Made by a program: the position numbers and the translations under genes. DNA of 64,000 bases from Monosiga brevicollis MX1 (lineage: Eukaryota; Opisthokonta; Choanoflagellata; Craspedida; Salpingoecidae), in NCBI RefSeq assembly GCF_000002865.3, contig NW_001865043.1:292760-356759 (forward strand), written 5' to 3'. Shown piece by piece: positions 1 to 64,000 of this stretch. The notes beneath the pieces were generated by a model that was not told where the DNA came from, made no database searches, and was given only the letters and a program-made list of their open reading frames with translations. Numbering within the stretch: position 1 is the stretch's first letter; every line of letters begins with the position of its first letter.

Positions 1-532
1 GGCTAGGTTGGACAAAGTCTTGGCGCAGGTTGTCGAAGAGGGCAGGAAACTCTTCGGCGCTGACAAGAGCAAGCAAACCAGGGATACATCCATCATCATG
101 GCGTGGTGGTGAGTGGTGATCACGGCAGAAAGCGGGGAAAAAAAGAAGGCAGGCAGGGGAAGAGAGAGGGGGAGAGAGGGAGGTTGAGGGGGGGGGAGGG
201 AGAGAGGGAGAGAGGGAGAGGGAGAGAGAGGGAGGGAGAGGGGGAAGTGGCTGGCGCCGTTGTTCGGCTCAAAGGATGGCAGGGGAAGTTGTTTGAACTC
301 ACTTGAGAATATCACCAGCAGCAAAAAGATCAGCTTGTGGCATCAAGGGCGGGAGGGCGAGCTGTTGCCGCAGGTCTTCCGGGGTCACGCCCAGGTATGT
401 GGTGCCCTGAAGTTGTTGTGCCTGTGCAGGCATGAAAAGGGCCAAGGCGCAGATGCACAGGGCCGCTGGCGCCCGGTCGGTGCCAGGACGGCGGCGCCGG
501 TGCTCTGGCCCGTGCGTGGCCATGGTGGGCAA
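1..532 (-). CDS. 5' end of a secreted protein gene, partial at the left edge
   Basis: Two exons are visible on the minus strand. Exon 1 runs from an ATG at 532 (or 523, which gives a better signal peptide) to a GTGAGT donor at 302. Exon 2 begins at 59 after a CAG-type acceptor and leaves the window. The N-terminus is basic, followed by the hydrophobic stretch AALCICALALFMPAQAQ, a typical signal peptide with cleavage after AQA. The mature part seen is about 50 residues (GVTPEDLRQQLALPPLMPQ and on, continuing in frame into exon 2 as AEEFPALFDNLRQDF). I do not recognise the family. The intron (60-302) is an almost pure purine/pyrimidine tract. It is transcribed away from the giant receptor gene. 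Confidence 0.6.
122..250. repeat. Purine-rich (G/A) low-complexity tract inside an intron
   Basis: Runs of GGGA/GAGA fill most of the first intron of the left-edge gene. On that gene's own strand this is a long polypyrimidine tract leading towards the acceptor. Confidence 0.85.
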
Positions 533-704
533 AGCCAGCGAGCAAGGGCTGGTCTAGCGACTCCAAACCGGGTCGCGCAAAAGACCACACGGAGCCAGAA
601 TACCCTTGTTCCCGCTCCGCTGGGCACGTCGTCTCGTCTTGCTGTCGGAGATCCAGAAGATCCGCGCGCTTTGAGCCGCAAAGTGTGTTTGAGGGAAGAA
701 GAGG

Positions 705-789
705 TGAGAGAGAGAGAGAGAAGAGAGAGAAGAGAGAGAAGAGAGAGAGAAGAGAGAAGAGAGAAGAGAGAAAGAGAGAGAAATGAATT

Positions 790-831
<42 letters not shown>

Positions 832-862
832 GAGAGAGAAGACGGAGATGAGAGAGAGAGTT
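705..862. repeat. (GA)n microsatellite
   Basis: Imperfect GA/GAA dinucleotide array of about 160 bp in the divergent promoter region. Confidence 0.9.
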
Positions 863-1168
863 TTACAACAAAGGGCAGAAATCAACAAAGGAAGGAGTTG
901 TATCGCAAATCACAAGTGGTAAGTCAGGAGGATTTTCAACCATGTTACGTACATGAGCCAACCAGCTTGTTCAGCTTGTCCAGCTTGTACGTGATGTTAG
1001 GTGGTGGGGCGCGGCCTTTGGCGTGGGGCACGCATAACTGCAACACGATATCAGCACGGGTAATGCCATAGCCGTTTGTCCTATGCTTGATATAAAGTGT
1101 GATATTCAACAGACTTATATACCCACACCGCTTTCCCAGGGACAACAGCCTAGGACAAGTGGTGAATT

Positions 1169-1201
<33 letters not shown>

Positions 1202-1309
1202 CAAAAGGCGTTTTTCGCTCGAGCAGGTTCGTCTATAACATGCATCAAAAAAACAAAAGCTGCGCAATAAGGAGTATGCGTGTTGTGTGTGTGTGTGTCT
1301 CCGGATCCA

Positions 1310-1312
<3 letters not shown>

Positions 1313-1348
<36 letters not shown>
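1313..1348. repeat. (GT)n microsatellite
   Basis: Near-perfect GT array, followed at 1499-1521 by a poly-T run. Confidence 0.9.
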
Positions 1349-1349
<1 letters not shown>

Positions 1350-2000
1350 CGGGTGCCAGGAGCTGGTGCGGGTTGGACAGGAGCTAGGCAGGGAGGGGAT
1401 CTGCCTTGTTAGTAGAGGCGAGGGTGTGATCTCATTGGGACCTTGCACCGTCCTTGGCAGCTCCTCCTGTCTCCCCCCGCCTCTCTCTCTCTCGCTCCTT
1501 TTTTTTTTTTTTTTTTTTTTTGGTGGGGGTTTGAGGATTGAATGTGTCCGACTCATCATTGAACACACGCGCCTGTCGCTGCACCGCCTGGTCGTTGAAC
1601 ACCATCATTTGCAGAGCCTGCTCTGGTTCGGCTGGGAGCCAGACCCCGTTCATTGGTCTTGCACCTTCCTTGCGCGGTAAGTTTCTTGCCGGCAGCAGTT
1701 TCAGGCTCGATTTGCCATTTGCTGAACCCTAGACGGCCCTCATCCCCTGCCTTTTTGGTTTTTTGACACCTCCCCCATTGGCGCTCATCATGGCGGGCGC
1801 CTCGGTCCAGGGCCCCATAGAAGCCCCTCGCTCTTGCCTATCAAGCTCTCGGCCAAAAAAGAAAAAAAAAAACTCTCCGCACGAGCTGTCCAGCTCTACT
1901 GTTATCTCTCTCTCTCCCGGGAGGGGGGGCTTGGCTCTCCCCCGACCCCACCTTCACACTCACGCGTCCGAATGCGTCGAGAGGTCCAGAGGTCACTGCA

Positions 2001-5000
2001 ATGATGATGTGGCTCCTCCTTCTCCTCCTCGCGGCCATCAGCTCTGGCGGGAGCAGCAGCAGTCTACCTATGCCACCGCTCCGCTACAACCTCCATCTGA
2101 GTGACCAGCAATCTCGCTCTCAACTCGACGCCGAGGTATGGATTGCTGCAGACACACCTCGTTCTTTGATGTACTCCTCAAGCAGTCGGAAAGCATTCTT
2201 TCAGACCTTTTCCAATGTGAACTGCCTTGTTTGTTGCTTTTCCTGTATGGGCACTCGCCTCTCATCCAGGCCCCCTCTTTGTTTCTGCGTGTCCCCCTCC
2301 CCCCTTCCTCACTCAGCTCGTGGTGGGCGCAACGGTCGAGGACCCCACCCATTTTGCTGCCCAGCTGCACGGCGTCTCTTTTCAACTCAATGGTGCCCCG
2401 CGTCATGTTGAAGCATGTCTCACAATTCCCTTTGAATTTGATTTGAGTAATGGCACCGCTGGAGACCTCATCAGGGTTGTTGACGATGATTCAGCACTTT
2501 GCCTTCAAGTCAAGCGCGGTACTGCTTTGCTCCTTCCCTTTTTTTTTTGACTCATCGACCTTTGGCCCTCGCTACACATCATGTACGGTAGCTCGTTACT
2601 TAAACTCATGCCACCGTGATCTTTCTGCGTGCCCTTTTTGTTTCACCCCATAATAGCCATCGTACACGCGTTTGAGACGCATGTAGCCAACCCTGGGACC
2701 CCAACAGCCGAGGCGCTCAACGTCACCTGCTCGGCCCCTCGCTGCCAAGGCTATGTGTACGATGGCCAGGCCCTCGAGGCAGCCGGGCACGGACCCGACC
2801 CACACTCATCCACTTCAGTACCCACGGCCCCTACAATCAGCTTGCGCCGCCGACGGGTTGATGAGCGTGACCCCGACAGTAAACTCGCGCGTGGTGACCG
2901 CCCTCCCATGGCCACCCACATCGACGAGGCCGTGCATGACTGCACTCCAGAGGCCCTTTTGCCTCACCGCGTGCGTCAAAGCAGTTCATTTGAGCTCAAC
3001 CGTGTTGATGCCGAGCAGTTTGTCTCCTATGATCAAACGCACATGGGGGCAGACGTGCATGGCCATCGCCAACATCAAGCCATGCTGCGTCTTGACCTTC
3101 TGCCCGTCAATCCAATGCTGCCAGTTCCCTCAATGGATTGTACCACGCTGCACTGTGTGGCTGCCCCGATCGAGCACGACAGCACACAGGCTCTGCAGCA
3201 CCACCGGGACAAGATGGCCGGGGACTGTTCACTCAATGCTCTGTATGAGCAGTTGGCCCAGCTGCAGGCAGCGCAGAGCGCCGCTGATGATGACAACCAC
3301 GCCGAGGTGGCACGCCTGGCTGCTCATTTTGACAAAAATATTAGTAGTGCCAGCTGTCTCCGCAACTTGGCTGCTCTCCTCACCACTCTCTTGGCCCAGA
3401 ATGCGGACGACGCCGTGGCTCAGCATGGTTTGATGTACCTGGCTGCCCATGACGGCGGCCAGCACTACGCCTACGCTCTCTATCAACAATACCCCTCTGG
3501 CCCCAGTATGCGAGCCCTTTTTTTTCTGCCCAGCCATGACGATGTCCTTGTCGAGCATGTGCGTGGTGTCGTCAACGATCCTGCTCAGCCCACCGAGGTC
3601 CGACAGGCAGCCATCCACGTGCGTCAGCGTAGCGTTTTTACCAGCGACAACAGCACCCGCCTCCTCGAGCTCTTGGTTGATGCGGAGTTGCATCTGGACA
3701 ACACCTCGACCGACTGTGATTGCCCAATCGGCCGCAACCTGACCTCTCACTACCTTCACGTTCTCGGTTCGCTGCGTCATCCATCGTGGCATGACCGCAT
3801 TCATGTCACCTTGGACCAGGCCTTGCGCCACCCCTGTCCCAACACCACCCTGGACGCTCTGTCCGCCATCAGCCGCCTAGCCTCCAACCACAGCGCTGAG
3901 CATTTACTCGATGCTGCGCGCGAGCATGATAATCAAGCGCTGCGCATGTTGGCGTACGACGAACTTGCCCGCCTTTTGCGCCGCCTTGGCGCAACAACCA
4001 CTGAGCCATCCCTTGTCGCCCTTGACTCGGCTTGGACGGCCCGCACCCAGCCCGTCGTCCATCGCCTGCTTGATCACTGCCACGATCTATTGCCACGCTT
4101 TGCCGACAACTTTGACCTGATTGACGATGTCTTTGCCTGCTTGGGCACCGCGTCCCAAGCCACCCGCCCTCACCCACAGCTTCGTACTCGGCTGCTTGCA
4201 GCCCACACCACTTACGTTGCTCACCTCGAGCAGCATGACCGTCGACGCCGTGCTGCCGGCGCCGAGTCCTTTTTGTCCGAAGAAGTGTTGCAGCGCGCCA
4301 ATATCTCGACCGCCCACCTGCCGCTCAGCCACCTCCGGCGCCGCGCTGCTGGTGAATCGCCCATTACCGGCATCACGTTGGTAGATGAGGAGTTTGGCTC
4401 CCGACAACAGAAGCGCAATATCCTTGGTATCGATGTTCTCAACGTGTTTCTACACCAAGAGACAGCATCCTATGCTGCTATCCGTGTCGGTACCCAGGGC
4501 GTTCACGCTGTTCTGCATGCTGGTATCGACTACCGCGCTGGTGCTAATGTATACTCGGGCAGCACCGATCTCGTCTACGCCGTGGCCATGCTCCAATTTG
4601 GATACTCTCTCAAGATTGATGCGGCTCTGGATGCTCTTTCCCAGGGCACTCGTATCGTTGAGGGTGTGGCCAAGAGTGTTCTCTCTATTGCCAAATCCCT
4701 GGGCCTGCGCCTGTATGAGTTTTTGGAGCCATACATGAGCTTCGTCCGCGATATGATCGATTACGTTAGCAAGCAGAACATTCTCCTTCATGCCACCGCG
4801 GGCTTGAAGGCCGCCCTCGAGCCCCTCGATGACATGACAGACGACTTGATGGATTTGGCCGCTAGTGCCATCGAGCAAAATGCACGACCTTTGCTTGTAG
4901 AAGCCAATGATACTTTGACCCAGCTCAAGGTCTATACGGCCGAGGCCAGGGGGCGTTCCTCCTCGTTGTTTACCCTTGTAGAAGAGCTCATTCAACCGGA

Positions 5001-8000
5001 CGGTGAGTTGTCCACGCTCAGCAATCAAACCGGAGTGATGGGCGACATTGGCCAAGTGTTGACCGTTGCGGCCAGCGCGCTCAGCAACGTGCATGAGGGC
5101 TTTGATACTGCCGCCAATTTGGTCTACGTGATTGGCAAGTTTATGGATGGCATGCGACAACAGCGCGCAGCAAAAGCTCAAGTTGCCAGCGCCAACGCTA
5201 GTCGGCGCCGCCGAAGCCAAGGTAACGGCACAGAGGTCGCCGTCAATGGCACTGGTGGCCAAGACCTCGAGGCATTGGCTGGTGAGGTGGATACGGTACG
5301 CGCCTCGTTGGATGCGCAGGCTCGCGATCCCCTGCCTGAGGATGCCCTGGAGGCCCTGACACAGGGACTCGAGGCCATTCAAGCTGCCCTCACCGTGAAC
5401 AACTCCGCCTGTCTGACCCCGATCACCCGACCTGCATACGTGCAAAACCCCTGCAATGTGGACGGCGCCTTTGGCGTGAGCACCGACTTCAGCGATTCGC
5501 TCCTCGTCGCGCCTTTCAATTTTGTGCTGTACCAAGAGTCGTGCAACAAGACCGACCCTAGCGCGTGTACGGACACGGACGACTACATTGTGCTCATGGC
5601 AGTAGGTAGCACCGTCACGGTGCATCTCTTTGGAGCGGTGACGGACATTGCCGACGGCAGCCTTGTGCCGTTGGGCGCCACGTTTGCGCGCATTGTGGGC
5701 TTGGATAGCTGTGCTAATGCTGTGGCTTATTTCAAGACAATCCGCGGGAGCCTGGATCTTGACGAGATTGCACCTGTTCTGCCCACGCGTCTGCGCCGCA
5801 CGGACAAATGTGGTTCGGGCATCTGGAAATCACGCCGCTGCTGCAACGCCCAAGGAGATGTTTACCTGCTCAACGGCATGGACATGATTACCGCTCCAGG
5901 CGAAGATATCGTAGCCCCGTGTGACGGCAAGATGGTGCGCAGCGTCCGCCCCGACGAAACGAGTACGGCAGCTTGGAATGTGGGCATGTTAATTAAGTGC
6001 TCTAGTCCCTTTAGTGGCTTTATGAAGCTGGCCTACGTGGCACCGTTGCTCAATGCTGGTGACAGCTTTTTTCAAGGCAGCGTCATTGGTCAAGCACGCG
6101 ACGTGCGCTCCAAATGCGCACGCACCATGCTCAATCATGTGTACACGGAGGTTTTCAGTGGGCCCTCGGCGCTCGACCGTTATCGCATCGATCCTGCAAT
6201 GGCCTTGTGTGCCGAGCCGACAGCCATTTCTTTGGGCGGAGAAGACACGCCCCTGTATGACCCCGATGCCCCGTGCAGTGCTCTTCAAGGTACTTGCCAG
6301 GACACCAGCAGCGCCTGCGGTGGACCCTACGTGAGCCTTTTGTGTGCCGGGCGGGTTTCGCGTCAGTGCTGTGTTCCCCAAGACAGTCCTTGTCAGGATG
6401 CCGGAGGTGTTTGCCAAGGCATTACAAAGGACTGCGACGGTACCTTTTCACCTGGCAAATGCGCGGGATCGACCAGTCGCCAATGTTGCATGCCCCGGGT
6501 TGATCCGGTGATCCCAGATGATCCCGTGAGTTTGATCGACGTTCTGGTCTCTGATCTCAAGCCCGCCTCCTTTGACACGGACAAGATCCCCGTTTCTCCA
6601 GCATCCTTGGCCGACTACATTTATCGTTGTCAAATCAGCGATGTGGACATGATGGCCCTGCTTTTGGCGCTTGTTGAGGATAACAATGGCTTTGGAAATG
6701 TACTGGAGACCTGGCTCGTCAATGATGTCACAACCCGCTTGTCAGTTGGAGCTGGGCCGATGGACGTTGTAACAAGTGACTTTCACCTGACTGGCACCCG
6801 GCGCAGTACTGTGCTGCGCCGCCACGCAGAGCTGACGCGTGGCTTGGACATTCGCAACTGCTTGCGCCTTGATGGCGAGTGCATTGCGACGACGCCGAGC
6901 TTTGCGGACGCTCTTTGCGGTGCCCAGCAGTCAGCCTGTGTTGCACCTGGACTACCCGCCACCACCACGACCGAGGCGCCAACCACGGCCGGCGGACCAG
7001 TAGTCCGCGACTGGGATGCAGATATCGAATTTACGGGATTTGGCCTGGGACGACCCAAGATTCCTTTGGAGACGGTCAAGCTAAAACCTGCATGCCGTCG
7101 TCGTCGTGATGAGTGGCCGTGTACGGTCAAGGGCATTGCCGCCGAATTTTCCGTTGATGTACCGGTCAAGCTGGAAACAAACATCACCTGCACAAGCACG
7201 TGTACATCCGGTGGTGCTAATTGCGCCCCTATTTCGTATGACCTGCCTTTTACTTTGGAAGTAGTGATCCGCGGTGATATCTCCAAGGTGTATGGCATTA
7301 AATGGTTGGTCAAGAAGCTGGGCATTTTAGCTATTTCCTCTCTAGTGACCGGCGGTACTGCGTCAGTGTTTGTCTCTGGTGCCATTTGGACTGCTGAGGC
7401 GGCCCTGATTATCGCTGACATTTATCTCTACGTAAAGGGGATGATTAGCTTTGTCCAGAGCGTTGTCAAGTCGGCCGTCATCAGCTATTCCAACACAAAT
7501 ATATGCGAGCGCTTTGAATCGCGTCGCCCCACCATCAAGTTGAGCCTCAAATACGATGACTTGGTGCACAGCGTCATCACGCGCAGCGAGCCCATCAAGT
7601 CACTGATGTTCGAGCTAGATATTTCCGACAGCGTTGAGCCGGCACCGTCCGACTCGGGCTCACGCCGCCGCCGAACGGCAGATGATCTTGATGACGAGTT
7701 GGACGATGGCATCCCCAAGTGCTTGTGTGATGGTGATTGGAATGATGAGAGTTCATGCCGGGCGCTTGGTGAGGCACTTGGCGTCGAGACTAGTTGTGTC
7801 GACGCAGTTTTGGTTGCTGCGCCGCGCCGCGCCACCGAAATTACCTATGGCCGTCCTGACCTGCGGCCCGTCATTCATCAGGCGTGTGGAGCAGTGACTC
7901 GTCTGGATGGATGGCTTCAGGGAAGTGGGGAAACGGTTGCCAATGTCAACAACTTGCGCACCGTCGCTAATTTTGTCAACTCCACCATGGGTGAGTCCAC

Positions 8001-11000
8001 AGACGAGATGATGTATGCGCTCTCTGCTCTACATGACATTCTACAAGACACCACACTAGGCAACGGCATCAACGTGATGGCCCATGCTGGTCTCGATGCG
8101 CTGGGTCATCTGCGCACTGCCATCGTGTTTGCGAACACAACCCTCTACCGTGTCCGAGACCGGGTCATTGGCGGCTTGATGGCCCCCGACCTGATTGCTG
8201 ACGTGACCGACTTGTATGCCACTCTCTCTGCCCCACTGCGCGAGCTGCGCTCGCGTCTGCGAACCTTCTTGAGTAGCAGCTTTCAAACTCTTAATACTAC
8301 CATGCATTCCGCTGCAACACGATTGCGTGGCTTCGTGGCCAACATGGCCGATCGCGTTTTCGATCCAGAGTCCATTGAAGAGTTTAGCGCAGAGGTGGCC
8401 GAGGTTGTGGCCCCCATCCGCGAGTTTCTCGACCCCGTCTATGGTCACATCAAGTCATTTGTGGAACTTTTGCAGGAGATTGTGAGCATGGGCAGTGACG
8501 ACCTGGTGGTTATTCGAAAACTCAGCGATCTTTTGGACGATGTCAATGACGTCATGTTTTACTCCGACCTTGTGATGAACTCAATGCAGTATGCATCCAA
8601 TGCTTCGACGCTAAGCAATGTTATTATGGCATTTGCCGAGCGCATTGAGAACAAAGCACAGGATGCGATCAACTACTATCTCGATCAAGGCATGGACCTG
8701 GCTCTGGATGGTCTCAACACCGTGTTAGATGCCATGGATACGGCCTATCTGCCAGACCTGGAGGACGTAGGCGGCATTGTTGCTGACTTTAACAATACAC
8801 TGCAACGTGTGATTGGCCATTACATTGGTTTTGCAGAGCGGCCTCTGGCCAAGGTTCTCGACTATGCCGACGACGCCGAGCTGGTCCTTGTGACTCTCAT
8901 CACTCTGACCACAAAGTGGGATAAATTTGATGCAGCCACCAATCGGGCGCTACAAAGCACGGGCGTCTTGCCGATGGGCCCTGTTGCAGATTTGGCTGAT
9001 GTTCTTGCTTACTATGATGAAGACATGATGGCCAAGGTGCAGACCATGAGGGATCTAGCCTCACGCTTGGGCACAACCTGCGACAGTTTGCTCTTGCAAT
9101 ATGAAGCTGTGGAGGCAGACCTCTTTGAACCCTGCTCGGCCAGTGCCATTTGTCCTCGCGACCAGTTCCTGCAGGTCGCTGCGGATATGGATGAACTAGC
9201 AACTCTGTTTACCGACAATCTGGTGGGACTCAATGACACCTTGGCCACGACAAACAACGGCACTCTTGACTCGCTCTTGAATGACACGGCCACCTCACTC
9301 AATGCCAGTACAGCTGCAGACAGCTCGCATGACCTGGATGCTGCCTATGACACGTTTCAGGGCGAGCTCAACACGCTTGAGGCTTTTGATACACAAAATC
9401 AACTTGCTGTGCATAATGACCGCCGTCGCCGCGCAGCTTGTGGCTGTGCTTATAGCTCGTGGCAAAACTCATACTCAGGCGCGGCCCGTGAGTTTACCGT
9501 CGGCTATTGCTTCAACAATTGCGAATGTCGCTGCGGCGCCTGTGATATGGCTGAGCAGGTGTATAATGAGTTTTTGCCGAGTGCTCCGTGGAACAGGGCG
9601 CCCATGTGTCCTGATCGCGTGGATAGCAGCGCAGCGAACAATCCTCTCTGGTTGCCCCTGCTGCGCAACACTGGGCTGTATGCCGCGGAATTTGGGCAAG
9701 ACACGTATCGCCTCGAGTCAACCAACTATGCTTCACACTTGCATCAAACGTTTTGCGTGTACGACTCAGCCTTTCGCCTCGTCCAAACGCTGCCACACGC
9801 GGGGACCTTTATGACACACCGTTGCAGCATGCCGTTGCAGCGTGAGTTTGATGACCCCTTCTGCGTCAAGTACGACATTTTGACGCGCAAGCAGTGCGAC
9901 ACGGCTCGCTTCCTTGCGGCTCATCCCATCATGAACGGGCCTCCGCACGCTTGGCAAACAGCATCTTATGTGCTGGCGGTTGGAGTGGCACGCACACCTC
10001 GCGCCGATGGTCAACGCGAGCTAGAAAGCGTATTCTTGATCGAGAATGTGGGTATATTGGGTTATGGCGTCGTATCATGGGATGAGATCAAGCGCGTGCC
10101 TCAAAACGCCAACGCTCGAATCTACAAAATGGCTACCATTCGCCGTGCTTCCACCTTCTCATCCGGTGATGCCATTCTAGCATATCAACCCGCCACACGC
10201 AGCGGTAGTTTGACGCAGTGCTGGGCACCTGCTAACATCGAGTTGGCTACGGTGGACTTTTCGACCCCGAGCGTGCCGTCCCAGCTTGTGATGGCTGTGC
10301 GCCACTATACGACAGCTAGTGCTGGCCGTTCGGCCTTTGAATCTGTTGCATCGGCTCTGCGTAACTCGCCTTACCTTGAGACTTCTTTGAGCCAGATTCG
10401 ACGCTTCCCCCAATCGGCTGCTCCCAATACCCCCTCGGCGCTACTCACGCAAGGTCTCATCCATGGCATCGGGTTTTCTCCTTATCCTATCTCAAACAAG
10501 ACGATGACTTTGAGCTTTGAGACAACTCTGATCGACGTTGATGCCGATCATTTCAATGGCGTGCCTTGGGCACAAGGCTACCCCAGCCCGGCCTCGGTCA
10601 ACTCTGCACTTCAACTCTGCGCCCAGTCAACTTGTGACTCTTGCACCTATCAAGAAAACCAACTCTTGGCCGTGTCTGCGGTCCTCAACAGTCCCGTGTC
10701 TTCGGCCGAGCGTCAATGCTTGCAATATCAGGACGACTGTGAGTGTCGCTGCCAGCTCTTTTTTGGGGTCACACAACCTTTGCTAGAAGCGGAAGCACCG
10801 GCTCCACTCGGCGCGCTGCTGCCCTGCCCTGCTCGTTATGCATCAAACCATGCCGGCTTTACTTCACCTTATGTGGCCGAGGCCATCCGTCACCCAACTC
10901 AGCCTCGGTGTATCCGGTCGTTGGCCAGCTTGAATCGTCGTCAAGCCACTGAGTGCTGCTATGACCCGGCCGGCGCCCTCATCACTACCTCGGTCGACGC

Positions 11001-14000
11001 GGGACGGCTCTTCCGCGAACATCCTACTCAGAGTAACTTGGAGAGCTATTACGTGTCTGACTTGGCACGTTATTTGGCCACTCCAGCCGTGCACATGCCC
11101 ACGTACTTCCCCACTGTAGGTACATCGGCGACTTTTGCGCAGCGCTCCACATCGGGTCAAGTGGTATTGGCTGTTTCCAGTCTTGTTCGCGAGGGCTTCC
11201 TTCAGTACACGCTGGAGCTCTGGACAATGCCGGCAATGCGCTTCTTCCTGTCTTCCACAGACTTGGAAGCGCAAGGCGCTCGTCGCCTGGCATCGGTCGG
11301 GGCGCTGACTGCGCCTGCAGCTTGTGAGCTGCAGACGTGGTTATTCAATGGCAATTGTTACAACCTAACCTCTGTGACCACTTTGAGCGTGCTGACAAAC
11401 ACTCTCGGATCTCGTACCGAAGTCGTCCCTGTCGCCATCTTCGCCTCGCAGGCTGCAGGGCAAGCAGTCTTGGCCAGCGTGCAAACACGACTGACTAGCA
11501 TGGATCTTACGCACATGTTCCCAGAGCAGTTTGCGTCCACACGGGCCCAGGGCGTATCCTATCTCAGTGCCAACGTACTAGCTCGAGCCATCAACGACAC
11601 GGCCGTGGCTGACCTCCAGCTGGATATTCTGCGTACTGGATTATGGCCAGGATGGACTACGCGCACGCCACGCTTGACAGCCGATTTCGGCAGTTGGTGC
11701 GACACGGACAATGGCGAAGTGCTGGCTTCTGATCAGTTCATGTGCAGTGACTCCGATAGCCCCAACGTCATCACCTGCACATCAAGTGACGAAACACGCT
11801 TCTGCGGTTTTAACCGCTTGACACAGTTGGAATTTGAGGTTACGGCATGTCGTCATGAGACAACGGACGCCGATCAGTGCTCTTGTCGGTGCGACCAATG
11901 CGATGCGTTGCTGGGGGGTGGTGAAGTGGCTGCTCGCACGGCGTTTTTGCCCAACTGCCCACCAAGTCTGCAGCGAACGGGCGAGGACGCCGCGGTGCTC
12001 GTTGCACAGGTGCCATGGATGTTTGACCCTGTTCGTACCTTGCCCGATGGCCGCTTTGCTGTGCGCACGACTTCTCGGGTGCAGGAAGAGATGCAGCTAA
12101 CCTGCTACTATGATCAGAATACCCTGGAACTGCTGACGAACTTTGCGACTGGCGGTCGCGTTATGCCGCGTCGTCCAGCTGCCTCTGCCTTTGCTGATCC
12201 CCTTCTGACAACGTGTCCTCTGGACTTAGCAGCTCCATTGCGGCCCCTTGGCGTGCGTCTCCCAGTGCCTGCAGTGCTTCAAGCGCCTGCGTCGCCACGC
12301 GTGCTGTTGGCGTTGGAATTGTTGGCCTCGGGTGAGTTTGCGCTCTCCCTCTACACAGGGGTGGCCCATTCAGCTTTTAGTGTGCTGACTATGGAGGAGC
12401 TTGTTCAGATTGCGCCATCGGCGGATCGTCTCCTGAGCCATACCATCACCGTGACTCGTGTCTGGGATCATGGTGAATTGCCCTGCACTTTGGCAGCCCG
12501 CCTTCCGGACACCCTGACTTACGAAGGTGAAGGATTTGGCTGCACACAGCTTACGCCTGTGAGTGTGCGCCAATTAGTGGCCAATGGTGCTTTTGGACGC
12601 ATCTTCCCTCTTCGGTACTTTGATATCCAGTCCACGGCCCAATCACAGTACAAAAACCTCATTGCTTCGATACTTGCAGACAATCGTGTGGCAGATGCGG
12701 ATCTCAACAATTGGCACACAGCCTTGAGCGAGGAGGCAGCCAGTGCTTTCTTCCTCTTGCACCGCGTGCGAAGTGATCTAGCACCTCAGGCGAGCCTCTA
12801 CAAGCTGGACTACAACAGCCTTCCCGCGACGAACCTCGTTGGCGAAGGTCCACCATCCATGGCTGCTCCGGTCAGCAACTTGTTGTGCCAGCCCACTGAT
12901 CAGGGTGAAGCGCTCGAGTTAACGTCTAATGTAAACGAGCCTAGCCAGTCAATGACATGTGCTGCATTGTCGACCAACCTCGCTGCTGCCTCGCGCCGGC
13001 TACTGGTGGTGGGCCTACCATTTCCGGCCACAGCTGCTACTGTGTTTTCTCTCGAGGGCTGGTCTAAGCCTGTGCCCCCCGTGTTGCTGGAGCAGCTAGT
13101 CGTCTTAACTACGCGCCTGCTGTCGGCTTTACAACGCATTCACGTGGATGCCGCTCTCAACGTCTCAGCTGAAAGCTTCGTTGAGACGGATGACTTGCTG
13201 TATGTGCGCGGCTTGGTTTGCCTACAACGCAATGCGCACGTCAACCATGTGGCAGGTTACTTTGCGCTCGAGAAGAGCGTCTCTCTGCGACGCTCCAACG
13301 CAACCTGCGTCGAGCTGGTTTTGCGGGCAAGTAATGGAACCGATGCTGCGGGCGCGGGCTCAGGCTCATCGGCGCTTGATGATTTGGAGGATAGTTTGGC
13401 CACTGCCAAAGAAGGCACGACGCCTCTCACGTCTTCCTCCACCACTGGCGTGCGTGAGCTTGACAATGTGCTGGATTTTATCCGGCAAGTGTACGAGCAC
13501 GTTGATACGTTTGCCGTTGGCCCCCTGAAAGCCGTCGATGATGCCGTCGGCTCAGCGCTTACAGGCACGCAGAGTGCGCTGGACTTTTGCGATCGCGTTG
13601 GTGACATGCGGCTGTCAGACATCCTGACCGAGTTGCCCATTTTCAAAAGAACCATGGGCCTACTCGCAGACAGTGCTTTGGACAAGGTCGCACCTGTCGT
13701 GGAGCGCGTGGAAGGGGTCCTCGATGACGTGACTGACGCCATCAACGACGCCATCGACCTACTGACACAATCGGGTGTCCGCACCACCTTTGGGCCGCGC
13801 ACACCCTGGAACCTGGTACCGGGCTGCCGCAATGCCACGCTGTGTGCTCGCAAGGAATCGCGCATGACAGCGTTGCAGCGCTTCATTTACCCATCAAAAT
13901 ATCCTTACCTATATGAGAACCGAAACTCGTACAATGGGGACGTGGTCAATTACTATACACAAGCAGGTGGCTATGACAGTTACTCAGTGGTGGGTGTTGC

Positions 14001-17000
14001 GCGTCACGCTGGTGTTCTTATGACAAGTCTCAAGCCCACAGGCTTGCGTGCTGCCGACGAGGCTCTGTTGGTCTTGGAACGGGCCAGCGACGGGGCCACG
14101 TTAGCCATGTACACCACAGGTGGATGTGCAGGTGGCCTCACCCGCTCCTACACGTTCCTCACCATGGCCTGCGAGGGCACGACACGGGTGCAAGAATATC
14201 TGCTGACCGATGTGGTGGCCAAGGCTCATACGCCCTCATCGGTGGCTCAACTTGCCCCCGCGCATACAGTCACAGTCGGCAAAGTTCTGGCTGGAGTTGC
14301 TTTTGATGCAGTCACCAAATCATCGAATGCGCGACTCTGGCTGCTGCTCGAATCTGGTGTCGCGGAGGCCTATACGGTCACTGTGACAGGGCACCTTACA
14401 CTTGATCGAGAGGAGTCTGTCGACTTGGGCAAGAACGTCCAATCTATCGCGTTCCTCTCACAGCTAGCTTTCCCGTACATTGTGATTGGGCGTTCAAGCA
14501 TCGAAGCTGGTGCCGTGGCCACCTTGCAGTTTGTAAGCTACCGGGATATTGGGGCTGGTGGTGTCGTCAGTTGCCTCCGAAACGAGCCCAGTGGATGTAT
14601 CTACCGTGCCTTCCCAGTGCCCTCAGGGTTGTCGGCAATCTTTTATGACTCAAGTGACGGACTTTTCGGAACCCTGCATCTAGCGTGGAACTCAGCCACG
14701 GAAGAGCATGCCGATTATGTGAATGCGTATGATTTGGACCCAATGGACCAACGTATGGTGATTGACCTCCCAGTTCTTCGCAATCAGCGGCCCGCTGTTG
14801 TAGAGAACACATGCAAGATCGGCATCTTCTCAGTCGGCGACATCTGTAACGGAGAACTGATCCCAGGCTTGCCACCGGCTACACGAGAGCGACGCGATGA
14901 TGAGTACGTCGAGGCATGGGATCCCAATCGCATTGCCTCTTACGATCATGAAAAGCCCATTTACAAGGGCGGTTTCAATCTCCCCAAGTTTGGGCCGTAC
15001 TGCACGGCTGGTTTTCTGGGGCCCCTGTGCGTGACAGTCACCGTTGGTTATTCGCAGCACGTAACGCTCTACTTGACCATGGTCACTCAGGAAAAGAAGC
15101 TTGAGATTGGTGTCAGTGCGGGGGCTGCCTTGCATGCATATGTGGATGTGGAAAACATCGTTTTCGGTTTGATCGCTTTCGGCATTCGCATCGATGCCAC
15201 CTTCTTCGACACTGCACTTGTGCCCTACGGGCAAGTGCGGTTAAACCGATGGCCTTTGCAGACAGAACTCGGCATCAAACTTATCATGCGGCCATTTGCG
15301 CTGCGTGTTTTGGCATATGTCGAGTTCATGCTCTGCTGCTGGTGCGATTTCGATTGTAAGTAACGGCAGCTTTGCCATGACATCAACGCCTGCCTGGCTA
15401 CTCAAACAATCAGGGGTTACAGCTTTCTCATCGCATCTCGCCATGTTGTTTGAATGTCCGACAGGGTGCTGCAGCTTGAACTGCGGTTGTGGTCGTTGCG
15501 GCAAGAGTTTTTGGTTGCTTTATCAGTACGCTCCAGATCCTGATGAATATTACCTTTTGGGTCCTTATCGCTTGGGCCCAAGTGACGCTACTCCGCCACG
15601 TACGTGCAGCTTGTGCTTCGCTGCGTCAATGTCGCCTGCTGTCGTCTTTTGAACAGCGCGATATCATGATCTTGTCTTCTATTTCTTTGTCCGATGCTGT
15701 TTTACATTGATTAGGTATCGAGAACATCGTGATCAAGCAGCTTTCTGGCAACGCCGTACGCGTGGAGGTGTATGGTGTCATTGAACAAGAATCCGAACAT
15801 ATTGGTACGTTGCTTGTCAACTTTTTCTCTGTGGGGACCCGGTGGCGTTTCGGAGCAAAAATTGCTCACCTCATCATTGTGTCGTAATTATGTATGTAAG
15901 ACACCATTGTACAAGTGGGGCACTCTGTAGGCAGCGGCCGAAAGTATCATTTGGGTACTGGAAGCTCGGTTGTGATTGAAAGCGAGGTTGCATGGGAGAC
16001 CAACCGCTCCCTTTTTGCTACCGTCCAAGCTTGCAACTCTGAAGGGCGCTGCAACATGCAGTTCTCAAACGCCATCATCTACGACGGTCGTCCCCCGGTT
16101 GCGATTGGTCTCACGGATGCAAGCATCGGGGGCAACAATCGCAAGTTTGCCAATGGCAACATCATCTACATCACATACTATGACATTCAAGATTATGAGC
16201 ACAATGCCATTGTCCAGCAGGAGTATCGTGTTCGCACAATGGGCGGAGCAGTACTAACTGACTGGACACCTCTGACCAGCTATACAGGCATCTACCTTGC
16301 TTCTCTTCAAGTTCCACACGCCAGTATTGTGGTGGCTGATGTTCGGCTTTGTGATGTGTTCCTCAACTGTGAGACGAGCAGCACGGACGGTTATTTTGTT
16401 GACAAGACCCCACCCCTCGCTGGTCGCATCGTGATTGGGGAGTATGGCGTGGCTGTGACGGCTTTGCGCTCTCCAGCGTATCTGGCCTTCCGAATTTTGG
16501 ACTGTGTGGATCTCGAGACGTTTATTGTCTACTACGAGGCGGCACTTTACGCTGTCGACACCGCCGAACCCGTGGTCAACTTCCGGTACATTGGCAACAA
16601 TACTGTTTCCAGCTTCAGCCAATTGAATCTTGAGCACAACCAGCGGTACTACGTGCGTGTCCGCGCCGTCAACGCAGCAAACCTTTCGGTTGAGTTTGAG
16701 TCTAGCTCGGTGTTGGTCGACCTGACCCCACCCGTCTGTAGTGCCCCTAGCACAACGGCGCGTGGCTCCCATGATGGGGCGGAGGTGACCTATTTCAGCC
16801 AACCGGATCTGGACTTGGTCACTTCCTTTGCTTGTGCGGACGAAGAAACAGGCCTAGCATCTTGCACCTACTTCATTGGAACCAATGGCATTAACAATGA
16901 TTATCTGCCAGAAACTCAAACCCTAGGTCACGGTCGCCAAAGCATGACGACATCGGCGTCTTGGCCCAGCTCAACGCTGAACCCGGCCTTCTGCTACTAC

Positions 17001-20000
17001 GCAGCGGTGCGCTGCAAGAATACGGCAGGTTCCACCTCAATGTTCGCGACGCCGTGCGTACGTTTGGATCCGACGCCACCCATGACCGAACCGTCGCTGC
17101 TGACGGTGGGCTCCAGCCAACTGCTGAGAGCAACTACAAACAACCAATCCTACTTCACCTGCAACCTGCATGGGGTGTTCGCCGATTTCCAATCAGGACT
17201 CGATTTTGCAAGCGTTGAGTTGCTGCACAGCGGCATGCCTGTAGCTACCGTTGTGTCCAGCACTTTTGACACGGTTGAATTTGTGCTCAACGACGCGCTG
17301 CACCGATCAGGCGATACCATTTCTTGCCGAGCCACAGCCTTTAATCGCGCGGGTGGCAACATGACTGTGACTGGCCCCGGTATCGTGACGGATTACACGG
17401 ACCCTGTGGCTGGGTCCGTTGCGCTCTATCGTGAGGGCTTTGCCAACGCATCGGGCCCCTACTACCCCTCTGGCTCTACGATCTGTGCCAAATGGCGGCA
17501 CTGTGGCAACTCCAGTGCGGCTGCGTGCCCCGTGGCCTCATTCTTTGACGAAACTGGCATCGAGGCCTTCCATTTGCGCCTCAAACTGCGCGATGTTGTA
17601 GTCTTGGACGTGGCTGTGCCCGTGTCTCCCTACTGCTATCAGTTGCCCTCTTCTCTGATCGGACCTCTCAGTTGGCAGGTGGCCGCTTACGACGAGGCCG
17701 GCAACTTTGCAACGAGCCAGGCATCCATCACCCTGGTCGCAGCTGGTCCTACCATATCAATCCAGGCTGCTCCACCGGCCGTGCTGTCCGTACTTTACAA
17801 TCGCTTGACTTTGGAGTACACGGTTGTCGATAATCTCGCCAGCATTCGCAGCTGTGCTGTCAAGCTGGGGGCCTACCCTGGCGACGGCCGTTACTTGGCC
17901 ATCCCTCTGACAGGCGATGCCTGTGGTGCAGGCCCACAGTCTGTTGACTCAGGCATCAGTGGTCTTGTTCATGGGATGACGCTCTACGCCACCGTGCAAG
18001 CCATCAACGAGGCAGGTTTCATCACGCAGAGCGTGTATCCCATTGAGGTCGATCTCGAGGAACCACGCATCTACAGCCTTCGGGCTGGATATAGTCAGAG
18101 CACGGGCGTACCCTGCATTGGCGCTACGCTGCCTGTGGCTGTGTCCTACATCGTCTCAAGCGACGTGCTGTCACTCGACATTGAAATTGTGCAAGATGGC
18201 GTTGCTGTCTCGCGAGCGCAGTACAGCGCCAGCATCACCAGTTCGGGCTCGCTTCTTGTGCCACACAATGCCAGTGGTCTTGTGGCGGTGCACGTCACCG
18301 CACGAGATGCAGGTGGCAACGAAGCTAGCGCCAGCGTCAGTGAGGTTCTACTCACCCCGGCCGTGCCACAATTTGATGGTGATCTGCGCATTGAGGGAAC
18401 TCAATTGGCGAGTACCACGTGGACGCGGTCGACTACCTATGTGGCCTTTGCCGTTCCGACCTTGACAGGCGCGGCATGCTCGCTGCATGCCAGCTATGCT
18501 ACAGTGACACGCAAGAGCGATGATCTTCAAGAAGAAGTGACGGTTGCCGTGCAAGGCGTGCAAGTGGGCACAAGTGTAGCAATTGTGGCCGATTTTATGG
18601 AAGGAGCGCAGCATACGCTAACCGTACGTGTTGTCGACGAGAGTGGGCGCTCCGCTTCGCTTGCCACGCAGTTTGTTCCACTAGCCACGCCACCCAGCTG
18701 CTCCTGGGCGAGCGCTGATATGATTTATGCAGCGCCCAATGAGGATGCAGTTGCAGGTTATCGCTGCACGAGAGCTGCATCGGTGCAGGTACTGGCTTGG
18801 GATCAGGATGGCGTTGCCGTTGATGCCGCCGAACTGCTGTTGGGCCGCGATTTCTTGAGCGTGGCCTACGCAGCGCAACGGCCGCTGGTGATGGCCGTGC
18901 TTCAAGCCACATCTGAAAGCGGGATTGTGCAAAATAGCACCCGCCTTGCCTTTTCCTTCTCAGGTCAAGAGTCTGTGCTTTTGACCATGGTGAGCGAAGA
19001 GGTGACCGGGGGGGCAGTCACGCTGCCACGCGGCGCTCACCGCCTTGAGCATCGCTTGTCTTCCAACCGCCCTGTGCAAACTTGTGCCGCCACCGCGCCG
19101 GACTGTGCATGCATGGAGCTGCGTCCAGCCGCTGACTGCACGGCGACGACAGTTTTTGTCTCGGATACGTGTGCTTGTCCGGCAGCTACGGTGCGAGTCG
19201 AGATGGCTACGGGGGCAGGCACAGCCACAGGACAGATTGCGGTTTCCGTAGACGGCATTTTCCCAACTTGCCTCTTGCGTTCCACACGTCTTAGTGCGTC
19301 CGTCTTGCGGCTGGGCTGGGCGTGCAGTGACAATGCTGGCATGGCCTTGGCGCGTGCACAAGTCCGACAAGGACCTGCACTGCTGGGCGTGTCATCGACC
19401 AGTGGCGCAGGCTTACTTACAGTGGAAGTGCAACCAACTACGGATGTTGATCGTCAGGTCGAGCTGCAGGTTGTGGCTTTAGATACGGCTGGCAACTCGC
19501 GATCTGAAGCACTCCAAGTGCCTGTTCCACCTGTAGTGACCGAGATGTCCGTGCAATTGCAGCGCCTATCAACAACCCAAGCGCGCGCTACATTGACCGC
19601 GCGAGGCCAAGTAGCAAATACAACCGTGTGGCTTGATCTGGTTGACGTAGCCCAGGGAAGTGGCATTCAGCCATCTGGCACACCAATCGAGATTCCAGCC
19701 AACGGTTCGGTGGTGCTTTCCACTGCGTTTGCGGCAGAGGGCTCTCGCGTCGTGGCTGTTGTGCATGGCCAAGACTCATTCGGAGCTTCTTTGCGTGCAA
19801 CCAGCAACTCGTTAGTTGTCGATACGGGTGCAATCGGCACGTCGGCTGCGCAGCTATTTGCGCAAGCTTTACGCCGAAGTGCAACTCAGTGTGCGTTGCA
19901 AGTCGCCGTTTTGGGACTGCAAGTGCCGATTTCTGGAATGGATGCAATCCAAGTGCTCGTTACTCGAGCAGACGATGCCACCCAGATTCCGCTGTTACAG

Positions 20001-23000
20001 ACCTCTGTTGCTTACAACAGTTTGCCACTGTTCATCTCGGAATTTGCCTGCGGTGATGCCACGCGTCTCTCCGTCGTGGCTTCATTGACTTCGCGGTACG
20101 GTCAGACGGCAACACTCTCTGCGGTCACCTCGCTGCCGGCTGCTAACAGTCTGCAGCCTGGCGCGATTATCATCGGGTCTGACGCGGCTGCAGGCATCAT
20201 CAACGACAGTGCTGCTTTGCATGTCGTCACCGGCCAAGTGCCAGTATCCTTTGCTGCGTGTCAGTTTGTTAACGGAACTGCCGTGACTGACATCTATTAT
20301 CAAGTTGCTCTCGGCAGCAGCTGTTCTTCAGATGACTTGGCAGCCAGCCTTTTTGTTGAGCAGCCTGGTACCTACCTCTTGCGACCAGCAGGTACCGCCC
20401 TGTCGGAAGCGGGCCCCAACATCAATGCATTTGCATCAGTGACATGCTTTAGCCCCACTGCCAGTGCGAGGTCGTGTTCGGCACACGCCACCTATGTTGT
20501 GCATCCACAACGACCCAATGTCACGATTAGTGTTTCAGGCTCGGCAATCATATCTGGTGCCCAGCCTCAACTCACCGTCTGCTTTGAACAGAGTGGCGGT
20601 GAACGCGGCACTCTGCAAATGATGGCCTGCACGAATCATACGACCTGCTTTGCAACTGATGCTGAAACGGCTGCTGCTGTAGCCGGCGCTCTGGGGGAGA
20701 CGCTGCCAACCGAGGACTGTGTGTCTGTGCGCGTGCACACGGCCACCATGAGCTCAGCCTCCTTTCTACGCATTGTTCTTGAGGTTGAGGACAACTTGGG
20801 CTACAAAAGCTCGGATGAGCTTGATGTAGCCATTGACCTTGTCGCTCCACAGGCCACGGTCGTCGTGCCCGACCATATTGACGCCGGCGACACGACCCTT
20901 GATGTTCAGCTGGAAGACCTGCGTGACGATGCTGCGGGTGTATGTAGCATTCAGGCGGCGGTCTCAACTGGGAGCGAAGACAGCGACACAGCTCTCAATT
21001 GGGTGTCACAGACGGTGACATCGGCCCTGCAATTGACGATGCCAACCAATGCGGCCGTTGTTTTCGCCGTAGTCCAGCTTGTGGACTGCGCCGGCAATGT
21101 GGCTGTGTTGACTTCCAAGGCCGTTCCTGTGGGTACTGATTGGCAACCAATGCTCGGCCCTAACGTCACCTCAGTGGCCATTGCAGCTGCCGTCGAGGTC
21201 CAATCATCGGTGCAAGTTTCCCCAGCCGCCGACTACTGCGAACTGGTGATTGCTGATATCAATGGCGACAACTCGACAGGGGCCGTATATGGCCGCTTCT
21301 ATCCGCAAGAAAGCGGACCTTTTACAGCTCAAGTCGTCCCAACGCGTGTTGTCACTTCTTTGCGCCTGGTGTTATCTTGCCATCTGGATGGCGTCGTACG
21401 TCAGGCCACCACTTCAGTAGTTGTGTCTCGTGATCTCTGGCAGGTGATGCCCACCATTCGCCCGCAATGCGAGGGTGCTGTGCTTAATGACAGTGTATGG
21501 CCGTGTCGCAATTTTGTGTTGGGAGGCCGCGTTGAAACGCATGTGACGTCCGTGTTTTTACTCCAGAACGCCGTGCGCACGGTGCGAGTGCCTGTCAATT
21601 CTAGCGGACATTTTAACTTGCGCGATGAAGCCCTTCCTGAGGATGTGCCGGGCATGAGCACAACATTTGGCATAGAAGCATGCTCGCCTCTTCATTGTGA
21701 GGCCCATGCTCTGGCTGAGGTTGTGCTGCTCTCCCGCAAGCCACTGATGGAGTCCATTCGCGTGTTGGCCGCTCCAGACATGGCTGCTGTCTTGCCGTTT
21801 GACGTGTCCGTGACCTATGCCGCGACAGTTTTGGCGCCCGAATCTCCTGTTGTCGCCATTGAGCTCTGTGTGGGTACAGTCCCCCTGTCAGCCGACAATG
21901 CCGAGGACGGTGATTGTGAGTTGTTGCTGGATGCCGCACCATTAACGGGTACCTTCAACATCTCGTTGGCGGGCGGGCAAACTGTCATATTTCTACGCTG
22001 CATTGCCATAGACGCGCTCGCACGCCGCAGCGAGAGTCTCGTGCACGCCCTTGAATTGGCAGCACCAATCTCTCCACCCGAGGTATCTTTTCAAACTCTG
22101 GAAGCGTGCACAAACAATCGGGTCGGCGCACCTTCCAACGAGCAGCACGTGTCCGAGTGGGCCTGCGTGTACGCAACGGCGGCGGAAACCAGTGCTGTCG
22201 TGCGCCTTGAACTAAGGAGCGAGCCAAGTGGCCTCACATTGTCTCGCTTGGTTGAACCGGGCTTGCATCTTTTGCCCTTGGCAGGAGTACCTGTCACCAC
22301 GATGACCGGGTTTTCTGTCACTTTAACCGCACAGACTGTGTTGAGTGGCCGTGCATCAATGTCGGCAACAGCTGAGCTCAATGTCAGCCTTGAAGTGACG
22401 CCCCTGAGCGACCTGGATGTGCAACTCGTCAACGAGCAACTTGTCCTCACTTGGACAGGCGGACCTGTAGCGCCAGTCATGCGAGTCGTGTCTCGCGCGT
22501 TGGCCCTTGATGCTCGTTTGCTCAATCCCCAAAGCCCGGTCGAGCTAGCTGTGGACTTTGCCAGCGCAGTGCGACGGGTGGACGTGACTCTGGCTGTGAG
22601 CAAAAGCTCACCGGAAGATGCTACTACGGTCAAGTACTCCACTACGGTAACACGCCAAGCCGCGGCCTCGGTGCCCTCTGCGCCTCGACTCTATCTTGTG
22701 GATCAGGGGCAGGGTCGCCAGGTGAACAATGCGGTGGATTTGGGCCAGGCTGTTTTGCAGGCCTTCCCCCGTTCGGCTTGCACCCTGGTACTTTGTGAGT
22801 TGTGCTGGGAAGTTTCAGGCACCGAGCGCGCCTGTCGGGCCTTTAATGGTCAGGCTGACGCGAGTGTATGGTATACTCCTTTCAACGAGACCCTACCAAT
22901 GACCTTTGAGCTGCAGGTGGCCGGGACCGTGACAGATGCTGTGATGGTCGCAGCCGATGTCAGCGATGTACATCGTCAAGCACTGGGTATAACTACGCGG

Positions 23001-26000
23001 GGCGATCTTGCTGCGTTGTCGTGGGACGTACCCACTGCAATCATGGAGGTATGCGAGGTGCAGCTCTGCGAGGACTGTTCTCGCCGTTTGATGGTCGATC
23101 CTGCGGCTGGTTTGTACAATTTGGAAGCCCTTACCAACCTTGCCAGTGTAACGTGCACCCGGGGACCCGACAAATTGGAGATGCAGCGTCCAGTGGTAAC
23201 AGCGCTGACATTGCCCAATATTTCCATCATCGCTTCGCCGCACCTACATATCGTTGGCGACCAGGTCTTCGTGGCCAACGCAAGTGTTGTGCTGCACGTT
23301 GTGTCCTCAGACTATGACGCAGCCATCACCTTTGCACCCTTGGTGGTGGGTGACAGGACCGGGGCCGACTTGGCACCCGTGGCAGTCGACGCACTTGCAG
23401 CCCCCTTTGATTATGCCATTGGTGCCGATGATCTTGGCCTCGGAATCAATGTTGGCATTACTGCACCTGATGGGCAGCGCCTTGAGCTCTTCAACGTTGT
23501 ACCCGCCTTTGCGGGACCCAGCATCGTCATGTCGCGTTGCATTCGACAGAATTCCCACGAGCTCTGGGTGCAGCTGACCACTGAAGATGTGGGCGTGGGC
23601 ACAGACCACGTATTGTTGTGTCCTGGTGGTGATAGCGCGAGTGGCGTGGAGGCTGAAGAGCCCTGCCCCTCACCCTTGCGTTTGGAAGCTGATGCAGCTG
23701 CAGCCGGCCTAGCCGTCAGTTGGACGGACGCAGGCAGCACGCTGCGGGTCTGGGCCGTGGATGCTCTCGGCAATCGGGGTCCCGGGCTAGTTGTTGAAGT
23801 CAGTTCATGGGGCGCTGAGGGACTTGCCACCCCTGCTCTTCATCCCTTATCTGATTGTGCCCCGCTCGGAGTCGCTTGCTACTCGTGGACGGCCTTTGAT
23901 CCGCTCGATCAATACGTGGTGTCTCTCGAGACATCAACCACCGACGCTGGCTCGCTGCCTTCACAGCAGCTTGTGGGCACTTTCCACAGCGTTCGCGAGG
24001 TGCGACTGCGCGAAGCGGACGTTGGTCGTCCTTCTGGCTTAGTCGTGACCTCGGTCAACACAAACCAAACGACACGAGTTGGGCTGCTCTGGCGTGCAAC
24101 TGCAAGTCTTAACCTCACTGTGGCGTTGGTTCCGTGCGAAGAGCCGGATAGCACGCGTGCTGGGTCAGCTGCGGACCTGCTGTTGATCAACTCGACGCAA
24201 TCTGTTCGAGTGGCGGTGTTTGGTCCGCCCACCACTGACTGGGAACAACTGGCTGCGTATGCTCAAGTTGAAATTTGGGACTTGACGGCTGGTGTGCAAC
24301 AAGGCAAGGCCATGAGCCCCATTGTAACGGGAGCTCAAGCATCTACACACCCGGCACACCAGTCTGGCAATGCCACCTGCGTTCCCCCCGATGCTGAAAT
24401 GGAGCTGGGTGCGATGCGCAGTGGCATGTACGTGCCCATTGAGGCAATGCTATTGCACGGGCACACATATGCTGCGCTATTGCGCATCTCTGAGCTTCCT
24501 GTGGCGTGGCCTTCGTTGTTGGTGGACGATGGACGGTTCTGCTTGGCAAGCGCTGCTTTGCATACCGTCATTGACGGCAGCCCAGTGTCCACGTGGTTGG
24601 CCACGCGTAACGTGCAACTCACGGCCGCGCTGAACCGCTGGCCGTGCACCGAGGCTTTCAGCAATACAGAGTGTATCGACGATGACAGCGACAGCAGTGT
24701 GGAAGACTCGTGTAACTTGGACAAGGTTCCAAACGTGGTTCATCCGCTGCCGCTCGCACTGCCAAGTAATGCCGTTTTGGCTGTGGCTCGCAACGACACT
24801 CAAGTCTTGGAAGTGCCCTTGAACTGGCCTGCCTGTGTTGTGGATTCAGCAGCGCCTCAAGTTTTGCAGACGTTGGGACTGCGTCGGTTCCTGCCCACGC
24901 TATCCAAATTTGATGCATACATGCGGTTGCTGAGCGGCCCGGAGTCCGCCGACGTGCTTGTGCTAGAGACCCGCGAAGCATTTGTTATTGTATCACCCCA
25001 AGGCGAACAAGCTGGACTTGTGCTTAAAGCACAGTATGGCAGCCTTTTTGCGTGGGATAGCAACATGCTGGTGCTGGCCGACCCAGCGCGTTCGACGGTC
25101 TCAATTTTCAGCGCCACCGCGTTGCTGGATGGCTCGCCTCAACCGAAGCGGGTGTTCAACCTTACGACAAGCGAGAGGGCTGTTGCTTTGGCAATGAGCA
25201 GTAATGGTCAACTCATAGTGAGCACCGACGCGACTTTGTCGTGCTATGATTTGATGGAGGGCCGTCAGCAGTGGGCGCGCGACTGGAGCAGTGGTGCCGC
25301 CTTCGTGGTGCCCACAACCGGTGCTGGCCGCGGCATGCTTCTTGTTGACGCAGCTGGCATGGTGCGTGTGGTCGCATCGGGTGCCGGGAGCTTGGCAGAC
25401 GGAGGACCTGCAACAGAACCCGAAACCATCGTGCCGACGGGTGGTGCAGAGGTCAGCAGTGCCTGCGCGTTGCCGACAGGAGATGGTTATGTGGTGGCCA
25501 TGGCGGCCGACAGTGTCAGAAATACTTCACTGCCCACGGCTCCTGGCCGCTTATTGCTCGTCGCCAATAATGGCAGCGTGATGATTCAGACGACCATGGC
25601 CTCAGACCTCGACGCTAGCTCACTGCAGTGCTTGGTGCATGGGTCATCATCTGCCTCCCCCGCCTCTTTTATTGCCCTCTCCTCGCTTCCGGGCGCTACC
25701 CCAGGCGGTGTGAGTGTAGTGGCGCTCTTTCAGGCAGACGTGCCCAATGCCATTTTGCACAATATCACGCGCATCTTGCCGGATGGGGATGACATTGATG
25801 CCTATGTCCTGGCTGACCGTGACGTCGCTAACAATGCGCTCACCTCTGTCCTTGGTGCGACGCTGCAAAACAATGCGTTTTATGCAATCGACGTGTCTGA
25901 CGTTGCGGCACCCGCCCTGCGTGCGCATCCATTCTGTCCACCCAACACAAGCTTGATCCTCGAGCCTGCGGCTTATGTGGCGTCTCTGCGCTGTGAACCT

Positions 26001-28118
26001 TGTCCACCTGGCCAATGGTCGCCTGGCGGCTTCCACGCTACTTGCACTGGGCTTCCGGCGTGTGCAGACGTCTCCGATCTGGCCGTGACTGTGGCCGTGC
26101 CGGCCGAGGTGGCATGGGATAGTAACAGCAGCAATGTTGTCTCGATTGTTGCATCAGGAAGCAATCCGCGTGTGAGCCCGGTCCACCTCGCTGTAGGCAC
26201 TTTTAAGTACGAGGTACAACCCCCCAGCGTTGCACAGCTTCTTGATGGCATTAGTTCCGCCGCCAACACGTGCAACAATGAGAGCAGCACCGGTTGCACG
26301 ATGGACGGCACAGTGACAGACGACGAAGTGGCACAGGCCGATCCATACTCGTTTGCTTGTACTTTTTTGGCCCAGCACCAGGCACCCTTGGCATCGATGC
26401 AGATTCGCCTTGACGCCAACAATACCGTTGGCGTGCTTGTGCCGTGGACTGAGGTGGCCACGTCTTCTTCCAACTTTTCCATCGTTCTGGAAGATCCTGT
26501 CCCACAGGGTAGCAATGTGACGTGGACCGTCAGGGTTACGTCCGTGACAGGCGCTACCAGCATGACCACCTCCAGCGGCGTCATTGTCGACACTGAGCCG
26601 CCCCGCATCTCCCTCAATGATGGCCCACCAGACCGTGACTACAACTTTACCACCATCACAGACGCTCTCCTCATTTCCTTGGCTTCTTATTCGGCCGCCA
26701 GTCCACTGTCGGAGCTGGTTGTGAGCGTGGGCACAACGCCTTGTGGTGCGGAGTTGATTCCCCCCACCAGTCTTGGCTCAGGCCGAGCTTTTGGATTTGA
26801 GAATTTGATTTTGGATTCAAACGCCGTCTATTTTGCCTGCGCACAGGCAACAAGCGCGGCTGGTCTTCGCAGCAACTGGACCCTTTCCAACGGCGTTCGT
26901 GTGAAGAGCAGTGCCTCAGGTCAGGATGTTAAGAACCGCACGCTCGAGTTATTGCTACGCCCCAGCAAGTTGAATGAGGGTGCAGCTGAAGCAGAGACAC
27001 TCTTTGACAAGAGCTCTGCTGGCGCAAATGCTTCAGCATCCGGGCCAACCGCCATCGAAGAGCCGGTGGCGGTTGGTTTGACTTTGCCTCAAAACTCTTT
27101 GGGTGACGACATCGAGATGACAACAGCGACCGAACAAAAGGACGGCGGGGAGGTGATTTCTCGGACGTATCTGACCTCTGGATATAGCTTCTCGCTCAAT
27201 TTTGCAAATACCAGCGGTGGCGAGATGGGCGAGCACTATTACTTTCCCAACGGAAGCTACCCCGTCATCACAACCTATCACAATCCGTCCAAGATCCTGG
27301 CCGAGATGCAAGGGCAGGTCGACGAAGATGGCTTGGAGGATTTGATTCCCAAGCTACTGGTCCGTACTGGGCCGAATCCTGAGGATGTCACCCCTGCTGC
27401 GGAAACATGCGCGCCCGCCGACCGTTTCGAAAGCTACAACTTCACCACGGGCATCTTGCGCACGCGCATCTGCCACGCATCGGATTTTATTGTTGTATTT
27501 ACACATGCTCGCATGGACGGCGAATTGTACCTCATGTACAACTTTTTGGCTGGACAGCTGCAGCTGCAACGCAAGCGCGGTGCAGTTGGCGTTTGCAGCG
27601 TGGCCATTGATGTCACATCGCGCGGCTCGGTGTCAACAAGACAAAGCTTTTCGCTCGCTGCGCGCGAGTGGAGCTCGACAGTTCAACTGACGAGTCCGAA
27701 GAGCATCCAACACATTCAAGTACTTGAAACCACTGGTTGCACGCTTGCAAGCTCTACAACCGTCTACGAGCGACCGGCAGCATCATCTTCACCCGCCATT
27801 GACCCGCAGGTGCCATCCTATGTGGCGACAGCTGTGCTAATGGTGCTTCTGGGCCTTTGCGTTCTGGACTGCGCCCTTGCAGCTGGGTTACTGAGGAACA
27901 AAATACGTTGCGGAACTGATGACCATCGCAAATTTATGCTTGGGCGTGCCGCTTTGTTCGTGCTTGTGGCGGCGGAGATTGTGGCGTTGCATGTCACTGG
28001 GTCTGCAAGCTGTCGTTGGTTGGGCTTGTGCATCAGTGCGCTGGCCATGCTTGTCGTGGTTTGTGCCTCTCTGGCCTCAATTACCACACGAGTGGCTGCT
28101 GTGCTATCCGGTCAGTAC

Positions 28119-28150
<32 letters not shown>

Positions 28151-30358
28151 TGTGTGTGTGTGAGAGAGAGAGAGTGTGTGTGTGAGTATGCGTATGTCGT
28201 TCAAATTTAATGTCTGCCTCACTCACAAAGTGTTTGGTATTGCAGCTCTCTGGTTTGGTCTCTTGTTGGGATTGCAGATGGGCGTTGAACCTGACACATT
28301 CGGGGCTGGTCACAATGAAGCGTATGTTATGCCTCTTTTGCCCATGTTTCCGGTTTCACGCTACTTGTGTCGCTCACCTCCTGGCTTCGTTGGGTCGGCC
28401 TTTGACAGGTGTACCGGTCGCTCTCTGGCTGGTGTGCTCCTGACTTTGCTTGCTCCATCTTTGTTGGCTCTGGTTGGCTTCTCGTGGCATTGGAGACAAA
28501 AGAGCACCCGACCTTCAGATCTAAGCCACGAACGCATGCGCTCACAGTCCAAGCTGATGTTGGCTGATATCAACAAGACGACCGTTGGCTTCGTCCTGTT
28601 GTGCTTGTTCTTGGTGCAACAATTGGAGTGGGACATCCGAGCAGAGGCCAAGATTGTGCTTTGCGTTTTGGTCGCTACTTGTGCTCTGCTCATCGCCGTA
28701 TGGCATCGTCGACGTCAGCGCTGGCATCTGGATAGCTCCTCTGCTGAATCTCAAGAGGTACGTCGTCATGTTTTTCTAGTTGCCATCTTAGGGTCAGGGA
28801 CGGGTAGCGTTGATTTTGTTGGGATCTGAATTGGAAGGCTGGAACGGGATTCCATGCTGTTTGAAGGAGAAGGGGCTTTTCGTTTCTGCGTCTCATCATC
28901 CTGTGGCTTGCCTGCAATCATCTGACATGTGTGTTCCTCAGCATGAGCTAGGCCGCCTGCGACGCGGCAACCACGAGACCTTTGAGAATGCTGTGTATGG
29001 CGAGCACGAGGCGGCGCCCCAAACTGCTTGGAATGCCAAGGCCAATGCGCGCACCAATATCTTGAATCCTGTGTTCAATGTTACTGACTTTGAGGAAGAG
29101 CCCACAGACCCATTGGAATCCTACGATAACATGGTATGTCCACATGTTGTCGCGGCAGTGGACGATGCGTGGAGCTCGGTTGCTCATCTGACCTTGTGTA
29201 TTCTTTGATAGCATCGCACGGGTCAATACCTGACCGTTGAGGAAGAGTCATCGGCGGATGAAGAGGAGGAGACAGCAGCGCATGCACGCCCCGCTGTGGA
29301 CTTTGATTATGAAGTGATCGAGGACATTTTGGATCAACGCGACCCCGACTATTTCGACATAGGGCCGGAAGAGGAAGGTGCTGAGAGTCTGCTAGCATCG
29401 GCAACCACCCACCCCTCCTTCCTGCGTCGCACTTCTCCACAGCAAGCGGACATGTGGCTGCGCATGTCCGACCAGACGAGGTGCTTGGTGCGCAGTCTCG
29501 ATGGCAATGGCATCGTATTCTTGAAGAAGCACGGAAAGGTCGTGATGCACTACGACCTGCGTGTGGATGAGAAGGACAATGCGTTTGTTGACGGCATCTC
29601 AATCGGACCTTACTGTGGACTAGCAGCACTGATCGATATGGCTGACTTTGTGGCTGCGGTTTGTACCCTGTTGTCCAGTGCTCTAAACCAGTGATTTCCT
29701 GCTCCGTGCAGGCCCTGATGCGACTTTTTGGCTCATCAACCACGTAATTGCTCTTAGAATCAGCTGGATGAACGCGCGACCACCCTGGCACCGGCTGGCC
29801 CGATGCAGCACCGACCACCCGCAGCTGCTTCTGCAGCTGGTGTGGCTGATACGGACTGGTCTGCGCAGAGCCTGATCTCGCGCTTTGAAACATCCCTACA
29901 GTCATCCCTCTGCCCAACACCCAAGACGGCCGTACGTTCGAACACATGCGCGTCGTTGAATGGGTAAAGTGGAGAGTCTCCGTGCCAACTTCATTTCCTC
30001 ATGATTTTCACTTTGCTTTTTTTTTCTTGTTTCTTTTGTTCTCGGCTTGCCTTGTAGGCTTCTGTTGTGTCAGAATATGAGGAAGCCTTTGGTTTTGGAG
30101 GCGTAGACGAGGCCGAACTTGAGACGGGCTTTGGCTTTGGTCAAGACATTGACGACCGAACCGGTTCAGACACCAACTCTCTGGCCAACACCAGCGTAGT
30201 GGATGCCGACCTTTGGGTTCGTCTCATATTGGGCATGCGATGCTCGCATACAATTCAATTTCAATTTCAGGCTGAAATGCTCACCTTGATGCCGTTGTCT
30301 GCATTGTGTACAACAGGCGGACCTTGATGTGCTTGCGGAAGCGGAACTTGAAAAGTGA
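2001..30358 (+). CDS. Giant multidomain seven-pass membrane receptor with cytoplasmic SH2 domain (about 8,996 aa)
   Basis: Twelve exons: 2001-2135, 2317-2518, 2657-15355, 15465-15599, 15715-15804, 15901-28110, 28246-28757, 28942-29133, 29212-29658, 29764-29931, 30058-30216, 30317-30358. Every junction has GT-AG ends and matching phase, and the exons sum to exactly 8,997 codons including the TGA. The start MMMWLLLLLLAA is a clean signal peptide. Approximate residues: 20-900 vitellogenin/large-lipid-transfer-like; 1163-1297 M23/LECT2-like; 1317-1391 two Cys-rich repeats; 2372-3500 three AMOP-like repeats; 4422-7300 Ig/FN3-like array; 7350-7700 propeller-like; 8395-8650 seven hydrophobic segments; 8792-8876 SH2. 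At least nine multibasic sites suggest furin-type processing. The likely role is a cell-surface or matrix-sensing receptor signalling through phosphotyrosine; this is inference. The first giant exon could be mistaken for a complete gene ending at the in-frame TAA at 15361, but the GTAAGT donor there and the continuing frame argue for one gene. Codon use is uniform throughout. Confidence 0.82.
2059..5390 (+). other. Vitellogenin/large lipid transfer protein-like N-terminal domain
   Basis: The pattern LRYNLHL, then IPFEFDLSNG, a stretch ending LQVKRAIVHAFE and later a long alpha-helical repeat region (LHVLGSLRHPSW, LDALSAISRLASN, RMLAYDELARLL) follows the order of the lipovitellin beta-barrel and helical superhelix. 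In the known family (vitellogenin, MTP, apolipoprotein B) the same order is a PFxF-type motif, a VKRG-type motif and an armadillo-like superhelix. After it, ILGIDVLNVFL and a beta-rich stretch resemble the start of the lipid-binding sheets. Multibasic sites at 2842, 4240, 4333 and 5200 interrupt it. Assignment is by eye. Confidence 0.55.
5806..6200 (+). other. Degenerate M23/LECT2-like domain in the giant protein
   Basis: NGMDMITAPGEDIVAPCDG followed by KMVRSV aligns with the LECT2/M23 segment HxGxD...VYAPxxGxIV. Later come a GDSFFQGSVIGQ turn and HVYTEVF, matching the HxH strand. The first metal-ligand His is replaced by Asn and the second His of HxH by Tyr, while the Asp is kept. The domain is therefore probably not a zinc peptidase and may act in binding, as animal LECT2 does. 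Confidence 0.6.
6262..6495 (+). other. Tandem six-cysteine repeats in the giant protein
   Basis: Two adjacent copies of C-x5-GxC-Q-x6-C-G-x8-C-A-G-x2-S-RQCC. The second copy reads GGVCQGITKDCDG and then KCAGSTSRQCC. Such modules occur in many secreted protist and fungal proteins; their binding partner is unknown to me. Confidence 0.65.
9433..12900 (+). other. Three AMOP-like extracellular repeats in the giant protein
   Basis: Three units of about 370 residues begin near 9433, 10630 and 11850. Each opens with a CxCRC signature (CECRCGAC, CECRCQLF, CSCRCDQC) and a CP doublet. It then has a C(C/Y/V)YD motif followed by a small beta hairpin (ECCYDPAGALITTS, LTCYYDQNTLELL, TFCVYDSAFRLV). The CCYD-x-x-G-x-L element and the preceding CxRS motif are hallmarks of AMOP domains (MUC4, isthmin, sushi-domain proteins). 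Confidence 0.5.
15910..24500 (+). other. Array of Ig/FN3-like beta-sandwich repeats
   Basis: About 25-30 units of roughly 95-110 residues, many ending in a boundary motif such as VDKTPP, VDLTPP, LDPTPP or VDTEPP and carrying a YYVRVRAVN-type or YAAVRCKN-type strand. This is the look of adhesion-type FN3/Ig arrays in very large choanoflagellate and sponge surface proteins. The repeats are strongly diverged from each other. A further unit with the VDTEPP motif lies near 26590. Confidence 0.6.
24700..25900 (+). other. Possible beta-propeller (PQQ/NHL-like) segment
   Basis: Successive short hydrophobic strands with Ser/Asp turns (VLVLETREAFVIVSPQGE, SLFAWDSNMLVLADP, AMSSNGQLIVSTDATLSCYD, WARDWSSGAAFVV) read like consecutive propeller blades. 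A Cys-rich motif (CEPCPPGQWSPGG) follows at about 25996. Confidence 0.35.
27820..28722 (+). other. Seven hydrophobic segments (7TM-like module)
   Basis: Seven segments of about 18-24 residues: VATAVLMVLLGLCVLDCALA, RAALFVLVAAEIVALHVTG, WLGLCISALAMLVVVCASLA, AVLSALWFGLLLGLQMGV, AGVLLTLLAPSLLALVGFSW, TVGFVLLCLFLVQQLEW, and AKIVLCVLVATCALLIAVW. The seventh is followed by HRRRQRW, a cytoplasmic stop-transfer charge. A Cys just before segment 3 and Cys residues in the long loop 4-5 could form the usual GPCR disulfide. With a cleaved signal peptide the seven passes leave the tail in the cytosol. I found no GPS/GAIN cleavage motif. The intron at 28111 falls between segments 3 and 4. Confidence 0.7.
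28119..28186. repeat. (TG)n/(GA)n microsatellite in an intron of the giant gene
   Basis: TG array with an internal GA block, just after the donor of the second giant exon; reading through it gives a meaningless CVCVCV tail. Confidence 0.9.
29410..29664 (+). other. SH2 domain in the cytoplasmic tail of the giant receptor
   Basis: HPSFLRRTSPQQADMWL matches the start of an SH2 domain (helix A). CLVRSLDGNGIVFL is the FLVR strand with the phosphotyrosine-binding Arg kept. KVVMHYDLRVDE is the strand carrying the conserved His, and YCGLAALIDMADF matches the helix-B 'sLxxLixxy' element. The usual first Trp is absent and the C-terminal part is short. It is followed by a low-complexity acidic tail. 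Confidence 0.72.
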
Positions 30359-30698
30359 AGTTTGCGTGATGAAGAAACGCTTGGAAATGGTGTGGTGTTT
30401 TTGAGATGTCATTAAAGTGTAAACCTAATTGTGTTCGGCCCGTTCGTGCGAACGTGACGTTGGCCTTTGAGTTGCGTGTAGCTGGCTGCTGAAGATGTGG
30501 CTTGAGTAAGTGCAGTGCTGTAAGCGTATTTTTCCTTTTGTTATTCTACCAATTGTTTTCTCTTAAGCCAAAAAGTTTATGTGAGATTGTGTTTGTCGGT
30601 TTTGATGGCGAACTGCCGTGTCTAGTTCAATTGATTGATCATTGATTTCAGAACGACCTCTTCATAACAATGGGAAAGCGCATGGAAGGTGGAGGTAT
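30359..30698. other. Convergent 3' flanks
   Basis: AT-richer sequence between the giant gene's stop and the 3' end of the minus-strand carrier gene. It holds only 3' untranslated regions as far as I can see; no ORF or RNA is recognised. Confidence 0.5.
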
Positions 30699-32502
30699 TT
30701 AGTAGGAGGCAAATGAAGCATACAGCTTGTTTAGTTGCTCAAGGAAAATAAAGGTCAGGACGGTATGAGGTCCCAGCCTCGAGTAGTAGGGCAGAAACCC
30801 TTTCCAGAGGGCGAAGAAGCCCTCTTGGCGGACTACCTTGCCGAGTACATCTGCGACACCCTTTGAAGGGTGCACAAGAGCGCATGTGAGCACGTGCGTG
30901 TCCATTCGAGGTCAGCCCAGATCGGTTGGAGGAGAGTCAAAGCTATATCGGTTTTGGTTAGGGTTGGCTGCATACCGAATACTCTGGCACGCCGTTGATC
31001 GTACGCATGTTTTGGATGCGTGTTTTGACAATGTCGACCGGCATGGAGGCCACTGTGGTGAGAACGCCGCTGACCATCGACGCCAGAAAGTGAAGCTTGA
31101 GGCCATCAGGCACTTGATCTGGGTAGGAGGCCATGTCGGTGAGAGCGTGGCAACACATGGGAAGGAGCGACGGATAGCAAAACCATAGATGCATATGCCA
31201 GAAGAAGAAGAAGAAGAAACAGAAGAAGGAGAAGAAGGAGAAGAAGAGGCAGAGGTTTCAGAAAAGGCGTGACGCACAATTGCTCTGAATAGCTTGCTTT
31301 GCCTCCGAATATGAAGCCAGCTGGGTGGCATTGAGCACCATGGCGCGAGCCACAGTTGGCACACACCCCTGTTGCGGGTATAAAGGTGGTTGAGGCGTGT
31401 GCAAACGACGAGTGAGATAAGCGAAGCACATATGGGAGAAGAGCCATATTGTCCAAGAAGAGCACAAGAACTCACACGCCAAAGGGTGGCAATGCCCTCT
31501 TCGCGAGCAACGCGAACTAGGGCATTTCCTACACCCGTGTAGCCGCGACGCTCAGCGGCAGGCAGGCTGATGGAGTACAAGGTCAACATAGATCCAGAGA
31601 CATCAGGGAGCGTGTTTGGTGGCACAAGCCATGAAATGATGAGCGCACAATATTTATACGTACGCGCCGTCGGCAGACATGCGAATCAATGCCACTTCGG
31701 CCGGGGTGCCAACAATGGCGCCAGAGGCACCAGCGGTCAAGCCTGTAGGCAAAGGGGTTAATCAATTGATCAGGCTGCACAATCGAGGGCGATGGATGCA
31801 TATCGGTGAGCCTAGGACGGGTCAGCGGCGGCATTGTCCCATACCGATGGCTACTTTGGTCGCAAAGCTTGGAGGAGTGCCGTTGGGATTGCTACATGGA
31901 CAAAAGAAGGCGGTCAGAGGGGTGTGAGGACTCGGGGCGATTTAGCAGCGGGGAGGACATTATGATGATAACAAACAGGGTGCAGGGGTTTGATGAGACC
32001 TGAAGTGGTCAAAAAGGGTGGTGTAAACCCCAAGACGCGTGGTCGTGTAAGTGGCCTGACGCAAGAGTCCAGCGGAAAGCCCAGTATAGACGGCTAGGGC
32101 GCCCTCGTTGCGCACGATGGCGGATAGTGTTTGAGCAAAGGAAAGGCTCTGCCCACCCCCACGCCCTGCAGCAGCGGAGCGAGTTGAGTGAGGAAAAAGA
32201 GAATGGGTCGGCGTGCAGGGTTGGTGTAGGTATCAATGCGCGCCAAAATGGATAGACATGAAGGGCGCAAGGATCACAGGCCCAGAAGCTCGACCAAGGC
32301 CCTGGCCGTGGGATAGTTGGGGCAAGAAAGGGAAGCGATAACACCCACCAGCCAGCTGCATGCGGTTCTTGATGAGGTCCAAGGGCTGGACGAAGCAAGT
32401 GGCAGCCATTCCGGCCAGACCGCCAAAAATAAACTTGGTGTGATTTGGTGGCGCAGCAGGCGCAGGCCCGCTTGGCGCGGCGCCATTCTTGGTCGTAGCC
32501 AT
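30699..32502 (-). CDS. SLC25A11: Mitochondrial 2-oxoglutarate/malate carrier
   Basis: Eight exons: 32502-32349, 32165-32000, 31891-31845, 31742-31664, 31566-31476, 31368-31278, 31118-30976, 30860-30699. They join in frame to about 310 residues, the usual length for the family. It exchanges 2-oxoglutarate for malate across the inner mitochondrial membrane (malate-aspartate shuttle). Three carrier signatures are visible: QPLDLIKNRM, GTPAEVALIRM and MPVDIVKTRIQNMR. The family-specific blocks YTGLSAGLLRQATYTTTRLG, NATQLASYSEAKQ and the C-terminal YYSRLGPHTVLTFIFLEQL are nearly identical to animal SLC25A11. The start MATTKNGAAPSGP precedes the first carrier repeat, as in animals. Small GAA-rich and pyrimidine tracts sit in its introns. 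Confidence 0.93.
31201..31258. repeat. (GAA)n/(GAAGGA)n microsatellite in an intron
   Basis: Trinucleotide purine array in the SLC25A11 gene; on the gene strand it forms a CTT polypyrimidine tract. Confidence 0.85.
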
Positions 32503-32632
32503 TCTGAAGTGACTGATCCTGATCGCGTCAATACATGCCACTGTGGTGAGCTCACACCTCTGCACCAAAGATCACCGGCGCCGTTCTTGATCAGCAGTAT
32601 CTGTGCAAACACTCACAGCTGATGGATACAAG

Positions 32633-32755
32633 AGTGGAGCGAGGAGCGAGGAGCGAGGAGAGAGGAGAGAGGAGAGTGGAGCGAGGAGCGAGGAGAGAGG
32701 AGCGAGGAGAGAGGAGCGAGGAAAGAGGAGCGAGGAGAGAGGAGCGAGGAGCTCC
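32633..32755. repeat. GAGGAGCGAG-type minisatellite
   Basis: Tandem array of 7-15 bp units built from GAGCGAGGA and GAGAGGA, about 120 bp, close upstream of the SLC25A11 start. Confidence 0.85.
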
Positions 32756-33590
32756 AGATAACCCGACACAAACCACTGCGCGAGAAGATGCACCCGCAGA
32801 AAATGCCGCTCGATGGTTGAGCAGCCACCGATATGATGACAACATAAAGTCCGTACATGTATGCATTAACCAAGTGAGTCATCCTTAATAAATCTTCGAA
32901 TAGTCTATATTTTGCTACGCATATTTCAGTTATGTTCGTAGAAGGCGTCAAGTGCATGGGCAATTGCAATGTCAGCCAAATTCCACAGCGAATGAAAGTA
33001 AAATACTTTAGGAATATGAAAGAAACCTGACTGCATTCGCAGCCTGTATTCCGAAATATTTCGAAAAGGTTCTCGAGGGAAAACCGGCTTGAAACAATAC
33101 AGAAGGACGGCTTTCGCCCCAAGAACGAAATTCAGGAGGTCTTTCGGCGCCCGAAGAGGCAGCGCCACTACGAGGCAAGGTCTATCCTCCTCCTGCCGGG
33201 TCCATGCTTCTATCTTCTCCTGCTCCACGACTTGGCATCGGCATCTCTCGGTCATGATGATGATGATCATAACCTAGCGTTGTTGTCGGCTCTCAGACCG
33301 GCCTCTCTGCTCTGTTGTCATCATTCTGAGTCGAGGGGACTTTTTCGAAGTTTGCGTGCTTGCTGACTATTGGATGATGAGCCAATAGCTCCATGTCCTT
33401 GTGGCATCCCCCCCCGCCCCCGTATCTGCTGTGCAGCTCTTTGAAGGCTTTGCCGGTGACCTTGAACCTTGTCCTTCTCGCCGTGGCCCAATGTGATCCC
33501 CCCTTCCTTCATACACGGAATCATCCTCTTGTTACCCCGATGCGCAGCGCACAAGGCATCGAGCGTTGTCGAAATCGAACAGTCATCAGT

Positions 33591-33591
<1 letters not shown>

Positions 33592-33631
<40 letters not shown>
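33592..33631. repeat. (CA)n microsatellite
   Basis: Perfect CA array of about 20 units, followed by AGACAAAGACAAAG-type repeats. Confidence 0.9.
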
Positions 33632-33633
<2 letters not shown>

Positions 33634-34228
33634 GACGAAGACAAAGACAAAGACGAAAAAGAAACAAAGGAACCTTGAAAATTTCATGTTTAACGTTTCT
33701 GTCTCCTCTAACCAATTCTCTCTCTCTTTCTCTGTTGTGTGTGGCCCGTTTTTTTTTTTTGGATCGTCGGGTCTGGGCTTTGGCTGGTGTCACCTTCCGC
33801 CGCCTGCCACAACCGCCCCTTCACACTGCCATATTATATTATAATATACATGTACACAGAGGGTACACAATTACTTGCCAACCACGAGCTGCTTCGTTGT
33901 TGTTCTTGGCCTTGGCCTTGCCAGCTCGCGTCTCCCCTTGCCCTCTGCTGCGTTTTCGATGGTCCAAGGTAACGGATAGAAAAACGGTCAAGTTCTTCCA
34001 GCCTCACTATTCCTCGTTCCCGCTTGCCGTGCAAGTCCATTGTGGACGGCGTCCAGCTGAGAGGCTTGACCAACTCGGGGACGGCTGCTTTCCATGCTGC
34101 CGCTTCCGCCAGCCGCCCTTGTTGCACACTTCCACTCCAGACCGCGTCACGGGTGCCGTCACCGCCCTTGATCCGGGTTGTTGCACAGCGCCACGCGCCC
34201 GGTCGGCGCCTCCCGCCCCACCTGCACA

Positions 34229-34654
34229 ATGGCTCAACCATCCGCCAGTTTGGCAGCTCTGGCCGCTCGTACACCCGCGCGTGATGTCAAGGGTGAGCGC
34301 AATCAACGCCTTGTGATTTTTTTTTCTTTTTTTTTGTTTCCGACTCGCCGTGCTCGCACAGCCGCCGCTGTTTCGCTCCAGGTGCTGTTCTCAATCCTTG
34401 TTCCCATCCAACCCCACCCTTTTCGTCCAGACACTGCTCCCAATCCCGTCTCTGCCACGGCATCACCGCCTTCCAGCGAGAAGCTGCCTCGCGGCGCTCA
34501 CCCTAGCCTCCACCAGAAAGCCGTTGGTACGATCCCTTATCTTCCTTTTCCCCTTTTTCCACTTTGTAACCGTTTTCGCTTCTTTTTCCCTTTGCAACGT
34601 TACACTTCTTTCTACCTTTTTGATTTCGTGCGAGCGTTTGAATTTTTTTCTTTC

Positions 34655-34721
<67 letters not shown>

Positions 34722-34766
34722 TTTTGCCTTACTTTTGACCGTTGAACTAGCCGTTGTAATGGTCAA

Positions 34767-34801
<35 letters not shown>

Positions 34802-37563
34802 TTTTGGGGGGTGCACGTACCACACCGTTGGGATCCACATGCATCCTTTTTTTTTTTTTTTTTCAGATATCGGTCTGTTCACTGAACCAGCACACGGTGG
34901 GCGGGCGCTGCCGTTTGTTCCACTGGGCCTTGTTCTTCTCGGCTATCTCTCTGAGTGCCCTTGACTCAGCCTCTTTGTTCTTTGTTCATGTTGTGGATCG
35001 CGAGCTTGCCCTTATTTGCTTGCCTTCAGTTGTGCATTTCGACCCGTTCTCTTTGCAATGATCGAGGGTCTCACCGGGTATCTTGCCTTGTGGTAGATCA
35101 TTCTTCACCGCAATCTTCCCCACCTGGCGCGGCGGGCAACTCTTCCTCAACGGTTGGTCGCTCTGCCGCCGACTCGACGTCGTTCACGGCCCTCTTGGGA
35201 CGTCTTGCTTTCACCTTGGGGTGCACTGAATTTTGTTAGGCTCTGTTAAACCGCACAAGCGCACGGCCTGTAGGCGCAGCAGTCGTTGCTGCCGCAGCCC
35301 CTGCATCCACTCGCGGCAATTACAACCGACAACCCGTTCCGGTCGCCAACAACAGTACGGCCTCTAGTTTTAGTCAAGCCACCCACACAAGCCCACAACA
35401 TCCCCGCTATGCATTGAGCACACCGCCCCGCAGCGTTGGCCCGGTACCCATGTACCCTGGCACGTCTGTACCGGGTGTCAAGCCATCCGACGTCATGCAA
35501 GCTCCTTCACGGGTTCCCTATCGAGCCCCGCGCTCAGGTGGCAAACAAACGCTGGCCTCAAGCCATCCTACTTCCAATCCCGCCTTGGGCACCCCGAACC
35601 ATTCGGTTTCTGCCCCAGGCGTTGGCTCTGGGTCAACAACTACCCTGGTCATGGCTTCGCCCGTGACCACAGTTGCTGGTAGCACTGGTGCCAGCCCTAG
35701 CCTTTCAAGTACATCTGCGGTCAAGCGACCCGAGTCGCGCCGCAAGTCATCACCATCAACCGCTGACCATTCCACGCTCCCGCCTGTTCCCTACTTCAAG
35801 GCCAGCCAGGCGCTCGCGAGGACCAATTCCGAGCCTCTTCGTGCGGCCCCCCGCACCACTGATGCTCTGATGCTGTCACGCTTTGCTTCAGAAACCGATC
35901 ACGGACCCCTTACGCAGGAGTCGATGGCGGCCCTCTCCCGCGACGTGGCCAGCACGCAAGACTCTGAATCCCTACACAGTTCGACATCCTCTGATCAGGA
36001 TGGGGAAGATGGGTCGCGCACTAGCAGTCGAGGCCGCAGTCACAGCACTCGGCGCTGGACCAAGGCTGAGGATCAGCGCCTCGTTGAGGCTGTGGAACGC
36101 CATCAGGGCAAGAATTGGAAGAAGGTTGCCGAGGAATTTGAGGGCAGGACTGACGTCCAGTGTCTGCATCGCTGGCAAAAGGTACTCAACCCGGATCTGG
36201 TCAAGGGACCCTGGACCAAGGAGGAGGACGACCTTGTTATTCAACTCGTTGACAAGTATGGCCCCAAGCGCTGGTCCCTGATTGCTGGCCACCTCAAAGG
36301 ACGCATTGGCAAACAGTGCCGTGAGCGCTGGCACAACCATCTCCACCCCGACATCAAAAAGACTCCATGGACTGCTGAAGAGGAACGTGTCATCATGAAC
36401 GCCCACCTGCGTCTCGGCAACAAGTGGGCTGAAATTGCCAAGCTCCTCCCCGGACGGTATGTCGCAACACCCCCAATGGCTTCACAGCTTCCCTCATTCG
36501 TACCCTTGATCTGCTTGTTGAGCACGCACGCGCGCGTGAAAGCTCTGCTTGTCCACTCCTGCGCATGCGTTGGATGTGCGCATACTCATCCACCTCATAC
36601 CTGCATGTAGAACGGACAACTCAGTCAAGAACCACTGGAATTCTACCATGCGGCGCCGGAAGCAGAAAAAGCCAGTGGCTGCCTCCCATGACACGACCGC
36701 TGCGCGCAACGAGGCTACCGCTCCTGCGAGTAACACTGCCAACAGTACAGGGACCAGCACGCCAACCAGCCCCAAGCCCAAAGGCAAAGCCGCAGCTCGG
36801 GGGCGGGCCAAGCGGGGGCAGCCCAAGCAAGAAGCGGACGACCATCAGTCAACAACCTTGCCCTCTGATTTGGCAAGCAACGCAGATACGGCGGACGCAT
36901 TGGCGAAGGTGGGCTTGCTGTTGGAAGCAGCTCGCACAACGCAAACACCTCCGCCCGCAAGCAAGCGCTCTAAACTAACTTCGCCCCCAGAACAAGAGGC
37001 CTTTAAATTGGAGCGGTTACGTACGCCGCCGCACTCAGAGTCCATGTCGCGAAGACAGAGTGCGCACGATCCAGGAAGCCCGGAGCCACGCTCACCCAAT
37101 AGTCGAGATGTCGCCACCACGTCGAGGCGTGGTTCCAGCCCCGACAAATTTGCCGCACTTCACAGTCTCACCGAAGCCGCTGCTGAGGCTGCATCTCGAG
37201 GTGAGCTTTCCAAATCGGGTGAAAGCTGATCACCCCGGCTTTGCCCGTGGACACGCCTTTGTTTGTTTGGTTGTGTGTGTATATGTTTGTTTTTCTTACT
37301 TACTTTTTGGGTAAATGTCTCTGCAGGCGCCGGCTCTCGTGGCTCGGAACAGGGCGAATCGGTGGTGCGCCCGACCACAAACCCGGGCTTGACAACACCA
37401 CAGCGGCATCGGGTCGTTGACTCGGCTCTGAACGATGAACGGTCACCACAGGTGCAAACCCCCCGACAATTGCGCATGGCCGGCAAGAGCCTGGTGGTGC
37501 AATCACCGGGTACCAAGGAGTTTTTGGATGCCGTTCAGATGCTCCACACGGCCACCAATTAGG
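34229..37563 (+). CDS. MYB: Three-repeat Myb transcription factor (c-Myb/MYB3R class)
   Basis: Six exons: 34229-34292, 34362-34526, 35097-35152, 35240-36456, 36611-37200, 37327-37563. All phases match and give about 775 residues. Three tandem SANT/Myb repeats lie near residues 405-560. R1 starts RRWTKAEDQRLVEAVERHQG, R2 starts KGPWTKEEDDLVIQLVDKYG, and R3 (KTPWTAEEERVIMNAHLRLG) is split by the intron after LLPGR and resumes as TDNSVKNHWNSTMRRR. The three Trp positions per repeat are kept. R1-R2-R3 is the DNA-binding arrangement of animal c-Myb and plant MYB3R proteins, which control cell-cycle genes in the nucleus. The flanks are Ser/Pro/Thr-rich and disordered; exon 2 boundaries are the least certain. 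Introns hold TG, GA and T runs. Confidence 0.9.
34657..34718. repeat. (TG)n microsatellite in a Myb intron
   Basis: About 30 TG units, followed at 34771-34798 by a GA array and at 34849-34863 by poly-T, all within one intron. Confidence 0.9.
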
Positions 37564-38798
37564 TGTATCACCCAACACTCGAGTCCAGAGGGCCAACTCT
37601 GTGTTCATCTACAAGGCCGTACGTAGCGGGCTGGTGTCATGCGTGGTGCGCAGCTCTTCTGCATGTGAAGGCATGTGTGTGTCTCTGGTGTGTGGTTATT
37701 GTTCTTCCGTTCTTCCTTGTTCTGTCAGCATTTGGTTGCCTTTGGCTTTTGCTCTTGAGAAAAAAGGCATTTGGCGCGCGATTGTTATTGATGTCTGCAC
37801 GGGTCTTGTTACAAACCTGACTGGTCCCCTCGCCTATTTCCTCTGATGGTCGGAACCTCGAGCTTGATCGATCTTTTTCACGGTCGAGGATTGTTTTACT
37901 GTTTGACATTTGTTTCCCCAACTTTTTCGTGTTTTCTTTCTTGATTTCCTTCGTTATTTGAGTGGTCGATTGATTCCTGGCTTGCGCAGCACCGAACTTT
38001 GTTCTTGTGGTTTGTGTGTTGACTTTGTGTGTGTGTGTGTGCCAGGTTATGGCAGTGTCCAGACCGGTGTGTTGTCGCGCCAAGGAGGAGAGACAATCGA
38101 GTGAACAAAGACGTGCTGGTCGAATATAAATTTGCAGTGAAGTTTCCGTGCAACGGAAAGGTCCGCAGACCATGGGCACACTTGGATAGGAAAAAGAGCA
38201 TCCCAGATGCACAAAGAGAAAAAAAAGGGTTGACTCTATCCAGGACCAGAGACAAACGCAAGGCCTGGCAGCAGCCAAAGGCGCGCGCTAACCGCGCACC
38301 CTTGCCAAACAGCTGCATCATCAGCCAAACAATTGGGACAGCTACAGGAATCAGTGAACAAGAACATGATGACACGACACAAGGGTATTTTGCAAAGGCA
38401 ACTACATACAGGGCAAGCCATGACCCAACACACTCAGGTAGATACGGACGTGCCCAACGCGACCAAGGGCAATCAGTGGGAATCAAAAAAAAAAGAAGGA
38501 AAAACACATGGACCAAATTAAACCGCCATTAAGGAGGAAAGCGTGTCCAAAACACAAGACGGCCGAGCGCCAAATGCAGAGGTATCGAGTACAAGGTGAT
38601 AAAGAGATGGGATCAGAACAGAGATTCAAGAAGGAAGAAAAGTACAGGCAGGTTCGGATTCGAGTCGAAGAAGAGGCGTCTGCTCTCAGAGCTCGTGCTC
38701 AAGAGGCGCGGGGCACTAGATTGAACAAAGAAGATGGACGGCCTCGGTCATGTACGTGTGCCGCTTGGCGGCCAGAAAATCAGAAAGTTGTCGACTGC
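37564..38798. other. Convergent intergenic region, no gene seen
   Basis: About 1.2 kb between the 3' ends of the Myb and GATA-type genes. T-rich stretches at the start are likely Myb 3' untranslated sequence. Open frames on both strands have no recognisable domain and biased, repetitive composition. Confidence 0.45.
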
Positions 38799-40369
38799 TT
38801 AAGCTTTGTTGAGTGCACTGAGCTGGCTGGCCGGTTTGAGTGGCCCGTGACAGTGCACACAAGATTTGCCGAGGTCAACGTAGTGGGGCACAAATTCGCA
38901 GCGAGGGCAGCGATATTTGAGCTTGATGAAGCGCAAGGCGCAAGCATTACAATAGGTTTCTTTCTCCACCTCGCGCCAAGTGGGGGTACTAGAGATGTTC
39001 AGGGCAAGAAAAAAAGAACGGGGAAGGTGAGCCAAAAACCCAGGGATGGTGCTTGACAAATCGAACAATGCCATGCAAGGCTCAAAATGGCTCGGTCGAG
39101 AGTGGGTCATTGTGCGAGAGAAAGACATACTCATGCGTCTTGCATGACACGCAAGTGCGGCTGGTGGTGCCACGGCGTTTGTGTGCGCGTTTGGGGGTGA
39201 TCTGGGCGCCATTTGACTGGCTGAAGCGCCGCCGGCTGGGAACGGGGGCATCCTTGCGCTCTTGAGCGGCGAGCATGTGTTTGATGACCATGTGGGTATT
39301 GCGAGGAAGACGATCAAAATCCACTTCAATACCACCAGTGGGGCGATACCACCAGGACACGTTTTCCTCAGAGGTGTGGCGGATGATATCCAAAACGGCA
39401 CCTATCAGGGAACATAAGCGCAGCGATAGCAATGAGGTGAGCATGGCCATGACCAAGTCTAATAGAGGATGGGAACAAAAAAAAGGGACAGCGACAGAGA
39501 GAGAGAGCGAGCGACCGACAGGGACGCACCGGCTTTGACGTGATTAAGACGCGCCACACGCTGGGCAAGCTGGAGGCATTCGGTGTGTGGCATGTCGGTT
39601 TGAGCCTGATCAGCATTCTTGAATGGGGTGATGGTTCCAACAGGGGCTGGGACTTGGGGCTGGGCAAGGGTCGGGACCGACCCAAGCAGGGACTGCGTCA
39701 CAGGACCAGCGGGTTGCGTTCCGGTGACCGTAGAGCTGATGGTAGTGGTGAGGTTGGGGGCTGTTGAGGCGCGTGTCAAAGGAATTTTGCTGGGCTCTGG
39801 GGCCATCTGGCTCAACGTGTTGGCGGAGACGCTGCCATCTAAGAGGGAGGGGAAACAATGATCAAGAGGAAAACAGTCAAATGAGGGAGTTTCGCGAGGA
39901 GAATCTTGGAGGGTTCAGAGTCAGAAAGGAAAGAAGGAAGAAGGGGCAAGTCAAAGCGGTGCGTACCGCCAAAAGGATCAGTGGCAACATCATTTACGCC
40001 AGGGGGCTTGGTCAACAAGTCGGAGGCCTGCGCACCGTTGGAGGAGGCGTTGGTGGAGGTGGCTGCAGAAGGGGCAGGTTTGTCGTCGAAAACATCGTTG
40101 GTCAAGTCATCCGAGTTTTGGGGGTCATCAGCGTCCGGCACAACGAGGTCAAGGTTGGTGGAAGAGCTCAGGCGCAGGTTGTCGGGGAGGGAGGGCAGGC
40201 GGTTGAGGGCGGAGAAAGAGGCCGCACTCTTGCGCGGGTGCTCGATACTGTCAAGGAGTTGCTCGGTCTGTGCGACCGAAGGTCGACGGGCGTACATCAT
40301 GTTTCCAATGCTGGGAAGACGGCTTGGCGCATCAAATTCACGTAGACCCGCGTCGGCTACCACTTCCAT
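38799..40369 (-). CDS. GATA-type zinc-finger protein
   Basis: Four exons: 40369-39967, 39838-39530, 39401-39131, 38988-38799. Phases match and give 390 residues. Exon 3 ends in CVSCKTH and exon 4 opens TPTWREVEKETYCNACALRF. Joined, they form a GATA-type finger C-x2-C-x4-TPTWR-x6-YCNACxLRF, split by the intron inside the finger. A second Cys cluster follows at once (YRCPRCEFVPHYVDLGKSC then VHCHG). Before the finger, GGIEVDFDRLPRNTHMVIKH resembles a NET-like or chromatin-protein motif, a weak match. The N-terminal half is Ser/Asp/Asn-rich and disordered. It is likely a nuclear DNA-binding or chromatin-associated factor. It is not an animal GATA1-6 ortholog, because only one finger is present and the basic tail differs. 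Confidence 0.8.
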
Positions 40370-40565
40370 GCTATGCTGGGCTTCCGACTGGCAGCTGTCA
40401 ACCCTTGGCGTTCAAACGGCAGCCACCTCTGGTTGCTCAAGTACTCCACACACACACATGCAGACGCACACGTATTGATAAATAGATCTGTACCCAGGCA
40501 ATAGTCGGTCGACCAGCTATGCAAGAGGCGGAAGGACGTGGCGCTGGACGCGCGCACGCGAAAGA

Positions 40566-40597
<32 letters not shown>

Positions 40598-40664
40598 TGT
40601 CAGGGACTTTTGGAGGCGATGGTGGCAATGAGAAAAATGAAAGAGAGGACGTGGTCAAGTCTGT

Positions 40665-40718
40665 TTTTCTCTCTCTCTCCCTCTCTCTTTCTCTCTCTCC
40701 CTCTCTGTCTCTCTCTCT
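40665..40718. repeat. (CT)n microsatellite
   Basis: CTCTCTC array with CCCTCTC interruptions; paired with a GA array at 40565-40599, so the two could fold back on each other. Confidence 0.85.
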
Positions 40719-42876
40719 GTGTTTCTGTGCTTTCGTGGGATGTCACCCAAACGGTTGAAGGGAAGATAGGAAGGTGGACGAGAGGGACTCCAACGGCGCC
40801 GAGTGGTGCTGTGGGAATGGGGTGTGGCTGTTGGTGGAAGGATCAAGAAGTAGACTGCTGCGCCAAGTGTATGTTTGCAGATGCAGCCAAACAGGATGAA
40901 GTGAGAGAAAAGGATAAAGGAACGCACTCACACTCTGCCCCGTCCCTGCTCTCACAGTCTGTTTGGCTATGGTTCCCCTTGGGCTGTTGACTCGCTCAAC
41001 TCATTCCTCCTCCCCGCTGCCGTGCCTCTCTGAACGAAACGAAGCATTGGCTGCGCCGAATCCAGCGACTGCCTGGTCTCTCACTCCTTCAGCCCAAAGC
41101 CGAAGCCGCAGCCTCCCCTGCCTGATACGGCCAGCTTCTTCTTGCCCAACTCTACCTAGCTCTGTTCAACCGGCTGCCAGCCTTCAGAGCCAGGCGCTGC
41201 CAACCAGCCCCGCCTCTTCGCGCGACCCCCTGTGGTTCTCGAAAGAGAGGTGTGTGCGTGTCGTGTAAAGCATCCCTGTGGTCAGATCAACCAGCAGGCG
41301 CAACACATCTTGTGGGAGACGTTGACGGGTGGGTGACAGGGCGCCCGATTTTGCACATGCAGCACGCCATCAATTTGTATCACAAATCACACTTTGACCA
41401 TTTAAAGTCTGATAAAGTTTACATTATGATCAATTTGTCTGCGTTCGTAAGACCAGTCCCATAACCCACAAAACAAACATGTGGGTGGAGGGGAAAAGTG
41501 ACGTATGGTGACTGGGACGACGTGGGAAGAGATCGTTCTAACGGCTTCTGTTATCTCTGCGTAGCCCACCACAATCTGCCCACCTCTCTGGATTCCTCTG
41601 TTAAACCCTATGTTATAACCGAGGTTTCGACGATAGCCAACCGTGTCTCTCTGAGGTAACACCGAGTTTCATCAAGGTTCTCTTGTTTCCTTTTCGTGTG
41701 AAACGGGACAAGATGTGCACCAATTCCCCAAACGCTGGACTGGCGCTTGTGATGGAACTTGCACATGCAAGTGAAGGCAGCCTTGGGCGTGCGGTAAGGT
41801 TCGCGACGCGGACACCAGAGAGTGAGGGGCCGGCCAGAAGGATGCTCCATGAGAATAGCAGCAGCAGCAGAAGCAGCAGAAGCAGCACAGGGGACGGACA
41901 GGGGAGAGGCCTGAGGCAAAACCAAATTAATTTATTAAGCTTTTGCAATATGCCCTTGAGAATCATTAACATCGGATGTAAATTTTGTGCTCCCCGGTGA
42001 AGGGATAATAGTGTCTCGTCGCTTGGGCCAGGTCTAGCTTTTTTTGCGTCAGAGAGGAGCTGATCCAGTCCAAGGCAGTCAGCAAGCATCAAAGCGACCG
42101 GCTTTATTTAAGTCGTATGATTTCTCGAGAATTCGACCAAGCCTGCCTTGACGCATTGCTGTTGTTAGCTTGACCGTTTTTTTTCTTGCGCCTCGCTCCC
42201 TTTCCCCCTTTCTGACCAATTTGGAGGTCTGAGCTGACCGGGTTCAGATGGGTCTGGTGCGCGTTCATAGGAGGCCTTTGCACATGCAGCTGACTGACTC
42301 ATCACACCCCTTGCCAAACGTCGGGGAGAATCGCTCAAGGCACTTGGCTCATCCATTATTCTGAATTGACTGAGGAGCCACGTATCGCCCGAGCCCGACG
42401 CGAACTTTTTTTCTGACTTTGCAAAAACTCGGTCGAATGTCATGCCCAACCCATTCCGACCCATGCGCAATGCGCATATGGGGTGCTTGACACCTGGTGT
42501 TGCATACCATTGGTGCACTATTGCGCCCGCGCCTCGACCCCATACGCTCGTGCCCTGCCGCGCGGTCGATATAACGTGGCCACCATCCTGCCGGGTTACG
42601 ATACACGCAACAAACGCAATGTCAACCCTGTCATTGACAAAAACTTGGCACGTCCGCGCGCCCTCACATAACACCGCAGCTCGTTCTGCGAGTCGTCTAC
42701 TGTGGAGCACAGGTGTGCCCGGTGCCAGTCATCCCTACTGATCCCTGTTATGTGGTACGACCTGTAGGAGCGAAAAAGGGCACAGGCATTACCCCTCGTG
42801 AACCCCCTTTTGGCCGCTGAACCTGCCCTGTGGGACCGAGGCAAGGCCTCGCCTTGCAGATCTAGGCATCCCGCTC

Positions 42877-42914
42877 GCGCACACACACGCACACACACGC
42901 ACACACACACACAC
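42877..42914. repeat. (CA)n microsatellite
   Basis: CACACG/CACA array. Confidence 0.85.
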
Positions 42915-43172
42915 TAGCAACAGGACGCACCAACTATGCCCCAAGGAAGGTCGCCATGAAGGGTCGGACTGACTCGATTACCGAACCCAAAACATCATCA
43001 ACACTCGTCAATATGGCTGGAATCAGCTGCGCTGCAGCATCGCCCACTTGTCAGCTAGAGAGGAAAAGCAACCATGACCAGCATCGTCGCACGGTACCCA
43101 TATCTGCCAAACTGCATCCACATCCATCCGTCGCCAAACTCGTTCCATCTCTTTTCTCGCAATCGACACAGC

Positions 43173-44181
43173 TCAGCAAAGCGCCGCCATGAGCCGATCA
43201 CGTTCTTGGATCAGCTGGGCCTTCCGCTGCCGGAATCGCTCCTAATCCACGCACAACCCGACCTTGGGGAATGAGTGTCACGCAAAACAAAGCAGCAGAC
43301 GGCTCAGATTGCAGGTATGCACGCACCAGGAGTTTGATGGTCTTCTTGTCGGGACTGGGAGACGGTGAAGCAACAGATGCGCAAGTGTCCGAGGTTGCCG
43401 CCGTGGCCAGTGGGCGCGAGAGAAGCAGTTCGACGTAGGATTCCTCCTCCTCCAGCTGTGCCTGTGCTCGTGCCAATTGCCCCTCCGTCTGCTCAATGTC
43501 CACAGCTAGTTGCCCGCAGGCCTCAGTCAGTTGAAGCACCTCAGTCGAGCGAGCCCGGTACTCCTTTTGCATCAAGCTATGTCGCTCCTCCGTGGCCAAT
43601 TGCTGTGAAATTCCAAAGCGAACACAGGGGGAAAAGATCAGAGGCCAAATACACCCTTGAGTCAAACACCACTCAGCTCAGGTCGCAGCATCACATTCAC
43701 ACAGCTACGAAGAACCAAGTCCAATAGATTAAACAAGTCTTTCCCGTGCTGGGTAGTGCATGGGAAGGCCTTTCGTCGCACCGTGTTGTGCAAGTCCAAC
43801 CGAGCAGCTTCGAGCTCGGTTTCAAGCCTTTGACGCTGTTCTTCCAGTTCAGCACACAGAGAATGCGTATACTGCATGCCACGGGCCAGGCAATCCATGC
43901 AGTGAGCAGCAGCGGGGCTGGCGCCATTCCATTTCAGTCAAGACATCTCCAATCCCTGAACCACTGCGCTATGCATCTGTTCACCTCCCCCCTCTGTTCC
44001 AAACACGCCATTTCGGCTGGGAGCAGGGCCATGATACCATCTCACCTCGAGAAGTAGCGATGTTTCTTTCATGTACGCGCCAGCTTCGGCTTCATAATCA
44101 TCCGAAGCGTAATTCCAGACTTGCCCCGTGTCAATGTTCCGAGCCCGCCCGTGACCCGTCTTGTGAAAGTGCCTGCCTCGG

Positions 44182-44212
<31 letters not shown>

Positions 44213-45104
44213 AAGGGTGCAAGCACACGCATACACATCCGCATATTCAGGATGAGAGAAGGAGACTTGTCAAAATTGCAGCCAAGCCCATGGTGAGGTC
44301 CTGTTCCGCCCTCAGGCGCGCGACAAATCGAAGAAACGTACGCAAGTGCGTGGCCATTGCCATCCGAGGTGCCATCGCCCTGCCACTGCTGGCGGGAACA
44401 ATTGATCTCACCACAGGTCAAGCACATCCAAAGATGCGAGCGCAAGTCGCACTGCCCACAGGTCTGCAGCTCGCTTGCAAAATCTTTGCGGCAGATGGGG
44501 CACACCGTGTTCTCGTAGTCGGCAAAGCAGACCAAATGAAACCAGTGCCCACAGGCGAGGACCAACGGCAGGTTGGTATCACTGTGAGCCTCGAGACAGA
44601 TGGTACAGTTGGCCGACGCATCCACCTCACAAGTCAACTCTCGCAACTCGTCCACGTCCACCTGCCGCAAAGGGTGCCGCGGAAACATTTTGCTCAGATG
44701 GGCCTCCACCACCGCCACGTCATCCGCTGACCACGTTTCGAAATAGTAGCACAGGCCTGCATTTTTGAACGGGCACCCCATCACACACACACACATGGCG
44801 CAGGCCATTAGCATACCAAGTTCCCAAGGCCAATACACTCCAAATCAAGGCGAACGCACCCAAGTCTCCCTCACAAGGTCGCGTCACGTAGAGGCGGCGC
44901 AGCTGGACCCATCAGGATGCATGAACCGTGAGTCAACAACTTTCAAGAGCAACGTCCACTTCCCATGGCTTGAAGCCGACTCACCAGACTGGGAATGCTT
45001 GACCGCAAGACCAGATTTTGCAGCACAGATAAGGTTTCCAACACGTCGCGTAGCTCCAACCCCGCCGCCACCTCCGCCTCGGCTGCCGCCGCCACAGCCG
45101 CCAT
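43173..45104 (-). CDS. BRAP: BRAP-like E3 ubiquitin ligase (RING, UBP zinc finger, coiled coil)
   Basis: Seven exons: 45104-44985, 44902-44875, 44756-44342, 44172-44038, 43917-43782, 43602-43327, 43241-43173. Together they give exactly 393 codons. RING: CTICLEAHSD, then LACGHWFHLVCF and CPICRKDF. It is followed at once by a UBP-type zinc finger, CGQC, LWMCLTCGEINCSR, GHALAHFHKTGHG and QVWNYASDDY. A C-terminal coiled coil (LEEQRQRLETELEAARLDLH, QLARAQAQLEEEE, RQRKAQLIQERDRLMAAL) completes it. This RING-UBP-coiled-coil order is that of BRAP/BRAP2, an E3 that in animals restrains Ras-MAPK signalling. Animal BRAP has a longer N-terminal RRM-like region; here only about 100 residues precede the RING. 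Exon 2 is a 28-nt microexon. Confidence 0.85.
44182..44211. repeat. Poly-A run (poly-T on the gene strand) at a BRAP intron acceptor
   Basis: About 30 A on the plus strand immediately upstream of the exon 4 acceptor on the minus strand, acting as an extreme polypyrimidine tract. Confidence 0.9.
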
Positions 45105-45330
45105 CTTGGTCGTTGAGCCCGGAAGAAAACAGAAAATAAATATCTGACATCTTCATGTCAGATTGGGTTTGTGTAGAGAGAATGAAGGTTATTGAAGAAA
45201 ATATTGTGGGAACAACGTCAGATACTGCATATGCTTGAGAAAGTTTGTGGCAAGACCTTGGAGCTTTTTGTTGCTATTTGAGCCCAAAAAATTTTAAATT
45301 TTTTTTGGTTGGAAAGAAAGAAAAAAAATC
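45105..45330. promoter_or_regulatory. Short divergent promoter between BRAP-like and NlpC/P60-like genes
   Basis: Only about 226 bp separate the two start codons, so a bidirectional promoter is likely. The sequence is AT-rich compared with the flanking genes. Confidence 0.5.
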
Positions 45331-46850
45331 ATGGCGACGACGACAGGAGCGCAGCGGGGAACGGGTTGCTACTTTGTCGGTTTGGACGACGCAGCGGGTC
45401 AGGCCAGCGAGACTGGGTCAAGCTGTGATGATAAATTTACTTGCCAAGCGCCAGCAAAAGCAGATGGCTCGCTTCAAGCTGCCTTTGAACGGTTTCGCAA
45501 TCAACGCCGGGTCCGTGACCTCACATCCAATGACTTGTGACATCTGCGCCCTCTGGCTCACCGTATGCTTCAATCTCGCTCTGGGCTGCATGTGACATGC
45601 AGGCCAACCTACAGCAGGCTCAACGAAAAGCTCAGGAGAAACGAGCAGCCCGGACACCGGAGCAGCGCCAAGCTCTACGCCAGCGATTTCTCCAGCAGGT
45701 CCGCGTGCTTGCCAACCGTATCTTCCACGACGTACACCACCCGCACCCTCATGGCGCATCGCCTGTTTCAGATCAAATCCTACATGGGCATCCCGTACTC
45801 GCGCAAATACCACCGCGATCCCAGCTGTGAGCTATCCATGCTGTGCCAGTACAGACCCCTTCGGTGCCGTGCCGTTGAATCTCATACTTCGCCTTGCTCG
45901 GGTGCACCTCTCAGCTCCCCACTACGACGCGCCATTATATCTAGACTGCTGCGGCTTGGTTCGCCAGGCTCTTCGCGATCTTGAAAAGGAATTTGGCTTC
46001 TCTGTCGGTCCCTGGAACCAGGCCTACCAGGTTGTGAAGACATGGTCCATGGCTTGTCGGAATTTGGTGCAACCATTCACCACTCACCACTCACCACTCA
46101 ACGCTTTGCCTGGCCCCGTTGCCGTTGCCGTTGGTGCCATCGTTTCGGAAAATTTGCCGGGCTTTTCTAGTTTGATACCCTGCCGGTGGCCCTGACCCCA
46201 GAAACCATGCAGCCCGGCGACTTGGTTTTCATCTCTGGTGACTACTTTCGCCCCACGGTGCGTGCGACAGCAGTGTCCTCCCCGTTCGTGCCCATCACAG
46301 ATCAATGACGCTCGGCCTGCTACGCAGAAACGCACGCAACGTCACCAAATGGTCCACGTGGAAGTTTGGTTGGGCGAAGGCGAAAAGACCATTGGAGCGC
46401 GCCACCAAACGGGGGTTATACAGGTCTGCTCGATTCCATCCCATCTTGCCCGTGCACTCGATGCCACCCAGCGCGCCTGTCTCTGATCACGCCGTCCCCA
46501 GTTGCACTTGCCTATGGACAATGCCTCAAACACCCGTTCCTCCCTCCTGCTGCGTCTGATGACAGGTTCACGACTCGTACAAGTTTGTCAGCAAGTCGTA
46601 CGGCAACATGCAATTCTACTTCCGCTCCATCGATACCTGGCTAGATGGGGTGTGCAAGAGCCATTGCACCGAGCACGATTGGCTCAGCAAAGCCGAGCGG
46701 CGGAACAAGTACTCCCTCTTTGGTACGTCTGGCATTGAGGCAAGCCAGGACCTTCTTGGCAACGCTCAAGACGCCACCGATACGGCCCGTGAGGAAGAGG
46801 CGGATCAGGACGCTGACATTGCAGCGAGTGATGACGACGAGTTGGAGTAG
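45331..46850 (+). CDS. NlpC/P60-fold (papain-like) cysteine hydrolase-like protein
   Basis: Seven exons: 45331-45510, 45603-45698, 45772-45826, 45915-46030, 46171-46257, 46328-46423, 46566-46850. They give 304 residues with matching phases. The core shows the NlpC/P60 signature: LYLDCCGLVRQAL (catalytic Cys at the DC-x-GLV motif), QPGDLVFISGDY, and MVHVEVWLGEGEKTIGAR (catalytic His in the HVEVW strand). A conserved tail follows: VHDSYKFVSKSYGNMQFYF, then RSIDTWLDGVC. There is no signal peptide. A glutamine/arginine-rich helix (residues about 60-95) precedes the core and an acidic tail ends the protein. The predicted activity is a peptidase or amidase; the substrate is unknown. I believe related proteins occur in other eukaryotes, but I cannot name one with confidence. 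Confidence 0.78.
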
Positions 46851-47106
46851 CAGGGGCGGCGGGCAACGATCGGCCGGCCGTAACACCCCTCAAGTCCAAC
46901 AGCACCTGTTGTCTGTCAAAAAATGGGTTGTCATGCGAACTGGGCGACCTTTGCATAATCATCATTATTATTACCCAGGATTGATGCGTGCTGCTTAAAG
47001 TGTCAGTCAATTATCATGTTCAAATGCCAAGATAACTCAATCACCTGAAACCAGTCACCAAGCGATCTTCAATGGTTGATGGAAGCAAGCGCGGGCCAAA
47101 AAGCGC
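46851..47106. other. Convergent 3' flanks
   Basis: 256 bp between two gene ends; contains a TCATTATTATTA stretch and nothing else recognised. Confidence 0.5.
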
Positions 47107-49619
47107 CTACACCAACGCATGTGACATCTCGGGCTCGGTCGACTGAAGAATGGCTTGTACCAGACGTGCTCCCTGATCACGCGCATCGGCCGTACTAGGC
47201 TCTGCATCACCCACCCCGTTGCCAGCTTTGGGTGCGGCCTCCTCCACCTCTGTTGCCATGTCTTCTTCCACATTTGAGTCGCCAAAAACATGAGGAATGC
47301 CACGTTGATGCAAGTGCTTAACATCACGTTCATCCAAACTGCGCAGCGACTTGGCCATGGCTGCCTCCGGACGGCCCAACCCCAGGTCGTCCCAGTGCTT
47401 GAAGTGGTAATTGGCTGTGGCGATGCGCAGATGCAGACGCGTGTCCCAGTTGTGGTCTTTCTTACTCGACGCCTACAGATGTGCCGGTCGAGTGGTGTGC
47501 GATCAGGTGACGCAAGTCTCACACACGATGGGATACCGCCGCCCTTCTGGCTGGTTGGCACATGCAGGGTCCAACATCACTAACCTTGGTGAGCATGTCT
47601 ACCACACGTGCGGTAGGCTGACCATCTTGTCGGAACCAAAGCATGGCCAGTTCATAGCGCGCGTAAAACACTAGCCAGTCCTCGTTCTTCAGCTCGGGAC
47701 GCAAATCCTCGACCTGGCCGATTCGAAAAGAAAAGGATTAAAAAAAAAAAAAGAAAGGAAAATAAACATGAGTATAAACCTTGCAGCGGGCGCAAATGAC
47801 AGGAGGCTTGCGCACACACACGCACACACGCACACACATCCAACACATCCAACACATCCAGCACACTTACACACCTCTTGAAAACTATTCTCAGCTTGGC
47901 TTTGCATGCCCAATTGTGCGCACAGAGCACCATATAGGGTCGTGACCAAGGCACGCTTATCAGGTGACGTAGTTGCATCTAGCTTACTCCGTTCCCGTGC
48001 TACGTCGTCAAAAGCCATATCAAGCACTGCTCGATTCATGTGGTAAAATCCGGCCCAGACATATAGGATCTAAATGGGCACACAGCCATGGCCCTCTTAG
48101 CTTCATGGTATGCCAGTGTCGCTCGGGCGGTTGCAAGGCTCACAAACCTCAAGGGCGGACAAGACGAGATCGTAGTCGTGGTCGTAGACATTATCATTCG
48201 CCCGTCGTTTGCAAAAAATGTCCACGGGAATTCGGCCCGTCCCAAACTTGATCACTTCCATGTCTTTGATGGCTTGAAAGCGCTGAAGCGCCTCTGAACG
48301 CCGGCCCAGGTGATCCAAGCATGTGGCAGCCATGTAGCTGTAGAAGACCTTTACAAAACAGAAGCCCAGGAGAGAGAAGCACATGAGGCAAAGTCAAGAA
48401 GGCCAGAAAACACGGAGATCACGCTCAATGCCCCGAACCTTGGACCAATCGTTGGTGTCGAGGAGGATGAGCCAATGCTTCAGCGCCTGCTCAAAGTCGT
48501 AGAGCGCCATGGCGGAGAAGGCAATCTCGTAATCGCACATGTCGGCCAACGGCTTCCACTCAGACTGACGGTCCTTGGCACGGTGGTAACACTCGAGGCT
48601 GCGCACTGACTGCCGCCGCAAGCGCGCATAGCGGCCTTCAAACATGTAAAACCAGCCCGAATCGGGATAACGCTCCGCAGCCACTGCCATGATCATGCCA
48701 ACATCCTCCTGATACTTTTCAGTGCCCAGATCGTAGGTGGATTGTAGAAAGGTATGGTGCATCAGCAGGCCCAACCCGGCGATTGGTGAAAGAACCGAAT
48801 TATGCTTGTAGGCAGCGAGCAAGCTGTTGATACCATCTGCACGCGAAGTCGGAAAGCCGAGGATCTTGGCCACGGCTAGGATCTTGGGAGGCAGAATGGA
48901 GCAAGCCAGATTGAAGACACCAAAACCAAAGTCAATGGCAGCGCGAGTCTCCAAGTGCACGGGGTCCTTCTGCCCGGGTTCAAACTCGACCAACTTGCTG
49001 AGCCGGGAATAATTTTGCCAGACGGTGCGGACGTTCAGACCAGCCGACACCTTATCAAAAACCGAGCCTCCGAGCAGGCTCAAGATGGCATGAAGGAGCA
49101 TGCACTCGGTCTCCATGACCTCGTAAAAGATGGCCTCTGGGCTCAGCGTTTCCTTGGCTCGACTGCCAAACCACGAGCTGGCAGGCCTCATGGCTTTGCG
49201 CAGGTCGCGGGCCATACCCTGAGCCCGGGTGGCCATTTCTTGCCCCCGCTTGACGTCTTCCTCCTCCATGGTGAGCAAAGCCCAGAGCCAGAGGATGGCA
49301 GTTTTGCCCAATGCAAAGATGGGCACGTCAATGTGCTCGTCGAAAAAGGCCTCAGCCTGTCGCGGCTGGTTGATGAAGAAGAGCTACGAGTGAACAGGCA
49401 TGCAAGCTGATGAGATGTGCGCGTGCGTGCGTGCTCGTTGTGCGCCTCTGCGGTTTGACGAGTTTTATGGCTGTCGTGATGTTGAGCCTGATGGAGGGCT
49501 ACGAGGGGCGGCCGGTTCAGAAACTTTTGTGATACCTTGAAGCCATGCCGAATCTCGGCGTTGGTCATGTCCGCAAGCTTGGGCAGGCCCTCTTCGTCGA
49601 AAGGAACGTGATGCTCCAT
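47107..49619 (-). CDS. TTC39: TTC39/IML2-family tetratricopeptide-repeat protein
   Basis: Six exons: 49619-49536, 49383-48439, 48348-48148, 48069-47875, 47714-47586, 47472-47107. They give about 639 residues, the usual family length. Landmarks of the Iml2/TTC39 family are present. An amphipathic start (AILWLWALLTMEEED) and ECMLLHAILSLLGGS come first. Then there is GFGVFNLACSILPPKILAVAKILGFPTSR, given here in parts as NLACSILPPKILAV and ILGFPTSRADG, then WFYMFEGRYARLRRQ and TPR-like helices up to NYHFKHWDD. Yeast Iml2 and animal TTC39 proteins act in lipid-droplet, inclusion-body or lipid homeostasis. An alternative upstream ATG at 49649 would add ten residues. The C-terminal 70 residues are acidic and disordered. 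Confidence 0.87.
47813..47872. repeat. CA-rich and CCAACACAT repeat in a TTC39 intron
   Basis: CACACG array followed by three copies of a 10-mer built on ATCCAACAC. Confidence 0.75.
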
Positions 49620-50250
49620 TGTGTGGGCGCCTTGTTGTTGCCAAATCAACTGCAGGACACACCTTCCTTACGACCAGCTCTTGCGTGGGCTCCTCGTCGC
49701 CCCTCTCACCAACAACTGGGCTGGCACCACCCCTGCCCGTCGTTAAAAACACGATGGGACGGCCCAGNNNNNNNNNNNNNNNNNNNNNNNNNNNNNNNNN
49801 NNNNNNNNNNNNNNNNNTTTTGGGGGGGGGGGGGGGGGGCAAGAGAGGCCGCCGAGAAGGAGCTGGCACACGGAGACGGGGAGACGGGGACCAAAGACAC
49901 GCTCGAGCCGCAAGAGAATTGCGCAGAGAGACGACACGCACAAGGCGTGGCACAGAGGGCCAGGATGGCAACCCGAGCACAACAAGTGATCTCTAGTCCA
50001 GTCAGCTCACAAGAGCCAGCGCTCGGGTTTGAGTGGGAAAATAGAGACAGCGCTTGAGCAGAGCATTCTCACAGAGGACGACACAATCATGATGCAACAG
50101 AACGTAAGAAAGATCAGCCAAAACCAGAGATGTGATAAATCTGACGAACGGAGACAGAGATTCTCTCGAGTCACACGATCACAGGCAGAGGTGCATCCAA
50201 GTAGTTGACGTCAGGTGACCGCGGCCATCGACCGCGGCGGCAACAGCAGA
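49620..50250. promoter_or_regulatory. Divergent region between TTC39 and MAPKK, with assembly gap
   Basis: Holds both promoters but is broken by the N gap; the G-run after the gap suggests the sequencing failed at a homopolymer. Confidence 0.5.
49768..49817. other. Assembly gap (50 N) followed by a G homopolymer
   Basis: Exactly 50 N, probably a placeholder length, then TTTT and a run of about 18 G. True missing length unknown. Confidence 0.95.
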
Positions 50251-52263
50251 ATGAAGAAGAAGCGTAAGTGCTTGAACGAATGCGCTTCGCTTCCTTGCCC
50301 CCCGTCCCCCCCTCTCCCACCGCCCCCCTTCCCACCCCGTCTTCCCTTCTTTATCTCTCATTCCCTCCCTTTACCCCTTTCTGTGTGCCTTTTGCGCTTT
50401 GCGCTGATCAATCGGACTGCCGCTCACTGGAGCTTGGTACAGCTCTGTTCAATGTCGATTTTGGCGCGGCCAACGAGGCGACGCCGGGGCCTTTGCCCGA
50501 TTTGCTCCCAGCCACGGCCATTGCAAGTGGGCCTCCACCTGGCCTTGCTGCTCAACCCCCAGCCAGTCCCGTTCAGCACCTCTTCCCTGCCTTTGCTGCG
50601 GGCTCCGTCACACTGCCTGGCTCAGTAAGCTGGCCGTTCAGCAGCCGTCGTTGTTTCTTGGCACCTCAAAGAAATGCTGTGCTAACCGATCGACCGTGGC
50701 TCGCTTGCCCAGTCCGACGATGAGCCTGTAACAGTGACGCGCACTGAAGAATTCGAGGTGGTGCAACCGTTGGGTGCTGGCTCTTTCGGTGAAGTTGTGG
50801 GCGTCATACATCGCCCAACGAATCGTCGCATCGCACGCAAGGTACAAGGTCATGGAGATACCCCCCCGTGCAGGATCCCGATCGGGCTCTGCATATTGCC
50901 GTGCCGTCCCATGCCTCATCACCCTTGATCGCTTGTGCAGGAACTTCACCTTTTCCACGCTCAACGACAGCACGAGCAGGGTCAGAGTATTAAGAGGTAC
51001 ATTCTTGACCCAGCACACCTCGTTTCTCTCACTTCTCCTTCTCCTTCTCCTTCTCCTTCTCCTTCTCCTTCGCCTTCTTCTTCGCCTTCGCCTTCTCCTT
51101 CTCCTCCTTCTTATCCCTCGAGCTGATCTCGCCTTGTGCGCAGAGAAATCATGACGCTTCAAAAGAGCAGTGTTGGTCAACCGCACATCATCGAGTTTTA
51201 TGGCTTTCTCTTCCAAAACGAGGTAAGAACCGCACCGCTGTGTGCCTCTCGGGCCTCATCTCCCGCTATCAGTCCTCATGGTGGTTTGCATGCCATGTTT
51301 CTAGCATACCATCCATCTGTTTGTTGAATGGATGAATGTGGGCTCGCTTCTCGTCCTCAAGACTCCGCGTGAAGGTATGCAGCCCAGTTGTCATGGCGCG
51401 CGTGTGCATAACAAGCGAGGCTACTCCCGCGCTGGCAATGGCGGCCACGCCCGTGCACTCAACCACACGCCCCTGCTGTCATATATGCTTTTGTACAGAT
51501 ACTCCCGCGCTGGAGGAGGATCTTCTATTGTATGTGACCAGTTGCATCGTTCGTGGCCTCGATTTTCTGCACAACACGCTGAAAATCGTGCATCGCGATG
51601 TCAAACCTTCGAGTAAGCACCCAGACTCACATCTGCCGACACTCCCCGCGTCCCTGTCACCCTCTGGTGGCGACAGCCAGCAAGAGTACCCCCCTTCTTC
51701 TTCGATTCCCCCTCCCCCGCTCACCTCTCGCGCGTGCATCTTTCACCATGACCACCATGACAGACGTTCTCATCAACACCAAAGGAGAGATCAAACTCTG
51801 TGACTTTGGCTTGAGCAAGGAGCTGGACCTTATCCGCTCGGTGGCGGACACCTATGTGGGTAGCATGTTGTACATGTCACCCGAGCGACTTGATCCCAAG
51901 GGGTTTCCACACGCTGACCGCTGTCAGGGCGACGTGTGGGGCCTCGCGTTGACCGTGGCCGAGGTCGCGTTGGGACGCTTTCCCCTTGTTCAGGACGAGA
52001 AAAAGTTGTCCACCATGCGCGAGCTGGAATGCGTGCTGATGACGCTACAAGCGTCCAGTCCCGTCTTACCCAGTATGCCGGCGCTCGAATCGCTCCTCGG
52101 AGACTGCATCAAGACTGATCCGGCGCAGCGAGCGACCATCTCGGCCCTGTTGGAGCGCCCCTGTCTGCAGGACGTATCCCGAGACCCCCTTCTTCTTTGG
52201 CTACGTGCTGCTGGATATCAGGATGAGCTGCTCGAGGCCCCTACCGCTACAGAAAGCTCGTGA
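50251..52263 (+). CDS. MAP kinase kinase (MEK/MKK family)
   Basis: Eight exons: 50251-50263, 50443-50624, 50713-50841, 50941-50996, 51144-51222, 51305-51374, 51499-51612, 51764-52263. Phases match and give 380 residues. Kinase landmarks: glycine loop GAGSFGEVVG, beta-3 Lys in RRIARK, helix-C REIMTLQ, hinge FVEWMNVGSL, catalytic loop HRDVKPSNVL, DFGLSKELDL and the activation segment SVADTYVGSMLYMSPERL. That segment has the S-xxx-T sites that MAPKKKs phosphorylate. HRDVKPSN with G-S-x-x-YMSPER places it among dual-specificity MAPKKs, which phosphorylate Thr-x-Tyr in MAPKs. The N-terminus MKKKPLFNVDF looks like a MAPK docking site. A signalling cascade role in the cytosol is inferred. The start at 50251 uses a 13-nt coding exon; an upstream in-frame ATG at 50215 is possible. 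Confidence 0.87.
51033..51110. repeat. (CTTCTC)n polypyrimidine repeat in a MAPKK intron
   Basis: CTTCTC/CTTCGC hexamer array directly upstream of the exon 5 acceptor. Confidence 0.9.
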
Positions 52264-52439
52264 GCCCAGAGGCAACGTTAATGAGCTGGACTGGAGTGGC
52301 TGAACCTGGTTATCCGCGCTCAAAGCATGCCTCGACAGCGCAGCTCCTTGTACAAAGTGTTGTATGCGTGTAATCTTGTCATGGCCCCGAGGACAAATAA
52401 TCGAATGATTCTATTGAAGATCTGCATGAACCACTGCCT

Positions 52440-53333
52440 CTAATCGCTACCGGTTGAGCCAATGATGCCTTTCTTAAGAATGATGTTGGCGTAAAAGGCT
52501 GCTCCAGCCCGATCGTTCCCGCGCCGGTGCACCAAGGTGCGACACGTTGTAAGAATGTCATCATGAGGAAGCACAAGTGGGTGGGGTATCAAAAGCGCAC
52601 TGACCTTCTTCGCCGGTCGCCACCACAACATACGCCTTCTTGGCACGCTCGTAAAATGCGAATCGCTCCACCTCTATGACAAGAGTGCACCACAGAAAAC
52701 ATGAACATGGAGACTGCTTTCACCACATGGGAGGTGCAGAGCCGGGGAAGGTGTAACGACATTGCCATCTGGGGGGAAGGGGGCACCTTCAAAATCGATG
52801 GTGCGGCCCTCAGCCTCCTTCACGGCAGCCTTGTACTCGTCCCAGATGGGAGTCTTCCAGCCCGCCGCCTTGTGCATGTCCATCATTTCCATGAGCGCGC
52901 AGGGACCGCACGTTGTGTCCAAGGGCAAAACCTGTCGCGTGTGGCCGAGGTCAGACTTCATACAGCACCGAGTGCAGTTTGGCACAGGATGTCAGCTGGA
53001 CGGACCTGCAGGATGGCCTTGAGAAGATCAACGGCACCCAGTGCATCACAACGAATCACGTTGCAGGGCGTGTGGGCACCCACGCTCTCTGATGGAAAGT
53101 TGGCATCGCCCAGGACTAGCTCGTCGCCGTGTCCCTGCATTTCCAGCAGGCAAGGGTGAATCAACAATCGCCATCCGATCCGATCCCATTCACGGAACCC
53201 AAACCAGCAAGACTGCCCCTCGCAACCCATCTCCACTTGTCGCAAGGTATACAGCAGCCCGCCGTACCATCTTGGCCAGTGCAAAGAGCAGCTCCGGCGG
53301 CAGGATCTTTGGGATGCCCTTGAGGATGGTCAT
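52440..53333 (-). CDS. FUOM: Fucose mutarotase (RbsD/FucU family)
   Basis: Five exons: 53333-53268, 53134-53006, 52931-52787, 52673-52605, 52501-52440. They give 156 residues, matching the family length. It interconverts alpha- and beta-L-fucose for the fucose salvage route in the cytosol. Conserved blocks: MTILKGIPKILPPELLFALA at the start, GHGDELVLGDANFPS (the catalytic His lies in GHGD), KTPIWDEY, ERFAFYERAKKAYVVVATGE and NIILKKGII at the end. The start ATG lies exactly where animal FUOM begins. The stop of the convergent MAPKK gene lies only 176 bp away. Confidence 0.92.
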
Positions 53334-53391
53334 CGTGCACTGTTGTTAGTGTTGTTGATGTGTGTGTTGAAATGAATGAAAAAAGCTGCAC

Positions 53392-53392
<1 letters not shown>

Positions 53393-53450
<58 letters not shown>

Positions 53451-53474
53451 CTCTCTCTCTCTCTCTCTCTCTCT
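53393..53474. repeat. (CA)n then (CT)n compound microsatellite
   Basis: CA 53393-53449 then CT 53451-53474, in the flank between the fucose mutarotase start and the SDR gene end. Confidence 0.92.
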
Positions 53475-53614
53475 TACCACACACTTCTTGACATTCAAAA
53501 CGACTTTTTAGGGGAAGGCAGACAGGGAGGAACAGTTTGCTACGGCGCTCTGCGCTCACACCAAAATGTCAATTGCTATATTCGGCCCTACGGTCCGAAG
53601 ATGATGGCACGGGT

Positions 53615-54988
<1,374 letters not shown>

Positions 54989-55178
54989 GCTTGCCGATCT
55001 GCCAAAAGCAAAGGGCAGCGCAACGCTATAAGCACTTGTACACCATGACCTCGCGTTGCGCCAACCTCCCTTGCCCCCACCCAGCTCTACCCGTCCCATC
55101 TCTCTCTCTCTCCCCTTCTGCCCCCTGCGATCTCCCAACAGCTCGTCAGCGGCGCAGCACCTCGATCGCGCTCGAAAC

Positions 55179-55228
<50 letters not shown>

Positions 55229-55484
55229 GAGAGAGATGACTGAAAGTGTGAAAACCCGATAAAAGTCGTCCAGACCTTGTTCGATACAATTAAGTGTGAG
55301 TAAAAGTTTCACTTCCGCTTACATGCTAGTGTGCCGGTGTTTGACGGGCGGTCGCGGCAGTTGGCGCGCGGCAGGCAGTCAGTGAGTGGGCTTGAGATAG
55401 CATTGACGCAGCGAGAAAGACTGGGTGTTGAAGACTGTTCGGGGGACAAGAGAAGGGGGTTTGTAACGGGTGGTGCTACTCGAG
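54989..55484. promoter_or_regulatory. Head-to-head promoter of two mitochondrial-protein genes
   Basis: About 500 bp between start codons of the SDR and the NDUFAF4-like gene. It contains CTCTCTC runs and a CA array at 55182-55227. Confidence 0.5.
55182..55227. repeat. (CA)n microsatellite
   Basis: About 23 CA units in the middle of the bidirectional promoter region. Confidence 0.92.
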
Positions 55485-56241
55485 ATGGGAAACTCGGCAT
55501 CTCAGGGCGCCAAGCGCGCATATCCGCAGGCCCAGGCGGCGGCCAAGCAAGCTGCAGAGGTGCTGCAGCAGGCACCAAAGCAGGCAGCTCAGCGAAGCCA
55601 GCCGGCAACAACGGCCGGTGCTCGCAAGACTCAAGAGCAGTCACTTCCTGAGAATATGGCTGCTCAAGTAAGTGCCCCCTTTGTTGTTTCTGGAATTGCA
55701 TCGCTTGCTTGCTGGCCTTTGCCCCTTGCCCCTTGCACGATGCACCATGGCAACTTCATGGTCAGGCGAGGCGTTGGTTTCGTGCGGGCCTAGCAAGAAC
55801 TGAGTGCTTCCCGGTGTCTCACAGGCAGCACGTGAAGAAGAGAAGCATTGCCGGACGGCGGTCCCACAGCCTGGAGAAGTGGAAGACTCCACCACGTTCC
55901 TGGAGACGGTCAAGCAAATCTACGTGGCTTCCCAGGATGTTCAATCAAATCTACCTGCCGACGAGCTTGCGCAGCAAGCCGTGGCGCACCGCACCAAGCC
56001 TACTGACCGCCAGCTGGACCGCGCCCGTGAGCGCCTTCCCGCTTCTGAGCGTGCCGATGACGTTGTCGAGGGTCGTCTCAACTTTCAACAACTGCAAAAC
56101 GTTTTGCGCCTCGATCTCGCCACCCGCCCGAGCTCCGACCTGACCAAGGTGGCTCAGAATCTCAAGGTCTCAGAAGACGACATTCGGCGCATCGTCTATT
56201 ACTACCGGCTCCCAGTCCGCCCACAACAGCAAGAGGCCTAG
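55485..56241 (+). CDS. NDUFAF4: NDUFAF4-like mitochondrial complex I assembly factor
   Basis: Two exons, 55485-55667 and 55825-56241, give 199 residues. The protein starts MGNSASQGAK, a strong N-myristoylation sequence. Next is an Ala/Gln-rich linker. The second exon has FLETVKQIYVASQDVQSNLP, then later EGRLNFQQLQNVLRL and LKVSEDDIRRIVYYYRLP. This order (FLKDVYVDSKDP, GKxSxxEALxLL, L-x-x-DVxxLLxYF) is that of NDUFAF4, which helps assemble complex I at the inner membrane. Similarity is modest, so the name is a probable assignment. It is divergently paired with a gene for another predicted mitochondrial protein. Confidence 0.62.
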
Positions 56242-56937
56242 CCGTGCAGCCCACAGCCGTGCAGCTCACGACCACCCAAAACTCCCGTAGCACCGAGCGA
56301 AGCGAAGGTCGAAGCAACGCCATGTCTTTTATGCTCCGCACTCTTGTTCACAGTGACCCCACCCTGCCCCGTGCCCATGATCACAGCTCGATTAACCTTG
56401 TCCGAGACAAGCGTCAACTTGTTGGTGTGCGACCTTCTGATGTCTCCGCAGACGTCGGCACATGCAGATCCGATAGAAAATCGAGTTGACTTGCTTGTTT
56501 TTCCCAAAACCACATACCACTTAGATACTGCGATATCGAACAAGCGATGGCTGAGCTTCTGCCGTGAAATAATCAATTCACAAATTGTCGGGATGCTCCA
56601 AGGGAGCATATCGGCCTTGACGCCGCGCACCAAGCACGGGTACCCGGTGGTGGTACTGAATCGCCACGCTCAAGATGCACAGCACAAAAAGCAAAAAGGG
56701 CCAAGAGAAGATTATAAGATTACAGATGGCACTGTCACAGATGACAACACAAAGGCTCTACAGATGTACATGCGACAAGCACGATGCTGAAGAAGCGATC
56801 GGCAAGAAAGCTCAGGCGTCGACCTCGTCACAGGCGCACCTAGTCAAAACCACGTCAAGGCCGTCAGAATGCATGCAGCGCCTGGTTCACGACTACGCCG
56901 CCGTCCATAAGCCGGGACTGAGAGGCCGGATGTGCAC
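56242..56937. other. Convergent intergenic region, nothing recognised
   Basis: About 700 bp between two 3' ends. Weak frames on both strands have no domain. Confidence 0.45.
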
Positions 56938-59900
56938 TTACTTCTTTGGACAATTTTCATCATCGTACTTGTAGCGTCCATTCCATTTTGAATCACGCTT
57001 CTCGCAGTAGCGCTCGCACTTATCGGCCGAAGGAGGATCCTTGCACGGCTTGCCTGGAGCACGATGGAATGAGCAAATACATCACTTTCTCATCCCGCTT
57101 TCTCAGCTGACTCGCAGGAGAGGATAGATCATACCTTGGCAGCAGCAAATGCCTGCACAATCAGCACCCCCCTTGAAGGGATCGCAGTCATCGCGAGGGT
57201 CATCGACACAAGTCTGGTACTCTGGATGGCTGCACCGCTGTCCCGTGATGCCACCACACCTGCGCGCGCAGAATCCCTGTTGAGCGAAACCCACGGAGAG
57301 TAGTCAACATCGAAAGCAGGTCAAACTTACGGCTCGGGATTGCTGGCCAGGCATGACTTGATATCCACGCGGCGGTAGTCTGAGCAGGGTGTACAGCGAG
57401 GGCAAACAAGCAGTCAGGCACCACCCAACTAGGCCACGATTTGCATTGACGTTGCGAGTCCAAGCAAGCGGACAGCCAGCACAGCTCTGTCTACTTACAA
57501 AATGGAAGGCAGACACCCATGCGCTCATTCTTGACTGGCACACATTGCAGACTAGCACATCGCGGTATCACAGCACAGGACAATAGTGGTTCCGTGAGAT
57601 CAAAGCCGAACGATCGCAGATCGACGACCACAGGTGCAACTCATACCCAGCTTTGCAATCGCTGTCAACTCGGCAACGTGGCGCCTCCTCCTTCAGGGCA
57701 GCCTTGACCTCCGATTTGAGCGCCTTTTCCTCATCGCGACACTTTTTCGGCAGCTTGCATGCATCACCAAAAGGTCCCTGCTCTTGGCCAGGACAAGGGA
57801 AGGTCTTGCCGTCGCCAATGCTGTAAAAGTATGCGAGTACAGAGATGGTGTGGTCAGGCAATCGAAACGAAACGCGATAACTTGGGCAAGCTATTGGCAT
57901 TTGAGCCGACTGTAAAACAAGATGCAAAATGACCATACCTAAACACCCATTCACCGGTAGTAGGGCAGCAAGCATAGCCCTCAAAGCCCATGGGGTTGCC
58001 AAATTTGCCAGGCTCCAAGAGTGGGTTGCAACATTGCTCCTTTTTGGCAACTGCAAGCCGGTCCAAAGTACACAAGGATGAGGATGGTGCATGCAAATGA
58101 GCGTTGAGAAACGAGAGAGAAATCTGAACGTACTGCACTCGGGGCACTTGATCATGCATCCACAGTCGTCATACTTGGGTCGGGACACGGCAGCGCAATC
58201 TGGGAGTCACGCCCCCAAAGACCGATGAGTGCAAAAAAAAAAAAAAACAGGAAGGGTGAATGAGACTCGGGGCCACACCGAGTCACAAAGGGAGCGCAGC
58301 GGCATGGTGCGCGGCATGGTGTAGCCAGAGTACAACTTCAGATGATCGATACGTGGGAAGAAGCCAGGAGAAAAAAACGTACCATCGGGGATGGCAGGGC
58401 AGAGCAAATCTTCGCAGTCGTAGCAGAGGCATCGAGGCTCTTGGTACTCGAGGCAGAAGCGCTTGGTGCAGTATTCAATGCAGCCGTCAGCAGAGACGGA
58501 GCAGGTGTTGCAGCCATCAAACCAGGAGGTGCAGTTGGCTGGGAGGTCGCAAGGATCTTGAGGCTTCAAGCACTGGCCACGCACACAGCGCTCGCCCTCA
58601 TCGCAGCAGCTCTCAACTCCATCAGGGCTGGTGCAGATCTGCTCGCGGGGGCAAGGCGGGTCGGCGTCGCAGCGACCGTTCCAGACGCACTGGTTGTCAA
58701 CGCAGGAGCAGGCGCCTGCGGGCCGGAAGTCCAGCAATTCGCACGTGGTGGCGACGTCCTCTGCGGCGCAAACCTCGCCCGAGCAGCCACTGACCACACA
58801 GTCAGCGGCGGTCTCGCACTTGTTGTCGGCACTGGGAGCCTCGAAGCGCTCATAGTACGGATGGTCTTCGTCGTAACACACATCAATGGGCACACATCGA
58901 CCACCGCACAGCGGGCAGGCTGGGTCCATGACGCACATCTCATCGTCATCGCAGCAGAGCAGGTTTGAGGGATTGCTGGGATCGATGACATCCCCCTGCA
59001 GGCAGCGCTTCTCCTCGGGGCAACCGACCCAGGCTGAAACACAGGCACAAATCTCGCAGCCGTTCTCGTCCACTTGAAAGCCGTGCTCACAGTGCAGGCG
59101 GCAAGACACCGGTGGACAAATGGGCTGTTCGCAGTCGTGCACCCACGAGCAGGTGCCATAGCGGCACTGGCACGAGCTATCAGCTGGCGGCTCGAGCGTA
59201 TATGGGCAAAAGTCGGCGTCCTCCTCAGCAGCACAGGCCTGGTTGTTGCAGCCCGTGGCGACACAGTCCTTGTCCGAGTCGCAGGCCTGGTTCAGTTCAA
59301 GGCCTTCAAGGTTGGCAAAATCGGCTGAATCTTGGGGCACGGAGAGGTTGCAGAGCGCCAACAAGGGGCAGGCCCGGCCAAAAGGACCTTGGGGAAACTC
59401 GGGGCAGTCAAACACGCCTTCCCGGTCACTCTCCATCCAAGTTCCCGTGGTGGGGCAGCAAGCATGGCGAAACTTGACGAGGGGGTTGCCAAATTGACCG
59501 GGCTCCTTGAGCGGATCACAGCATGGCGCCTCCCGGCACCGGCATACAGGGCAGTCGTTGTCATCCGTGACAAATCCAAAGGGGCATTTGAGATCGCAAT
59601 CGCGCATGTCCCGGCACGGGCTGCATGAATGCCAGATGCATTCGTTGTTGACGCAGCCACACTCGCCCTGTTTGGACGGTAAGCAAGTGGTTCAGCCCAT
59701 GAGTGTGTCACACCGACGACGCGCATGCACTCACGGGGAGTCGAGAGGGGTCATGACAGAAGCGTAGGCCCAGGGGCGGGCAGGCATGGCGACTTACGTT
59801 GGGCACCCACGGCAAAGCCTCGCAGGTGGTGGCATAGGCCTGGGCAGCGCAGACCTCTGAGCTGCAACCAGAGACGATGCACTCATCATCCGAGCGGCAT

Positions 59901-60599
59901 TCGCGAGTACCAGATGGGGCCTCAAATCGTTTGTAGAAGCGATCTCGCTCATCCAAGCAGGGTTTGCGCTTCTCGATGGGGCGCGTGCAAACGCCAAAGC
60001 AGTCGTCGCAATCATCGTCGCGGCCACCCATGTCGCACACCAGGTCTGCTGGGCACTCAAAACCTGCAATGCCACCGCAGACTGTAGCGGAAGAGAGTTG
60101 GAAAAAAAACACACACGCAACATGAGCAACATCATGTCTGCGAGCGGCATGCTAAGATCGTGAGGGACGACTCAACGCGGGGATGCATGCGAGGGCAGGA
60201 AGCGGACCAAAGGAGCATTGTTCTTGCACGGCAGTGCAGTGGACGTTCTCGTTGAGGGCAGTCACTTGGGCACGCTCCGTCTGCTGAGCCGCGTCCATCT
60301 CACAGTCAGCCACTGGCGGCTTGTCGGCCTGCCACGAGAGGAGATGATTCAATTTTGGAGACATGGAGTTGGCATGGAGAGTGAGGGCCATGGCAGGGTT
60401 TGAGACGTCAGAGACGTCAGGCATGTAGGGGATGAGCGACGATTAGAGTGGATCAAACGGTGGACTGTACCGAGATGCAGACGGCTTGACCGCAAACTTG
60501 GTGGATGTTACAGTCTTGGGCCTGGGCTGCGCTGAACATCACTGCAAGCAGGACGGCAGCGAGAAGCCGCAGGGGCCGGCGTAAAGCGACCGGAGACAT
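56938..60599 (-). CDS. Secreted cysteine-rich mosaic protein
   Basis: About eleven exons. Well supported are 60599-60471 (signal peptide), about 60353-60170, about 60080-59801, 59668-58384 (main Cys-rich exon), about 58201-58135, 58050-57952, 57823-57655 and several short exons to the TAA at 56938. The start SPVALRRPLRLLAAVLLAVM ending AQAQ is a signal peptide. Modules seen: CGGIAGFECP with DDDCDDCFGVC (again near the end as CGGITGQRCS with DDCDPFKGGADC); RFEAPS-x-CxxDxxCVVSGCSxEVC twice or more (eight-cysteine-cluster-like); antistasin-like CDLKCPFGFVTDDNDCPVC; and a repeated EPGxFGNPxxFxxACCPTTGxW module ending QGPFGxAC. It is probably an extracellular matrix or protease-inhibitor-like protein; function unknown. 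Small C-terminal exons are the least certain. Confidence 0.75.
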
Positions 60600-61836
60600 G
60601 GTGCTGGGAGGGTGACTCCAAGCAACAGCTGCCAGCAGGAAGAGCAAGTTGGGCTCAGTGGATCAAGATAGGCGTGAAGGCAAACGGGTTGGGTGTCAAA
60701 GAAGTCAAAGAAAGACGGGTGGCACCAAGGCAGATCGAGACCAGCCGCTCCGGATTGGGCTGGATTCAACTTGTGGCCAAGATGAGGATCGAGAAAAATG
60801 CTGTGTGCCGACGTCGTGAGCCCACGATCATCCGAGGTGAATCGTGTGGCCCTCAGGTTTCTGAGACTGGCCAATGCATGTGCAGTGGCAGCCAAAAGGG
60901 GCAAGCGTGACTGATCGTCGTCATGCACCCTGCGTCGCGCCCGGCCTAGAAGGCTGGAAAGTTGAGCAAATTCTTTCCCACGGACTGTCGTGATCAAGGA
61001 ATGGTGTGTGTTGGTCGTGTCCACCCCATCCTGCGTAAAACCCTGGCCCACTGCTCCTGTGGGACCTGTGTGCAAGAGGAAGTCTTTTTTAAAAAAATAT
61101 TTTTAAGCCTTGTGCGTCCTTGAGCCAAGCCGTGGCAGAGAGAGAGCCAGAAAACCTCTCCGCATTGATGACGACGATCAGGGGAAAGACCAGCCGACTT
61201 CCCAAGAGTCATGGGTATTGGAAACAATCAAGGCCACTCTGTAGCCTCTGTGTGTGTGTGTGCAAGTGCAAGTGTGAGCGTCCGCCGCGCGGTCATCCTT
61301 TCCTTGCATGCATGCACTGGGACAGAATCAGTGCATTTTTTATTATATTTTTCGTGTGTGGTGTTGGGGGGCAACCTTCAGCAGCAAGCGCGATCAAGCT
61401 ACATGCCGGGCATGCTCGAGCGCTGGGCGTTTTGGGTTTTTGTTGTGCAAGAGGCAGCTGCTCTTGTTTCCAGCCGTGAGCTGCCGGGAGGTAAGAGAGG
61501 CTGACACTCTTTGGAAAAGGCTCTTGCCCTGTTCGAGTGACTGGATGACGACGACCAGGATGGCTCAGGTTTTTTTCCGAACTTGTTCGTATCACAGCCG
61601 GGCACGTTAGGCCAGAAATGGGACGGACCAGGCACGGAATTGTACACTGCCCGGCAACGAAACCAGTCCAACATTGAAGAATGCTTCAGCCGCGAGAAAG
61701 CAAATAGATGGGCAATGGAGGTAGGGGATGTCGCTGCCATTAAAGGTTGGTCAGTCAATTCACGCATCCCTTTTAAGTGGGCTATGTGGGGGCGCTCTCA
61801 CTCGTGAACACCTCTGTTGAAGACTCAACATGAACA
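60600..61836. other. Intergenic region without a supported gene
   Basis: About 1.2 kb upstream of the secreted Cys-rich gene and downstream of ORC5. It contains a short GT run (61250-61262) and an A/T-rich patch at 61085-61106. No domain or splice-consistent ORF seen; presumably promoter plus 3' flank. Confidence 0.5.
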
Positions 61837-63954
61837 TTACACGGTCGACACAGCCTCATACAAGTAGGCGTTGAGGTCAAAGTCGATGGATTGAGCCAGC
61901 GCCCGCGCTGTGCTATAGTCAATGCCCACCTTGTATTTACCATCGTCCAAAAGGTTGCTGGCCCGCACCTAACAAGCGTTGTGTGTGTTGGCCCCCCAAA
62001 CAAGACCGTGGTCAGTGTGGAGGAAATAGTCGGCAAAATTATTACATGAGACAGACGCAATGCCACTTTGGATCGGGCACAAGAGCAGGCCAGGGCAGCA
62101 GCAAAGACAAGAAAGACAAAGAGGAAGGTGGATGGGCGCGTGTGCCAAGCTCGTCCGCACCTGATGTAGCATGCGAAGGGAGATGAGCGTTTGGATCTGT
62201 ACTAGAAGCTCCGAAGTCGAAGTGCCAATACCATCATGAATGCTACACATTGGAACCAAGCGTTAAGAAGCGGACGTGGGAGGAGCGGCGGAACTGTTTC
62301 AGCCACCCGCTCAACATTCTGCCAACCCTTCTCCCTCAAACGCGCGACCAAAACGCCCGCGCAGACAACATCGTGGTTGATGCTACCTGTGAAAGATGGC
62401 CAGTAAACGATCGAGAGTAAACTGCCGTGGCCCCTTGAGGGTTTGGCTCTCGTGCATATGCACTACCGTGCCGCGCTTTGCCTTTTTGCTCTGTCGTCGC
62501 TGGCGCTACAATGCCAAACCCATGTCAACCGCAGAATCACTGGGTCGTTAGACAAAGCGATCACAAGACCCGGTCGCGGCCGGTGCGTTGTCGGACACAC
62601 CTTGGCAAACAGGCGAAGATCGGCGCGGGGAGGATTGGATGAAGCTAGGTAGGCTGCCAAAAGAAGATACTTGGCGTGATACGGCAAGTCGAGGCGAAAG
62701 CCTGATGCCGCGCCAACACTCTCCGTGGCGTTGGCCTCGGGCGCTTGCAGCGCACCGGCCCATTCCACCGTCGAAACGTCGCGTAGATACAATCGGGTCA
62801 ACTGCTTCTGCAGCACCGGCTTGATGCGCTGGAAGAGAGCCGAAAAGTTGTGCGGCTGCAGCTCACCCGATTGGATTGGCTCAAGCCATTTGGGCAGCAG
62901 GAGGGTCACCAGATGACCCAGCTCCGTTACCACACGGCAAGGGCCATGAAAGACGTCCCATAAAAGCTCCACAAAGCGTTGAAACAGCTGTGCCTCCACG
63001 TTCGCTGGTCGATGCAGAGTAATGATGCGCACCGTGTTGCGCCGATTGTAGGCCGGGAAGGGCACGCGCAGCGGCTCCACCATGCCTGTACCGCACTCAA
63101 ACTTTTCCCACACAATATGACTGATGGAAACGACGCACACGTTACGTCTCGTCTACCATCCGTGCGCACAGATAGTCAGAGCACAAGTCCACCATCGGCT
63201 ATGAAGGTCCGGTATTATGCGGTCGGCCTGCGGTGTGTTCAACACCATACCTACCAGCTCTTGTAGCCGAAGCAGGAGGGCCAGTAGCGTGGGCTTTTGA
63301 TCTCGCAGCCGATCGCTATGATCTAGCACAATCAAAGTCTTTGCTGTGGGTGCCTGTGGAGGCAAAACCGGTTCCATTCCCGTCAGAAGACCGGGAGGGC
63401 GTCATGGCGTGCAAAAGGCGAGTATGAGGGAGTATTCGAACCGCTCGCTGGTCGATAATGTCGCGAAGGCTATCAACAAATGTGCTGGGGTGGTCGCATC
63501 GACCGTGGCCCGAGTAGCCGTTGGCTTCGCTGGGCTCCTCCCCCGCCAAAAGGTTGAGTGTATGCTCAAACACCAGGCGTTGCGAATAGCTCTCGATGCA
63601 ATTGATCATGGCGTGTCGACCCGGGTAGGCCTAGTACATAGCAAAGAGCACATGTCAAGATTGCATGAGCCATTTTTCCCCGTTCACCATTTCAAGGGCC
63701 ACATGGACCGCGACGCGCAAGTTGCGCGGCGCACTAGAGTTTCAATGAGCGCTCGCTCGCACACGCACCTCGAGAAGCGTCCGCATCACATGGCTCTTGC
63801 CAGTGGCAGTCGCGCCATAGATGTGCAGACAAGGCAGTGTGGGCGCCTCGGGTGCACCCAGCAAACTGAATAGCTGCTCAATCTGTTCTTCGCGACCCGG
63901 GCACTGTGCCACCACGGCTGCGGCAGCCGCCTGAACCTGAGGCGCCACCGGCAT
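61837..63954 (-). CDS. ORC5: Origin recognition complex subunit 5
   Basis: Seven exons: 63954-63769, about 63631-63449, 63356-63247, 63157-62602, 62507-62391, 62244-62163, 61968-61837. ORC5 is an AAA+ subunit of the complex that marks replication origins. Walker A: HIYGATATGKSHVMRTLL. Walker B: TLIVLDHSDRLRD. Then LLALLLRLQEL, SISHIVWEKFECGTG and the winged-helix region YHAKYLLLAAYLASSNPPRA with FTLDRLLAIFHR, and near the end KYKVGIDYSTARALAQSI before DFDLNAYLYEA. All are close to human ORC5. A basic stretch (RQRRQSKKAKRG) replaces the human lysine-rich linker. Directly upstream of the ATG at 63954 lies a poly-pyrimidine tract and TTTCAG, so a further 5' exon may lie outside the window; the ATG chosen could be internal. 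Confidence 0.9.
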
Positions 63955-63963
63955 GTCAAAGCT

Positions 63964-63994
63964 GAAAAAAAAAAAAGAGAGAGAGAGAGAGAGA
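63964..63994. repeat. Poly-A then (GA)n at the right edge
   Basis: On the minus strand this reads as (TC)n-T12-CAG, a polypyrimidine tract with an acceptor just before the ORC5 start. Confidence 0.85.
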
Positions 63995-64000
63995 ATTCAA

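Follow-up and report, generated by a model that had tools for sequence, protein, structure and literature searches.

The window analyzed here is a 64,000-nt stretch of the genome of the choanoflagellate Monosiga brevicollis, positions 292760–356759 of contig C52, and its forward strand carries one open chain that runs from an ATG at 2001 to a TGA at 30358 and encodes 8,967 residues, with the sole stop at its end (Table 1). The chain consists of 13 exons and 12 introns, with GT-AG at all 12 junctions of the spliced sequence, and an in-frame stop lies 5′ of the start codon at 1818. It is dominated by two open frames, those of the giant exons 3 and 6 (4,247 and 4,087 codons, in exons of 12,699 and 12,210 nt). 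An earlier sequence-only reading had counted 12 exons, 11 junctions, and 8,997 codons; the open chain and both of its ends stand, but the counts are corrected here, and they differ because that reading probably retained intron 7 (28322–28408, 87 nt). A codon score trained on exons 3 and 6 was highest in the used frame, among all six frames, for 12 of the 13 exons, or 10 of the 11 that remain when the training exons are set aside. The exception is the 42-nt exon 13, which is uncertain, and intron 12 could be retained instead. Since the exon boundaries were picked to keep the frame open, the coding-score and phase tests are not fully independent of them. The plus strand of the gene contains no AATAAA, the next one being at 30747, and a single ATTAAA, at 7297; another ATTAAA follows the stop by 53 bases, at 30411. 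Taken together, the gene is real and most likely single, and sequence statistics (the open chain, the coding bias, and the score of the linking exons described below) give good support to the earlier proposal of one giant gene of the receptor type. The gene spans about 28 kb, and its setting is ordinary eukaryotic, because four of the ten neighboring frames scanned in the window match Pfam families (Myb, TPR39/Iml2, antistasin, and ORC5).

Table 1. Exons and sequence features of the giant gene, in window coordinates.
Feature	Position	Strand	Residues (aa)	Basis and remarks
Exon 1	2001..2135	+		Holds the start codon; N-terminus resembles a signal peptide (MMMWLLLLLLAAISSGG; judged by eye and hydropathy); donor gtatgg
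Exon 2	2317..2518	+		Vitellogenin/LLTP-like N-terminus begins; coding score best of six frames
Exon 3	2657..15355	+		Giant; LLTP-like region, tetrabasic sites, three AMOP-like repeats; score +1077
Exon 4	15465..15599	+		Linker of giant exons; start may instead be 15537; coding score positive in used frame only, +6.6
Exon 5	15715..15804	+		Linker of giant exons; coding score positive in used frame only, +12.3
Exon 6	15901..28110	+		Giant; Ig/FN3-like array into TM4; score +1096
Exon 7	28246..28321	+		Remainder of TM4 and outer loop 2; flanking introns match C56 paralog in place and phase
Exon 8	28409..28757	+		CTGRS, TM5 to TM7; hydropathy and paralog
Exon 9	28942..29133	+		Cytoplasmic tail (NAVYGEHE, ESYDNMH); coding score +23.8
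Exon 10	29212..29658	+		Acidic, tyrosine-bearing part of tail; stretch of disputed SH2 likeness at about 29410-29658; coding score +40.9
Exon 11	29764..29931	+		Tail; coding score +12.2
Exon 12	30058..30216	+		Tail (SEYEEAFGF); coding score +27.9
Exon 13	30317..30358	+		Last 13 residues and stop; coding score -1.6, not best frame
RRRR run	2845..2856	+	176	
Candidate LLTP superhelix stretch	3127..4299	+	270-660	Placed by eye; HEAT_2 E 0.19 at aa 497-549 only
RRRR run	4240..4251	+	641	
RRRR run	5203..5214	+	962	
RRRR run	7096..7107	+	1593	
Hydrophobic stretch, N-terminal half	7318..7455	+	1667-1712	Four overlapping windows, 1.69-1.81
RRRR run	7663..7674	+	1782	
RRRR run	9421..9432	+	2368	
AMOP-like repeat 1	9505..9849	+	2396-2510	Similar to repeats 2 and 3
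AMOP-like repeat 2	10723..11067	+	2802-2916	Pfam AMOP E 0.0015, 19.1 bits, under cut-off of 25
AMOP-like repeat 3	11863..12207	+	3182-3296	Similar to repeat 2
RERR; may be a convertase site separating the halves	14884..14895	+	4189	
Ig/FN3-like repeats	16197..17093	+	4520-4818	P0003 repeat profile; 6.0, 20.4, and 17.4 bits
Bacterial Ig-like domain Big_3_2	20892..21122	+		Residues 1665-1741 of P0002; E 6.4e-6, 26.8 bits, above cut-off of 23.3
Propeller-like stretch and CPPGQW cysteine stretch, two FN3/Ig-like repeats	24915..26930	+		First two by eye; repeats at aa 7917-7989 and 8000-8093 by P0003 repeat profile
GAIN/GPS-like stalk with CHASDF	27177..27509	+		Our label; sole motif of its type in the protein; conserved in paralog
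TM1 to TM3	27822..28082	+		Hydropathy

The seven hydrophobic segments that the sequence-only reading described are confirmed by hydropathy as a cluster at aa 8395–8614, with values of 1.75 to 2.55, and they are probably seven membrane helices. Besides these segments and the signal-like start, eight weaker clusters in the presumed ectodomain (1.51–2.03), including one at aa 1667–1712, exceed the 1.5 applied as threshold, so that the membrane topology is one that we infer. The last-named stretch, 46 residues long, is possibly membrane- or lipid-associated and would complicate a simple topology. In Pfam at E ≤ 10, the spliced membrane region matched neither 7tm_2 nor any other GPCR family model, and the stalk before it matched neither GAIN nor GPS.

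The exon model of this region is supported by a copy of the gene's last part, from aa 7426, which lies on the minus strand of contig C56 at about 1981400–1985313. The part common to both by DNA begins at 24915 and is 92.7% identical over 24915–26923 of the window; beyond that, only 27186–27490 aligns, at 75%. The protein identity is 91% over 491 aligned residues, 64% over 495, and 34% over 112 (TM5–TM7), and the dN/dS values of 0.318 (490 codons), 0.253 (479 codons), and 0.205 (428 codons, overlapping the second segment) fit purifying selection, although they come from this one pair only and the dS of the third segment, 2.1, approaches saturation. Introns 6, 7, and 8 can each be given a counterpart of equal position and phase in the paralog (phases 1, 2, and 0), the splice sites of the paralog being hand-picked with the main gene in view. 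Intron 7 contains no in-frame stop and scores as coding in frame (+9.2), and a 12-exon model that retains it was considered; intron 7 is nonetheless probably real and spliced out, because the paralog can be spliced at the same place and phase and its counterpart of the intron contains an in-frame stop. The paralog may be a partial duplicate, or it may have been broken by an inversion. An open frame directly upstream of it, on the opposite strand, looks Ig-like by eye, but it resembles the repeats of the giant gene no more than insignificantly (best E 0.23). Elsewhere in the genome nothing matches the first giant exon at E ≤ 0.001, and the own-genome searches for relatives covered the gene outside 15901–19160.

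Whether the hydrophobic segments transduce a signal in the manner of a GPCR has to be weighed against a rather unlikely alternative, namely that they serve as a structural or adhesion anchor. The silence of the GPCR family models would agree with an anchor, and so would the position of the GPS look-alike CHASDF, which stands about 115 residues before TM1 and thus does not directly adjoin it, the usual spacing in adhesion GPCRs being shorter. In the paralog, moreover, five of the seven segments exceed a laxer threshold of 1.4, and TM5 and TM6 fall below it. Against an anchor stand the clustering of seven segments and the cysteines before TM3 and TM5, the latter within CTGRS, both of which are kept in the paralog; a disulfide arrangement from TM3 to loop 2 is predicted at most. 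The tyrosine-bearing tail also argues against an anchor. An acidic and hydrophobic context surrounds 3 of the 6 tail tyrosines outside the SH2-like stretch, compared with 22 of the 223 in the rest of the protein, a contrast to be read with the small sample of six and with a context rule that was set after the tail had been viewed. The tail of the paralog has four tyrosines.

The sequence-only reading had gone further and proposed an SH2 tail wired to phosphotyrosine signaling, which is the most striking element of the finding, yet unproven; the tests made here do not confirm it. No Pfam match to SH2 (PF00017) was obtained at E ≤ 10 for the tail or for two shorter pieces of it, the SH2-like stretch had no sequence match in PDB, and none of the at least 114 places reported by a search for SH2 over the whole genome (39.5 Mb, 57 contigs, with at least 146 PDZ matches as well) lies in the window or near the paralog. 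Such a wealth of SH2 and PDZ domains fits a choanoflagellate, and PDZ domains of the genome compared with PDB matched DLG4, InaD-like, and Scribble chains, with no identical chain among them. Against 20 of those at least 114 SH2 domains, HMMER gave 2.6 bits, a score exceeded by at least 8 of 2001 controls, and hhalign gave 23.4 with a probability of 20%, compared with 19.6 for the best of 100 shuffles and 21.5 for the best of 60 other protein pieces. A forced whole-domain alignment scored 6.4, a value that 2 of 2000 shuffles attained and that ranked first among 176 windows along the protein, whereas the 20 real SH2 domains scored 105.6–150.6; the best pairwise score was reached by 77 of 300 shuffles. 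Two registers compete for the FLVR strand, PSFLRRTS and RCLVRSL, and by eye the latter fits best (QA---L, then CLVRS, then MHY). A single-sequence AlphaFold model of the stretch was poor (pLDDT 56.9), with seven strands and a C-terminal helix; it places a strand where the CLVR register requires helix A, and a low-confidence helix (56–66) would suit the FLRR register. With signals this weak and registers in disagreement across Pfam, PDB, HMMER, hhalign, the alignments, and the one model, an SH2 domain in the tail is not claimed, and a true SH2 fold there seems possible but doubtful.

At the other end of the chain, the vitellogenin-like N-terminus named by the sequence-only reading corresponds to a Vitellogenin_N (PF01347) match that is rightly placed and spans exons 2 and 3 (residues 75–123 on profile positions 75–122; E 0.0034), although its 16.5 bits fall below the Pfam cut-off of 24. 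The match is credible because the profile position agrees and the family had been named beforehand, and the N-terminus can be regarded as a diverged, large-lipid-transfer-like region that is remotely matched. PDB sequences gave no match to the region at E ≤ 10, and a six-frame genome search with Vitellogenin_N, which cannot cross introns and left the controls likewise silent, reported 0 places. The claim of AMOP-like repeats fared similarly: three mutually similar repeats exist, with scores reached by 0 of 500 (1 versus 2), 0 of 500 (1 versus 3), and 1 of 500 (2 versus 3) shuffles, but only repeat 2 matches the family, under the cut-off, and repeats 1 and 3 alone have no Pfam match at E ≤ 10. 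Longer protein pieces scanned with Pfam gave no AMOP (PF03782) match either. In a genome-wide AMOP search at E ≤ 10, the sole reported place, and the only candidate to get past the first look, was 10888–10995 in repeat 2 (E 0.068). The three repeats have CxCRC, CP, and CxYD landmarks in common, with real AMOP domains compared through the HMM only, and an AMOP-like identity is supported as a remote match. An M23/LECT2-like domain suspected by eye at about aa 1165–1300 was dropped after Pfam and PDB gave it no support. The Ig-like array of the sequence-only reading holds up better, with Big_3_2 over its cut-off, and an Ig/FN3-like array is also supported by the P0003 repeat profile, which scored 75.6 bits against the whole chain and 27.2 bits for its best domain; this profile is not independent, P0003 itself having been found by similarity to the giant protein. 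Of 82 N-glycosylation sequons, 79 fall within aa 20–8394.

The N-terminal half is also rich in basic sites. Six RRRR runs were observed where 0.064 were expected, a number reached in none of 2000 shuffles, and all of them lie before residue 2,372 and precede the AMOP-like repeats. The RxRR pattern recurs twice more in the ectodomain, as RLRR at 1157 and RERR at 4189; a ninth site, at 8637, is cytoplasmic and not a cleavage candidate. The sequence-only reading made no mention of these clustered sites. Tetrabasic sites in secreted precursors usually mean convertase processing, and the clustered runs suggest that the proprotein may be cleaved into several pieces. One gene need not mean one mature receptor of 9,000 residues, because the chain may be cut at the tetrabasic sites. 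It is conceivable, if unlikely, that convertases cut the product as a polyprotein and that its lipid-transfer-like half forms an independent secreted particle of the lipoprotein type, with a function unrelated to that of the receptor half. The confinement of all eight ectodomain sites to the part before aa 4193 would accord with such a division, but cleavage and lipid binding are both putative, and the cleaved parts of such precursors often remain associated, which counts against an independent particle.

A further division would be at the level of the genes themselves, with one gene for a secreted lipid-transfer/AMOP protein that stops at 15363 and another, beginning in exon 4 or 5, for the seven-helix receptor and its Ig array. 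The first giant frame does stop at a TAA at 15361–15363, right at the donor site, and exon 4 could be entered in frame from an ATG at 15443. The gap from stop to start would, however, be just 79 bases, and the start at 15443 (MLFECPTGCC) is unlike a signal peptide, as is the sequence at the first methionine of exon 6, which lies 53 residues in. A poly-A site between the giant exons, which by the sequence-only reading would split the gene, was looked for, and neither AATAAA nor ATTAAA occurs on the plus strand in 15000–16200. The linking exons also fit both sides in phase. Phase agreement at every junction, as claimed earlier, holds in the chain, but it is weak evidence alone because the boundaries were picked to fit, and an in-phase linking chain of some kind was possible in 254 of 1000 dinucleotide-shuffled gaps. 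The coding score of the linking chain, in contrast, was reached by none of the 1000: the best shuffled score was 14.8, while the adopted version sums to 18.9 and the best in-phase chain, in which exon 4 starts at 15537 instead of 15465, scores 22.1. The junction of exons 5 and 6 is neutral in this respect. By eye it fits the middle of an FN3/Ig repeat, but the repeat profile has no preference for the spliced sequence (4.4 and 20.9 bits, versus 5.5 and 22.0 for exon 6 alone), and upstream pieces that were random or shuffled scored as high in 421 and 162 of 1000 cases, respectively. On balance, that the two giant halves belong to one receptor-type gene appears well supported, and we consider two genes unlikely.

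With slightly more confidence than doubt, we favor the reading in which this one gene encodes a convertase-processed, adhesion-GPCR-like giant receptor precursor with a phosphotyrosine-type tail. From what is observed, namely the gene chain, the basic runs, the hydrophobic segments, and family matches that mostly fall under cut-off, we infer the following course. A proprotein of about 8,967 residues, secreted and then membrane-anchored, would enter the ER through its signal-peptide-like start, and its diverged lipid-transfer-like N-terminal part would be cut at the tetrabasic sites by furin-type convertases. RERR at aa 4189 may part the AMOP-bearing, lipid-transfer-like half from the membrane half, in which an Ig/FN3-like array would lead through the GAIN/GPS-like stalk and the seven helices to the intracellular tail. 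Contact of the ectodomain with a ligand or matrix might be relayed via the stalk and helices, and the tail tyrosines (YDNM, YEVI, and YFDI) might be phosphorylated by cytosolic tyrosine kinases to recruit SH2 proteins; the diverged SH2-like stretch may itself bind phosphotyrosine. That the proprotein joins a lipoprotein-like particle module to its own seven-helix phosphotyrosine receptor, freed by convertase as a built-in ligand-receptor pair for the sensing of lipid or prey particles, is a highly improbable extension of the favored reading.

Choanoflagellate adhesion GPCRs and GPCR-kinase fusions have been surveyed recently (PMC12716839, eLife 2025). As far as that survey describes them, the adhesion GPCRs resemble the giant protein in having a very long ectodomain of adhesive modules and a GPS-like stalk before seven helices, but the giant protein has no 7tm_2, GAIN, or GPS match. 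The fusions termed GPCR-TK and GPCR-TKL/K, as described there, likewise join seven helices to a signaling tail, but they carry a kinase domain, whereas the tail of the giant protein offers nothing beyond tyrosine motifs and an SH2-like stretch that is itself doubtful. None of the words SH2, vitellogenin, and AMOP appears in the main text of the survey. Among the large lipid transfer proteins (vitellogenin, apoB, apolipophorin, and MTP), to which the giant protein is linked by the weak, position-matched Vitellogenin_N match under cut-off, apolipophorin and insect vitellogenin have basic cleavage sites as well, but to our knowledge none of these proteins is a membrane receptor. MUC4 and SUSD2 are AMOP proteins, and the likeness to them lies in the sub-threshold AMOP match of repeat 2 and in the presence of three AMOP-like repeats, whereas NIDO and VWD gave no match to the giant protein in the Pfam scans.

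A protein database, in which candidates were preselected by length and shared words, yielded no relative with the same architecture outside this genome. The sole protein found was P0003, a repeat protein without that architecture, and with the protist content of the database uncertain, the absence of relatives there proves little. No description of such a module order appeared among the matches listed for the open-licence literature on choanoflagellates combined with adhesion GPCR, lipid transfer, SH2, AMOP, or phosphotyrosine. If transcripts confirm the gene, its product would be a seven-helix receptor precursor of very large size whose module order is unmatched in the open-licence literature so listed. 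It would also place a lipid-transfer-like domain, known to us mainly from animals, on the surface of a protist, and would suggest a second seven-helix route to tyrosine signaling besides the GPCR-kinase fusions.

All six runs of four arginines (RRRR) in the predicted giant receptor, which are candidate convertase sites, fall within its first 2,371 residues, and their number is far above chance. The N-terminal half also contains a 46-residue hydrophobic stretch, which is possibly a membrane hairpin or a lipid-binding segment. GA-rich and GT-repeat tracts are found at window 700-850, 1165-1200, 1310-1350, and 28120-28162, the last of which, a GT tract, lies within intron 6 immediately past the donor site. 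Elsewhere in the window, single open frames hold three Myb DNA-binding stretches (35240-36610, +) and two antistasin-type stretches (58207-59691, −). Outside the window, at G000:C52:274601-275539 (−) and thus about 17 kb upstream of it, there are two SH2 matches; an open frame of 540 codons is given for each, and one of the two contains a TGA.

Features of the giant receptor gene and of its C-terminal copy on C56, another contig of the same genome
Feature	Location	Strand	Remark
Six RRRR runs	window 2845, 4240, 5203, 7096, 7663, 9421		
Hydrophobic stretch, aa 1667-1712	window 7318-7455		
C-terminal paralog (L005/L006)	G000:C56:1982132-1985313	−	sequence comparison
Open frame, Ig-like by eye (in L008)	G000:C56:1985241-1986137	+	opposite strand to paralog, directly upstream of its start

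The open frame adjoining the C56 paralog has no significant similarity to the giant receptor gene, and the junction between the two is perhaps an inversion breakpoint. In DNA comparison, a 2-kb block of the paralog is 92.7% identical to window 24915-26923, and because this block adjoins a far more diverged part of that one copy, the sequences suggest recent gene conversion or duplication.
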